Shown here: in pieces, positions 1 through 64,000 of the stretch
How the letters are laid out: each line of letters starts with the position of its first letter
Numbering within the stretch: the stretch's first letter is position 1
NCBI GenBank assembly: GCA_950295325.1
Contig: OX485807.1
Coordinates: 52,048,440-52,112,439 of the forward strand
DNA from: Polytrichum commune
Lineage: Eukaryota; Streptophyta; Polytrichopsida; Polytrichales; Polytrichaceae
Reading direction: 5' to 3'
Length of the DNA stretch: 64,000 bases
Made by a program: the position numbers and the translations under genes
Notes under the pieces: generated by a model
Seen by the model: only the letters and a program-made list of their open reading frames with translations
Database searches by the model: none
What the model was told of the DNA's origin: nothing

Positions 1-720
1 CTTGGTATTTTTTTTGGTGTTTATAAGGTGGTTAGTGAATATTATTATTGTGTATTAGTTGTGAGTAGCCCTTTTGTTTGTGTGAGCGTTTTTTTTTTTT
101 GTGTTACCGGTTGTTTAATTGTTTGTGTGTTGTTTATTGTGTGTTTAATGGGCGTTTTTGTTTTTATTTTATTTGTTTGTATTCTTAGAGTTGTATTGGT
201 AAGTACTATGCTAGTTTTGTTTGGATTTAGAATGGGTGTTATGTGTATTTTACATATATCATTTGATAGTACTATACGGTATTTGTATAGGTGTTTGTTG
301 TATTTTATATATGACTATATTTCTATATTATATATTTTTGATATTGGATATGTCAAAACTAGCTTTGTCCATATAGTATTGAAGAATACTATATAGTGTT
401 TGTATTGTATGTTATTGTATTTTATATATAAATTTAAATATATTTTATATTTATTTGATATTTTGTATGTAAAATTTAGTTTTATACGTATAGTATTTAA
501 TAATACTACATGGTATTTGTTTTTGTATTTTGTATATAAATTTTTTATGTTTTTATGTTTTTTTGATGTTACGTATGTACAAAGTCATTTTTTACTTATA
601 GTATTTAATAATACTATACGGTATTTGAATTTATTTTTGTTGAGTTTGTATAAAAATATACTTTTATTTTATTTTTTCTTGACGCTACGGTTGTCAAAAC
701 TAATTTGACGTGTCAATATT
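1..720. repeat. AT-rich degenerate tandem repeat with short palindromes
   Basis: This stretch is T-rich and holds no convincing gene. A unit of about 110 bp recurs with its recognisable core near 268, 377, 490 and 598. The core is a palindrome of the form TATAGTATT-TAAT-AATACTATA followed by GGTATTTG. Two long open frames here are a by-product of the biased composition. The repeat lies just downstream of the decayed minus-strand ORF at 725-1969, so it may be the 3' part of the same unidentified mobile element, whose outer end would be left of the window. Confidence 0.6.
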
Positions 721-724
721 GCCT

Positions 725-1969
725 TCAATTTCGGGTGTGTCGGGGTGATCGGTTTGGAGAGTTTTCAGGGCGCATTTGTTTTTGGAGGAGTGCAATTTGA
801 ATTCTTAAGTTGCGGTTTGATTCTGCTTGTACTTTGTCGGCATACATTCTTGCTTCTTCTACAATTTCCTCTTTAAGTAGGTTCATCTTTTTCCGAATTA
901 CTACTGCTCCTTTATTTACCGCCTCTTCCACCATTTTGCTTAGGTCGGCTTTTGTATATCCTTTCGAGGGTGCGTTCTCCATTGCTTGGATTGTGTTGGC
1001 AAGTGCGGTGTTCACATCAGAAAACCCTAGTCTAGTAAGTTCTATTAGGGAGGGGGCGTCAATTCCATCTAGGCTTTTGGGGTGGGGTGAAAATTCTACG
1101 TATTTGCCATGAATTAGGTGATTTTGCTTCACATATTTCTTGTAGACCGCTGCGTTTAGACATTGCATATTGCATGACCCCACATGTTTCCCTTTCTCTA
1201 ATCGGAAGAAAATACCTGCTACATTTTCCTCCCCAAAGAATTTTTTTATTCCCTCCTCTAAGGCAACGGTTGTTTTGATTTTCTTGAGGTTCTTTGCAAT
1301 TAAAACTACCGCATTCTTTTTGGCCTTGTCATCCTCGGAGAGTTTCTCCATACTAGCAAAGTGTACTTTCATAATTTCATTAAAAAATGATATTTTGAAG
1401 GTTTTAACTTTCTTTGCTTGGTCCGGAGAAGGGATTTTAATACATGCAAATTCGGCACTATCATTCTTTTGCACATTGGTAACTTCAAATTCATACCCTC
1501 ACTTAAAGCTATCTTTGACAATCTCTTCATGTAATTGGAACCATTTTCTATTATTAAGTATTGGGCTAGAGATTTTGACCGAGAGCAAGCTTGCGATGAC
1601 TATAGAATCAAATGATTTGAATGCCTTTCCTCTACAATAGGTTGTATTATCCAACTTGAGAATAAATGATCTATTGCCATGTAAGAGATCATTGGCATCT
1701 TTCATTGGGTTCTTGAGGTGGAGTTTGATTGTACCACTCCACCTTTTAGAACCATGGAAGCAAATGATGGCTATAGGTTCTCCTAGTTCGATGTTCATAG
1801 CCTTTAACCTTGCTTCCGTTTTTTCATATATTTCATTTTTTGACAAGTTCCGATCACAAAGCTCAAAGGTTATAGCTACTTAGTAGTCAACAGAAAACCC
1901 TCCTTCATCCACTTCTACATCGAAGGGCACTTGAGTGAGATTGAAGTGTCCACCTTCTTTACCATCCAT
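725..1969 (-). pseudogene. Decayed mobile-element ORF with two in-frame stops (family not recognised)
   Basis: One reading frame runs from an ATG at 1969 to a stop at 725 (about 414 codons). It is interrupted only by TAA at 1880-1882 and TGA at 1499-1501. I do not recognise the product. The C-terminal third (after LDGIDAPSLIELTRLGFSDV) is predicted helical and charged (DLSKMVEEAVNKGAVVIRKK, then EEIVEEARMYADKVQAES), probably a coiled coil, and the tail is basic. The left arm of the PAL inverted duplication stops at the ATG, so this sequence looks like an insertion or the edge of one. A gag-like or other element-encoded structural protein is possible, but that is inference only. Confidence 0.45.
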
Positions 1970-3884
1970 CGTTGGCTGATAAACAGCAAAATAACTTTCC
2001 TCTGCGTCTTGAAGCATAGAGCAAAGTTTCTATGATTCAACATCTCGGTTGTTAAGCTTGGGGTCGCAGGGATCCTTTCAGCTCGCATGAATTGAACTAG
2101 AAAAAGCCATTTTGTTTGAAAATATTCTTAAATATCAATCATGATGCACTACTGAGTGCATGATCTACTTGTAGCGAGAGATGACCATGAAAATGGTGTC
2201 CTTCGCAAAATGATTTTCTTGGTGTTTATGTGTGTAGTGAGAGGTGGTGGATTATTATGGATGCGGATGGTGGAGATTGTGTATTAATTTCGGGTTGGTT
2301 TTTCGGGTCGGACCGGCTTGATTGTGAGAAATCTCAAATTGGGAAGTTGAGATTGGGAGGTAAAGGTTTATACGATCAATTGGATTAGGAGACGATGAGC
2401 ATGGTTTTTCTGCCTGATCCTTCGCACGGGAGGAATTAGTGGAAAATTGGTAATGATTTGACCAGGAGTTGGTGTAGAGATTTCTAAGGTAAGTTTGGGT
2501 TGGTGGCACTTGAGTGGAGTTCCTGAAGCGCTGAGTGGTGTTGTGAAATTGCAGGGGCCTTAGTTATCAAGGCAGTCCTTTAGGTTTGAGTAGCTATGTT
2601 TGAATTGACTTCATTACGTGCAAATTCTCAAAGCACTTAAAACTACGGTATGCTACATCTGTGATCGTTGAATTTAAATCGAAACGTGGTGAGAATAATT
2701 ATAAGCACAAGTGAGGAGGTGTTAATACCCGATATACTTTTGGCATTCTAGGAAAAGTTGAAAATTTAGATCACCTCTGATCCTTAGAAGTGTGCTCAAC
2801 TCTTCACATATAGACCCATAATCAGTATACATCTTTTGTTTATTTGTGAAGACACACTTATATATATGTTTCAGGTTCATCCTTCCAGCATTTAGAAATA
2901 GTAGTGTGAGCGGCTCATAAGGATGTTTGTACTTTAGATCTGTCTAAATGTGCTTTTCAATACCTATAGAATACGTTTAGTAGAATTGTGTTGGCTGTTG
3001 CCACTAGAAGCACAGGAGACCTAGGCGTCTTGCGTTGATGAAGTTTCTTGCAATCCTATGACAATGGTAGATTTTTTAATGTTTTAGTGATGCAAGATAA
3101 ATTTTCACATACAGAAGACAAGTTGCTCAAGTCTGATATGCTTATAGTGATAATTTATCAATGGTGAAAACTTCTCCTACTTCACCGGAAGATCGGCAAA
3201 CCTACCAGATAGGTAGATTTGCATTGTTCTTTCATTATTGTAGGTCGATTGCCTAGAAATTTCATGTTGATAGTGTAGAGGTGAAGGATGTGTTTGTTGT
3301 TGTAGAGGAAGTGTGTCAATTGTGAGTTCCCATTCACAATCTTCCCAAGAGTTGAAAGTTGACTTGGCATCAATATGCAAGTTAGATTTGAAGGCTTCAT
3401 CATCATTTAGTTTGGATGGACTACTACAACAAGATTAGTAAGAAACAATAGCCTAACATTTTGGATAGATCTACAAAGGATTGGGGATATTTAAAAGGAG
3501 AAATTTAATTAGAAGATGAGCTTGAGGCTTGGGATCTCTGGCGTCTTTGTAAACTCATACATCGTGGATGAAGGGGCTCTTGTAAATACAAGTCCCCTAC
3601 AATGTTGAGGGTGGGTTCATTCCACTTGAAATCTAACGGACTAACTTGAGGTCCATGATGTTCGTTTCAGAGTCTATTTATCTTATATTTGTTATTTTCA
3701 TACTATAGCTCGTTGTGTTTTCACCTCGCTAAATGGTCGAATAGATGAGTTTATGTAGACACCACAAATCCCTAGCCACAAGAAAAGTGGAGATTGGAGT
3801 TATTCGGGTTAGGCTTGCATATAATATCCAATTGACTTTCTGCTCCTTTGTATCACAATTATGGTCTTCACTTTCAGACTGCAG

Positions 3885-4205
3885 AACACTACACTAAATA
3901 TGATATTTGGTGCCATATGGTACTTTATAACAACTTTTCGGATGACATTTCTTATGAATAAGTGAAGTAGTTCATGGAGTAGTTCATCCATTGGCTAAAA
4001 CCCCACCTTCTCGTGTCAGCAGCTTTTGATGAAAAATTGTCATGAATAATTGAGATTTGGATGAAAAATCACTAAGTCTTGGTAAATGAGAATAACTGCA
4101 ACACTGTAAATCTATAACCCCCCTCCCCCCTCAAAAAAATTTTTAAAAAAAATTACAAGGAATGACAAATAATATTGGGTTAACATTCGGTGTTGGTGAC
4201 ACTAT
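3885..4205. mobile_element. MITE-like element in left arm
   Basis: The segment starts with CTACACTAAATATG and ends with an inverted related sequence near the GTGACACTATAATG at 4198. The equivalent segment at 38428-38800 in the right arm has the same ends (TATTTAGTGTCACC and TGGCACTAAATAT), so it was present before the duplication. In the left copy an extra segment follows, in which parts of the interior recur in inverted order at 4380-4510. No coding capacity. Confidence 0.45.
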
Positions 4206-4763
4206 AATGCAGTCTACAATTAGACTTTGCATTCACTTACTGTGTTGGTCCCTCAAGCATGGTGTCAAGTGAACTTGACCGGGCTCTGCCTTTTCCACGA
4301 ATGAGAGTGCTTGAAGTGCAAGGGTCACGGGCCCTCAATTGTGTGTGTGAGTGGCCCTACAGGCTACAGGGTAACCCACCATTATTTGTCGTTCCTGGTA
4401 AATTGTTTTGGGGATTATAGATCTACGGTGTTGCATTTACTGTCACTAACAAAGTGATTTTCATCCAAATTTCAATCATCCATGACAATATTTCATCCTA
4501 ATTTGTTGTAGATTATGAACTGTACACTTGACATATGACCAATGTTGCAGACATTTGAGAACAAATTTTAGTGCCATGATCAAAGTTGCGTTTTAGTTGA
4601 TGAGTAATTCTCTTGAAAACCTTGCAAACAATGCTTCATATGATACTAACTCACATAGATCTCTTTTTCGGGGAAGACTGTGCGTAATATTTCCAAATGA
4701 ACAAACATGTCGAGGATGTTACATATTGTGATAGATTTTCATTCCCTGTACAACAACGGGAGA

Positions 4764-5003
4764 TTAGCGACCATGGTCACAAATTCTACTATTGCGCCTG
4801 GCGCGCAGATGCTTGACTGAGTGACTGAAATCTAGGCTTCTCAATTCTGCTGCGAAGGACGATAGACGCCACTCGATCTGCATCACATTCAGAAACAGGA
4901 TTGCGCTTGGCATCGATATATAACGAGGCCTTACGTTCCACGATTCCTCAAACTTCGTCACGAATACCTCCCTTGCAAGCCTGTAGTTCATCTGGATATA
5001 CAC
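4764..5003 (-). pseudogene. DUF220-like gene remnant (left arm)
   Basis: The translation contains MNYRLAREVFVTKFEESWNVRP. It resembles the GFM(K/R)(K/R)FEG(S/C)W(K/R)VEP segment I associate with plant DUF220 proteins (a polyketide-cyclase/SRPBCC-like family). The right-arm counterpart at 37298-37370 reads GFMKKFEESSNVRP, which is closer to that family. No intact start, partner exon or full domain is visible, so this is a remnant. The family call is from memory of the motif and is not firm. Confidence 0.35.
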
Positions 5004-6327
5004 AAAAATCCGCTCAATACTTCATACCGAAGCAGAGGTGACTTTGCAAGCTTGCATTACACATTTGGAAGCACATCACCAGGAGGACAACAAGTATATT
5101 CAATCAGCTAGAATAAATGTTTGGACATGGACTTACTGTTCGTGCCCGTCGGTTTCATCCACTACAACACACAGTTTCAAAGTCCCTGAGAACCACAACA
5201 ACCTCCAACTTGCTGCTTCTTGTAGCTCGACTAATTGCCAATCTCCACCATCTTCTATAACTTTGCGAGAGGTCACGTCGTAAAAACCAAAAATCCTCAA
5301 TTTACCCAAGAAACAGTCAGTTTACACATTGACCTCTACTCGAATTACTGTGCACTCTATCGCACGGAAGAGAAAATTCATTAAATCAGTCTATGTAAGC
5401 GAAGGATTTTGCAACATCAGTTTGTTGGAACATATGTGTGTGTGAATTATCTTCACTTTCATAACACCCACAATTAGCTGAAGAGGAATTCACATACTGA
5501 TAGACTAGTACTAAGCTAAGTGATCATCGGCTCAAGAAACCGGATCATCGCCTCTAATTTTGCATATTTTGAAGGTCACAGGATAAATGCATCATACTCT
5601 TCCAAATAACTGGTAAGATTCTCATCCTTGTCATGAATTCAGATGTTAGATATACACTTCAACACAACGAGAAACTTCATGGATTACACCAAAAATGCCA
5701 TTGGTGTTTGTGGATGCATCTTGTTATTTTCAGTGTGCAGTTAGTGGATTTAGGCAACACTGTATAAACGATGTTGTAAATATAATACATGCAGGTACAA
5801 TATATATCGATGACATTCGGTGCATGTCAATATGCAGAAGAGTACACCATGACCCAAAATTCGTGTATGACATTTTGAAATATCTGGAAGTGATTTCAAT
5901 TCGATTCCAATGTGGAATAATGAATGTATGTACAAATGAATGGCAACCTACCGAGGTGGGGATGCTTTGCAATCCTCAATGAATGAATGGGTTGGTAGTA
6001 TGAAGAGTGCTTGAAGTCCTAGCAATCAAACCTGGAGATTCAGTTTGTGAAGGCCATAGCCATCCACCGGGTCAATTTTCTGCAAATAGCAGGGTTGATC
6101 CTAAGAGGCCTCCCCAAAAGAATGTCCTAAAGTGTGCGTACGTGTGGGCTCGAGTTGATTGGGCTATTGGCACGGGCTTCGTTTTTGCTTAGGCTGCATG
6201 GCTACGTGCGGATACCCATTGGCCATGTTGTTTCTTGCGAATGGGGTTCACTGAGCAATGCCTGATTCTCTTCTACAGTATTTTGCGGCGGATGCATGAA
6301 AAGGAATTCAAATCGTGAACTTGGGTT

Positions 6328-8520
6328 CTAGCACGATCGCGCAGGAAATGGGCCAGGTGCCCCGGTCCACCCCTGGACGCATTCGAGGAGGGGAGCCACC
6401 AATTTGCCCTCGGATATGGCATCAAACACCTTCTCGATCTCTTGCCCGGGGGAAACGGTTCTCAAGCCGGAGAGCAGCTGCGTTCCGAGCTCCGCCCTGA
6501 CGAACCGGTACAGGTGGTACGACCTGCAATCCCGAATCACGTTGGGCACGGACGAGACGCCCTTGTTGTCGTAGGCCTCCCGCACCGCAGGCACCACGGC
6601 CTCCAAACGCTCCTTCAATCGGGCTTCGAACACGGGGATCGTTTCCAAGATAGCTTGAGAGCTCTCGACCTTGGAGCTCTTGAGGGCGTGGTCCACCAAC
6701 ACCTCGCGCAACTTTTGCATCAAGGGGTACGTGTGGCTGGCGGCGTCGTCGATGTAGGTGAACACAGGCTGGCGTTCCACCACCAACATGAGGTCCTTCT
6801 CGCAAAATCGAGAAGGGAGCAGGACGCCGTCGCGGCCGACGAACAACGTCTTCCTCGCCACTTGAGACACCGCTTGTTTGACTGCGTCGAGCATGGTGTC
6901 CTCCACATGGCGGAGGTCCACCGCTTGGCACAAGCCCACGAGGAAGGTGGAGCTCATGAGCTTGAGGATCTCCACGGCCTCCTCGGTCTTCCTCGCGGAC
7001 ACCAAGCCCAACGAGTTCACGTCTTGGTTATGTTGCTCCGCGCTTTGCACGTGGGTGGTGACGGGGTTGGCCAAGTAGTTGAGCTCCGAGAGGTAGGAGG
7101 CCATGGCGATCTCCGCGCCCTTCATGCCGTAGTCGAGGCTGGGGTCAGGCCCTCCGCTGAGATTGGAAGGCAACCCGTTGTTGTAGTAGTCGTTGACGAG
7201 CTCGGAGAATTGTGCGAACATGAGCTTGCCGATGGCGGCCACCGCCAAACGCAAGTTGTCCATGGACACGCCGATGGGGGTGCCTTGGAAGTTGCCTCCG
7301 TGAAGGGCGCGGTCGCCGGCGGCATCGATGATGGGGTTGTCGTTCACGGAGTTGATCTCCCTCTCGATGGCGTGCGTCGCATTGCGGATGGCCTCCACTT
7401 GAGGTCCCAACCATTGGGGCGAGGTTCGTAGAGCGTACCTGTCCTGCTTGGGCTTCTTCAACGGGTCCGTCTCGTTCAACTTGGCGGCGGCCTTCATGAA
7501 CTCGCTGCCGTCCAACACCCACTCCATGATGGCGGCCGCCTCCATTTGGCCCGGGTGGTGCTTCAGTTTGTGGGTGAGCGGGTCGGCGAATTCGGGCTTC
7601 CCTTGCATGACCTCGCAAAACAACGCGGACAACACTTCCGCCAACAACACCAACACGTTGGCGTCGAAGCACACGGTGGAGGCCAACGCGGAGCCCACGG
7701 CGGTCCCGTTCACGAGTGCCAACCCCTCCTTGGGCTGCAACTCGAACGGTTCCGCGACTCCCGCGAGGCTCAAGGCTTCCCGGGCCGAGACTTCGCGGCC
7801 GTCCTCCGTGACGGCTCTCGAATTGGGTCTGGCCGTCAGCAGGCCCGCGATGTAGGACAAGGGGACGAGGTCCCCGGAGGCCGTCACGGTTCCGCGCAAT
7901 GGCAACTTGGGAGTGACGCGGGCGTTGAGCAGCTTCTCCATGGCTTCCAAAATCTCCCACCTGATGCCGGAGTAGCCTTGCATCAGCGTGTTGGTTCGCA
8001 CGAGCATGGCGGCTCTCGTGGTGGCGGTGGGCAAGGAGTTCCCCTTGGATCCCACCACCCCCGCATTCAAGAACCTGATGAGCTCCCTTTGGAGCTGCAC
8101 TCCCTGTTGGGTGCGGCGATGCGACGTGGCTCCGAAGCCCGTGGTGACGCCGTAGATGTCGCCTCCGTTCATGATCTTGTTGAGCACCCAGTCCGAGCTC
8201 TCGTCCACTCTGGCTTTGGCATTCTCCGCGTCCAACACCACGCTCACTTCCGGCCTGCGAGCCACGGCGGCCACTTGAGCCACGGTGAGGTTCACCCCCT
8301 CGATGGCCACCCGGGAGGATTGGTAGTACGTCGCGACCATTTGCTTCACCTCCTCCAAATGGCTGCCTCGCATGGCGGCCGCCGCGCGAGCCCAATTCAA
8401 GGGGTCCGCATTTCCCTCCGTCTCCTTGTGCTGCTGACATAAGCTCCCCACGGCATTGGGAGTGTGGGTCATGCTGCTACCCTCAACACTACTTGCTACT
8501 GCGGGCACCTGCAAACCCAT
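6328..8520 (-). CDS. PAL: Phenylalanine ammonia-lyase (left copy)
   Basis: Phenylalanine ammonia-lyase (730 aa) makes trans-cinnamate from L-phenylalanine, the entry to phenylpropanoids, in the cytosol as a homotetramer. The MIO prosthetic group forms from Ala214-Ser215-Gly216 in [17 protein letters not shown]. The catalytic Tyr is Y123 in [10 protein letters not shown]. Phe150-Leu151 in ELIRFLNAG is the Phe-preferring pair; tyrosine ammonia-lyases have His there. [16 protein letters not shown] and SVNDNP segments are all present. The frame is uninterrupted, whereas most flowering-plant PAL genes have one intron. The ATG at 8520 gives a normal N-terminus. Residue 669 is His where the family and the right copy have Pro (CRSYPLYRF), from CCC to CAC. 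Identity with the right copy stops about 50 bp upstream of the ATG, so the two promoters differ. Confidence 0.97.
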
Positions 8521-8570
8521 GCTTGTCCCTCTTCTGCAAATCGATCACTCCCACCACCTGCGACTTTCTG

Positions 8571-9515
8571 GAATTCACTTACACTTACCGTATACCTTGA
8601 ACTGGAATTCGACTTACACTAACCTGCACCGAGTCTAGCAAGTGGTCTTCCTGAGTGCCTGGCCACACTTCTATTTCACTGTAGTCAAGTCGAACTAAAT
8701 TCTTGTGTTGAAGAATGTGGAAATATGTCCCAGAAGAATCCTACCAACACTCTTGGTGGAATTCCTTCTTGGAAGGTTGGAGCGGTCAAGGTGGACGACG
8801 GCACTGATTGATGGATGGGGAGATCGGATATCGATTCGTATCTAGGAAGCGGTCTGTTGGGTCAGGCGCCTGGCAAATGTGGCCGACTAAGTTAGAGATG
8901 ATGATTCCAGCAAGCCAGGAAACGGAGCTTATATGGCCGGGAGGGAGAGAGAGATCACTTGATCAAGAGAGGGATGTTCAACGTCGGCATGGAGAGTTGA
9001 TTAAATCTGCGAGTGCGAGACCTTGCTTGACTTGGGCTTGACTTCGTTTCATGATAAGTTAAGGCAACGAAGGAAAAGAATGAGCTCACGCGCCATGCTT
9101 GGCCGCTGGTCCTCCCTACTGCGCAAACCTACGATCATTGAAATGACGGGAATCTCCTCTCAGCTGAAGATTGGGGAGGTCAGCTCTTTCCAGCGTTGGG
9201 GTTTGACGTGCAAGTCTCCTTTAGAGCATCGAAGTTTGACTTGGGGCCTTGAAGCTGATACTACATTTCTTCACATTATGATTTAGTGCCACCAAAAGAT
9301 CCAGGAAGCATTGTTCATGACTTGGCACTATTCACTTAAAGTATTGATGCTTGGAAGTTGAATGTGGGTTTAAAGTGTTGAACCTTGAAGTTAAATCTAG
9401 TGGGAGTCCATTGGATCATGACATGAGGATGTCAAGCAAAACTTTATTAAGTTTCCTAGAATTCTTCATAATTCCCTTACATTTGTGATGTTTAGAATCT
9501 TCATATTATTATATG
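8571..9515. other. PAL upstream region and noncoding DNA
   Basis: This lies upstream of the left PAL gene and has no similarity to the region upstream of the right copy beyond 8570. Two short plus-strand open frames (8808-9286) have no recognisable product or splice context. I could not pick a convincing TATA box. The interval presumably holds the PAL promoter. Confidence 0.4.
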
Positions 9516-9736
9516 TTCACTAAATATGATATTTAGTGTCACTTACTATTTGGATATACACAATGCTGTATATTTTACTATTGATGTAGTTTTTTACTAA
9601 GTACGGTTGTTAAAGTTCTATAATGTCCAAACAATCAATTTAACATTTTTTGATCAAATGTGAGATATACAATAAATAGATATAAGATTGCGTAATTCCA
9701 AATAATAAGTGAAACTAAATTCCATATTTAGTGTAG
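9516..9736. mobile_element. MITE, CACTAAATAT-type TIR (copy 1)
   Basis: The left end reads CACTAAATATGATATTTAGT followed by GTCACTTACTATTTGG. The right end is its inverted counterpart (CCAAATAATAAGTGAAACT then ATATTTAGTGTAG). About 45 bp at each end pair up. It has no coding capacity. Copies with the same ends lie at 32719-32950 and 56028-56203. The sequence starts CACTA, but a clean 3-bp target duplication is not visible, so I do not assign a superfamily. Confidence 0.7.
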
Positions 9737-10775
9737 TTGATGAAGGTAGGTGTCTCTTTGTTAAGTATACAAAAAAACGCTTTGGTATACTAAAACCATA
9801 ATGTTTTTGGTCAAACGCCTAAAAGTTGCAGCAAATTGTTGATTAAATTGGATTTTATTCTTTCCATGATGACCTTTATTATTGTGTTAAATACTCGCAT
9901 GTAGAATATCAAGTTGAGATCTTCAAAACTTATTTTAAAAGTGATCATGCTCAAAAGAACATGGTTGAAAATGGTTTTAGACTTAAATTTCATGACTTTA
10001 AATATTTTGAAGTTTGAATTTTTTTGAGTTCCTTGAATTCATTATATACTTGAGGGACATCATCACAAAACTTTGTAGGAAACCATCAATTTAATGTAAA
10101 TTTATCATATTTTCAAAAACTTTTATACAATTACGTGTTCAATATGTCTACTTGCACACTACTTGTACCATCTTCATAAATGTGTAGACTTTTCTTGAAA
10201 AAAAATTGTCAACAAGAATTGCTTGGCTTTGTACAAAGTTAGTATATTTTTATGAATCACTTTCACTTAAACCTACATAACATTAAGTAGCAATGCCCTT
10301 TGAGTACCCGCAAATTTACCTCAACAAGAATCATGCGGGTGTCAAGAGACTTTTCCAAAACGTGCAACTACATTTTTGACCTCACCAACTTTCCCATTGC
10401 TTTATAGCTATTTAAATTTTTTTAGAACGTAGTTTAGCCTAGATTAGAAACTTTATCACCACTTGGCATTAGTTTTATCCTAGAAACCAACATAATTAAT
10501 ACTAAGCATTGAAAGTAACTACCCACATAGATTTAAAATAGCCTAAGTAAAACTCACACTTAGTGTTACCTTTGCTCTTGAAAGAGCATCAAACCGGCAC
10601 GCGCCGGTTTGATGATCTTTCAAGAAGGTCAAATTGGGCTTGCTACTTAATGTTATGCATGCATTGTAATGGAGTTGTGTACTTGACTGTCCTTGCGCCC
10701 TACTTTCATGGGAAGAAACTTAGAAAATAAGAAGAAATTGATGTCGGTACACGTATTGAATAGTGCCCGTTTGAA
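9737..10775. other. AT-rich host DNA with a dispersed repeat
   Basis: No gene is evident. About 9780-10020 resembles 56690-56965 inside element 2: shared runs such as GCAAATTGTTG, CCATG-GACC and GTGTTAA-TA lie in the same order. This marks a dispersed noncoding repeat. The interval ends at the target site of element 1. Confidence 0.4.
10576..10625. repeat. 50-bp near-perfect palindrome
   Basis: TCTTGAAAGAGCATCAAACC pairs with GGTTTGATGATCTTTCAAGA around a GGCACGCGCC centre, with only two mismatched pairs. It is a single copy 150 bp outside the left end of element 1. As RNA it would fold to a long hairpin. Confidence 0.8.
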
Positions 10776-10779
10776 TAGT
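10776..10779. repeat. Target site duplication TAGT, left of element 1
   Basis: TAGT directly precedes the first base of the terminal inverted repeat. The same four bases follow the right end at 30059-30062. Confidence 0.9.
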
Positions 10780-10807
10780 AACACTATATTCGTTAAATTG
10801 AGACTTT
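10780..10807. repeat. Left TIR of element 1
   Basis: It begins AACACTATATTCGTTAAATT and continues GAGACTTT. It is identical, inverted, to 30031-30058. The element 2 ends differ from it at only a few positions. Confidence 0.92.
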
Positions 10808-10934
10808 TTGGGCATTTTGAGACATTCATAGAAATAAGAACAAGGATAAATGGAACACATATTGGTGAAAGTTGTAAGATGCGAACACTTTGAAGCGGGT
10901 GTTTAGACCAAGAACCCCATTAATAACTCATATT

Positions 10935-11250
10935 TGTGATGGTTTAGGGTGGGCAATCGAAACCTTAGACCAAATTGAAGGGGACATCTTAAAACATTCA
11001 TATTAATGCACACAAAATATGAGAGCTTGTATGAATATGGTTTAGGTAGGGCAATCCAAACCATAGATCTTATTGAAGGGAAAATCTTAAAACATTCATA
11101 TTAATGCACACAAAATATGAGAGCTTGTATGAATATGGTTTAGGTAGGGCAATCCAAACCATAGATCTTATTGAAGGGGAAATCTTAAAACATTCATATT
11201 AATGCACACAATAAGGCACTCCAAACCTTAGACCATATGGAAGGGGAAAT
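10935..11250. repeat. 98-bp tandem repeat near left end of element 1
   Basis: Just over three copies of a 98-bp unit containing GGTTTAGGTAGGGCAATCCA and CATTCATATTAATGCACACA lie side by side. The two central copies are almost identical, and the outer two are diverged. This is a subterminal repeat between the TIR and the first coding sequence. Confidence 0.85.
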
Positions 11251-11392
11251 CATGTCTAACTTATATTATTGCAAAAAAAAACATACAAAGTGTGGCATGT
11301 AAAATGCATATCATGCTAACACCACACATCCATTGGATAGTGCGACCCAAAATGTTCTTGCCTATGGCCCAAAACCCTACGCCTACTATGGC

Positions 11393-12195
11393 CTATCTAG
11401 CCTCGGATACTACCTCTTTTTCTTTTGCTTCATTTTCTTTTGTTTTTTTTTGTTTTTTTTCTTTTTCTTTTGCTGCAGCTTCTTTTGCTCGCATTGCTTC
11501 AACATTCCTGAAAATCTCCGCCCCGCGACTATAGCCATTCTTGGGGTGACCGCCATCCATAACACATTTTGGAGTCCGTCGGCCGCCCGAAATATACGTC
11601 GAAGAATTCGAATACGATGAAGTGGATTGTCTCGCATTTCTGGTCATGGCGTACATACGCTCGAACTCGATGGACGCACTAGACCGCATAGGTTTACGGG
11701 TGGGAGCAACCTGCAACGCGTCAATGCAAGACCACATGTGTTAGTTTAGGGAGGAAGACCCAAACGTGTCACACGTTCATTTTTTAAGTGCAAAATGATT
11801 GTAATGCGCGGTTAACCAGGTTTGGGGGGGGGGGGGTTCACCTTGTCACCGGGGGCGTTCCCGTCGGAGTCGGCGAGGAGGGGCAATGCGTCCCGCAAAG
11901 GAATAGGAAGGGTTCCACTCTTCGTTGGCCGAGCGTCCATCCGCAGCCGCCGTTGAGGTGTACTACTGCCGCCGGGCGGAGAGGGGGATGTCCGGACGCA
12001 TTTGCGATTTATGCCCTTGAGCGGCGACGGGGACCGAGAATGCCGGAAGATTTGCTTGGGTGGGGGGCTATCGACGACGCCGGCGTCAAGAGGCTCCTTG
12101 GAGTAATCAATGGTCGACGCGGCGTCGTAGACGGTCTCGTAGAAGAAGCTCCCCAAGTCCGACTCGCTGACGATGTCAATCGAGGGCTCCAAACG
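11393..12195 (-). CDS. Element 1 small two-exon unit, unknown function
   Basis: Exon a is 12195-11842 (acceptor CCAG, donor AAG|GTGAAC at a run of 13 C) and exon b is 11710-11393 (acceptor TTGCAG). Both junctions are phase 0. Exon a is Ser/Pro-rich with the conserved block ASTIDYSKEPLDAGVVDSPP. Exon b has GYSRGAEIFRNVEAMRAKEA followed by a highly charged Lys/Glu tail. Element 2 has the same two blocks at 47955-47072. Because exon a begins at a phase-0 acceptor, it needs an upstream exon, perhaps an alternative product of the large gene, whose stop lies only 170 bp upstream. Function is unknown; a coiled-coil accessory protein is as far as the sequence goes. Confidence 0.55.
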
Positions 12196-12308
12196 CTGGC
12201 GCAAAAAAGGAAACGAAACAAAACCCAAGGGAGGAGGGTTTGCTAGAGCGCGTGAAAATCAAGATACATATGAAGCATATATTACACAAAATGAACGGGC
12301 GCGTGCGC

Positions 12309-12352
12309 ACACACACACATACATACATACATACATACATACACATACAAAC
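12309..12352. repeat. (CA)n/(CATA)n microsatellite
   Basis: A run of CA repeats passes into six or more ATAC units just 3' of the FCP1-like exon of element 1. Confidence 0.9.
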
Positions 12353-12364
12353 ACACGTAGTGTC

Positions 12365-13177
12365 TCAAATGAGCTTGTTAAATTTCGCGTGAGATAACAA
12401 CTCTCTGTACAAATGGTCTCGTGGATCCAAGTATCTCTCGCCTATGGGATTATTCCTAACAAAATTGTTTACGGGCAGTCCGCTTCCGCAGAGCGCTTGG
12501 AGATATTTACCAAGGTCTAACAAAAATCGGTCCCGGACCTTCTCGACCGTCCAGGTAGGGCAAACTATGAGGTTGGCCGTCGGGTTCAACATGTTCTTTG
12601 CGGCGCTGTCGTCCACCATGAGCGTGTTCTCCCGGGTGGGACGGACGTCGTAGGGGACGCCTATCAAGGACGGTCGCTGGTCCCAAAAAATGGGCTTCAA
12701 GACCTTGAGGTATTGGGGGGAAGCGGGGTTGTTTGGTTTTTTGACGACTTTGCCGTCCGGTGTGTACAATATTCTACAGGCTTCCTGTGCTAGGACCATG
12801 CACGGGGGCTCGATGCCCTTGAAGATGAATTCCACGACGGCATTGGTGTTCTCGGCCGTCATGGAGCTCCAAACGACCACCCACCATCGTTGTTGGGCCA
12901 TCTGGAGGAAGGTCCGAAGCCACGGGCGGAGGTGAACTAGCTTGCTCTTTATGAACGTGGGCGGGCCGTCGTAATTCGCGTCCTCGGGCTTGCAAAAGGG
13001 CACCGTGGGGGTTCTCAGGCAATGAACGCATTGGACGAGGACCCCGTTCAGGTCTAACACCAGGAATCGTTTCTTCGGCCGCGGGGGCGGGGCGGGTAAA
13101 ATCGGGGGCGCCGCCGCGCTGCCCTCTCTGCTCCTTGGAGAAGAGCGTCGGGGAGCCGCTACGCTATGCTCTGAGCC
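12365..13177 (-). CDS. Element 1 large gene, exon 4: FCP1/NIF-type HAD domain
   Basis: The exon starts after acceptor TCCGCAG at 13178-13180 and reads 270 codons to a stop at 12365. Motif I is FLVLDLNGVL: the nucleophile Asp is present, but the second Asp of DxDx(T/V) is Asn, a change also seen in element 2. Motif II is VVWSSM and motif IV is LMVDDSAAKN. The domain matches the NLI-interacting-factor/FCP1 phosphatase family, and plant relatives with DLNG exist. Loss of the general acid suggests weak or absent phosphatase activity, so it could serve as a binding module. The C-terminus AKFNKLI-stop is shared with element 2, so the stop is genuine. Phase-0 joining makes this the C-terminal part of the large product. 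Confidence 0.75.
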   Translation of the reverse strand, partial: GSEHSVAAPRRSSPRSREGSAAAPPILPAPPPRPKKRFLVLDLNGVLVQCVHCLRTPTVPFCKPEDANYDGPPTFIKSKLVHLRPWLRTFLQMAQQRWWVVVWSSMTAENTNAVVEFIFKGIEPPCMVLAQEACRILYTPDGKVVKKPNNPASPQYLKVLKPIFWDQRPSLIGVPYDVRPTRENTLMVDDSAAKNMLNPTANLIVCPTWTVEKVRDRFLLDLGKYLQALCGSGLPVNNFVRNNPIGERYLDPRDHLYRELLSHAKFNKLI

Positions 13178-13648
13178 CTGCGGATACGATCGAGAGAAAA
13201 CGGTGGGCGACTTATGTCATGCTATGTCCAAACGAAGCATTAAAGAAACGAGTGTTCTCGGTGCAAACACAAAACCATTTGATTCATTTTGGAGGGGGTG
13301 CAACAAGGGACACAAGAGAGGCAAGAGCATACAACATACATTCAAACACAGGATACGAGTATATAGGAGTAAAAAATGGTGATTATATTGTATACAATGC
13401 TCTATGTACATGTTGATTGGGGGGAGCCGCGTTAAACGATGCGTTCAAACTAGCCTACTTCTACATCTAGCAAAAATTGAAGAGACGGGCCGCCGTGATG
13501 AAGACTTCGTCGCAAGCCGGGGGGTATGTGGACGAACGAATGGTCGGGGGGAAGTGGCGAAGGGCGCGAGTGCCGGGGGGGCGACGTGTCCGTGAGTTTA
13601 GGATAGTTAGGGGACACGACCAAGGCAAGAAGACAAAGACCCATGGAG

Positions 13649-14041
13649 TTTGGGTCGACCGACCCAAACTGAGTGGGGTCAGTGCATTACCTCGCCTTGG
13701 TCGTGCCTCGACGACGTGGATGCCGTCACCGCGTGCGCTGCCCCACCTCTGTCACCGCCGCCTCCGACGACGACGTCAGCCGCAACCTGCTCCTGCAAAG
13801 GCTGACTGTCAGGCCTTTGTCCCAACCCAACCTCCGCATGCGCATCATGCATTGGTTCATCGACTGGGTTAGGAGTAGAGGTATCACCAGGCCCTTGCGG
13901 GCCTTCAACGTCTAACATGGGCTCGTCCACCGGGGTCTGGTCGGGGACGGGGTTTGGGTCGGCCGACCCAAACCCTGCTGGTTGGCGAGCGTCGCTCTGG
14001 GACGCTGCAACGTCGGCACTGTTTGGGTCGGACGACCCAAA
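13649..14041. repeat. Three family-1 palindromes around the exon 3 donor and inside exon 3
   Basis: Sites at 13649-13668 (spacer AC), 13953-13972 (spacer GC) and 14022-14041 (spacer GA) are all perfect 9-bp half-sites around two variable bases. The first is in the intron just after the donor. The other two are inside coding sequence and encode GFGSADPN and MFGSSDPN. Confidence 0.95.
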
Positions 14042-15163
14042 CATGTGGGGGTCGTCCCGCTGGTGGTGTGGGGGCAAGAGGATGGGAGGCCGGAGCGGCG
14101 GGGGTGCCAACGGGCTGGAAGCTCCGGGGACGCGCCAAAGGTTGGGGTCGTCCACCTGCTGGACGGGCGCGTAAGGGCGGGCGTGCGGCTGCAGCAAATG
14201 CGCGAAGCTGAAGGACTGCTGCGGCGCCGGCCGCGGGCGGATATCATGTGGAGGGAAGCCTGCGGGCAAGTGAGGGAATGAACTCGGGGGAGCCATCACC
14301 AATCCTTGCGCCAGCATGCCCTGGATCACTTGCGTGATCAAGTCCGCTTGGGACGGAGGTGGGGCCATCGCCCTTTGCCGCTCCTGCTCCAACAGGAGAG
14401 CCCTCAATTCCGCGACTTCGTTGCGGACCGAGGGCTCCTCGGCGGCGGCCTTCTGCAATCGGACGCGTTGCTCCTCGTCCCGGAGCATCTTCGCGTTGGC
14501 CTCCTCCACGGTGAGGACCTCGGGTTTCACCCTCACCATCCCGGCGAACACTGTGGGGGAGGCAGGATCCGACCTCAGCCTCTTCACGAGCTCCATGTCG
14601 TCCTCGTCCTCGGAGCTTATGGCGATCGTCTCCTCCACCGCATAGTCGCTGTATAATTTCTTCCCCTTCAGCATTCGCCGCTCCCTGAAGGTGGCCGTCG
14701 CGTCCCTCGAATACATGTCCTTCGCGTCGGCCACCGTTAGGACGGGTACTAGCTTGCTCTGGGGCGTTGCAGCCCGCATGGCCTTCTTCCGCTGAGGGGC
14801 CTCGGATTCTTGAGTGAATCCTGTTGCCCCTTCCTCCACCTCCCCCTCCACTTTCTCTGCTTCCTCCTCCTCCTCCTCTTCCTCCCCCTCCTCCGCAACC
14901 TCGCCACCTGCTCCCATAGAGGGATTGCCCGGATGCAACCCGATGAGCGGCTCTGGCAATTGAACGGGGGCTCGCATGGCGAATTCACCCGGGTTGATTC
15001 GCCTCGCCATATCCAAAGGATTCTCGCCCCCCTCGACGATCTCTTCGACGTAGGATCCGGATATCCAGTCGAGGATGTCCATTCTCTTGGCCAGCGCCTT
15101 CTGGGTCCTGTAGAATTGAACATCGGCATCCTCCACATAGGAGTAGATGTTCAACCCAGACAT
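13691..15163 (-). CDS. Element 1 large gene, exon 3: acidic/coiled-coil and Pro-rich region
   Basis: 491 codons lie between acceptor GTGCAG and donor GAG|GTAATG, both phase 0. It starts MSGLNIYSYVEDADVQFYRT. Next comes an acidic run (EEGEEEEEEEEAEKVEGEVE), then a probable coiled coil (VEEANAKMLRDEEQRVRLQK and following RNEVAELRALLLEQERQR), and a long Pro-rich, low-complexity C-terminal part. Two family-1 palindromes are embedded in that last part. Element 2 exon 3 (490 codons) has the same order and length but little sequence in common outside the start and the coiled coil. No enzyme motif is visible; it may be an oligomerisation or linker region. Confidence 0.7.
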
Positions 15164-15248
15164 CTGCACAATCAGAATCAATACTATTAGTATCACCAAA
15201 TGAACAAATAATGGAAAGTGACATCCAAAACAAAATAAGAATAGTTAG

Positions 15249-15411
15249 TTTGGGTCGCTCGACCCAAACTATGGGCATACCTAGTTTGGGTCGCTCGACC
15301 CAAACAGACCGTGCCCCTAGTTTGGGTCGCTCGACCCAAACAGACCGTGCCCCTAGTTTGGGTCGAGCGACCCAAACAATGCATGCCCTAGTTTGGGTCG
15401 CTCGACCCAAA
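15249..15411. repeat. Five family-1 palindromes in intron 2
   Basis: Copies lie at 15249, 15285, 15321, 15357 and 15392, each 20 bp and perfect outside the central two bases (CT or AG). They are 35-36 bp apart and fill most of the intron between exons 2 and 3. Confidence 0.97.
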
Positions 15412-15445
15412 CCGTCCATATAGTTCCTTCAGGTTATTTGCTTAC

Positions 15446-16777
15446 CATGGTTGCGAAAACCGGTTTGGAGCCCCCGAAGACGTTGAAGATGCAGTCCCCT
15501 CTCTTCGTGAGGGTCCTCATCATCCGCAGGTAGAACTCCATGCACAGTTCATCCGCGGGGTAGTTGGCGTACTTCGCCTCGTCGTACAAGCTCCTGCTGG
15601 TGCCCAACCCTTCTTGGACTTGGAAGAGCTTCTCCATCCTGGCTATGGGATGGTTTGGCACCTTAAGCAGCTCAGCTTTGTACACAAAGTACAAGCACAG
15701 CACGTTGACGATCTTCGTCTTCTTGTCTTTCAGTGTGCTGTACGCCCCCTCCGCCGATGCAGCAACGTAGTGAGATTTTGAGACGGCGTACTCTGGCTGC
15801 AATTTCCGCACGATCTCGTACACCTGCTCTGCCCTCCTGTCCTCAACAATCCACAGCCAGACGTCGACCTCCCTGAATTTGGGGCTGCCGTAATCCACAA
15901 ACTTCGTGAAGAACGGCTCGTAGAATGGGGTGCTCATTGTCCCCTCGAATGAGGCTCCAGGGATGTTCCTGAAGTCTATCATTCCGAAGGGGAAGCGGTC
16001 CCCGGCTTTTGTCCTGATAGCCTTCCTGGCATCAGAGCCCGGCCATCCTTGGATCTTGAGAGGCTCGAGGGTGACCAAGTTGAAGTAGGCGTCGCCCTCG
16101 AAGCTGACGATCTTCTTCTCCTTTATAAAGTTGGAGAAGGCACGCGCGGAGTGTTCGGGAAGCGCTCGGTTCCTCCCCCCCTTCACAAGCTTGGACTTCA
16201 GGAAGTCGTCTCCCGCCTCCCTGATGAGTGCCGCCATTGACGCACTGGTGAACTTGTAGTCGGCTTTGAATTCCCTCCAGTGCGCCTCGTCGACCTCTCC
16301 ATCCACTATGAGCTTCCTTTCCGGCACCAGCTTGTCCAACTCCTGGACAATGGTCATCTTCTTTTTCCTATTCTCCGTCCATTCTTTCATGGTGTAGCAT
16401 GAAGGGACGAAGATTTTGGGCTTGATGAAGACGATCTTCGGGTGGACCCAACATCTCTTCGCCGTCGGTTGCACGTGAAGGATGTGGGACGCCGCCTTTC
16501 CCATCTCTGTCTACGAGAGACCTTGAAGAGCCCTGAAGAACTCCCTCACCAGAGGCTTCATCTGCTTGAAGCGCGCAGTCTGATTGAAGAGCATGCCGGT
16601 GTCGGGATCCATGAGGTCCCCCGTCTCGTGTTTCTCGAAAACACTCTTCCATCTCCCCCACACGGAGTCAGACGCTGTGATCAAATAAATTTCTCCTCTT
16701 AGCTCGTTGTACTTCTTCTGCTTGTGGGAAGCGTTGTCAATCGAGGAGAATTTGTTGATCATCTGGTATTTGAAGTC
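15446..16777 (-). CDS. Element 1 large gene, exon 2: conserved middle region with one in-frame TAG
   Basis: 444 codons lie between acceptor TGTGCAG and donor ATG|GTAAGC, both phase 0. Conserved with element 2 are KFSSID near the start, LVREFFRALQ, KEW-E-RKKK, FRNIPG, the VWLWIV block and the end YxVFGGxK. The frame is broken once by TAG at 16511-16513; in element 2 the aligned residue is Asp, between REFFRPLQRLL and SELYRAA. The rest is open and conserved, so this looks like a recent nonsense change rather than a gene boundary. I do not recognise the domain. Confidence 0.65.
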
Positions 16778-16825
16778 CTGCACATGAAGTAAATAACACA
16801 CGTGAGAAAACTGCGAATGCAAGAG

Positions 16826-17357
16826 TTTGGGTCGATCGACCCAAACTATAAACCTCACGAGAAAAAGTAAGCAATGTTACAGTTTGGGTCGATCGACCCA
16901 AACTATAAACACGACGAGAAAAAGTAAACAATGTTATAGTTTGGGTCGATCGACCCAAACTATAAACCTGAATAAAAAAGATAACAATTCAAGAGTTTGG
17001 GTCGATCGACCCAAACTATAAACCTGAATAAAAAAGGTAAACAATTTAAGAGTTTGGGTCGATCGACCCAAACTATAAACTTGAAGAGAAAAAGTAAGCA
17101 ATGTTACAGTTTGGATCGATCGATCCAAACTATAAACCTGAAGAGAAAAAGTAAGCAATGTTACAGTTTGGGTCAATCGACCCAAACTATAAACCTGAAT
17201 AAAAAAAGTAAATAATTCAAGAGTTTGGGTCGATCAACCCAAACTATAAACCTGAATAAAAAAGGTAAACAATTCAAGAGTTTGGGTCGATCGACCCAAA
17301 CTATAAACCTGAATAAAAAAGGTAAACAATTCAAGAGTTTGGGTCGATCAACCCAAA
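16826..17357. repeat. Ten family-1 palindromes in intron 1, 57-bp period
   Basis: Copies start at 16826, 16883, 16940, 16996, 17053, 17110, 17167, 17224, 17281 and 17338. The spacers between sites are near-identical AT-rich 37-bp blocks (TATAAACCTGAATAAAAAAG type). Seven sites are perfect with AT at the centre; the others differ by a single or symmetrical change (17110 has GGATC on both sides, 17167 and 17224 have one CpG lost). Confidence 0.97.
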
Positions 17358-17366
17358 CATACTCAC

Positions 17367-18716
17367 CTCCCATTTTGGGTTCTTGTCTTTAGCATTCTCC
17401 CTTTCCTTGGGAGGCCTGCCGTAAAACTCCCACACCTCCCTCGAGGCCATGATGTTCCGAATCCAGGATGCCTGGTACGCCCTCTTCTTGTTTCCCATGT
17501 TGAAGAAGCGTGAGATGTCGGTTAGTACGGTCTCGTTGTCAGACCAAACCACCAATGCCTTCCACACCTTTAGCTTCTCCTTTTGGTTGTTGGGGTCGTC
17601 CCACTCGGTCATCAGCTGAATTTTTTTAGACGCCTCCACACTGTGCTGGCCATCAATCAGCCAGAAGTCGCCTTTGCATATTGTCGGCCACATTTCAGGC
17701 GTCGGCATTCTCTTCAGCCCTTGCGGCATGACAACAATCGTCTGCCTGTCGTCTTTGAATTGCCCTCCCAAGATCTGAGCGACCATCCAGTCGACGTAGG
17801 CGTCCTCCTTGGCTCGGACACACTTCTTAGGTGGCGCAAGGTGGCACTGTGCAATGTTCACCTCGAACTTGAAGTCCCTGCCCATGAAGAAGCAATGCAG
17901 GCACTTCGTCTCGAAGTTATCATTGATTTTCTGTATCTCGCCTGCATCCACCTCTTGGCCAGGTTTTGGCATCCGCAGCTCCGGGGAAACTGGCTCGGTG
18001 GTCATGACGGAGGACTCTCTCGCCCTCTTCGACGGGGTCGTCTGCCGGCTTCCTGACGGGGTCGTCTGCCGGCTTCCGGACGGTGTGGGCGTCTTGCTGT
18101 CAGCCGGTGTTCCTGTAGTGCTAGGCCGTCTGGAGTCTGCAAGGACCGGACACGGTATCCTCACAGTTTGGGGTCTGCACGACCCTGCGCCTTCTTCCGC
18201 CGTTGCCTTACGCCTCACAGGCTTCTGCGTTTTGGCTTTACTTTGCAGCGCCTTGTTGAGGACCGTGATGGCCTGTTTCAATTTTGTAAACCTACTTGCA
18301 ACCTTCGTGTTGGTTACATTGCCATCTATGAAAATTGTCTCCGGTTTAATTGTTTCAGGCTCCACGCATGACTCTTTGGCGTATATAGTGTCGAATGACT
18401 CGGAGAACTGGTGCATGAACATGTGGGCGTTGTGCACGGCGGAGTTCTCAAGAATTACGTCCACGTAATCCCCGAGGGCTTGGACGGACGCAACCTCCCA
18501 TCCTGTCAACGTTGTCCAAGTGTGGTTCTCGTGGGTCCCTACTTTTACCACAAATAGGAGCTTGAACTGGGAGCCCTTTACAACCTGAACTGACCACGCA
18601 AGGACAAGCCCATCCTTGGGCACGTATGAGTCGTCCTGGGGAGTTTCATACTCCTGCCATATTACGTCTGGCGCGAGCATAAAGAACCTTTCTCCAGGTC
18701 TCTTCTTGGGGGCCAT
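17367..18716 (-). CDS. Element 1 large gene, exon 1: ParB-like DGQH domain
   Basis: 450 codons lie from an ATG placed directly at an acceptor (CTTACAG) to donor GAG|GTGAGT, phase 0. The N-terminal 150 residues are unassigned. Residues 160-240 form a Ser/Thr/Pro-rich basic linker with a repeated TPSGSRQT. Residues 270-365 look like a ParB/sulfiredoxin-type fold: CFFMGRDFKFEV, then a helix, DRQTIVVM, and KGDFWLIDGQHSVEASKK. DGQH at 355-358 matches the DGQHR motif of ParB-like and DndB-like proteins, with Ser for the usual Arg. Such domains bind DNA or nucleotides in bacterial partition and mobile systems. It is a plausible, unproven reader of the palindromes. An untranslated first exon lies upstream at about 19504-19539. 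Confidence 0.7.
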
Positions 18717-18745
18717 CTGTAAGTCCAGAAATTAAAACTATTAGT

Positions 18746-19381
18746 TTCGGGTGATCGACCCAAAGTAGTCGACAATGCATTTAACATTTGGTGGAAATGG
18801 AACAAATGTATTTTATTGACCAGCCCGAATTCAAGGTTTGGGTCGATCGACCCAAACCTTGAACACTTGGTGGCTCGTATTCTTTAAATGTGGAGGCTAG
18901 AGTGTTTGGGTCGAGCGACCCAAACATTTCATTAATTTTAAAGCTGATTTCTAGTGTTTCAGTAGATTTGAAATTGGGGTTTGGGTCGATCGACCCAAAC
19001 ATGAGGCTCTGTGGTTTGGGTCGCTCGACCCAAACATTTTATTAATTCTCAATCTGGTTTCAAGTTTTTTTTTTAATTGAAGTTTGGGTCGAGCGACCCA
19101 AACATGAGGCTCTGTGGTTTGGGTCGCTCGACCCAAACATTTTATTAATTCTTAATATGGTTTCAAGGGTTTTTTTATATTTTGAATTGGGGTTTGGGTC
19201 GAACGACCCAAACATTGCAGCCTCATGTTTGGGTCGCTCGACCCAAACATGAGCCTTTGGGGTTTGGGTCGAGCGACCCAAACATGAGGCTGCAATGTTT
19301 GGGTCGAGCGACCCAAACATTTAATCAATTTTCAAGCTGATTTTAAATGTTTCGTTACATTTTAAATTGGGGTTTGGGTCG
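18746..19381. repeat. Family-1 palindrome cluster in the 5' intron of the large gene
   Basis: About eleven good sites start at 18837, 18905, 18980, 19015, 19083, 19118, 19193, 19228, 19263 and 19298, plus degenerate ones at 18746 and 19372. Centres vary (AT, AG, CT, AA). The sites occur in pairs 35 bp apart, the pairs being spaced by about 100 bp. Confidence 0.95.
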
Positions 19382-19503
19382 CCTCCCGAAACTACTTAGT
19401 TTCCAGAGGCATGTTTAATGTTTAAACATCATATACAATGCATTGTATATGAAACATGATCGTAAAGGAAGTGAAGCAAATTGTGTAGAGTGAAATGATA
19501 TAC

Positions 19504-19539
19504 CTTGTGTTTGAAACTCTTGTAAGCTGCTCTTACAAG
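19504..19539 (-). other. Possible untranslated exon of the element 1 large gene
   Basis: Read on the minus strand, GAATCAG is followed by 36 bases and then AAG|GTATATC, giving plausible splice borders. The acceptor side is duplicated at 19560-19600. The position corresponds to the 46-bp candidate exon at 54462-54507 in element 2. Confidence 0.35.
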
Positions 19540-22500
19540 CTGATTCTTATAACCAGAATCCAGAAACTCTTGTAAGCTGCTCTTACAAGCTGATTCTTAG
19601 ATCCAGAATCCAGAAACTCTGTGATATCACTAAAAATCAACACTCAGAAACACCTAAAAATCACTATGAATCTCACAAGCACTTTGAAACCCTCTCACAA
19701 ACACCCTGATTCTTGCAAGCCTTCTGATCACTACTAATAACAACCTGAAATCACTCCACAACAACAACAAAACTCTGATGTCACTCACTGCATCCACTCT
19801 ACAATAAGAAATGAATGACACTCAACTAAAGCGATCCGGACTCACTCAATGCGTGCACGCTGAACCAGGAAGAGAGAATAAGCCTATAATCCTAGAAGAG
19901 GACTCGAAGGACCAGAGAGGAGAAGAAGAATGCAAAGGAAGAAGTGAAGAGAAAGACAAAGAGGAAAGCGGCGCTTCGCGGGAAGCGGCGCGTCCAAGCA
20001 ATACCCAATGAGCGCAAGAAGCTATGCGAAAAGACAAACTCACAATCGCTTGGCGCGTCGCTATGGAAAGCGGCGGCGCTTCGCGCGGAGGGAGAGGAAA
20101 GCGAGAAAGAGAGAAAGAGAGAAAGAGGAGGGGAGAGAAGGGGAGAGCCGAAGGGGTTCCCCTTCAGACAATCCTGGCCATGCGATTTCTCGGGCCCATC
20201 AACGGCCCAGAAGCCTCGCGGGCCAAAACCCTGCCAGGTGTCCAAACCTCCTTGGTGGAGGTGGTTGCCCGCGCGGCTTCTGGTGTTGACACATGGCACC
20301 CTATGGACATTGCCTTCGGCATTGTCCTTGCCTCTAGGGGCGGGACATAGGAGGGTCGGCGCCTCTCTTGGCCGCCCGGCCCCGGCATTCTAACCCGGTA
20401 TTCATTACCGGCAATTCAAAAACATTCAAAAAGCTACATAGACTAAGGTGTTGCACAATATTTACACCATCGCCAACTCTGATTTTAATGGTGTTGAATT
20501 GAATGATCGCCCATTGGAATTGATAATTGATAACATCGTAGCCATTATTTGTTTTGGTATTTCAATAATGTAGTCGTATGGAATCATATGAGAGTGTTAC
20601 AAAATCTAAGAGGAGTAATTCATAATTATATTGCAATCTTCAAAGGCAATTACACGGTGCAATAATATAAATATGGTAACCGTTCACATGGTTAAGGGTA
20701 TTGGGTTATGTATTCTAATTTCTATGATGGTTGTTGGTAGAGGACAAAGCTCTAGACTACAATGGATACCCTAACAAGTAGCATTACAGTGAACATTAAC
20801 ATATGTACTTAGAAGCTCAAATTTGAAGTACATGGGAGAAACAAAATGATAACAAATGTATCTACTTCAACCCCATGGACTTCACATATCATATGAAGCC
20901 ATTTAAACATTCAGTTTTTTGTTCGATGATGCCTAAACCCTAAACCCTAAACACCACAAACCATAAATGAATGGCACACACGTCAAATGACAGGGCCTTG
21001 GTGCTTGTAGTTCTCAATACAAATGTATATTCTCATCATAACATCCTAATTCACGAAAGAATGAACTCACAAATGTCATTTGTGATTTATGGTTCCGTTA
21101 ATGACTTCCACATACGTAGGTTAATGTCACACTTGCATGCTTGAGGATGGAGCAATGTTGTGTGCACACATTACAAACAACATATGTTCTTTTGATTAGC
21201 GCAAATTGAAAGTTGGCCAAAATATTCAACTTTGTCATGGCATCAATTCCTTGTTTTCAAAATATAAGTCCTCATGTGAGGGTCTAAATAATTGCATTAA
21301 CTATTATATTTAGTGACTTTTAGTATATGAGGTTTTATAATATTGGCACCTCTTTTGTCAATATATTGTTTGAATTATACCACAATGTTTGACTCCAAGT
21401 AGAATAAAACCCCTTAGATATAACCTTACATATTGTCATAGGGATATTGGTAATTAGTGTATGCATTCATATTTAGTGTATCAAACTCTATATATCCAAT
21501 TTAGTTTTATCTAGTCAATGAAAGTGTTGTAGTGTCACTACAATGAATATAATAATTACACTCAATATGATAGTTAGTGTTTGATACACTTAATAAGAAC
21601 GTTTAAAATAGATGTTGTTTGTATATGGGGGCATCAGTGAACCACTACTAAATTTTGGTGTTTAGGGTTTAGGGTTTAGGGGATAGGGTTATAACATATT
21701 AATCTATCCAATGTCAATGTATAACATTGTCTTACTCGTGAGAAGAGTCTTATAGGAAGGTTATAGTGAAGACAATATTGTGTTTATTTGAGACGTTTAA
21801 ACGCGATATATTGATTGGTCTTGTGTTTATTCAAATAACATGAAATATTGTGGATGTTAATAGGGGCTAGGGGTCCAACTTTGGATGTTTCGCTCACTTT
21901 AGGGAATCACATATTAGTCGCTAATAAACCATCGTTCATGATGTATTTAATATATGGAATGTGATGTAAAAGTAAATCGGAGAAGCACAACATCATGTTG
22001 TTATTCATTGTTCTCTCCACGTGTATTAGATAATGGAGGAAGATATAACAGATATTGTTTGCATAATATGAAGAAGAGTCTAATCGGAAGGTCATAGTAA
22101 ATACAATCTTGATCATGTTAATATGTTATATGGGACGTTTAAACATGATATCCTAATTGGTTTTGTATTTAGTCAATGCGTATTTCATGTTGTGGATGTT
22201 ATAAGGGTTTAGGGTCCAATCTTCGATGTTTTGCTCTCACACATTAGTAAACTTGAAGTGAACTTGAGGATGGATTCAAGTAACATTAAAATATTGAACT
22301 AAAAAGGGACATTGGTAGTTAGTATCCCCTTAATAACGTCCACATACGTTCGTCATTGCCACTCTTGCATGCGAGATAATAGAGCAAGGTTCTAGGGTTT
22401 AGGGTTTAGGGGAGACAAATAAATATTTCTATTCATCATGACAATGGCCTCAAGCCTTGGAAACTCTCTCATAATTGTAGCCTCCATGTGAGGCCAAACC

Positions 22501-24700
22501 CCCCACCCTTAAGCGTCCGTAGTCCGAGTAGTGGGTTTGGGCTCACATTCCTCCGCGGTATTGGATTTGGACTTGGATGAGTCCATAGTGCAAGGTTCAC
22601 CTTTCAAGTGGTCTTGGATTTAACTTTGGTCTTTGCTTCCTTTGTCTTGCCATCGCGAGAGTGCTCCACATTCTCCATTAAGTTGTGCACGTGGTTTATT
22701 TCTAAAGAGAGGATGCAAGTGTTAAAAAAAACACTATTCTCTATAGTCAATCTCAAATACATTTACTTGTGAAAGCCACACATAACACTAACTAGCATAA
22801 TGTAACTAACTACTTGTCTATGAGCTAATTAGGTAGGCTATCTACTAAGCTCCTTCATGAACCCATCTCTTTACTTTCTAATTACATAAACCTAGCTCCT
22901 TCATAAACCCAGCTCCTTCATAAACCCAGCTTCTTAGCTTCTAACTAAACAAACCCAGCTCCTTCATGAACCCAGCTCCTTAGCTTCTAACTAAACAAAC
23001 CCAGGTCCTTCATAAACCCAGCTCTTTACTTTCTAACTAAACAAACCCAGGTCCTTCATAAACCCAGCTCTTTACTTTCTAACTAAACAAACCCAGGTCC
23101 TTCATAAACCCAGCTCTTTACTTTCTAACTAAACAAACCCAGGTCCTTCATAAACCCAGCTCTTTACTTTCTAACTAAACAAACCCAGCTCCTTCATAAA
23201 CCCAGCTCCTTCATGAACCCACAACTTTGTAGTTGTAATTCCCAACTACCTCACTAATTATTCAAGCCCTTAACTAATCTTCCTACCTAATTTCCCTAAT
23301 TCTACTAACAACCCCTTTCTAATCACACAATTCTTCTCTAATCCTAAAATCCTAAAATCCTAGAGAGGAGAGGGGGAGAGAGAATTTCCTAACTTCACTA
23401 AGACTAACTAATCCACACAAGTATATTTTTGCACTCATCACAACATCAAGTGCTCAACTCTTAAACATGGAACTTGCAACCACGTGTATTCAAAACATGA
23501 ACTTAAAGTACCACAAATTGGAATCATGAATTAACTTTAAAATCCTTCACGTCAACACTAATTCTACCAAGAGGTCAAGCCCTCTTCAAGGCTAACAAGC
23601 CTTGGCTCTCAAACTAAAAACTAAGCACACACATGTGCTCCAATATGGCTTCCCACACCCACACTTATAACTCGTGGGGTGCCTTGGAGCACAAAGGAAA
23701 GAGAGGATGAGTGAGGGAAGAATGAGGGATTATATAGTAAGCTTGAGGGGGTGAGCACCCTCAAGGCTCACGATAAGCCCTTGAGATTTCCTCCTACTTA
23801 GTAGGCGCCAATCCTATCTTCTAAGCCTTCCTCCCTCAAATGATCAACAAGGATCCTAATTCGAACATTTAACTAGCCTTGGCTTTCTACCTACCACACT
23901 TTACCAAACTTGGGATGCTTCAACCCAAACTTAGCCTCCTTCGCTTTCCGCCGCCATAACTTTCTCCCCTTACTTTCCCAAATCGTCGCTCACCACTTAA
24001 TTCAAACCACGATGCTTAACTCGTGATTTGATTGGTGCTTTGAGAATTTGCTTATCCTCCACCTTGCATTCTTCCTTGGGCCTTCCCCATTAAGTGGCCA
24101 TGATGAGGTGGTCCACTTGTGCGCTCCATGTGATCCTCCATTCATCCCAATTCGAATGCACTTGCCTCTTGAGTCACTTTGGTTGTCTCCATCCATTTGT
24201 ACTAGCCTACTCACTAACTACTCAATCCAAGTTCTCCTTACCTATCCTCATTCACTCAAATCCTTCCGAAGGTAAAAACACAATAACAACTCACATCCTA
24301 GCCTCTTACAACATGGTACTTCTAAGACTAACATTTCATTCTTTTTATATTTTTGTGAAGTAACATGCTACTTCAAAGTGCATCAACTAACGTTTCAAGG
24401 GTCTAAGACTAAATGTGGGCACCCTTTTGGGCTCACACTCCAAATGGCCCAAACCCCACCTAAATAGGTTTACACTTTAAAGCATTGAATGGAGTTGTGT
24501 TTGGGTCTACATATTGGTTAAAATATACCTTGATGATACTTGAAAAAATTAATGTGGCCGCCACCCTTCTTCCCAACGGCGTATGTCATATCCACACAAG
24601 ACAAAAAAAAGGATTAAATATCATAGACTAAGTCATATGACGGCTGGGGTATGAGAGGGGCATTGATAGATGCGCATTTTCTACTATAAACAGAAAACGG
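19540..24700. other. Central spacer of element 1 between divergent genes
   Basis: No gene is evident in these 5.1 kb. The left part (19.8-20.4 kb) is purine-rich and GC-rich and should hold the promoter and first exon of the large gene. Its equivalent in element 2 is the GGAG-rich stretch at 55.04-55.25 kb. Direct repeats of about 170 bp lie at 21735-21905 and 22070-22245. CCCTAAA-type runs occur at 20935, 21658 and 22391. The 22.4-24.4 kb part is unlike element 2 and may be a later insertion, which would explain why element 1 is 2.9 kb longer. Confidence 0.5.
22855..23215. repeat. 46-bp tandem repeat
   Basis: Units containing CCAGGTCCTTCATAAACCCA and GCTCTTTACTTTCTAACTAA recur at 23001, 23047, 23093 and 23139, with diverged copies on both sides. 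Confidence 0.9.
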
Positions 24701-24792
24701 GGAATTATGTCAGGAGGTTTGAAAAAACCGCTGCAGGAGAACAAGGCGGGAAAGACATCCAATGAGGAAGTCGGAGAAACGGAGGTGGATAG

Positions 24793-24799
24793 TATAAAG
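24793..24799 (+). promoter_or_regulatory. Candidate TATA box of the element 1 transposase gene
   Basis: TATAAAG is followed by GGACGCACCCCCC and a T-rich stretch. Element 2 has a related block at 58217-58262 (GGGGACACCCCCCC then a T-rich stretch) at the same distance from its palindrome cluster, so this is the likely conserved core promoter. Confidence 0.45.
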
Positions 24800-25063
24800 G
24801 GACGCACCCCCCAAAACTCTGTCCTTTTTTGCTCTTCTCCCACTATTGAATTCGTAGAGAGAACTCTTAGTCGGAGCTATACTTCAAGGTTCGTGCATGC
24901 TGCCGTTCATTACCACTTATCCACAGCATGCAAGTTCATGAGCACCTATCCACAGCATGGAAGCCCACCGGGAACTTTGCAATGAACTCAAAATCATATG
25001 GGATTTCGGATTATCCGCCGCATTATCCTCTGGATTTTGAGGGTTTTAGTGTGACTCTTATCA

Positions 25064-26270
25064 GGTTTGGGTCGGTCGACCCAAACCCCTCCGCTAGTGT
25101 GGGTGGGTTTCAGCCTGACCCTTACACAGGTTTGGGTCGGTCGACCGAAACCCCTCCACTCGTGTGGGAGGGTTTCAGCCTGACCCTTACACAGGTTTGG
25201 GTCGGTCGACCGAAATCCCTCCACTCGTGTGGGAGGGTTTCAGCCTGACCCTTAACCAGGTTTGGGTCGGTCGACCGAAACCCATCCACTAGTGTGGGTG
25301 GGTTTAACCCTAAACCCTAAACCAGGTTTGGGTCGGTCGACCGAAACCCATCCACTAGTGTGGGTGGGTTTAACCCTAAACCCTAAACCAGGTTTGGGTC
25401 GGTCGACCGAAACCCATCCACTAGTGTGGGTGGGTTTAACCCTAAACCCTAAACCAGGTTTGGGTCGGTCGACCGAAACCCATCCACTAGTGTGGGTGGG
25501 TTTAACCCTAAACCCTAAACCAGGTTTGGGTCGGTCGACCGAAACCCATCCACTAGTGTGGGTGGGTTTAACCCTAAACCCTAAACCAGGTTTGGGTCGG
25601 TCGACCGAAACCCATCCACTAGTGTGGGTGGGTTTAACCCTAAACCCTAAACCAGGTTTGGGTCGGTCGACCGAAACCCATCCACTAGTGTGGGTGGGTT
25701 TAACCCTAAACCCTAAACCAGGTTTGGGTCGGTCGACCGAAACCCATCCACTAGTGTGGGTGGGTTTAACCCTAAACCCTAAACTAGGTTTGGGTCGGTC
25801 GACCGAAACCCCTCCACTAGTGTGGGAGGGTTTCAGCCTGACCCTTACCAGGTTTGGGTCGGTCGACCGAAACCCCTCCACTAGTGTGGGAGGGTTTCAG
25901 CCTGACCCTTACCAGGTTTGGGTCGGTCGACCGAAACCCCTCCACTAGTGTGGGCGGGTCTCAGCCTGACCCTTACCAGGTTTGGGTCGGTCGACCGAAA
26001 CCCCTCCACTAGTGTGGGAGGGTTTCAACCTGACCCTTACCAGGTTTGGGTCGGTCGACCCAAACCCCTCCACGAGTGTGGGTGGGTTCAGCCTGACCGT
26101 GATCAGGTTTGGGTCGGTCGACCCAAACCCCTCGACCAGTGTGGGCGGGCTTGACCAAAACCCCTCGACCCCTTGACATACAATGTTTGGGTCGACCGAC
26201 CCAAACCCCAACCCCATCTTGGCCGGCTGGAGGTTGACCATGAGAAGGTTTGGGTCGGTCGACCCAAACC
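25064..26270. repeat. Family-1 site array upstream of the transposase, with 66-bp tandem units
   Basis: About 20 sites with GT or AC centres lie here. From 25261 to 25789 eight or nine 66-bp units are nearly identical. Each combines TTTGGGTCGGTCGACCGAAA, an ACTAGT palindrome and two CCCTAAA telomere-type motifs. In most units the right half-site is altered from CGACCCAAA to CGACCGAAA; the flanking sites at 25064, 26045, 26107, 26185 and 26248 are unaltered. Because 66 is a multiple of three, long frames stay open on both strands, but they are not genes. Confidence 0.95.
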
Positions 26271-26458
26271 CCCTCCCAAAATGTTTTTTGGAACTTGCGC
26301 AAAGTATTGGGAGTTCACATTGTAGTTGTGTTGCAAATGTCTTTATCCTCGGTGTCCCCATTTATCATGATGTCTTGCATTTTTTGATATTTGATTCTTT
26401 TGAACCCTTACATGGTGTGCATGTTTGTTGAGGTTTCATGTGCATGTGTGTAGGCGAA

Positions 26459-29400
26459 ATGGAGGGAGCTGGTGGAAGAGGGGATGCCTTCTCTGAAGAC
26501 ATGGGCAACTCCCATTCTTCGTCTGGGGATGACCTAGACATTGTCGGGGAGGATAGTTTTGGTGACAGTGCAGATGAAGGTGACTTGGGGAGTCCTTCGC
26601 CATCTGCCCCTTCTTGCCCCACTGTGGAATGTGCTGGGCTTTCACGAGCTTCATGGGTGAATTTGGATGTGGTACTTGTTAATGACAGTGGAGTTGCTGT
26701 GGCGGAGGGTATTTGTCGTAACACACATCCACAAGATTGCATTGATGAAAACCCCCTTGGCACCGAGGACGTTGGAGTTGTTATATTGGAATCACTCGTA
26801 CATTCCGAAGTGAATCCAACTCATAGGTTCTCGTTGCGAAGGTGGCCGTTGAAGAATGTGACAATTGATGGGGTTAATTTGCATGAGCATGAGCGACGAC
26901 ACATCCAAATCCAACAGGAGCTCCAAGCAAACATTCGGCCACGTAAAGGCCTACGGAAGTACGATACATTGGCACGTCCTACTCCGTCTGCAAATGAGTG
27001 TAAACGTCAAAGGTTGCTCTGTGAGGAGTCTATTAGAGAAGTTGCCACAAAGGATTGTTGTGTACATCGTTGTTGCCAATTGTTCCCAAGGGATAAATTG
27101 AAGGCCATCCGCGAGGAAATGTGGCTTGGAGATTTCCGTCTAAGATCCACCAAAAAGCTTGATGTCCATAGGGCGATACATGTGAACGGAGCGGGTCGAA
27201 AGGTCATCACCCTTGAGAGCATAGACGTGTGTTGTACGGCATGGTACACCATTCACGGTGTGTCGAAAGCGGAATTTTATAGACAAGCCGCGTATGCCAA
27301 GGAAGGACGCCGGTCCCGTCACCATGGGAATACGGGCTTAAAGAAACCAAGGGAAGCAACGAGACAAACAACAACCACTCTGGCAACCATCATTGTCCCC
27401 CTTGCCGATGCAATGCCGCACAAAACACGCACATTCTCAACCGGTGAAAAGGTTGTGGAGAAGGTTCTTCCTACAGGCACGAAATGGAAAGACATATTGT
27501 TGGACGTAAACGCAGTTGGCGAGAAGGCTGGGTTGGACCCTATTTTGTTGTCGAAACTGAATGCAATAAAAAAATCTCACTTTAGCGAATACATCACAAA
27601 AAGACGAGGCGACAAATTTGCCCGTTGTTCCAAATGCGAGAAGTTGAAACGCCTTCGAGATGCACACACGATGGGGACAGAGTCCTATGCCGCACATCAA
27701 ATGAACTATTTCAAGCATGTGAACATGCAAGAGGCACACCGTAATGATTACTACACAAATAGAGCTTTGTCCATCTCTAGGCCTTTGGAGGTCCTTACAA
27801 TCATCCATGACAAAATGGACCATGCCAAAACAACCTCACCATGTTTTGCAAATCGAATCAAAACCACGGACGGCCTTTTTAAGCTTCCTGTATCGGTTAC
27901 AGGTGATTTCGATAACAATTGCATTACATTACCTAAACACAAATTTGTGCTTTTAGGTTTGTACTTGGGGCCATAGATGTACACCATGTGAATTTTTTGG
28001 TGTTATAGTTGAATATTAAACCATTGGGTTGGCTTTGCAGGGATGATTGCACATGGACACGGTGATGTCAAGTATGCTCATTATGCTCTTGATTTGTATC
28101 CGGCGGATTCAAACCACACAATAGGATCATTTGCAAAGCTTTTACGTGATTTGGAGAAACCGCCGTCCTATTCATCAAGATTGTTATTTGAAAACTCGGG
28201 ATCAACACCTCTATATGAAGCGGTCTTGGATGGAAGAGATGTATGCGTGCACTCCTTGCCGGAGCCACCAAGTGAAGATGTGATAGCCAAGAATTTGCCC
28301 CCAACTCTACGTGTCCAATTGGACAATTGTGCGAAGGACAATAAAAGTAGATATGTTTTTGCATATTGGTCGTTGTTGGTTGCGAAAGGCATTTTCAAGG
28401 AGGTTTTTGTGTCCTTTCTATTGGTAGGCCACACGCACGACGATATCGATGCATCTTTTGGGCGTTGGAGCATGAAGTTGCGCGAGGAGGATTTTCCAAC
28501 AATCCCATTGTTGATGAAGTCGTACATGGATTTGGAGAACATTCCCGTCATCCCCCATATGATCGAGGAGGTTCCCGACTTCAAGGCATTTATAGAACCG
28601 TATATTCGAAGCGGAGCTCACCGATTGATCGGACATACGAAGGCACAACAATTTCGGTTCTACGTGCGTGACGATGGTGTCCCCGCCATGCAATACAAGT
28701 TGTTGTGCACGTCACAAGACTGGAGCCCGCCGGAGGGTCTCCTTGTATGGCGTGTTGATGGGGAGGGAAGGACGATGTTGCCTGACGGAGAGCCTAAGCC
28801 TTGCAAACCAATACCCATGAAGAATTTGGAGGACATTTGTAAAGGCATATCAGGCTTCATACAATATTGGGAGAGTTTGAGGGTAGCGGATGTTGGTGGA
28901 TCGTGTTGGCTTCGTTACGGAAGTTGGATACAATATTGGACACGTGTTCGTGGCGCTTTGGCAAACCTTCATCAAGATACACCCCTTACTTTAAGGCATG
29001 GGTTTTGGCCACAAACACGTGTCAACGTACAAGTTTCGGAGGCTAGTCTTTTGGGAAATGGAGAGGTTCGAGAGGAGTTTGATGTGGACGACCATTACGT
29101 GGGACCTGCTAGTAGTCGTCCGCCACCATCTTTCCGCATTGCAGTGGATTGTCATGAAGGTTATATGCTCATTTTGCGTCCTGGAGATGAGACATATGCA
29201 AAGCCAGTGTGGGTGGCAAGAGCTTTGTCCAAACCAAATTTTGTAACTTCCAGCCCTCATTTTCGACAAATACAAGTAGAGTACTACCGACCGACAGCAC
29301 GGAATGAAGATGTTGTTCGGCATTATACAGGCTGGGATACAAACCCTAACTTTCGGTGGAAGGTGGATTCTGAGCACGGTCCATCTTGGGTAGATACAGA

Positions 29401-29527
29401 TTCCATATTCATAGCATGGAAACCACGGAAAAATCATAGTGGATCAGTGTCCATCCCTCAAAAGTACATAACTTTTGCAAAAGACAACCTTGCTCGGATC
29501 GCAGAAGAAGCAACCCACGTTGAATGA
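26459..29527 (+). CDS. DUF7869-type transposase-like protein of element 1
   Basis: Exons 26459-27902 and 28041-29527 join at phase 1 (ACAG|GTGATT and TTTGCAG|GG) to give 976 aa. The ATG at 26459 follows an acceptor (GTGTGTAG). The N-terminus is acidic and Ser-rich. Cys clusters DCCVHRCC (199-206) and CSKC (390-393) are probably zinc-binding. The C-terminal half has LTIIHDKMDHAKT (about 446-458), VQLDNCAKDNKSRY (573-586) and VGHTHDDIDASFG (610-622). This pattern fits DUF7869 proteins, and its spaced acidic residues fit an RNase H-like (DDE/D) transposase, which is my inference. Its position inside TIRs and near equality to element 2 (975 aa) support a transposase. No stop or frameshift is visible, so it may be functional. 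Confidence 0.85.
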
Positions 29528-29846
29528 GAAGTTGGTAGGATTGTGTTAGCATGATTATAGGAGCAACTGTAATTCGACGAATATATATTACTCATATGTG
29601 TGCTCCTCAAACTTGGGGCAAAGTTTGGGTAGAACTTGCGAATGCTATATTGTTTGGGGTTGGATGAATATCCATTTACTATATTTCAATACAGTTGTGA
29701 AGTTCATTTTTTTATTAAGTTTGGGACTAAATTTTCCATTGAAGAAAAATGCATTTATTGCATGTACTTTGTATGTTGCAATGTCTATATTTTATTGACC
29801 ATGCTAATAATAGAAATCATTTTATATGTTTCTTGGGTGAAACTAG

Positions 29847-29866
29847 TTTGGAGTGCTCTACCCAAA
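29847..29866. repeat. Decayed family-1 palindrome 3' of the transposase
   Basis: TTTGGAGTGCTCTACCCAAA differs from the consensus mainly at the CpG positions. It shows that the family also reached the right end of element 1. Confidence 0.55.
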
Positions 29867-30030
29867 GTGTTTTTGTTGATGAAGTTGGTGTTCAGTGCTC
29901 TACCATATGTGCTTATGTCCACACCCCATAGATTTGGGATATTAGAACATATAATATATTTGAGATTGTTCGCAATATAGTTTCGGAACACGGAATGTTG
30001 TTTGATCCATATATTAATTTGAGACTAGAG

Positions 30031-30058
30031 AAAGTCTCAATTTAACGAATATAGTGTT
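30031..30058. repeat. Right TIR of element 1
   Basis: AAAGTCTC-AATTTAACGAATATAGTGTT is the exact inverse of 10780-10807. A further GAGAC lies just inside. Confidence 0.92.
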
Positions 30059-30062
30059 TAGT
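30059..30062. repeat. Target site duplication TAGT, right of element 1
   Basis: It is identical to 10776-10779 and directly abuts the TIR. Confidence 0.9.
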
Positions 30063-31148
30063 AAGAATATTGTGAATAGTGTTGGTATTTACAATGATAG
30101 TGTTGCTATATATAATATTTTTAGGGAATAATGTTGGGATGAATAGTATTCTTGTGACTAATCCAAGGATAAGTTATAGTTCCTGCGCACAGTGCCGGGA
30201 GTATAACTCCACCCAAATTTCCAAGTTTAGCATGAATGTATGAATAGTAAATGAACATTCTTAGTTTATCCAGGGACTCACTGAACATGACTGACATATA
30301 CCAAGGTCATGGAATTGTCCCACATGGCTGAATAAAGTTATGCCTACTAAAACTTACTTTTTTTTAATTGGAGACCCACACTAAATAAAGTACCAAATAG
30401 GTGGTCTAATATTTATGATTGCAAATGACCACAAGTGAACTTTAGTCTTCAGGCAAACATGATTTGTAACTTGATCTCATTTGGCAAGGCTATAACTCAC
30501 TTAACCTTTTGCAATCAATAAAAGCATGAGTCCTAGGCAATTGACCTACATCAATGAAAACTCATCCTGTATAATTGGAAGATTTACATTATTTTTCCAT
30601 CAATGTGGAATGATTGCATAGGACTTGTATGCTAGTAGTGAAACTAGGTTCAAGAGGCTCAGGAAATTCCATCTTCACATTTGAAATTGGTGAAAAGCTC
30701 AAAAGAAAAGGTCCCATCATGACGACTAATTTGTTAAGTTCAATTGCGACCAAGTTGTAGAAAAGTATACATTGGAAACAGGAGGAGGGAAAATAACCTA
30801 CAACGAAGCAGTGTAATTGAGATCAAGGAATTTGCTTGGATCTGTGAAAGCTCATTGAGAGAAGGGGCCTTTTTCCAATGTCAAACTGTGACACTACAAT
30901 TATTCCAACATTCCAATGACATGTACGATTGTCAACTTCCATGACTGATATATTGTACATGAACCCAATATTAATATCTAGATGCAGAAGGCACCTGTAA
31001 ATACTTAGTAAAAAGATGCCAGGAAATCGACATGTGCAGAATACTCACAGTCAAGACAGGCCGGACAAGCTGGAAAAAGGAACGATTCCAAATTGACTAC
31101 TACACTGATAATGATAAACCATGTGGGCATATGTATGTTGTGACTTAC

Positions 31149-31287
31149 CCTTCACATCTCTATAGTGCGCTCCACAGTATACACCATCACCCATGAAAAT
31201 AGTGTGGAATGTAACTTGTACTTGAATTTTCAACCATGGTCTATGATATTCTCGGTCCTTCACTTCTAGTTGTGGGTAAGGTATCAA
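31149..31287 (-). pseudogene. Isolated exon-like segment, unknown family
   Basis: The segment lies between a good acceptor (GCTTTCAG at 31288) and a consensus donor (GAAGG|GTAAGTCA). It reads IPYPQLEVKDREYHRPWLK followed by VTFHTIFMGDGVYCGAHYRD. The composition looks like genuine protein, but I see no neighbouring exons in frame, so it is probably a gene fragment. Confidence 0.35.
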
Positions 31288-32718
31288 CTGAAAGCAATTG
31301 AGAATGCAATTCCAAAGAGATTAAACTCATTTTTTAAGTTCAAGAATGGAGGGAGAAAACATCAAAAATTGTCATGAAGAGCATCTTGTCTTTGAATTTT
31401 ACCTTAGACTACTAGTCATTGCACCCAAATGGCTAAGAGGTAGGAGACGATCTTGGCTAGAGAATGAGAATTTCTACAAGATAGACTAATTGTTTGTGGA
31501 AAAACAAGTAAGATTTGAAGGAGATGTCATCACTTAAAACAACTAGAGGAGTTTCATGCAAGTAGATGCATCTAGTTTTTGAATGGTCATTGCAACCCAA
31601 ATGCCTAAAATTTTGGAGACAATCTTGGAATCTCCAAAAAAAAGATACGGAATTCTACAAGATAGACTAATTGTTTGTGAAAAAAAGCAAGATTTATAGG
31701 AGATATCATTATTGGAAGCAGCTTTGAACCCGATGTTTTGTAGTGTGCGTTGATAAATAGTGTGCACCCAATGTTTTTGGTGTGGATATCTCGTTTGTAG
31801 TGTGACCCACAATGTTTACTATATTCATTGCATTGGTTGGGTGGGGTATACCTCTTCACTGTTACAGTCCAAACTAAGTTTGACTTTGTTATAACACCCA
31901 ATCTAATTTTCTCACATGGTTTGATGACATCATGAAGAATTTTGTACCATCATGATATGTGTGTACAAGGCATGTGGACCTATGTGGGCACTTTTTCCTC
32001 CACATACAATTTTGACCGTTGATTCTTATTGGGAATCATCTCATTGCAAATCACAAAGAATGTTTCAAGTTTCAAGTTTCAAAATTGGAGTTGACATGCA
32101 AAACACATTAAAGATCAAAGTTAGGGTTCCATGTCCAATGAACAATAAGTACACTAAGTTGTCATGTTAATCTAGGCCATAGTAATTCTTTGTAACCCAT
32201 ATTAATTGTCATAATGAGAATTAATGTGGGCACATTAGTTTTTAACCCATACCAAATCCCTAGGATTACAAGTAATGATTGTACACCACATCAATTGTTT
32301 TTGTAGGAATTGATGTGGGTGACTATTTTAGATTATGCTAATTTTATCAATGAAATATTGCTCAAGCAAGCGATCGTAAGTCTCCAAGAAGACTTTGGAA
32401 AAGACCAACACCTTGGACCCACATTATTTTCATCTTGACAGGAGAATTAGAGCGACCCACATCGATTTATTCCACAATAATTTTCCACGCACACTAATAA
32501 GAAATTACAGTGTACTTACTAAGGTATAAATTAAGAAAATCCCTCATGGACAAGGTTAATTCAAGTGATGACAATCTCCCCACTTGACCTCCAATAAATG
32601 TTCACAAATTCACAACACTAACCAAGGGGAGGCGAAAAACTCTAATTCCTATGCAAAACTATGATATTCCTAGTCTTTTCTACAAATGAAACCCCACATT
32701 GGGATCCAAAGACCCAAA

Positions 32719-32950
32719 CTACACTAAATACTATATATAGTGCCATTTATTATTTGGAATTATGCAATGCTATCACTATTTATTGTGTACCTCATTTCTT
32801 TGCCAATAATGGTCAAATTGGTAGTTTGGACAACATGAAACTTTAACATCTTTGCTTGGTTAAAAATCATAGTAGTTGTAAAAAGATTATATAGCATGAT
32901 TCGTGTAACTCCAAATAGTAAGTGACACTTAAATACAACAAGTGGTGTAG
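32719..32950. mobile_element. MITE, CACTAAATAT-type TIR (copy 2)
   Basis: CTACACTAAATACTATATAT at the left and the inverted TGTATTTAAG/CACCAC-type end with GTGTAG at the right. The inner ATTATTTGGAATTA and CTCCAAATAGTAAG also pair. Same family as 9516-9736. Confidence 0.65.
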
Positions 32951-34121
32951 TATAGTGAGGTTTGATTGGGGATGAATCAACAACTACATTGTTTTGTCTA
33001 ATTAGTGTAGGCCACACTAATTCTCAATTACCCACACTATTTTTCATTATAATTGGAAGTGGCCCACTATAATTTCCAGAATGAGAAATTAGTGTGGGTT
33101 TCTTCGTTTGCATATTTGGATGAACACTCTTGAAAAACACAACAAGTACTACGGAATTACTAATGCTAACCAAGGCAAGCAACATAAAATTAATGCGGGC
33201 CACACTAAATTTCAACCCACATGAATTACCCACCCACACTAATTAGACGAAACAGTGTAGCTTATGGAAGGCAGGTTTTTACTGACCCCCCTCCCGCAGG
33301 TGTTGTGAAACAAAGTCGAGGCAGCACATTGAAATGAAAGAGTGCATGCAAACCAATCATTGGACAAGTTTTCATCATGGTCTACATAGCTAGTGCCCAT
33401 GCCCATGCCCATGCAAGCCATAGCCATGGACTCATACCCCATGCAGTCAAACCAAAAGTTGCGGGAGTCCTTTCCAGGAGACCCGAAAATGCTGACCAAC
33501 AGTAGAAAGTGTTGTCTAAAGTTTCTGGCTGCAACGGCCACTAAGACGACTAGCGCCATCTTCAGCCTGAGTCTCTTCTGGTCTCCAGTCTCTTCAACAT
33601 GCAAAATCCCTTGTCACAGCCACCCTCCGCCCGCGTGAGCCAATCTGCACTCATGACTTTGACATTCAATGTTATTCCTTTCCTTGGCTTCTTCATACAA
33701 AGCTCTCTTTGTCCTCCCACAAAACATCAACCCCCGCCCCAACAGATTCATCTCCAGAACCTGCTTCACCACGTGAGTGCAAGCTAGGACAGTCTGGTGC
33801 TTGCAATATTGGAGAGTCTAGCTAGCGGCTCCCCCTGCATCTTACATTCACGTTGACACTTAATTAAGGCCTTACACGGTTGCCTTCATTTGGATGTAGT
33901 CTCAATCTTCAGCCCTAGTAGTGTAGTGACATCATAAGCAGCTTGTGCATTTTCATCTCTGGAGCTGTTCTAGAAACTGCTAGCGAATGTGTGCAGGCCA
34001 GCAAATTGAATTTCAGTACTACACTCCCTTCGAATTCCACTCAACAGTAGATTGTCAACACGTACCAAGTCCAGAAAGTCGCAGGTGGTGGGAGTGATCG
34101 ATTTGCAGAAGAGGGACAAGC

Positions 34122-36314
34122 ATGGGTTTGCAGGTGCCCGCAGTAGCAAGTAGTGTTGAGGGTAGCAGCATGACCCACACTCCCAATGCCGTGGGGAGCT
34201 TATGTCAGCAGCACAAGGAGACGGAGGGAAATGCGGACCCCTTGAATTGGGCTCGCGCGGCGGCCGCCATGCGAGGCAGCCATTTGGAGGAGGTGAAGCA
34301 AATGGTCGCGACGTACTACCAATCCTCCCGGGTGGCCATCGAGGGGGTGAACCTCACCGTGGCTCAAGTGGCCGCCGTGGCTCGCAGGCCGGAAGTGAGC
34401 GTGGTGTTGGACGCGGAGAATGCCAAAGCCAGAGTGGACGAGAGCTCGGACTGGGTGCTCAACAAGATCATGAACGGAGGCGACATCTACGGCGTCACCA
34501 CGGGCTTCGGAGCCACGTCGCATCGCCGCACCCAACAGGGAGTGCAGCTCCAAAGGGAGCTCATCAGGTTCTTGAATGCGGGGGTGGTGGGATCCAAGGG
34601 GAACTCCTTGCCCACCGCCACCACGAGAGCCGCCATGCTCGTGCGAACCAACACGCTGATGCAAGGCTACTCCGGCATCAGGTGGGAGATTTTGGAAGCC
34701 ATGGAGAAGCTGCTCAACGCCCGCGTCACTCCCAAGTTGCCATTGCGCGGAACCGTGACGGCCTCCGGGGACCTCGTCCCCTTGTCCTACATCGCGGGCC
34801 TGCTGACGGCCAGACCCAATTCGAGAGCCGTCACGGAGGACGGCCGCGAAGTCTCGGCCCGGGAAGCCTTGAGCCTCGCGGGAGTCGCGGAACCGTTCGA
34901 GTTGCAGCCCAAGGAGGGGTTGGCACTCGTGAACGGGACCGCCGTGGGCTCCGCGTTGGCCTCCACCGTGTGCTTCGACGCCAACGTGTTGGTGTTGTTG
35001 GCGGAAGTGTTGTCCGCGTTGTTTTGCGAGGTCATGCAAGGGAAGCCCGAATTCGCCGACCCGCTCACCCACAAACTGAAGCACCACCCGGGCCAAATGG
35101 AGGCGGCCGCCATCATGGAGTGGGTGTTGGACGGCAGCGAGTTCATGAAGGCCGCCGCCAAGTTGAACGAGACGGACCCGTTGAAGAAGCCCAAGCAGGA
35201 CAGGTACGCTCTACGAACCTCGCCCCAATGGTTGGGACCTCAAGTGGAGGCCATCCGCAATGCGACGCACGCCATCGAGAGGGAGATCAACTCCGTGAAC
35301 GACAACCCCATCATCGATGCCGCCGGCGACCGCGCCCTTCACGGAGGCAACTTCCAAGGCACCCCCATCGGCGTGTCCATGGACAACTTGCGTTTGGCGG
35401 TGGCCGCCATCGGCAAGCTCATGTTCGCACAATTCTCCGAGCTCGTCAACGACTACTACAACAACGGGTTGCCTTCCAATCTCAGCAGAGGGCCTGACCC
35501 CAGCCTCGACTACGGCATGAAGGGCGCGGAGATCGCCATGGCCTCCTACCTCTCGGAGCTCAACTACTTGGCCAACCCCGTCACCACCCACGTGCAAAGC
35601 GCGGAGCAACATAACCAAGACGTGAACTCGTTGGGCTTGGTGTCCGCGAGGAAGACCGAGGAGGCCGTGGAGATCCTCAAGCTCATGAGCTCCACCTTCC
35701 TCGTGGGCTTGTGCCAAGCGGTGGACCTCCGCCATGTGGAGGACACCATGCTCGACGCAGTCAAACAAGCGGTGTCTCAAGTGGCGAGGAAGACGTTGTT
35801 CGTCGGCCGCGACGGCGTCCTGCTCCCTTCTCGATTTTGCGAGAAGGACCTCATGTTGGTGGTGGAACGCCAGCCTGTGTTCACCTACATCGACGACGCC
35901 GCCAGCCACACGTACCCCTTGATGCAAAAGTTGCGCGAGGTGTTGGTGGACCACGCCCTCAAGAGCTCCAAGGTCGAGAGCTCTCAAGCTATCTTGGAAA
36001 CGATCCCCGTGTTCGAAGCCCGATTGAAGGAGCGTTTGGAGGCCGTGGTGCCTGCGGTGCGGGAGGCCTACGACAACAAGGGCGTCTCGTCCGTGCCCAA
36101 CGTGATTCGGGATTGCAGGTCGTACCCCCTGTACCGGTTCGTCAGGGCGGAGCTCGGAACGCAGCTGCTCTCCGGCTTGAGAACCGTTTCCCCCGGGCAA
36201 GAGATCGAGAAGGTGTTTGATGCCATATCCGAGGGCAAATTGGTGGCTCCCCTCCTCGAATGCGTCCAGGGGTGGACCGGGGCACCTGGCCCATTTCCTG
36301 CGCGATCGTGCTAG
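34122..36314 (+). CDS. PAL: Phenylalanine ammonia-lyase (right copy)
   Basis: 730 aa, intronless, and identical to the left copy except at two residues. The MIO triad (214-216), catalytic Tyr123 and the Phe150-Leu151 specificity pair are intact. At residue 456 (codon 35487-35489) it has Arg where the left copy and the family have Gly (SNLSGG). The codon is AGA instead of GGA in a CpG context, typical of deamination. SNLSGG is near the active site and strongly conserved, so activity of this copy may be reduced; this is inference. Pro669 is normal here. The sequence upstream of 34072 differs from the left copy, so expression may differ. Confidence 0.97.
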
Positions 36315-37297
36315 AACCCAAGTTCACGATTTGAATTCCTTTTCATGCATCCGCCGCAAAATACTGTAGAAGAGAATCAGGCATTGCTCAGTGAACCCCA
36401 TTCGCAAGAAACAACATGGCCAATGGGTATCCGCACGTAGCCATGCAGCCTAAGCAAAAACGAAGCCCGTGCCAATAGCCCAATCAACTCGAGCCCACAC
36501 GTACGCACACTTTAGGACATTCTTTTGGGGAGGCCTCTTAGGATCAACCCTGCTATTTGCAGAAAATTGACCCGGTGGATGGCTATGGCCTTCACAAACT
36601 GAATCTCCAGGTTTGATTGCTAGGACTTCAAGCACTCTTCATACTACCAACCCATTCATTCATTGAGGATTGCAAAGCATCCCCACCTCGGTAGGTTGCC
36701 ATTCATTTGTACATACATTCATTATTCCACATTGGAATCGAATTGAAATCACTTCCAGATATTTCAAAATGTCATACACGAATTTTGGGTCATGGTGTAC
36801 TCTTCTGCATATTGACATGCACCGAATGTCATCGATATATATTGTACCTGCATGTATTATATTTACAACATCGTTTATACAGTGTTGCCTAAATCCACTA
36901 ATTGCACACTGAAAATAACAAGATGCATCCACAAACACCAATGGCATTTTTGGTGTAATCCATGAAGTTTCTCGTTGTGTTGAAGTGTAGATCTTACATT
37001 GGAACTCATGACAAGGATGAGAATCTTACCAGTTATTTGGAAGAGTATGATGCATTTAGCCTGTGGAGTACGACTTTAACCAATGCTACACTAAATATGG
37101 TATTTAGTGTCATATGGCATTTTTTGTGACTATGGCAACTTTTCAGATGACACTGCTTATGAATAAGTGAACAAATGTGCTCATGGATGACAGATGAGTT
37201 CATCCAGTGGCCAAAAACTTATCCATGTGTAATGCAAGCTTGCAAGGTCACCTGTGGTTCGGTATAAAGTATTGAGCGGTTTTTTGTGTCTATCTAG

Positions 37298-37567
37298 ATG
37301 AACTACAGGCTTGCAAGGGAGGGATTCATGAAGAAGTTTGAGGAATCGTCGAACGTAAGACCTCGTGAAACATTGGAGTGATAGCCTGCTGTCGTTTGCT
37401 TTTTGTCTCTCTTCTGTTGAGTTTTTGCCATCTCATGCTGTCTTCAGGTGACAGTGCCGAAAGGAAATCTTTGCCAAGTCAATTCAGAGTTTATGAATGG
37501 CAATCCACCCGATATGGTGTATAATATTCTCATCGATCCTGCAAACAAACGGGTCTTTCAGGAACAT
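37298..37567 (+). pseudogene. DUF220-like gene fragments (right arm)
   Basis: Two plus-strand fragments resemble plant DUF220 proteins. GFMKKFEESSNVRP is encoded at about 37323-37365, and [20 protein letters not shown] at about 37497-37556, followed by a stop. In the family the VYNIL-DP-N-RVF part precedes GFMK-FEG, so the order here is reversed, which implies shuffling or remnants of two copies. The left arm keeps only the first fragment. The assignment rests on motif memory. Confidence 0.35.
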
Positions 37568-38427
37568 TGAGGTATTCTCTATCATGGAGGTTCAATTTTT
37601 TGGTTGATATTTTTTGAACTTTTCTGATTGCAGTACGTCTTGGATTGATGATGCCAGAGGAACTTACAGAAGGACAACAAATTTAAACATTCATACCCAA
37701 TCTAGGTTCGGAGGTTCGGTACTTTTAAGCTGTGAACTTGCAGAAAGGCCAAAGATTTGAATCACCATACCTTGGTCAAGACGAAACCCTAGGGATCTTC
37801 TTATTTATTAATCGGAGGGCTGAATGCAACAATTCGAACTGCCCTGCCATGTGGTTTAGTTACACACTTGATTTGGCTTCCCTGCGTTTGAGCAGATTCA
37901 GAAGTTGTCAAGCTGTTCAACTTTGACCTTACTACTTGCAACTTCAAAGAATTCAAAGATCTCGGTGGTTATGATCTCACTCGCACTACCAGCTGATGAT
38001 TTCTTCTATCATGGGGTGACAGAAAAGATTATCAATGGGAAACCTAACATGGTTCTGTTTGGTCATGAAACATCAATGCACAAAACAATCCCAAGAATGA
38101 TCACCCTTCCTATTAATAGACACTTCACGGATTTTAGGTTAAATGGGATTATCAACTAAAATGAGCCAATTGGGCCATTATGAGACAATCCTTTTGTCAC
38201 AGTTGATGAGATCTTCCATATTACAATTGATTAATTGCATGGTTTTATAAACATGTGTGAGTGTATTGGAATGGTTGAGTTGTATTTTGAGAACCCTCAA
38301 CGGGTATTCTCTCATACCAACTAGCAATCATTACGTTCCCAGCACGTTCCCTACATTAAATTCAGCGGACCAATTGGCTCATTTTAGTTGATAAGGCCAT
38401 TTAATGAGAACACTAAAGAAATACCCT

Positions 38428-38800
38428 AAACATGATATTTAGTGTCACCAATTCTACTTGTCTTGCTCAATACTAAAAGTAAATTGCGGCATATTAGTGT
38501 CATTAACACCGAATGTTAACCCAACATTATTTGTCATTCCTTGTAATTTTTTGGGGGATTATAGATTTACAGTGTTGCAATTATTCTCACTTACCAAGTG
38601 AATTTTCATCCAAATTGCAATCCTCCATGACAATATTTCATCACAAGTTGCTGACATGAGAAGGTAGGGTATTAGCCAATGGATGAACTACTCATCAGCG
38701 ATGACAATATTTGTTCACTTATTCAAAAGAAGTGTCACCCGAAAAGTTACCAAAGCGACATAAAGTACCATATGGCACTAAATATCATATTTAGTATAGT
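38428..38800. mobile_element. MITE-like element in right arm
   Basis: It runs from CCTAAACATGATATTTAGTG to the inverted GGCACTAAATATCATATTTA. It corresponds to 3885-4205 in the left arm. Confidence 0.4.
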
Positions 38801-41249
38801 ACTCTCCAGTCTGAAAGTCAAGATCAATTTTGTGATAGAAATGAGCAAAAATTCAATTGGAAATTATATGCAAGCCTAACCCAAATAACTCCAATCTCCA
38901 CTTTTCTTGTGGCTAGGGATTTGTGGTGTCTCCATACTGTAAACTCATCCATTGGACCATCAGCAAGGTCAAAATGCAACGAGCTATTTTACGGTATGAA
39001 AATAACAAATTTAAGATAATTAGACTTTGAAATTAACAATCAAGGACCTCGAGTTAGTCACCTAAATTTCAAGTGGAATGAATCCACCCTCAACATTGTA
39101 GGGAACTTCTTATTACTAGAACCCCTTCATCCACTATGGAAGAGTTTACAAAGACGCCACAAACTCAAAACTTTTTCTTGTAGGCCTCAAGCTCATCTTC
39201 TAATTAAATTTCTCCTCTTAAATATCCCCAATCCTTTATAGATCTATCCAAAATGTTAGGCTTCTGCTTCTTACTAATCTTTTGTAGTAGTCCATCCAAA
39301 ATAGATGATGATGAAGCCTACAAAGCTGACTTGCATATTGATGCCTGGGCAGCTCAACTCTTGGAAAGACTGTGAATGACATCTCGCAATTCACAGACTT
39401 CCTCTACAACAACAAACACATCCTTCACCAATACACTATCAAGATGACATTCCTAGGCAATCGACTGGCAACGGTGAAAGAACAATGCAAATCTACCTAT
39501 CGGGTAGGTTTGTAGATCTTGCAGTGACATAGGAGAAGTTTTCATCCATGCCAAACAAATGCCCAAGGCTCATATGCTTGTAATGATACAACACAAAAAC
39601 ATGCTTCATTAAGAATAATGCTGGAAATTTCAAACAATGCAGACCGCAAAGAAGAACCCATTCCTTATTAAAAGGGGAAAGTCATAATAAATTTAATTTC
39701 CACAAATATCCATTGATGGCACACTATAAGCAGATGAGACTTGAGTGACTTGTCTTGTGTATGTGAAAAATTGTCTTGCATCACTAAAACATGAAAAACT
39801 CTACCATTATCATAGGATTGAAAGAAACTTCATCAACGCAAGGCAAGTTGCCTAGGTCTCCTGTGCTTCTAGTGGCAGCAACCAACACAATTCTATTAGA
39901 TTTATTCTCAAAGCATTGAAAAGCACATTTAGACAGATCCAAAGTACAAATATTGTTGTCAGCTGCTCATACTACCATTTCTAAATAATGCTGGAAGGAT
40001 GAACCAGAAACATACAAGTGTGTCTTCACAAATAAACAAAAGATGTATACCGATTATGGATCTATATGTGAAGAGTTGAGCACACTTCTAAGGATCAGAG
40101 GTGATATAAATTTTCAACTTTTCCAAGAATGCCAAAAGTATATCGGGTAATAACGCCTCCTTATTTGTGTTGATAATTATTCTCACCACGTTTTGATTCA
40201 AATTCAACGGATCACAGATTTAGCATACCGTAGTTTTAAGTGCTTTGAGAATTTGCACGCAACGAAGTCAATTCAAACATAGCTACTCAAACCTAAATGA
40301 CTGCCTTGATAACTAGGGACCCTGCAATTTCACAATACCACTCAGCGCTTCAGGAACTCCACTGAAGTACCACCAACTCAAACTTACCTTAGGAATCTCT
40401 ACACCAACTTCTGGTCAAATCATTACCAATTTTCCACTAATTCCTCCCGTCGAAGAATCAGGCAGAAAAACCATGCTCATCGTCTCCTGATCCAATTGAA
40501 CGTATTAACCTTCACCTCCCAATCTCAACTTCCCAATTTGAGACCTCTCACAATCAAGCCGGTCTGACTCAAAAACCAAACCAGAAGTTCATACACTTTC
40601 TCCACCATCCGCATCCATAATAATCCACCACCTCTCACTCCACACATAAACACTAAGAAACTCATTTTTGCGGAGGACACCACTTTCATGGTCATCTCTC
40701 GCTACAAGTAGATCATGCACTCAGTAGTGCATCATGATTGATGTTGAAAAGAACTTCGAAACAAGATGGTTTTTTATGGGTCAGTTCATGCGAGCTGAAA
40801 GGATCCCTTTGACTCCAAGCTTAACAGGTGAAATGTTGAATCCTAAAGTCTTTGCTCGATGCTTCAAGACGCACAGGAGATTTATTTTGCCGTTCTTCAG
40901 CCAATGCCTCAGCGTGTAGCTGGAGCATGACGTCCAATTACGTCTGCAGCTCATCATGAACCAAATGACTCGGAGTTCAGACGGCCTCTACATCTGTGTT
41001 GAAGAGACACCGCTCTTTGTAAATGGTTACTACAATCCATTACAGAGAGAATGCCGCTGAACAGAATCAAGAAGTACTCAATAGGTAATGGTAAGAGCTC
41101 TGAGGCAACCTATAGATTCCTTGAAGAATTGGTGTTCTTTCTAAGTGGTTACAATCAACTGTGTCAATCGGCATCTTGACAGAGTGAAATTTTCAGGTGA
41201 ATCTATCAATCCAATAACTGAATAGCAGGCTCTCTCAATTATCCCTAAA

Positions 41250-42074
41250 TTACTTCCCGACGACGAGCGTCCACTTCTGGATGTTGTATCGAGCGCCCTT
41301 GGTACCAACAAGCTTCTGGTACACAGTGTCTACGAGGGCGTATCCCTTCTGCCCAAGAAACACTCCAGTGCCAGCCACCACTGCCAACTGCCTGTCACTT
41401 GTGGCGTTGAAAGATGGGCGTTGTCCGAGAATCTGGAAACAACACCAAATGTCATCGACATGTAAGTAATTAAGCAACTCCTCCACCAAGAACCAAAACG
41501 TCATGAAATTTTCATACCTAATTATATTGCAGCGGAGCCTCGTTACACTTCAAAGTCCAGCTGAGACAGATATAGTGGACCCAATGATGAGACGAATGGC
41601 ATATGCAATTTTGAAATAAATGCTTGGGGAGTACTTTTTTTTCTGGGTGGATTTGTTGCTCAATTTGATTCAACATTTTACCTCGTAGGTGGTCTCGATC
41701 AGATCTCCGGGCTGGTCGATGATGACGGTGACCTCAGCGCGGTACTTCTGGCCTCCATCGAGCACATACAGGCCCTGGAACTTGCCCAGCTGCTTAGATT
41801 TGGGGTTGGCCGTCTCGGTGATGATATTGTCCACCACAACCAACGCACCCGGCTTCAGCTCGCTCGTTTCTCCGCCACGCCCGGCCACGATGTAACCCGT
41901 CGCATCGGAGCCTGTGTTGATCGCTTCGTGGACGAAGAACGTCACGTTATGGGTGTGCTTGTGCTCGAGGAGCTGTCGGCCTGCGGCCACCCCGCTGCCG
42001 GCCATACAAAGCACCAGCATCCCCCATGCTGCCAGGAAGCTGAAGTTCTGGCCCATTGCCATCGCCTTGGCCAT
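41250..42074 (-). CDS. Dirigent protein
   Basis: Exon 1 (42074-41682) and exon 2 (41432-41250) join at phase 0 (GAG|GTAAAA and TTTCCAG|ATT) to give 191 aa, the usual length. Dirigent proteins are secreted eight-stranded beta-barrels that steer coupling of phenoxy radicals in lignan and lignin-like chemistry, downstream of PAL. A hydrophobic signal peptide (FSFLAAWGMLVLCMAGSGVA) is followed by NVTFFVHEAI, the AGRGGET segment, FQGLYVLDGGQKY, then ILGQRPSFNATSDRQLAVVA and GTGVFLGQKGYALV, all in family order. I chose the ATG at 42074; two later in-frame ATGs are close by. A TATA box lies about 210 bp upstream. The intron is 249 bp. Confidence 0.9.
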
Positions 42075-42281
42075 AGCGCAGGATTTCACACTGCAGGCTG
42101 CTTACAGATCCCGACTCGAGCGTTGAAATTATGTAAACCGATTTCCTTGCAAGAGAGGATCTTTGGAGGACACTGCCAAGTCGATGTCACAGATTGATCA
42201 GATCTGGGAGATGAAGAGACTGCGATCTTAACTGTGTAGTTGTGCTGTGTTGTATTGAATATAGAGATGATGCCGCCGAGC

Positions 42282-42288
42282 ATTTATA
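42282..42288 (-). promoter_or_regulatory. TATA box of the dirigent gene
   Basis: CACTATAAATGC on the minus strand, about 208 bp upstream of the chosen ATG, is a good plant TATA element. Confidence 0.5.
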
Positions 42289-42289
42289 G

Positions 42290-42990
42290 TGGAGGAGCAA
42301 AAACGAGTGACAGAAACTGGACCGGCGTTTTCGGCCTGTCCTGCAGTACTCACATCCCGTCAAGTCCCGGCTTCGCAGTCGCATCCGGCACCGGTGGACC
42401 TGGACAAATTCCATCAACACGAGTTGTTTTGTGAAAAGGCACCTTGGGAGGTGTTTGTAGAAAGTAAAGCATGTCTCTTCTTGCTCTCTCCGATGGATGT
42501 AGGTTAGGTCCTGATGACTGCCGCGTGGTAGACTTTTCCCCGCCGCACATTGCGTGTCTTAGCCCTCTGACAGCAGCTACATCTCGGGTTGCATCAGCAT
42601 TTAAGTCAACTTCTTTGTACATTTTTAAAAACTCAAACTACCCAAGACTCTCTCGATTAAACTGAGTCCGTCAACTGTGGTGCAAATTCCTTCGACCGTA
42701 ACGTAAATGTGTGTAAGCAGCCGCCTGTAATATGCCCTTTATGTTGAATGCTCCTGAAAATCAACGCAAAGGAAACCATATTTATGAAATTTGAGATCAA
42801 ATACGGCTATAGATGTCCTATAAAGAACATTAATGGATCTAATCTTAATCTACGAACGCTCTGAAAGACCGTACCTTGGTCTTATTTACTATAAGATCAA
42901 CGAGTGTCATAATTTGATATATTAGCAAGCTCCTCGTACTCTTTCTGCATCAAAGCATGCCATAAGGGCTGTCAGAAATAGCGACAATTC
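42290..42990. other. Region upstream of the dirigent gene
   Basis: Apart from the promoter at the left edge I see no gene. Short open frames on both strands overlap without recognisable content. Confidence 0.35.
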
Positions 42991-43084
42991 ACGCCGGTGG
43001 CAACATTGGAGTTGTCTTTCTTTCATAATTTTTTTTCTTTAGTGTCAAGTTCAATACAGTATGATCAAAAGGTGAACTCACTCT

Positions 43085-43450
43085 CTCCTCATCCGAAGAG
43101 CATTGGTCTGCCCTCGCAGCAAGACGCAGCCAAAATGGAGCATTGAAAGCTAAGACGTTCTCAGCCACTACCTGTGCCATCTGTGACCCCAAAACAACAC
43201 ATAAAACAGAGATTTGGCCTAAAGGATGGTGCAACATGTCTTCCTACTGCTTCTTGATGGGCACAGTTCTTCGCTGTTAAACCTGCCAAAGGCAATGTGC
43301 AATCCCAGGGTTCGTGTGTGGCACTCACATTTTCAAATTCAGTTTCTCGCAGGTTGTCAATAAGGCGATCGATCTCTATAGCCTTTCTGAATGCTATCTC
43401 GGTTTCAGCGCCAAAACTTGCTGCAATGTGCAACATTGGCTTCCTGCTAA
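43085..43450 (-). pseudogene. Two adjoining exon-like segments, plant gene fragment
   Basis: An upstream segment (about 43445-43329) begins after TTTAGCAG and reads KPMLHIAASFGAETEIAFRK then IDRLIDNLRETEFEN. A second segment (about 43181-43083) begins after GGTCACAG and reads MAQVVAENVLAFNAPFWLRL then AARADQCSSDEE. Borders GAAAAT|GTGAGT and AGA|GTGAGT are plausible donors. The joined peptide looks like part of a conserved plant protein, perhaps plastid-targeted, but I cannot name it. No start, stop or other exons are visible. Confidence 0.4.
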
Positions 43451-46400
43451 ACCCCCAGAAACCATCCCCGTATTCAATTAAGAATTAACACCAGATAATT
43501 AGTTGACAACACATATGCCAGATTGAGAAAGTTATGCCAGATTTGTGATGGTAATCTTTCATATAGAAGGCTTTGATGGTAAACAAAAAATGCATGAATG
43601 CAAGGATTCTTGTTCTCAAATTCACAATGAGTAGATTGCCCAGTTAAGTGAGACAACAATCATAGAATGCCACCAAACCTGGAGATAGAGACACCAGAGA
43701 TTGGGACCAGAAATCGTCGCCCAAAACCACAAGCACCCAATCCACAGTTTGGCCTGCTCCATGCCTTCCCCATCCCCCACTTCTCAGTGCCCCACCTCCT
43801 TCTTCTACTTGAGTCAAATAAAATAAAATCTAAAACCTAAAATTCAAGGTGGATCAACCTTCAACAAGCTCCACAAGGCAAAGACAATTTTAGTGTAAGA
43901 GCTCTCATTGGGAGCATGAATTACCAACTCTCACAACAGGAGCTTATCTCAAATTTCAATGGTTTGGAAATTATGCAACATCATCCCTCAGACTTCCGAA
44001 ACTATTTGATATTCTCTCACTCCCTGGCTCCACATTGAGCTATTTGACATCGTCGGGCCAGTGCTACATTGCAATTTGTTTTACTTCACAAATTTCACGA
44101 CCCATCTCATGCACATTCACCACTACGAAATTCCGAGGGGTAAGGTGACGCCATACCTGACCGCTCAACAACTCTCCCTACTACAACCGAAGTTGTGAGA
44201 GAGAGAGTAGCCATGGCCACTCTTCCTCACTTGAACAGCCTCTGTAGTCCACACCAGGGTTCGGGAGATTTTTGAGCTCAACCAGCTAAAATCAGTCCCT
44301 TCATAATTTCTACCGGTTTTTTTAGGATTTGATCGGTTGCAAACTTGTTGTCATAAATTTGGATCGGCCAATATCCTATATTTTTTTTCAAGTGCCGGTT
44401 AATTTCTTCTTCATTGTAATGACAACCGGCCAAAAACTCGGGCATTGATAAGTAAGTTGGTTTTCCAATTATATCTACAAACAACATACACCATTCAACA
44501 ACAATGTCCAAAGAACATATCAACATACAACAATAATATGTAATGATATCAACATCCAACAAGAATGATCAACAATTTATCTGTAGCAGGATTTGAACCT
44601 AAAATAAGCCTTCAACCGGTTGATGGCCATGGATAAACTCTTCTATCATACCTAGATCTTAAAACCTCATATTAGATTTGAGGCCACAACATGATAAAAG
44701 AGTAACCTAACATACCATACTATATACAAAAATGAAATTCACCAACTGTTAGAGTCAAAATCAACAATATCATCTTCACCTTTAAGAGGAAAACGCCCTG
44801 AAAGGTATCTTTGTGGATGTGAAAACAACCACCTAAACTTTGTAGAGTTCCTTCATAAAGCTATGGCTTCCATTAGTACATTATCAAGATCACCACAAAG
44901 ATCTTCCATAGACACACTCATAATACATTCTAAACGCTAGCCATCAACAATGAAATGCAATAATGAAGCAAAAGCATCATTAAGTTTCTTGTGACCTACA
45001 CGGTTGAGAACCTCCCTCATTCAATATCCGCCCATACCCATAGGAGACCCAACTCATTTCAGCCATTTTCTGAGCCTGAGGGGCTAAATTTCCTACATTA
45101 TCTCATATTGGTCGGTTGATTTCCTATACTCTTCATATTTAACTCAGTTATACGGCCGAAATCTCCCAAAAAAAATCGGTAATTTTGCAATTTCACTCAG
45201 CTAACTTACAACTAGCTGCCGGATCTCCCCGGTCATTGGTCCACACAGGAAAACCCTCCGAAGAATTCACACGAAGGTATCCTCAAAATTTCTTAGAATT
45301 CAGCACAACTCACAATCCAACTGCAATTTACATCTTGAAACATCCAAAACTTTATCAAAAATTTCAACCACTTCTTAAATGCACATCTCTGTAGTCCACA
45401 CAAAAACCTGCAGAGTTATCATACGAAGAAAATTGCTCAATATCATACAGTAACAGAAAAATTTTGCACCGGGACCATCAAAAAGTTCAACAAAAGTTCA
45501 ATAATTTTTGAATTCACACCTCTGGTACAGACAGACTCCGTACTCCACTCAAAAACCTCCCAAGCTATCACACAAAGAAACCTTCAAATTTCCCCAGAAT
45601 CCAGCACAATTTACACCCCAGACACTTTTTTAACCTTTAAGAAACCAATATTTTATCAAAATTTTCCTATTTTTTTCAATACAAACCTCTGATACATGCG
45701 ATGCCAACGTCGTGAGCTGCAAAGCAGCTCCTCCTTCGCCATAGCCGAAAAGCTCTATCGCGGGTTTCGGAAAAGAGCGCGGGTGTACCCGGCGTGGCAT
45801 CCACAGGTCCTGGGCTCTATCCACACCTTGGCCGACACCTTGGCCCCTATTCACACTGGGTTAGAGTAGAGTATTAGCTTGATCCCTTGCAGTGTGGCCT
45901 GCCCATGGCATATGTGCATATAAATTACAAATACGAGGCTAAGATATAAGTGAAGCTAGGACATGAGCATGAGTATGAGCATGAGCTAGACTTGATTGAA
46001 AATTTGACAACAATGTGTCAAAGTAGGCTTTCCCCCAAGTAAACACAAACGTCACAAATTTAGTGAAGACGTGGAGGAGATTATGGACATAGAGGATGTT
46101 TGCATGCCTTAGTTTTGTAGGTGTTGGGTTTTTGAGTTGTTTAATAGATGCCTTTGCATTCATGCTCCTCATAGTATGAGCTTTCTTTTGAAATATTTCA
46201 CTTATTAAAATGAGTACTTTGCCTATTATGCTTCAAACTGCTCGTAAAGCCAACTTTTGAACACCGAAATTTGTATGTATAAATATTTTTTGTTTAGGGT
46301 TGCTAATTTTCTTTTGGTGGGCACCTATGCACGTAGATCCTCAGGGCCTTATAATCGAGGGTCAAAACCCTATAACCCCTATAACGGAGGGGTTTGACAT

Positions 46401-46595
46401 GAGCATGCTCATGTCAAGGCGTTCATGAAATAGCAACCCCCAACATATTAAGGCTAATGTGCATAGTGATATGTGCAGTTAGGTTGCCTTCGCAAATAAG
46501 TTGCCTCTAAAAATCCATGCAAAGTATTTTGTGTCAAAATCAAACTACAAACACTTTTTGTATGCATCGATGTAGTAACCACAATGACGTATTTA
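43451..46595. other. Host noncoding DNA left of the element relic
   Basis: No supported gene. A 94-codon minus-strand frame at 44278-44562 has one protein-like stretch (PEFLAGCHYNEEEINRHLKK) but no family or splice context. At 45238-45680 three diverged copies of a unit of about 140 bp (ACACGAAG or ACACAAAG, then CAGCACAA-TCACA, then TTTATCAAAA) form a tandem repeat. Confidence 0.4.
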
Positions 46596-46757
46596 CGTAA
46601 AATTATATTGGGAGACTTTGAGGGTAGCGGATGTTGGTGGATTGTGTTGGTGTCGTTACGGGAGTTGGATATAGTATTGAACACGTGTTTGTGGCGCCTT
46701 GGCAAACCTTCACCAAGATACCCCCCTTACTTTGAGGCATGAATTTTGGCCACAAAC
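46596..46757 (+). mobile_element. Relic of an element-1-type transposase gene, left part
   Basis: The sequence matches 28860-29013 in exon 2 of the element 1 transposase at roughly 88-90 percent. It stops exactly at the left end of element 2 and continues at 63189 on the other side. It marks the site into which element 2 inserted. Confidence 0.9.
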
Positions 46758-46761
46758 ATGA
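46758..46761. repeat. Target site duplication ATGA, left of element 2
   Basis: ATGA precedes the TIR and recurs at 63185-63188. Removing element 2 with one copy gives a segment of exactly the length of the intact element 1 gene. Confidence 0.92.
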
Positions 46762-46789
46762 AACACTATATTCGGTAATTGGAGACTTT
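46762..46789. repeat. Left TIR of element 2
   Basis: AACACTATATTCGGTAATTG then GAGACTTT, followed by a second GAGAC at 46801. Confidence 0.92.
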
Positions 46790-47071
46790 TTGTTGATTTT
46801 GAGACTATTTAAGGACGTGGCTTTCACATTTGTAGGAAGGAAAACACTAAAAATATGCTATGTTCCCAATTTTGGAAACAAATAAGAGACTCAAATGCAT
46901 GGAACTACACATTAAAAATAAGAAAATGGGATATATGAAAACATTTGCATATGGAAAATCAATATCATATTTATTGAATAGGGGTTGAAGTACAAAATGC
47001 AAGTGGAATATCCAATATTAGGCGAAAGTCCTAGAAACATAATTCCACAACTACATGTATGTTAATATAGC

Positions 47072-47955
47072 CTATACGTTCGGATCATGATTACGACTCA
47101 CTACTTTTGCTTTTGCAATACTATTATTAGCATTTACGGCCGTTTCACGTTCTTTTGCTTTCATGGCCTCCATGGCTCTAAAGATCTCGGGTCCGCGGCT
47201 GTAACCTTGTTTATTTGTCGACCCCGAATATGTGCCATTTGCCCATATTTGCCGACCCCCTTCCGAATAAGTGGAATACGAATGCGTTTGGGAAACCGAA
47301 CGTCTTGCACTCTTCCGTAGGGCCAAACAACGATCAGACTCGCAAGAAGCAGTCTTCAGTGTTCGCCTATCCAATGACGAAGTCGAGGATGAACGGCCCA
47401 CATTCATGTGTATTGGGGTCTGAAACAATGACCATAAATACATATAATGACGTGGGTTAGTATAAGTTACGGATGGAAGTCCGAAAAACCCAAGAATATG
47501 AAATGCACTAATGCACGGAAATCATGAAGGAAAAACTTGAGAATGCCAATAATTGGGCACCTTGGCCTGCGGGGCGGTGGTTTGAGCTTCTGCGACATCG
47601 AGGGGGGCCACAAGCACAACAGGGACGCTCGTAAACGCCGGGACACCAATTTGGGGTTCATCCATACAAAGGCGTCTGGTCGACCGCGGGTTTCGAACGT
47701 GCTTCTCATTGCGGAGGGAGATGGAGATGGAGATGGAGCGTAATTGAGTTTTGCAACCTTTGGAGGAGGGCTATCGACAACTCCGTCTTCAAACCCCGAG
47801 TCTTTGGAGTAATCAACAGCAGAGGCAACATCGACGGCTGAAAATTGAAATAGTGAAGGCATTGAAATGTCGGTCACACCGATGGAAGGGGAGCTGGGGC
47901 CCGGTTTAGATGCACACATGCCATGGACGAGACTTTGGGATGCTTGGTGAGGCAA
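47072..47955 (-). CDS. Element 2 small two-exon unit, unknown function
   Basis: Exon a begins at 47955 after acceptor TGTGTCTTAG, phase 0, and contains VASAVDYSKDSGFEDGVVDS, matching element 1. Exon b is 47419-47072 (after TTGTTTCAG) and contains GYSRGPEIFRAMEAMKAKER. The 3' border of exon a is unclear. The best donor by position (CCAAG|GTGCCC near 47558) is out of frame with the upstream conserved block, so a small frameshift may be present. As in element 1, the first recognised exon starts at an acceptor only 89 bp below the stop of the phosphatase-like exon. Confidence 0.5.
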
Positions 47956-48043
47956 CTAAGACACAAAAATACATTTACAAAATACGGGGAGAAATGTTAG
48001 ATATAAACATGGAGAGTCCAAGTACAAACCCAAAAAGCAGTTC

Positions 48044-48811
48044 TCATATTAATTTATTGAGTTTGGCATAGCCGTACAACCTCCTAAATTCCTCATCTCT
48101 TGGACCTAGAGGCCTATTGCCAATGGGGTTGGAGAGGACAAAATCCGGGACACTTCCGGGGTGATAGGCAAGCCTCCTAATGTAGGGTCCTAGTTCATTC
48201 TCTAGAAAGTTGTCATTTCTATCACTCTCCCAAGGATCCGGGAATATGCAACTGCCCGGGGGATTGAGAATACTCTTTGCCGGGCTGTCGTCAATGAGGA
48301 GCGTGTTCTCCGGGGTGGGCCAACAACCGTGGGGCACCCCCTCCAACATAGGGACGCCCACCCAAAGGTACTTCCTCAGTACCTTTAGGAATTGAGGCCC
48401 TCGGCCTCCTCCGACCTTGGGTACAATGTTGCCATTACGGTCATAAAGGTCATCGCAGTGTTCTTGACCGAGAAGCAAGCATGGCATTGCGAGTTCTCGG
48501 AAAAGGAAACCGACGATGGCCTTCGTGTTGTCCATGAGCATAGAGCTCCAAATGATGACATGGGCCAAGCCAAGGACATCACGAAGGAAGCACCTCAACC
48601 CCGGCCGGGCCCGTACAACCTTCTTGTTAATGAGAGTATCGAACTGTCCGCCGTAATCCATGTCTTGTGGACTACGGAAGGGACCCTTCGACGCACTATT
48701 GGAGATATGCATGGAATGACAAAGCACCCCATTGAGGTCAAATATTATGAACGGTTTCCTCATGGGCCGGCTTGGTATTTCAGCGGGGTTGCGACATATC
48801 TCCGACGGACC
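48044..48811 (-). CDS. Element 2 large gene, exon 4: FCP1/NIF-type HAD domain
   Basis: 255 codons plus stop, after acceptor CATCACAG. Motif I is FIIFDLNGVLCHS with Asn at the second acidic position as in element 1. Motif II is VIIWSSM and motif IV is LLIDDSPAKS. The end AKLNKLI-stop is conserved. Shared retention of the DLNG variant in two diverged lineages argues that the domain is maintained for some role, catalytic or not. The exon is in phase 0 with exon 3. Confidence 0.75.
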   Translation of the reverse strand, partial: GPSEICRNPAEIPSRPMRKPFIIFDLNGVLCHSMHISNSASKGPFRSPQDMDYGGQFDTLINKKVVRARPGLRCFLRDVLGLAHVIIWSSMLMDNTKAIVGFLFRELAMPCLLLGQEHCDDLYDRNGNIVPKVGGGRGPQFLKVLRKYLWVGVPMLEGVPHGCWPTPENTLLIDDSPAKSILNPPGSCIFPDPWESDRNDNFLENELGPYIRRLAYHPGSVPDFVLSNPIGNRPLGPRDEEFRRLYGYAKLNKLI

Positions 48812-49102
48812 CTGTGATGGAAAATACTATCTAGGTGAATGGTACTACCCATGAAAACCAATTGACAAGCATGCACAAACTCAACAAACAAGTATAAGGC
48901 AAAAAGAATACGAATACGCAGTTCAAAAAATTTGTATTAATGTGATTGGTTTAATACATTTCGCGAATAATTTACATTGTCACAAAAGGTCTCCCCTAAA
49001 ACTAATTGAATCTATGCTGGCAAAATTGCATCCACCCGCCGGGCGAAGTCGAGCATCGAACTCGACAATATGCACACGCCACGAAGTTGGCAGACAAGGA
49101 AG

Positions 49103-49235
49103 TTTCGGACGCGCGTCCGTAACGTGGGAGGCAAGCTCAAAGGTGGATTACCTCTTCAGCGGAGAGGCCCTCGCCAGCAGTGCCTCCCTCACCAGGCCCC
49201 ATCGTGGGCACAGGTTCCGGACGCGCGTCCGCAAA
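49103..49235. repeat. Two family-2 palindromes at the exon 3 donor
   Basis: One site at about 49103-49123 is in the intron after the donor. The other, at 49214-49235, is in the coding sequence and encodes FADARPEP. These positions match the family-1 sites at 13649 and 13953 in element 1. Confidence 0.9.
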
Positions 49236-50621
49236 ATTGTGCATGCTATCCTCCACCACCAAGGCGCCTCCAGCCGCTTGCGACCCCTGGGTATCGACAT
49301 GAGGTTGATCTTCATCTGTGGTGTCTTGGCTGCCCCGCATATGTTCATCTTCTTGGCTGCCCCGCATATGTTCATCTTCTTGGTTGCCCCGCATATCTTC
49401 ATCTTCTTGGCTGCCAATGGTTGTGATGTCTTCAATGACGCCTTTCTCGTGAGCACCTGCCGTATAACGTGCAGGTCTCTCCTCCTCTCGTACGGTATGA
49501 GAGGAGGGCTCTGGGTTGGCGGCAACCTGGGGAGAGGGCGGGACATACAAGGCGGGGGCTGGATAGGTATGCTCTGGTATGTACACCGTATGGCTACTAG
49601 ACGGAGGCCGCATGAGAGTGGGAGGCATCGACATGCCGGCTTCGGGAGCTGCATACATTACTGGGGGTCTTGCTTGCAAGCTCTGCATGAGGCTCATAAA
49701 TTGTTGGCTCTGGGCCAAGAATTGTTGATTTTGAGCCATGAGATCGGCGTGCCTTCGAGCAGACTCCAACCTAGCCTCCTCCATCTCAGCTTGGATGGCG
49801 GCCATCTTTTTGGCGTGCTCCTCGTTAGCTTCTCGAAGCCGTTGGTCAAGCTCTTCCTTCATTCTCTTCTCCAATTTCTCGTCCAATTCGGCCACAGACA
49901 TCGGCTCTTTCTTCACCTTGCCAGGTTCAGAAGGCAACGCAGAGAGGGCATTGTACATCCTAACCTCATCCTCGTCTTCATCGGAGAGTTCCAAGACGGC
50001 GCCTTCAGGGTACTCGTTGTAAGGAGTCTTCTTCCTCTGTCGACGACTCTCACGGTATGAGGCGATATCCGGCCTCAAAATCAACTCCAGCACATCTCTA
50101 CCCTCCACAGGTGGTAGCTCTGCCTGTTCAGAGCCCCCTCCAGATGAGGCTGTGCATCCGGCTTCTGTTGCAACGTCCACATCCTTCTCTGCCATAAGCC
50201 CAGCAGCACGCGATGGACCCGCAGTGGAAGGAAACCCAACTCGAGAAGTGGGAGTCCCAAAGGGAGAGGAAATAGGGGTAGGATGGACCCTTATTGGAGT
50301 GAAGTCTTCATGCGCCCCCTCTGTATCCATGCGGTCTTCGCCCAAGACAAATTAATGTGGATGAACAGGATCACGAACAAGGCCGGGCACGTGATCTTGT
50401 CTGGCTGGCTGCTCTCTTGGGGAGACGGGCTCTTGGTCTCCGTCACTGTCCCACTCCGTCGCAGGAGTTTCCTCTTCTCTTGAGGCAAGAGGCACCACAT
50501 GATGGGGGGTAAGGATATCGATGATGTCTTCGATATCCATTTTCGAGGCAAGAACCCTATGAGTATTCGCCTCATCCATGTCGCGAGCCTCCACAAACGA
50601 ATTTACCTGCAACCCAAGCAT
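49152..50621 (-). CDS. Element 2 large gene, exon 3: coiled-coil region with one in-frame TAA
   Basis: 490 codons lie between acceptor GGTGCAG and donor GAG|GTAATC, both phase 0 (element 1 has 491). The start MLGLQVNSFVEARDMDEANT aligns with element 1. A probable coiled coil follows (ELDEKLEKRMKEELDQRLRE, then EEHAKKMAAIQAEMEEARLE), then a Pro-rich part and four copies of a GSQEDEHMR-type repeat (27-bp unit, about 49315-49425). TAA at 50352-50354 interrupts the frame after DPVHPH; the frame is open on both sides. It is either a nonsense change or part of an unrecognised mini-intron. Confidence 0.65.
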
Positions 50622-50701
50622 CTGCACCAAAACAAGGAAATTATAGTCATTCCATTGTTGCAAGCAAGTATGAGGACAAATATAATCATGAAGCACTGCA
50701 A

Positions 50702-50773
50702 TTTACGGACGCGCGGCCGTAAATTTACACTGCATATTTGTGTGGCCAATGTTACGGACGCGCGGCCGTAAAT
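50702..50773. repeat. Two family-2 sites in intron 2
   Basis: Sites near 50702 and 50752 share a GCGCGGCCGTAAA right half, one base off the consensus, which suggests that one was copied from the other. Confidence 0.9.
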
Positions 50774-50818
50774 TTCAATTCAGATGAACCATGGAAAGAG
50801 GTGCATACAAGTACTTAC

Positions 50819-52138
50819 CAATGCCGCATAAACAAATTTGGTGCCTCCGAAGACGTTGTAAACTGTTTCACTCATCACAGTCACAGCCTTCAAGACTCCA
50901 ATATAAAAATCCATTCGGAGCTCGTACGCCGGGTAGATTGCATACATAGTCTCCGCGACAAGCTCCTTGGGGTGTGGTGGTGGCAACGAGTATATTTTCT
51001 TGAACACGTTCTGCGCTTTGATAGGCATCCGCCCACTTGGTGAAGACTTGTGTGTCAAGAAATAAAGTGCCAAAGCCCCGACCTGCTTCGCCCCTCTTGC
51101 CTCTTCAATAACACTGATCCCTTCCGTCTTCGCGGGGATGTATGTGCTGTGGTGAAGATCGTATTGGAGGTTCATCGTCGATGTGTAAAGCTGGACGACC
51201 GATGCAGACCTCTCTTGATCTACGATCCAGAGCCACACATTTGGCTCGAAGAGGGCAGGCGACCGATAGCTCTTGAAGGCCTTGAAGAAGTTGTCATAGA
51301 AAGCGGTCCCGCTAGCGTTTTGTCTCCAAGATCCGGGAAATGCACGGAAATCAAATAGTGCGAACGGACAACCCCGGGGGTCATCTCTCACAGAGGCTCT
51401 TGAAGCATGTGTGTCCCATGTGCCAAACTTCAAGGCCGTTGTAACAGTGCAGAATCTTGCGACCCCTCCGAATTTTTCTTTCTTTTTTTTGTCAAGGAAA
51501 TGGACGTACAACGCCGTCTCTCTTTCGTCGATAGACCCTTTCTTCTCGTTCCTCCTAGATCTTTGGGCTAGGAAGGGAGATGCGCCTCTTATCAATGATC
51601 GCATGGAGACCCCATTGATGTGATACTCCTCCTTGAGCGTCCTCCAGTTTTCCCACATTATCTCCCCATCTGTATTAGTGAGGTTGTGGGAGGGCAGTAG
51701 CTTGTTTATCTTCCTTATAGCCATGGTCTTCTTCTTCCTGTATTCGCACCATTCCTTAATGTGGTACGTGGAAGGCTTCATGTGCTTCGGCCGCTTCAGG
51801 AAGATTTTGGGGTAGGGCAGTGTCCTCCTCGGAGTCTCCAATAGGATGTGTTGTGCCGCTCTGTACAGTTCGGAGTCGAGCAATCTTTGGAGGGGACGAA
51901 AGAACTCTCTCAGGATAGGTGGCACCTTAACCTTCGAGTCGCTCTTGTACGTGTTTTCTGCATCCGGATTGATAAGGTCTCCGTTGTTGTAGGCATCGAA
52001 TAGGCGCAACCAAATTGCCCATGTCTTTTCTGTGGCGGTGATGAGCTTAAGTTCCCCCTTCAGCTCCTGCACCGTCTTCATGCCGCTTGTCTTCAAGTCA
52101 ATGCTGGAGAACTTTGTCAAGATGGCATTGCTGAATGT
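50819..52138 (-). CDS. Element 2 large gene, exon 2: conserved middle region
   Basis: 440 uninterrupted codons lie between acceptor ATTGCAG and donor TTG|GTAAGT, both phase 0. It is the intact counterpart of element 1 exon 2. Shared blocks include LTKFSSID, ILREFFRPLQ, IKEWCEYRKKK, FDFRAFPGSW, NVWLWIVDQE and YNVFGGTKFVYA. The density of Trp, basic and aromatic residues suggests a folded domain. I do not recognise it; a fold-level search would be needed to place it. Confidence 0.7.
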
Positions 52139-52216
52139 CTGCAATGCCATGTATTACAAGAAATCGGCAGAGTTTAAATTGAAGGAATTAAAGAATTGGA
52201 AGGAGATGGGAAGAAG

Positions 52217-52238
52217 TTTACGGACGCGCGTCCGTAAA
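52217..52238. repeat. Family-2 palindrome in intron 1
   Basis: A perfect 22-bp site with centre CG. Element 1 has ten of its own sites in the same intron. Confidence 0.95.
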
Positions 52239-52255
52239 ATTATACAGAGACATAC

Positions 52256-53542
52256 CTGCCATTTGGGATTCTTGATGACTGCATTCTCCCTCTCTTTTGG
52301 GGGACAATCGTGCTCCACCCACAAGGTCCTTCCAGCCACGATGTTGGCAGCCCATGAAGCCTCGAACTGCCTCACTTTATTCCCTTGGTTCATGAAGGCA
52401 GATATTGCGATGAGCTGGTTCGAGTCTTTGAAATGGACGACGAATGCCTTCCAATATCGGATTGTCTCTTTCAAAGGGCTCTTTCACTCATCGTCCTCTA
52501 GGAGAGCTTTTGCAGCCATCACACTATGTTGGCCGTCGACTATGTAGAACTCTCCATCTTTGAGAATTGGCCAGTTTTGCGCTGTGACTTCAACCACAGG
52601 ATCCTTTGGTGTCACACATATGGTTTGCCTATCAAATTTGGGGTTGTTCATAATGTTATTCATTTGCCACCACACCCCGGTCTCTTCTTTGGCACGAGTA
52701 TTCATGCTCTCCGTGCCCTTGTGGCATTTGTAGACATCCACATCAAACGTGAAATATCTTCCAAGTGGCCAGCAGCCCTTTGTCTTCTCGTCGAACTCTT
52801 GGAAAATCTTTGTGGAAAGTTCGGCGTCAGGGCGTTGTCCTTTCTTCAGGAGTGGTGCGACAGTAAGAGTAGAGCTCACATCTGGACCCTCTGTTAGCCC
52901 TGAAGACTCCATCTGTGAGTGAGAGCGTTTGCTGGCCTGCTTGCTCCTTCTTGATGCCCCACTCTGTGAGGGTCTGGAGGCTTCCGGCACGTGTTTAGGA
53001 ACACGTTTAGGTCGTTCAGGAACTGGTTTTTTCTCCTTTCCTTTCTTGGCTTCTAGTAATGCCCCATTTACTCTTGTCACATTGTTCAAGAGACGTCCAA
53101 GCCGTTTACTCGTCCAGGGTGCATTGCATGCATAGTCTTGGAATTCATTCTGTAAATTAAAACAAGACGCATCTGGGCTGGCATTTTCACATTCATTTTT
53201 GTTGAACGGATGGTACAACTCGTGCAAAATGAATGTGATCCTATCATTTTTATTTTCAAGGTCAATGACAACATAATCACCTTGGGCTACCGCACACTCT
53301 ACTGTCCAGCTTTTAACCTTCATCCACTTCTCGGATTCATGTATATCTGCTTTTATTTGATAGGCAAATCTAAGGACAAATATATCCTTTTCGTCTTTTT
53401 CTACAATAACTGTCCAGTTATCTACAATGTCTTCGCGTGGCTTGTAATGGTCGTTGTGGCTTATGTCTTTGATGGCTTTCGGAAGCGGAGGATGGACAAG
53501 CTCTGCGAATATATCAATAGCGGGTCTTTTTGTAGATTCCAT
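52256..53542 (-). CDS. Element 2 large gene, exon 1: ParB-like DGQH domain with one in-frame TGA
   Basis: 429 codons run from an ATG at an acceptor (CATTTGTAG) to donor CAG|GTATGT, phase 0. The layout matches element 1: an unassigned N-terminal part, a basic Ser-rich linker (PSQSGASRRSKQASKRSHSQ), then GRYFTFDVDVYKC, FDRQTICV and GEFYIVDGQHSVMAAKALL. TGA at 52484-52486 follows EDDE. Element 1 has Trp in this stretch, so TGG to TGA is likely. Downstream the frame stays conserved (FVVHFKDSN, CPPKERENAVIKNPKW). An upstream untranslated exon is likely at 54462-54507. Confidence 0.65.
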
Positions 53543-53596
53543 CTACAAATGTAAAATATACAAGTCAGTATTAAGGTCTAAGGATGCAAAGCCTAT

Positions 53597-54205
53597 CTTA
53601 CGAACGCGCGGTCGTAAACCTTTGCGTACCCTTTCTTATAGAATGTGGTTATGTATTATGTTATAGTACATGTCAAGTTTACGGACGCACGTCCGTAAAC
53701 TTGAGATATCTTATAAAAAAAAATCTCATACATGATATACGTGCAGAGTTTACGGACGCGCGTCCGTAAACTCTGCACATATATCATCCAAAAGTCTCTA
53801 TTTTTATATTCCATGAATATAATATATTTTATGTAGCCCTAATTTACGGACGCACGTCCGTAAATTTTTGGAAAATAAGTTTGTTTTTGTTCTGTAGAAC
53901 TTGTATATTTTGTAGAATTTTTTTTGAAAACCCATGACATGTATTATACATGAGATTTTCATAGTTTTCTCTGCCTAGTTTACGGACGCGCGTCCGTAAA
54001 CTCTCCACATGTATCATGTATTACATTTAGTGTACTTAGATATCTCAAGTTTACGGACGTGCGTCCGTAAACTTCCCATTCATGTTTTTAAATAGTTCTT
54101 TTTAAATATATCTACAATTTACGGACGTGCGTCCGTAAACTGTTCACACATAGTGCGATGCATATTCCCAGGGTTCCCTGAAGTTTACAGATGCGCGTCC
54201 GTAAA
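53597..54205. repeat. Family-2 palindrome cluster in the 5' intron of the large gene
   Basis: Eight sites start at 53597 (degenerate), 53678, 53749, 53843, 53979, 54050, 54118 and 54184. Centres are CG, CA or TG. Half-sites are mostly perfect. The cluster occupies the same place as the family-1 cluster at 18746-19381. Confidence 0.95.
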
Positions 54206-54461
54206 CTTCAGGCCATTTTTTAATTACTCTGAATTTAATTACTTTGCACAATTACTGTGTTTCTGGATATTGCTCCGAAATTTTCGGAACAGGTTTTTTG
54301 TTGCATTCCATTCATGTGCAATGTTCATCTTTACTTGGAATGCAACATGGATTTGCACTCCAAATTAGAATATATCAGGTGTTGCATTGCAATAGCAGAT
54401 TCTACACTCCAAACTAAGAAGAATGTTCCATTTCAATTTGCAATGTACTAGAAACACTTAC

Positions 54462-54507
54462 CTTCGTACAATGTTTGCTGCTCAACCACAGCTGCAGCTA
54501 GGACAGA
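54462..54507 (-). other. Probable untranslated exon of the element 2 large gene
   Basis: On the minus strand TTAATTTGCAG is followed by 46 bases and then CGAAG|GTAAGTG, a consensus donor. It lacks a useful ATG in frame, so it is likely 5' UTR. Confidence 0.5.
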
Positions 54508-57500
54508 CTGCAAATTAACAATAAAATTGAAGTTAGAAACCTCTGGTAATGCAATGTGCACATTCAAGAATCAACTAAACTGTGTGTTGCTCCTAAAATG
54601 CATCGACCCTACACAAAAAACCCTACTACAAAGATTGCACTGGATTGAACATTGACATCAGATAGAAGTGAACAAAGCAAAACATATGATTTCTTAGAAC
54701 TTGGACAAAGTGAATTGAAGTGAAGTGAAGACAATTACAAACTGGAGGGAGGAGCACTCTGAAACAACTGAAAATACTCCAACCCTAAAACCCTTGCAAC
54801 AACTGAAACTACTCCAATAATGTCCTAATGAGACTCCAAGCAAAAAACTACTCAATTTCTGATGGTACTTGCAATTGTGAGTACAACAAAACATTGCATG
54901 CTCACACAATACTCACAATCCTCCTCTTATGCATCAAAACATACACTTAAATCACCTAATAAGCACCTGGAACAACACATCTTGGAGTGAGGGAAAGAAA
55001 AAAACACCTTCCTAGAGCTCCTGGCGCTCTTGTGGAACTAAGACACTAAGCAACAAATGAAGAGCAAGGAGGAGGAGAAAGAGGATAAACACCAATAAGG
55101 AGGAGAAGGAGGAGCAGCAAGGGCGACCAACAAGGGCGAGGAGCAAAGGAGCGATGGTGGGCAAGGAGGAAAGGAGCGAAAGGGAGTAAGCGAAAGGAGC
55201 GAAATGAGCAAAAAGGAGCGAAAGGAGCGAAGAGCAAGGGAGTGTATCGAAACCCTAAACCCTAAACGTCGCATCCACTCCTTACCTAGACATCCCATCA
55301 CCCCGCACCCAAAGGCCACATGTAACCCTTACGTGGCATATGTCTATTGGTCTTTTTTGTGATTGCTAGAGTCCACCCTCGATAAATGTTACACTTCTAC
55401 ATGTTAACTCATATTTGTATTTGTTAACAAATTCGTACTCCTCTCATATTGCTGACTAGAATGTAAACTTTGTTACATGTTAAGAATAATTTATTCCCCT
55501 CTTTGTTAATTTGCCACTTATAAATGTTAACCTACGAACTACATCCAATATTGTGAGATGACATCCATTACATTGAGTCACAACCTTTCAAAGTGGCAAA
55601 AGCCACCAAATTTGACTTTTGTGATCAAATTATTAATATGGGTTATATTGTGATTGATACACATATTTGATATTTGATAATTTTGCAAAACTCTCCCTCC
55701 ATAATTGTAATGAATCAAATTTGTTAAGCATTCAAAAAGCTCCCTTTATAGTTGTTACAATGTTAACTCACAATAAATGTAAGGAAAATTATATTCCAGA
55801 GCATCACATTTATAGAGGATGGATTGTATGTGGTTTGAGTCCAAAAACGAATACCAAAAACAATTGTTGACCAAAAATAAATGAATCTCAATGCTCAAAT
55901 TATAATAACCATCTAGGCCCAATAGTAAACATAATTCTGAAGTATGGGTTGAGGTTGAGTAACTCAAGTGTAAGATTTTCTTTGTGGACTTGTTGTAATA
56001 TGAAGGTAAGCGGGCTTTAAATTACTAGTACACTAAATATTATAAGTAGTATTGCTTAATATTTAGAATTATGGAATGCTATATTAAATATTCATTGTAT
56101 ATTATGTCATTGGCATCAATTAAATAACATCAACAATAAAAAGATAAAGCATTTTGTAACTCCAAACAATGAGTGAAACTAAATTATACCATTTCTAGTG
56201 TAGCAGGTATGGAGGGGACTTTATATTTTGAGAATAGTAATAATATTGAATATAAAGTATGTCTTCTTGATTAAGTTAAGTATAATTTTTTTTCCACAAA
56301 GGTGGGATTCAAATGCAATTGGGACAATAATATACCCATTGGCCAAAAATTCAATTAACCCTAAACCCCTACACCCTTATGAATCCCTCAATTATCGCAA
56401 TAATTTGTGAAAGGGAATTTTCAACCTAAATTATACTATCAATAGCAACTTGGGGACTTTATTGAAGTTGGACACTTGGGATGCTTTGATGTGAATATCA
56501 TTATTAATGATATTTAAATTAAGCATGTTTGAAACACAATTAACAAAACCAAACATCGAGATAATATGGGTTAAGATCAAATGCTTATAATATCTTAAAC
56601 AACGTTATGGGTTAATTCAATCCCTTTGCACATAGGTCTAAGCTTGTATTAGAACAAAAGGAATGGGTAGGTGTTGAATTTACATCCCTCTTGTCCATTA
56701 AACAACCTTCAGGATTCATGCAATCCTTCCAAACCTAGGCATGAGCTTGTATTATCGCCTATAAGTAGTAGCAAATTGTTGTTTATATTGGAGTTTTGTT
56801 TCCATGGCGACATGTATGGTTGTGTTAAGTATTCGATTATAGAATACCAATATATGATGTTCAAAACCTATCTTCAAAAGTAAAGGTTTAAAGCAAATGG
56901 ATAAATATGACTTAGAACATAACTTTGATGATCTTAAATGTTTTGAAGGCTTAATTGTTTTCATATTGTATCCCATCAAAGAATAACAAGTCTCGGCTAA
57001 ATCTTGTACTTGCCTCTAAGGGGTGGATTTTACCCAGGCAAACAAAGATTAAAAAAATGAAAGGTAAGGTTATGCAACCCAAGTACCTTTTTCCTTAGCC
57101 AAATTAAGACCACATATCGGATTGCCATTCACAATTTGATAAATATTTGTTCTATGTCACCTACTTTTTCACCACTTACCATGTCTTCAAGAATAATTTG
57201 TGAACATAAATTTGCTTGACTTTTGAAATCTTTATGGTTTTGTTTTAGAGAATTTTAAGCCTTGACATGAGTCGGGAGTCGTTTATAGGGTTTAGGGTTT
57301 AGGGTTAAGGGTATCCCCCTTGTGTCACCGACTTAATATTGGTTGCCTTATTACTATTTGGATACCCTACCCTCCCTTTTTGTCCATTATATTTTATGGG
57401 TTAATAGTATTACGTAGAACAACAATTGGTATAATTGTTTGCTTGCTTGTTTTGAATTACTTTCCACTTAAGCCTTGACATGTATCAGGAGTTGTTCAGT

Positions 57501-58500
57501 TAACCATGCTTGCATCTCTATGTCCACATGTTTGTTTAGGTTTGGGTGGTTATAGGGTTTAGGGTTGAGGGTAATAATGTTACTTGGAGCAACAATTGGT
57601 ATTGTTTGAGTATTAATTAATGTAGGTAATGTACATGAGGTACTAAAATATGTTTTTCCTCACGTATAGTGCATGAAGAAGGCTAGTATAATTAGTTTTT
57701 TTGAAGTAAATGTTGATGTACGGAAGGGGCCCCTAAGGTTTAGAGAGAAAATTGATAATATTGAATTTAATGCAACCCATGTTACCTAGGAGAATAGATG
57801 TGCTACTATCATGGCCTTACGGTAATCAATGTTTCTGTATCAGATATTTTTATACTCCATGTACTATTGTTGTTGTTGTGGTTGATTTTTCACACGATTG
57901 TATAATTTTTTGCCTACGTTTTTTAAAATGTACTCTTCATATTAGGTACTCCAATATTATTGCTCCAATAAACCACCTCTCAACAATGTTTATTGCTCAT
58001 ATAATATTAGCCAATCTACTTTGTTGTATACCACAAATACATAGATGCCTTTTTCTTTGTCATTATGTGGACTCATGGTCTATGCATGTTGTCCACATGA
58101 ATACACATTCCATTGTAAGGCTGGCACACGGAATGTAGTAATGCTAGGTTTGTATTTATAGGACATAGTTGGTGGCTGGTATCCTATGTTGGAAAACGGA
58201 TCCAAGGGAAAGCGATCAGTACTTAAGGGGACACCCCCCCACCGTCGGGACTCTTTTTGCATCTCAATTGTGGGTTGCACTCCTTGGACCCTTGTAGTGT
58301 GCTCCTGCTACAGATTTTGTGCAGGTAAAGATCCTATTGCATGGACCTATTATACCCTAAACCCCAAGCCCTGAACCCATTAGGGTAGAGAATTTGTATT
58401 TGGGTTGCACTCTCCGGATCCTTGTAGTGTGCTGGATTTTTATTTCGGACAGTTATCCTTTCTGGTGCAATGTTCCGATTTTAACGCCGCAAATCACGGA
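54508..58500. other. Central spacer of element 2
   Basis: No gene is evident. The GGAG/GAGCGAAAGG-rich stretch at 55040-55250 followed by AAACCCTAAACCCTAAACG probably marks the promoter and first exon of the minus-strand gene. The rest is AT-rich, with a MITE at 56028-56203, a dispersed repeat at 56690-56965, CCCTAAA-type runs at 57286 and 57551, and the transposase promoter near 58210. Confidence 0.5.
56028..56203. mobile_element. MITE, CACTAAATAT-type TIR (copy 3)
   Basis: GTACACTAAATATTATAAGT at the left and the inverted TATACCATTTCTAGTGTAG at the right, with inner TTAGAATTATGGAATGC and GTAACTCCAAACAATGAG arms like the other copies. It is nested in element 2. Confidence 0.6.
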
Positions 58501-58502
58501 GG

Positions 58503-59324
58503 TTTACGGACGCGCGTCCGTAAACCTTAATCATATTGGTTCTTTGAACCTTTATTTGTTTGATCCAATATTCATGTACGTTGAGGTTTACGGACGCGCG
58601 TCCGTAAACCTCCATACCTTTGGTGCCATATGTCACCTACACCACGTGTTGTGTCGAGTCTGTATGTCACCTACACCACGTGTCGTGTCGTGTCTGTATG
58701 TCACCTACAGACCGTGTCGTGTCGAGTACCACAATGCGAATATATTGCCATGGAAGTTTACGGACGCGCGTCCGTAAAACGTGAACCCCTTGTCGCGTTG
58801 TACATCGTATTCAGGCTAGTAAAGAGGTCCACAGAGGTTTACGGACGCGCGTCCGTAAACCTGGAAACCTTTGTAGACCATGTGCCATGTAGGGGATTGC
58901 ACAGAGGTTGTACGGTCATGAAGGGTTGGGAGCTCGCATCCCTTAGCCTACATCACCCTATGTGTCATAGTATAATATTTGACATTGATAGAACATAGTA
59001 GGAAGTGCGTATGATAACCTCTTCAAATTTCATGAGTCGTCAGGCCTGCGTATACATGGCCCTGTTGCCAGGAGCTCTTGCTTCCCCGAACCTCCATGTC
59101 TAGGACTGCATTTTTACGGACGCGTGTCCGTATACCTATGTTGTGGTTTAGCATGATACTGCACTGTGTGCAGGAGCCGATTTACGGATGCGCGTCCATA
59201 AAACAGTGGTGTTTTGGTTGTCATCACCTTTCCGCTGACTATGAACACATAAATGTATCCGTCTACGCGTGTGCTTGCGTTGCTAATGTTGTTACATGGA
59301 GGTATACGGACGCACGTTCGTATA
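58503..59324. repeat. Family-2 palindrome cluster upstream of the transposase
   Basis: Sites start at 58503, 58587, 58757, 58838, 59113, 59181 and 59303. The first four are perfect; the others have paired or single changes (59303 is TATACGGACG against CGTTCGTATA). A short CACGTGT(C/T)GTGTCG tandem repeat lies between the second and third. Confidence 0.95.
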
Positions 59325-59469
59325 CCAATGCTAGCTTTGTTTCCAAGCCATGATATCAACTATTGTTCACATTGTGTTTCATTGACAATAACAAGCGTTA
59401 GGGCTATCCATGACATTTATTGAATGGGATATTTTGACATACTCTTCATTGGGCTTTCTTGTAGTGGCC

Positions 59470-62400
59470 ATGGATTCCAACGTCAGTGATAGTGGGGTTG
59501 ATTTTTTTTCGGAAGCGTCAAGCTATGATAGCGAGTTTGAAGTTGTCGTGGAACAAGATACTACAATTGGTGTCGCCAATGTAGAGGATGAATTCCTTCC
59601 ACCATGTGAGGGTTATTCGCGGGAGCAGTGGATTGATCTTGATGTCGTCCTAGTCAATGGATGTGGCGTCCCCGTGGCCGATGGTGTTTGTCGGAACTCG
59701 AATCCTACGGATTGTATTGATGCAAATCCCCTGGGGGAAGAAGATGTGGGGGTGTGCATTTTGAATTCCTTACATCCGTTGGAAGTGCCTTCTGGTTGGA
59801 GATTCTCTCTTCATCGATGGTCGTTGCGCAGTGTTCTTCATGATGGTGTCAGCTTGTGGAATCATGCCCGCCGTTTTGATCAAATGCAATCGGCTTTGTT
59901 CTCCACAACGCGCCCTAGAATAGGTCGGCGTAAATATGATTCCTTTCGTTTGCCTCGTGAACCCACGCAACGTCGTCGAGATCAAACATTGGGAGATGCA
60001 TCTATTAGGTCCGTAGCAACAAAGGATTGTTGTGCAAAGAGATGTTGCCAACTATTTCCCCGTGACAAGATCAAATCTTTGAGACAAGAGATGTGGCTCG
60101 CGGACTTTCGTATGCGATCTGCAAAGAAACTTGAAGTCCATCGCAACATGCACCTTGATGTCGAAGGTCGTAAGGTTGTAACCTTGGAAAATGTGGAGAT
60201 ATGTTGCAAGGCATGGTACATTATACATGCAGTTTCAAAGGCAAATTTTTATAGGTTCCGGAACTACTCGATGCAAGGACGCCGTTCTCGGTTCCATGGC
60301 AACTCTGGCACAAAGAAGCCTAGGGAGGCAACACTCCAAGCGGCTGCAACACTATCAACCATCATTATGCCATTGGCAGATGCGATGCCACACAAGACGC
60401 GGACTCTGCCGTCGGGGGAAAAGGTTGTACAGATGGTTTTGCCTACAGGGACAAAATGGAAGAACATACTTATGGATGTTAATGAAGTTGGCGAAAAGGC
60501 TGGATGTGGGCCGATTTCGTTGTCAAAATTGAGTGTGATCAAGAATCAACAATTCGCAGAATACATTACGAAGAGACCTGGGGATAAGTTTGCCAGGTGT
60601 TCTGCTTGTCAGAAATATAAAGGCCTTCGAGATGCACATCCCATTGGGACTGAGTCCCACAACCGACATCAACTGAAATACATTGAGCATGTCAACAACC
60701 AGGAGGCACACCGTCAAGACTACTACAAGAATCGCGCATTATCGATAATGAGGCCGAATGAGGTTTTGACAATCATTCATGACAAAATGGACCATACAAA
60801 GACGGCGTGCCCTTGTTATGCGCGGAAAATAAAGGCTACAGATGGATATTTCAAGCTTCCAATATCTGTCACAGGTTTGTTGGTTTTCACATTTATTTTT
60901 TGCGCGCCCACATACTCATTGTTAAGATTTACGGATGTACGTCCGTAAGTGTACATTTTTTTGCTTGCTTGGGGAAATTTTTGAATTTCATTCATATATA
61001 CGATTTGTGTGGCTAAATGCAGGTATGATCGCACATGGTCATGTGGACGTGAAATATGCACATTATGGCTTGGATTTCTATCCTGGCGACGCCAATCATA
61101 CCGTAGGGTCTTTTGCAAAACTTCTACGAGATCTTGAGAGTCCGCCCACATCATCCTCTCGTGCTCTTTTTGTTGGATGTGGAACAACACCGATTTATGA
61201 GGCTGTGCTAGAGGGGAAGGAGGTTTGCCTATCTTCACTGCAAGAACCGCCTGAACAACCCGTTATTGTTAAACCTTTGCCTCCAACTCTACACGTGCAA
61301 CTAGACAATTGTGCCAAGGACAACAAATGTCGATACGTATTTTGTTTTTGGTCATTGCTCGTAGCCAAGGGCATTTTCAAAGAAGTGTTTGTGTCTTTTT
61401 TGATGGTTGGCCACACGCACGATGACATTGACGCTTCATTCGGACGTTGGAGTATGAAGTTGCACGAGGAGGATTTTCCCACAATTCCTCTTCTCATGAA
61501 ATCGTACATGGATTTGGATAATGTGCCAGTCATCCCGCATTTGATTGAAGAAGTGCCCGATTTCAAATCGTTTATCAAACCATTCATTCTTAAGGGAGGT
61601 GACCGCTTAGTGGGCCATACCAAGGCTCAACAATTCCGATTCTATATACGTGATGATGGTCTGCCGGCCATGCAATTCAAAGTTTTGTGTACCTCCCCGA
61701 ATTGGGGCCCAGAGGAAGGGATACTCGTATGGCGCCAAAACGAAGATGGCAAATGTATGCTACCTGATGGGGAGCCGAAGCCTTGCAAACCCAACCCCAT
61801 GAGGAATGGACCAGAAATCATCAAAGGTATATCTGGATTCATCGAGTACTGGAAAGATTTGTACGAGGAAGACATCACAAGACGTGTTCGGGATACCCAC
61901 GAACCATTGATTGCGTATTGGGATCGCATCCGCTCAGCGTTGCTAGCACCCGAAGACGATAGACCATCATGTTTGACACAAGGTTTTTGGCCACTAAGCC
62001 GAGTGACAATCGTGGAATCTGAGGCCATGTTCTTCAACAATGGGGACGTCCGTGAAGAGTTCGCGGCGGACGACCATTATGTTGGCCCTGCTCGTAATCG
62101 CCCGGCTCCATCATTTCGTGTGGCTATTGATTGCTACGAAGGTTATATGGTCCTCGTACGTCCTGGAGATGAGGAACATCCTAAACCGATTTGGTTGGTG
62201 AAAGCATTGTCATCACCAAATTTTGTTCCAACTAGCCCAAATTTTCGTCAAATTGAGGTGGAATATTGCCGTCCAAGCACCAAAGATCAAAATGTGCTCC
62301 GCACATATTTAGGGTGGGACACGAAAAAAGGTTTCAAATGGACAATGGACTCAGCATACGAACCAATATGGATAAACACGGATACCATACTTTGTGCTTG

Positions 62401-62545
62401 GAAACCACGCAAAGGTTCCAAAATTGAAACAATGACCATCCCCCAAAAACATATAGATTTTGCCAAAGACAACTTGGCACGTATTGCTGCTGCAGAAAAC
62501 AATGTCGAGAATGGAAATGAAGCAGAAGATGAAGATGGTGAATGA
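59470..62545 (+). CDS. DUF7869-type transposase-like protein of element 2
   Basis: Exons 59470-60874 and 61023-62545 join at phase 1 (ACAG|GTTTGT and AATGCAG|GT) to give 975 aa. The ATG at 59470 lies just after an acceptor (TTCTTGTAG). The order is that of element 1: acidic N-terminus, DCCAKRCCQLFPRDK, GRKVVTLENVEICCKAWY, CSACQK, LTIIHDKMDHTKT, VQLDNCAKDNKCRY and VGHTHDDIDASFGRWSMKL. The frame is intact. The three acidic blocks are the probable catalytic site of an RNase H-like transposase (inference). The intron contains a family-2 site at 60928-60949. Good conservation over the whole length between two diverged elements implies purifying selection, that is, recent activity. Confidence 0.87.
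60928..60949. repeat. Family-2 site in the transposase intron
   Basis: TTTACGGATG-TA-CGTCCGTAAG differs from the consensus at two positions. The equivalent intron of element 1 has no family-1 site. Confidence 0.85.
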
Positions 62546-62659
62546 TATTGACGTAGGTTTGGACCAAAGATATTTGAATGTGTATTGGTTTTTCATAAAA
62601 TATATGACATTGGGGTCGAATACTATATTAGACACATTTTATAGCAATTTTATAGATTA

Positions 62660-62945
62660 CAATTATATTGCATGGATGCATTGATTTACGGATGTGGAAT
62701 CCAAATGTTTTTTATGTTTGTGTTTTTACGGATGTGGATCCTAAACTATATAATTATATTGCATGGATGCGTTGATTTATGGATGTGGAATCCAAATGTT
62801 TTTTATGTTTGTGTTATTACGGATGTGGACCCTAAACTATATAATTATATTGCATGGATGCATTGATTTACGGATGTGGAATCCAAATGTTTTTTATGTC
62901 TGTGTTTTTACGGATGTGGACCCTAAACTATATAATTATATTGCA
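62660..62945. repeat. 91-bp tandem repeat 3' of the element 2 transposase
   Basis: About three near-identical units contain TTTACGGATGTGGAATCCAA and TTACGGATGTGGACCCTAAA. The TTTACGGATG start resembles a family-2 half-site without its partner. Confidence 0.9.
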
Positions 62946-63156
62946 GATGCTAATTTGCAATTTCGTGTCATTGGAATATTGTGTTGGCATAGTTTTGATT
63001 ATCAACTGAATAATTACTATATTTAGAAACATATATATTCATCACATATGGATCTTTAAAACATTATGTTGTCATTGTTCCCCATGTTCCCCATGTTCGC
63101 TACGTTCACAATATTCGCATCCGAAACTACGGGTCCAATTTATTTTGAGACTTTCC

Positions 63157-63184
63157 AAAGTCTCCAATTAACGAATATAGTGTT
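63157..63184. repeat. Right TIR of element 2
   Basis: AAAGTCTCCAATTAACGAAT then ATAGTGTT is the inverse of the left end with one mismatch. GAGACTTTCCAAAGTCTC just inside forms a small palindrome. Confidence 0.92.
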
Positions 63185-63188
63185 ATGA
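63185..63188. repeat. Target site duplication ATGA, right of element 2
   Basis: Same four bases as 46758-46761. Confidence 0.92.
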
Positions 63189-64000
63189 GTCGATGTATAA
63201 ACTTCGGAGGCTAGCCTTTTGGGAAATGAAGAGGTTCGAGAGGAGTTTGATGTGGACGACCATTACGTCGGACCTGCTAGTAACCGCCCCCACCATCATT
63301 CCGTATTACAGTGGATTGTTATAAAGGTTATATTATGCTCATTTTGCATCCTGGAGTTGAGACATATGCAAAGCCAATGTGGGTGGCAAGAGCTTTGTCC
63401 AAACCAAATTTTGCAACTTCTAGGCCTTATTTTTGACAAATTTAGGTGGAGTACTACCGACCGATGACACAAAATGAAAATGTGATTCGGCATTACACAT
63501 AGAGGCAGGGAGACAAACCATAACTTTTGATGGAAGGTGGATTCTGAGCATAGTCCATCTTGGATAGATACAGATTCCATCTTCATAGCATGGATACCAC
63601 GAAAAAATCATAGTGGATTAGTGTCCATCCCTCAAAAGTACATAACTTTTGCAAAAGACCACCTTGCTCGGATCGCACAAGAAGCATGCCACGTTGAATG
63701 AGAAGTTGGTAGGATTATGTTATCATAATAATTATAGTTTCATATGTAACTATAGTAGATACATATTGGTCATATGTGTGCTCCTCAAAATAGGGGTAGA
63801 GTTTGGGTTGAACTTAGGAATGCTCCAATTCCATCGGGATTGGATGAATATCCATATAGAATATTTCACAACAAATGTGAACTTTATTTTATTATTTTGT
63901 TAGGGACCAAATTGTAGGGTTAAATAAATATGTTTTTTTTGCACGATGGTTTGTAGGTCGTAGTATCTATATTTTATTTAACATGCTAATAATAGCCAAC
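63189..64000 (+). mobile_element. Relic of an element-1-type transposase gene, right part
   Basis: The sequence matches 29017-29527 and then the 3' flank of element 1 (to about 29815) at roughly 90 percent, through to the window end. Frameshifts and stops break the coding part (for example after HHHS and at 63433). Together with 46596-46757 it is one degraded copy split by element 2. Its own right end lies beyond the window. Confidence 0.9.

Follow-up and report, generated by a model that had tools for sequence, protein, structure and literature searches.

TnpA of En/Spm (CACTA) elements is an element-encoded protein, which reads repeated subterminal motifs and affects the methylation of its promoter. 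VANDAL elements have a MULE-type transposase and ends without long terminal inverted repeats (TIRs), with a 9-bp duplication, and Sola DNA transposons generate a 4-bp target duplication. Tandem repeats of VANC motifs are found upstream of VANA21 and within introns of VANC21 and VANB21, and AT9TSD1, an element not related to VANDAL, also contains VANC6 motifs (PMC5735166).

The window, which is the whole stretch of 64,000 nucleotides of Polytrichum commune DNA analysed here, contains two complete-looking DNA transposons, element 1 (E1) and element 2 (E2), each with its own repeated palindrome. An element-encoded dimeric protein probably binds these palindromes, and it would act in trans as an anti-silencer or activator. 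Like the VANC motifs of VANDAL21 and VANDAL6 (PMC5735166, PMC10398659), the palindromes are short, lineage-specific and mostly non-coding, and they form tandem repeats and sister variants; one of them also occurs in an unrelated repeat, as VANC6 motifs do in AT9TSD1 (PMC5735166). An earlier note on this DNA had named VANC as the nearest known logic, and by motif places, tandem repeats and presence in an unrelated element the parallel is apt. The two systems differ in that the motifs here are palindromes of 20-24 bp, whereas the string "palindrom" is absent from the text of PMC5735166, in that the elements here have a DUF7869 transposase, 28-bp TIR-like ends and a 4-bp duplication, and in that at least nine motifs occur in one genome. 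The elements appear to work like VANC-VANDAL but, on present evidence, fall outside VANDAL, because neither a MULE-type transposase nor VANDAL-type ends with a 9-bp duplication were found in them.

En/Spm is similar in the combination of an element protein and repeated motifs, but the motifs described here are internal, palindromic and different between lineages. ParB-parS is similar in having palindromic cognate sites beside the gene, with binding being a prediction in the present case, and differs in that here the carrier is a eukaryotic transposon, the sites are many and different, and no ParB family profile match was found. The 4-bp duplication is shared with Sola. Among the titles and abstract openings found on ParB/Srx or NIF with transposons, on Sola and on palindromic anti-silencing motifs, nothing describes these elements, and no mention of DUF7869 was found in the literature searched.

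Elements E1 and E2 and the places of their palindromes

E1 (10780..30058) has the TIR AACACTATATTCGTTAAATTGAGACTTT at both ends and is flanked by the duplication TAGT (10776-10779 and 30059-30062), and E2 (46762..63184) has the TIR AACACTATATTCG(G/T)TAATTGGAGACTTT and the duplication ATGA (46758-46761 and 63185-63188). The two elements have in common the first 13 bp of the TIR, AACACTATATTCG. The TIR pattern is found across the genome, at up to 1 mismatch, 918 times in forward and 955 times in reverse orientation, and its reversed control 0 times. E2 is nested in element-1-like transposase sequence, and its flanks correspond to adjacent parts of E1 at 90% and 88%. E1 carries an inner insert, which has its end at 24437. 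Two aromatic amino acid lyase genes and TTTAGGG-like repeats were noted as well, which point to a land plant as the probable host.

Both elements have a transposase gene on the plus strand and a left operon in the opposite orientation, which starts with exon 1, the carrier of a GQH motif, and continues with exon 2, acidic exon 3, the NIF/FCP1-like domain and further frames; exon limits and splice sites of these gene models were inferred by eye, without RNA. In the left operon of E1 (minus strand), exon 1 (17364..18716, from the ORF and the alignment over motif lineages) is formed by an N-terminal domain, a basic linker and a GQH-motif domain ('FWLIDGQHSVEAS'). Exon 2 (15437..16780, limits inferred) is interrupted in this copy by one TAG at 16511-16513, exon 3 (13690..15163, limits inferred) is of low complexity and acidic, and the NIF/FCP1-like phosphatase domain (PF03031) is located at 12368..13195 (Pfam E 1.4e-14). 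In E2, likewise on the minus strand, exon 1 (52255..53542, far limit inferred) is interrupted in this copy by one TGA at 52484-52486, the frame of exon 2 (50822..52150) is open, the exon 3 region (49140..50624, limits and frame inferred) contains a single in-frame stop, at 50352-50354, in this copy, and the phosphatase domain lies at 48047..48826 (Pfam E 2.1e-12). The transposase gene of E1 (26459..29527, plus strand) has exons at 26459-27902 and 28041-29527 and encodes 976 aa, and that of E2 (59470..62545, plus strand) has exons at 59470-60874 and 61023-62545 and encodes 975 aa, both with inferred splice sites. The exon-2 frames of these transposases match only DUF7869 (PF25273) in Pfam, and the exon-1 frames gave no Pfam match. 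The transposases of E1 and E2 are about 65% identical, and over the aligned parts only, exon 1 of the left operon is 31% and exon 2 is 36% identical.

The palindrome of E1, motif 1 (M1), is TTTGGGTCG-NN-CGACCCAAA, and that of E2, motif 2 (M2), is TTTACGGACG-NN-CGTCCGTAAA. M1 has 49 sites in the window at up to 3 mismatches, 29 of them exact, against a shuffle mean of 0.02 and a largest value of 1; 48 sites are within 13649-26268, and the remaining one (11332, 3 mismatches) looks spurious. M2 has 20 sites at the same threshold, between 49102 and 60928, with 11 exact ones and a shuffle mean of 0. Neither motif was found in the opposite element or elsewhere in the window, the doubtful M1 site at 11332 being inside E1, which bears out the claim of the earlier note that each lineage motif stays within its own element. 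In the genome of 408 Mb, exact sites number 9731 for M1 and 1147 for M2, and the reversed-pattern controls gave 0 and 0.

The same note had placed the motifs at matching positions of both elements, and the gene models agree, with six shared places: 5' of exon 1, introns 1-3, the exon 3 end and 5' of the transposase gene. All of the following site ranges are on the plus strand. In E1, 11 sites lie 5' of exon 1 (18745..19317), 10 form an array with a 57-bp unit in intron 1 (16826..17357) and 5 form an array in intron 2 (15249..15411). One site in intron 3 (13649) and two in the 3' part of exon 3 (13953 and 14022) occupy 13649..14041, and an array of 19 sites, 14 of which have one half-site changed to CGACCGAAA, is located 5' of the transposase (25066..26268), for a total of 48. 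In E2, 7 sites lie 5' of exon 1 (53678..54205), a single one in intron 1 (52217..52238), two in intron 2 (50702..50772, with 1 and 2 mismatches), one in intron 3 (49102) and one at the exon 3 end (49214), both with 3 mismatches (49102..49235), 7 lie 5' of the transposase (58503..59324), and one, with 2 mismatches, is in the transposase intron (60928..60949), which makes 20. The motifs are therefore lineage-specific repeats of non-coding regions, except for the exon 3 sites, two in E1 and one in E2.

These positions bear on a different explanation, according to which the palindromes are internal transposase-binding sites used for transposition, following the logic of subterminal repeats. The array just 5' of the transposase gene in the lineages checked is compatible with it, as is the single tree that transposase and motif share. 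However, E1 and E2 share the first 13 bp of their TIRs and have different motifs, the sites are placed in introns and promoters, and no site is found within 2.2 kb of the element ends, the nearest ones being at 2.9 and 3.8 kb in E1 (without 11332) and at 2.3 and 2.2 kb in E2. Subterminal clustering of the En/Spm type is thus not seen in either element, the sites being internal and at least 2.2 kb from the ends (11332 aside), and a role in transposition is considered unlikely.

Motif series along the transposase tree and among distant relatives

The search of the genome with PF25273 gave 1490 candidates, 150 of which were scored. Twenty of these 150 transposase loci were taken for their varied frame lengths and scores, each with 3.8 kb of upstream sequence, and were submitted to a de novo search for repeated palindromes. 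M1 was found in two loci (L012, L013) and M2 in two others (L014, L018), with a single site in L017. Three further motifs were recognized: M3, TTTACGAACG-NN-CGTTCGTAAA, in L015, L016 and L019; M4, CCCACGGGTG-NN-CACCCGTGGG, in L005, L006 and L010; and M5, CCCACGGGCG-NN-CGCCCGTGGG, in L007, L008, L009 and L011, where L007 and L008 reach the consensus at 1 mismatch only. One of the five motifs is present in 17 of the 22 transposase loci (E1, E2 and the 20 fetched), and no motif was found in the 3.8 kb upstream of four loci with distant DUF7869 transposases, 25-28% identical (L001-L004), nor of the damaged L020. M4 has 644 exact sites in the whole genome and its control has 0.

In the eight left operons, three of them partial (L021, L023, L024), the motif agrees with that of the own transposase side, L024 having a single site at 1 mismatch, and the exon order is constant where exons were found. 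A third subfamily (L029, L030), which has an E2-like exon 2 at 77% identity, again carries M2. The replacement of the motif as a set by lineage, proposed earlier, is upheld by these 17 loci and eight operons, since other lineages hold other palindromes in the matching places. The matrix of five motifs by 30 loci has no off-diagonal entry at exact match, and allowing 1 mismatch adds one M4-like site in each of L009 and L023 and two M3-like sites in L027. When the 22 loci are labelled with the five motifs or none, the transposase tree requires 6 changes, the minimum being 5, and label shuffles require 14.8 on average, with 0 of 200 as low as 6. On this tree M1, M2 and M4 are each confined to one side of a branch, the M3 grouping is interrupted solely by the motif-less L020, and M5 is without a resolved grouping.

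In a search for more distant relatives with the exon 1 of L022, from the M4 lineage, as query, 97 of 818 candidates were scored, and besides close copies they included 25 rows of at most 30% identity, mostly over the GQH domain. Nine of these 25 were picked by protein alone, their flanks being unseen beforehand, and all nine loci carry new palindromes with a CG-NN-CG centre, of four types: M6 (GGTTCCTCTCG; L031-L033), M7 (ACTTTCACTCG; L034, L039), M8 (ACTTCCACTCG; L035, L038) and M9 (ACTTCCTCTCG; L036, L037). They are located 5' of exon 1 and, at up to 2 mismatches, also after exon 1 in an intron-1-like stretch. The prediction for loci chosen in this way succeeded in eight of the nine, which exceed all 30 dinucleotide shuffles (shuffle maximum 1), and in the ninth, L031, a single exact site is accompanied by three degenerate ones; six control stretches of 4.5 kb of the window, outside the motif regions, gave at most 2. 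The pattern TTYCACTCG-NN-CGAGTGRAA has 340 sites in the genome and 0 in the control. L034 and L036 seem to belong to elements of the E1 and E2 kind, because divergent DUF7869-like frames, recognized by eye, lie upstream of them and have M7 and M9-core sites on their own 5' side.

All nine motifs are palindromic, have a 2-bp centre, lie beside the gene and measure 20-24 bp. Some pairs differ by a single symmetric base, namely M2/M3, M4/M5, M7/M8 and M8/M9. A half-site of 9-11 bp per subunit with a fixed 2-bp centre suggests a symmetric dimer. A single host factor reading all motifs was set aside, on account of the nine different outer sequences.

Uniformity of this kind could also come about without any reader, if slippage and gene conversion homogenised a chance palindrome in each lineage. 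Tandem Repeats Finder arrays hold 41 of the 48 E1 sites, so part of the E1 uniformity is due to duplication or conversion, and the centre of M7 is AT in 24 of 24 sites, which is also what homogenisation would leave. The E2 sites, however, agree with each other although 0 of 20 are in arrays, and flanks are unlike between clusters where motifs are alike: for M1-M5, with one site taken per cluster and 11-22 clusters each, the mean information is 1.54-1.68 bits in the motif, a value inflated by gathering sites at up to 3 mismatches, against 0.13-0.42 in the 14-bp flanks. M6-M9, with 2-7 clusters and higher flank values, have little weight in this comparison. The NN centre is variable in M1 and M3, and in M2 the motif CpGs are better kept (318 of 356 positions) than the central CpG (intact in 65 of 89 sites; p 2e-4), in sites selected at up to 4 mismatches, a choice that favours this result. 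With nine of nine motifs palindromic around a 2-bp centre, homogenisation without a reader is highly improbable.

Motif sites outside the elements

Motif sites outside the window were accounted for among the first sites of each motif in order of C1 position, which are not random samples. Of the first 100 M1 sites so ordered, 81 are in three C1 stretches with TIR and an E1-like cluster layout, two of them between TIR pairs (611-629 kb and 2113-2130 kb) and one beside a single TIR (1175-1191 kb), and one of these three has a listed DUF7869 match. The other 19 are in four loci of a second family (L042-L045), which lack such a TIR. For M2, all 50 of the listed sites are accompanied by an exon-2 match or a TIR of such elements, three of them being tied only by fetching. 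Among 50 listed M4 sites, 38 are near a transposase or exon-1 match. Seven of the 50 are in another repeat, which is not tied to these elements (L059-L062). In the scan asked for in the earlier note, the listed M2 sites are thus all tied to the elements and 19 of the listed M1 sites are outside them: the absence of the motifs from other DNA stands for the window and fails across the genome, where M1 is also found in a repeat-gene family.

L042 and L045 are located at copies of the gene of this second family, which often have a frame of 742 aa (114 scored of 2164 candidates), and the gene has no Pfam match. By eye, L043 and L044 have the same flanks as the second L045 array. M1 sites are present in 4 of 12 further copies, which were sampled 3' of the query frame, and absent there from the other 8, and they occupy an intron-like place, adjoining a copy of the start of the next exon. 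On the family tree the array requires 2 changes, and one origin is found in 9% of bootstrap trees. The second family is a repeat-gene family unrelated to the E1 and E2 elements, and part of it would use M1 in trans; one parasite would then be borrowing the key of another. The exact AACACTATATTC is absent from L042-L045, and M1 in an unrelated family without it is a further point against transposase-binding sites.

The same family bears on the direction of the predicted regulation. A lineage-matched element protein could instead repress or space its own transcription, as copy-number control, and the promoter palindromes would fit a repressor equally well as an activator, in an operon that also has the NIF (phosphatase-like) domain. 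An unrelated element, however, gains nothing clear from a repressor, yet part of one has M1 arrays, and arrays in introns would be unusual for a repressor. Such control is therefore regarded as improbable, and activation or anti-silencing in trans is preferred.

The motifs are also less strictly private than first described. No second motif was found at exact match in the 30 loci, so that part of the claim stands, but sister motifs intergrade and strict privacy was over-stated. Intron 1 of L035 has hybrid sites with the left half CCACTCG and the right half CGAGAGG, and intron 1 of L038 has M6/M9-like sites, both loci having M8 5' of exon 1. On C1, four M8-core sites, TTCCACTCGGGCGAGTGGAA or its complement, are 12-31 kb from distant exon-1 matches, of which the one fetched, L031, has M6. 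These sites, together with the CGACCGAAA half-sites of E1, suggest that the two halves of a site change separately and that neighbouring motifs are tolerated within the clade of M6-M9.

Candidate reader and significance

Exons 1-3 have no significant Pfam match and no known DNA-binding domain in Pfam. PDB profile searches gave one weak match each for exon 1 and exon 2 (E 1.1 and 0.72), and AlphaFold predictions of these two exons, made with the window sequences only, have a mean pLDDT of 29.5 and 32.1. The GQH motif is invariant in the exon-1 alignments A3 and A5 and presumably recalls a ParB/Srx-like fold. The ParB-like label that exon 1 had received was not supported by the Pfam or PDB profile searches. 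Between motif lineages the linker and the N-terminal domain of exon 1 change most: M8 and M9 exons are 65% identical in the N-terminal domain, 50% in the linker and 81% in the GQH domain, and two M1 exons are 84%, 77% and 89% identical, respectively. Pairs with the same motif also differ in these two parts, and the comparison does not single out a reading part. E1 and E2 share the first 13 bp of the TIR and much of the transposase but have different motifs and distant left-operon proteins, which argues for a reader other than the transposase.

Binding, dimerisation and the identity of the binder are deduced from these sequence features. Each element would make a DNA-binding protein for its own palindromes, the likeliest source of which is the exon 1-exon 2 product of the left operon, with possible effector parts in the NIF phosphatase domain and the acidic exon 3. 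The binder would act in trans within its own lineage, on introns and on both promoters, and would most likely establish or maintain the activity of these regions against host silencing, as VANC does for VANDAL. We infer anti-silencing from the VANC parallel, the places of the sites and the presence of M1 in an unrelated repeat. As lineages diverge, protein and sites would change together, and arrays may allow several sites to change and spread together. In a bolder version, which is speculative and unlikely as a whole, one genome would have a diversifying code of nine or more palindrome-protein pairs, in which a protein with the GQH domain, possibly a ParB-like clamp, works with a CTD-phosphatase-like partner, loads on the palindromes and holds transposon chromatin open, and unrelated transposons would join by growing arrays of the word of the resident lineage.

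Sequence-specific tools for chromatin editing are a possible use, if the reading of the palindromes as sites of an element-encoded dimeric protein holds. The motif series would then be a natural record of a protein and dozens of sites changing together. Anti-silencing by motif-reading helper proteins would have a separate origin from VANC, in a different transposon superfamily, and a single genome would contain at least nine specificities that diversified from it.

Palindromic motifs in other repeats

Arrays of motif 1, the palindrome of element 1, are present in a second repeat-gene family, unrelated to the two elements, at loci L042-L047, L055 and L056. This family has a 742-aa frame in many copies, and in some family members the motif 1 array adjoins a duplicated exon start. 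Beside the array there are palindromes around GTGCGTTAACGCAC in L044 (~4270-4300) and around GCGCGTTAACGCAC in L045 (~6340-6370), which perhaps belong to the end of the second family. Motif 4, the palindrome of a further lineage, is found at L059-L062 in another repeat, CATCATCAAATGTGTG-CCCACGGGTGAACACCCGTGGG-CCATGTAAC, with variants present. At these loci this repeat gave no protein match to the elements, and a 280-bp stretch adjoining it matches L017, a transposase locus with one motif 2 site. The 3.8 kb upstream of L001-L004, DUF7869 copies that are distant at 25-28% identity, contains no palindrome array, and these copies are possibly relatives without the palindrome system.

Surroundings and copies of the elements

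Element 1 lies between two inverted open frames of aromatic amino acid lyase, each of 738 aa (6331-8544, minus strand, and 34098-36311, plus strand; PF00221, E ~1e-150). Within the element, an insert TGTGAG...CTCACA (22487-24437), with the 5-bp duplication CTCCA, looks like a solo LTR, and the motif 1 array of L044 holds an insert 95% similar to it, with the duplication ACGAC. A second copy of exon 2 of element 2 (50822-52150, minus strand), 100% identical to it, lies at a distance of ~55 kb in the opposite orientation (G000, contig C5:52154479-52155807).

NIF phosphatase domain

The NIF family motif is DxDx(T/V). Since the NIF phosphatase domains of both elements (12368-13195 and 48047-48826) have D-x-N-G in its place, as do those of the left operons L022 and L024, catalysis by the elements' domain may be altered.
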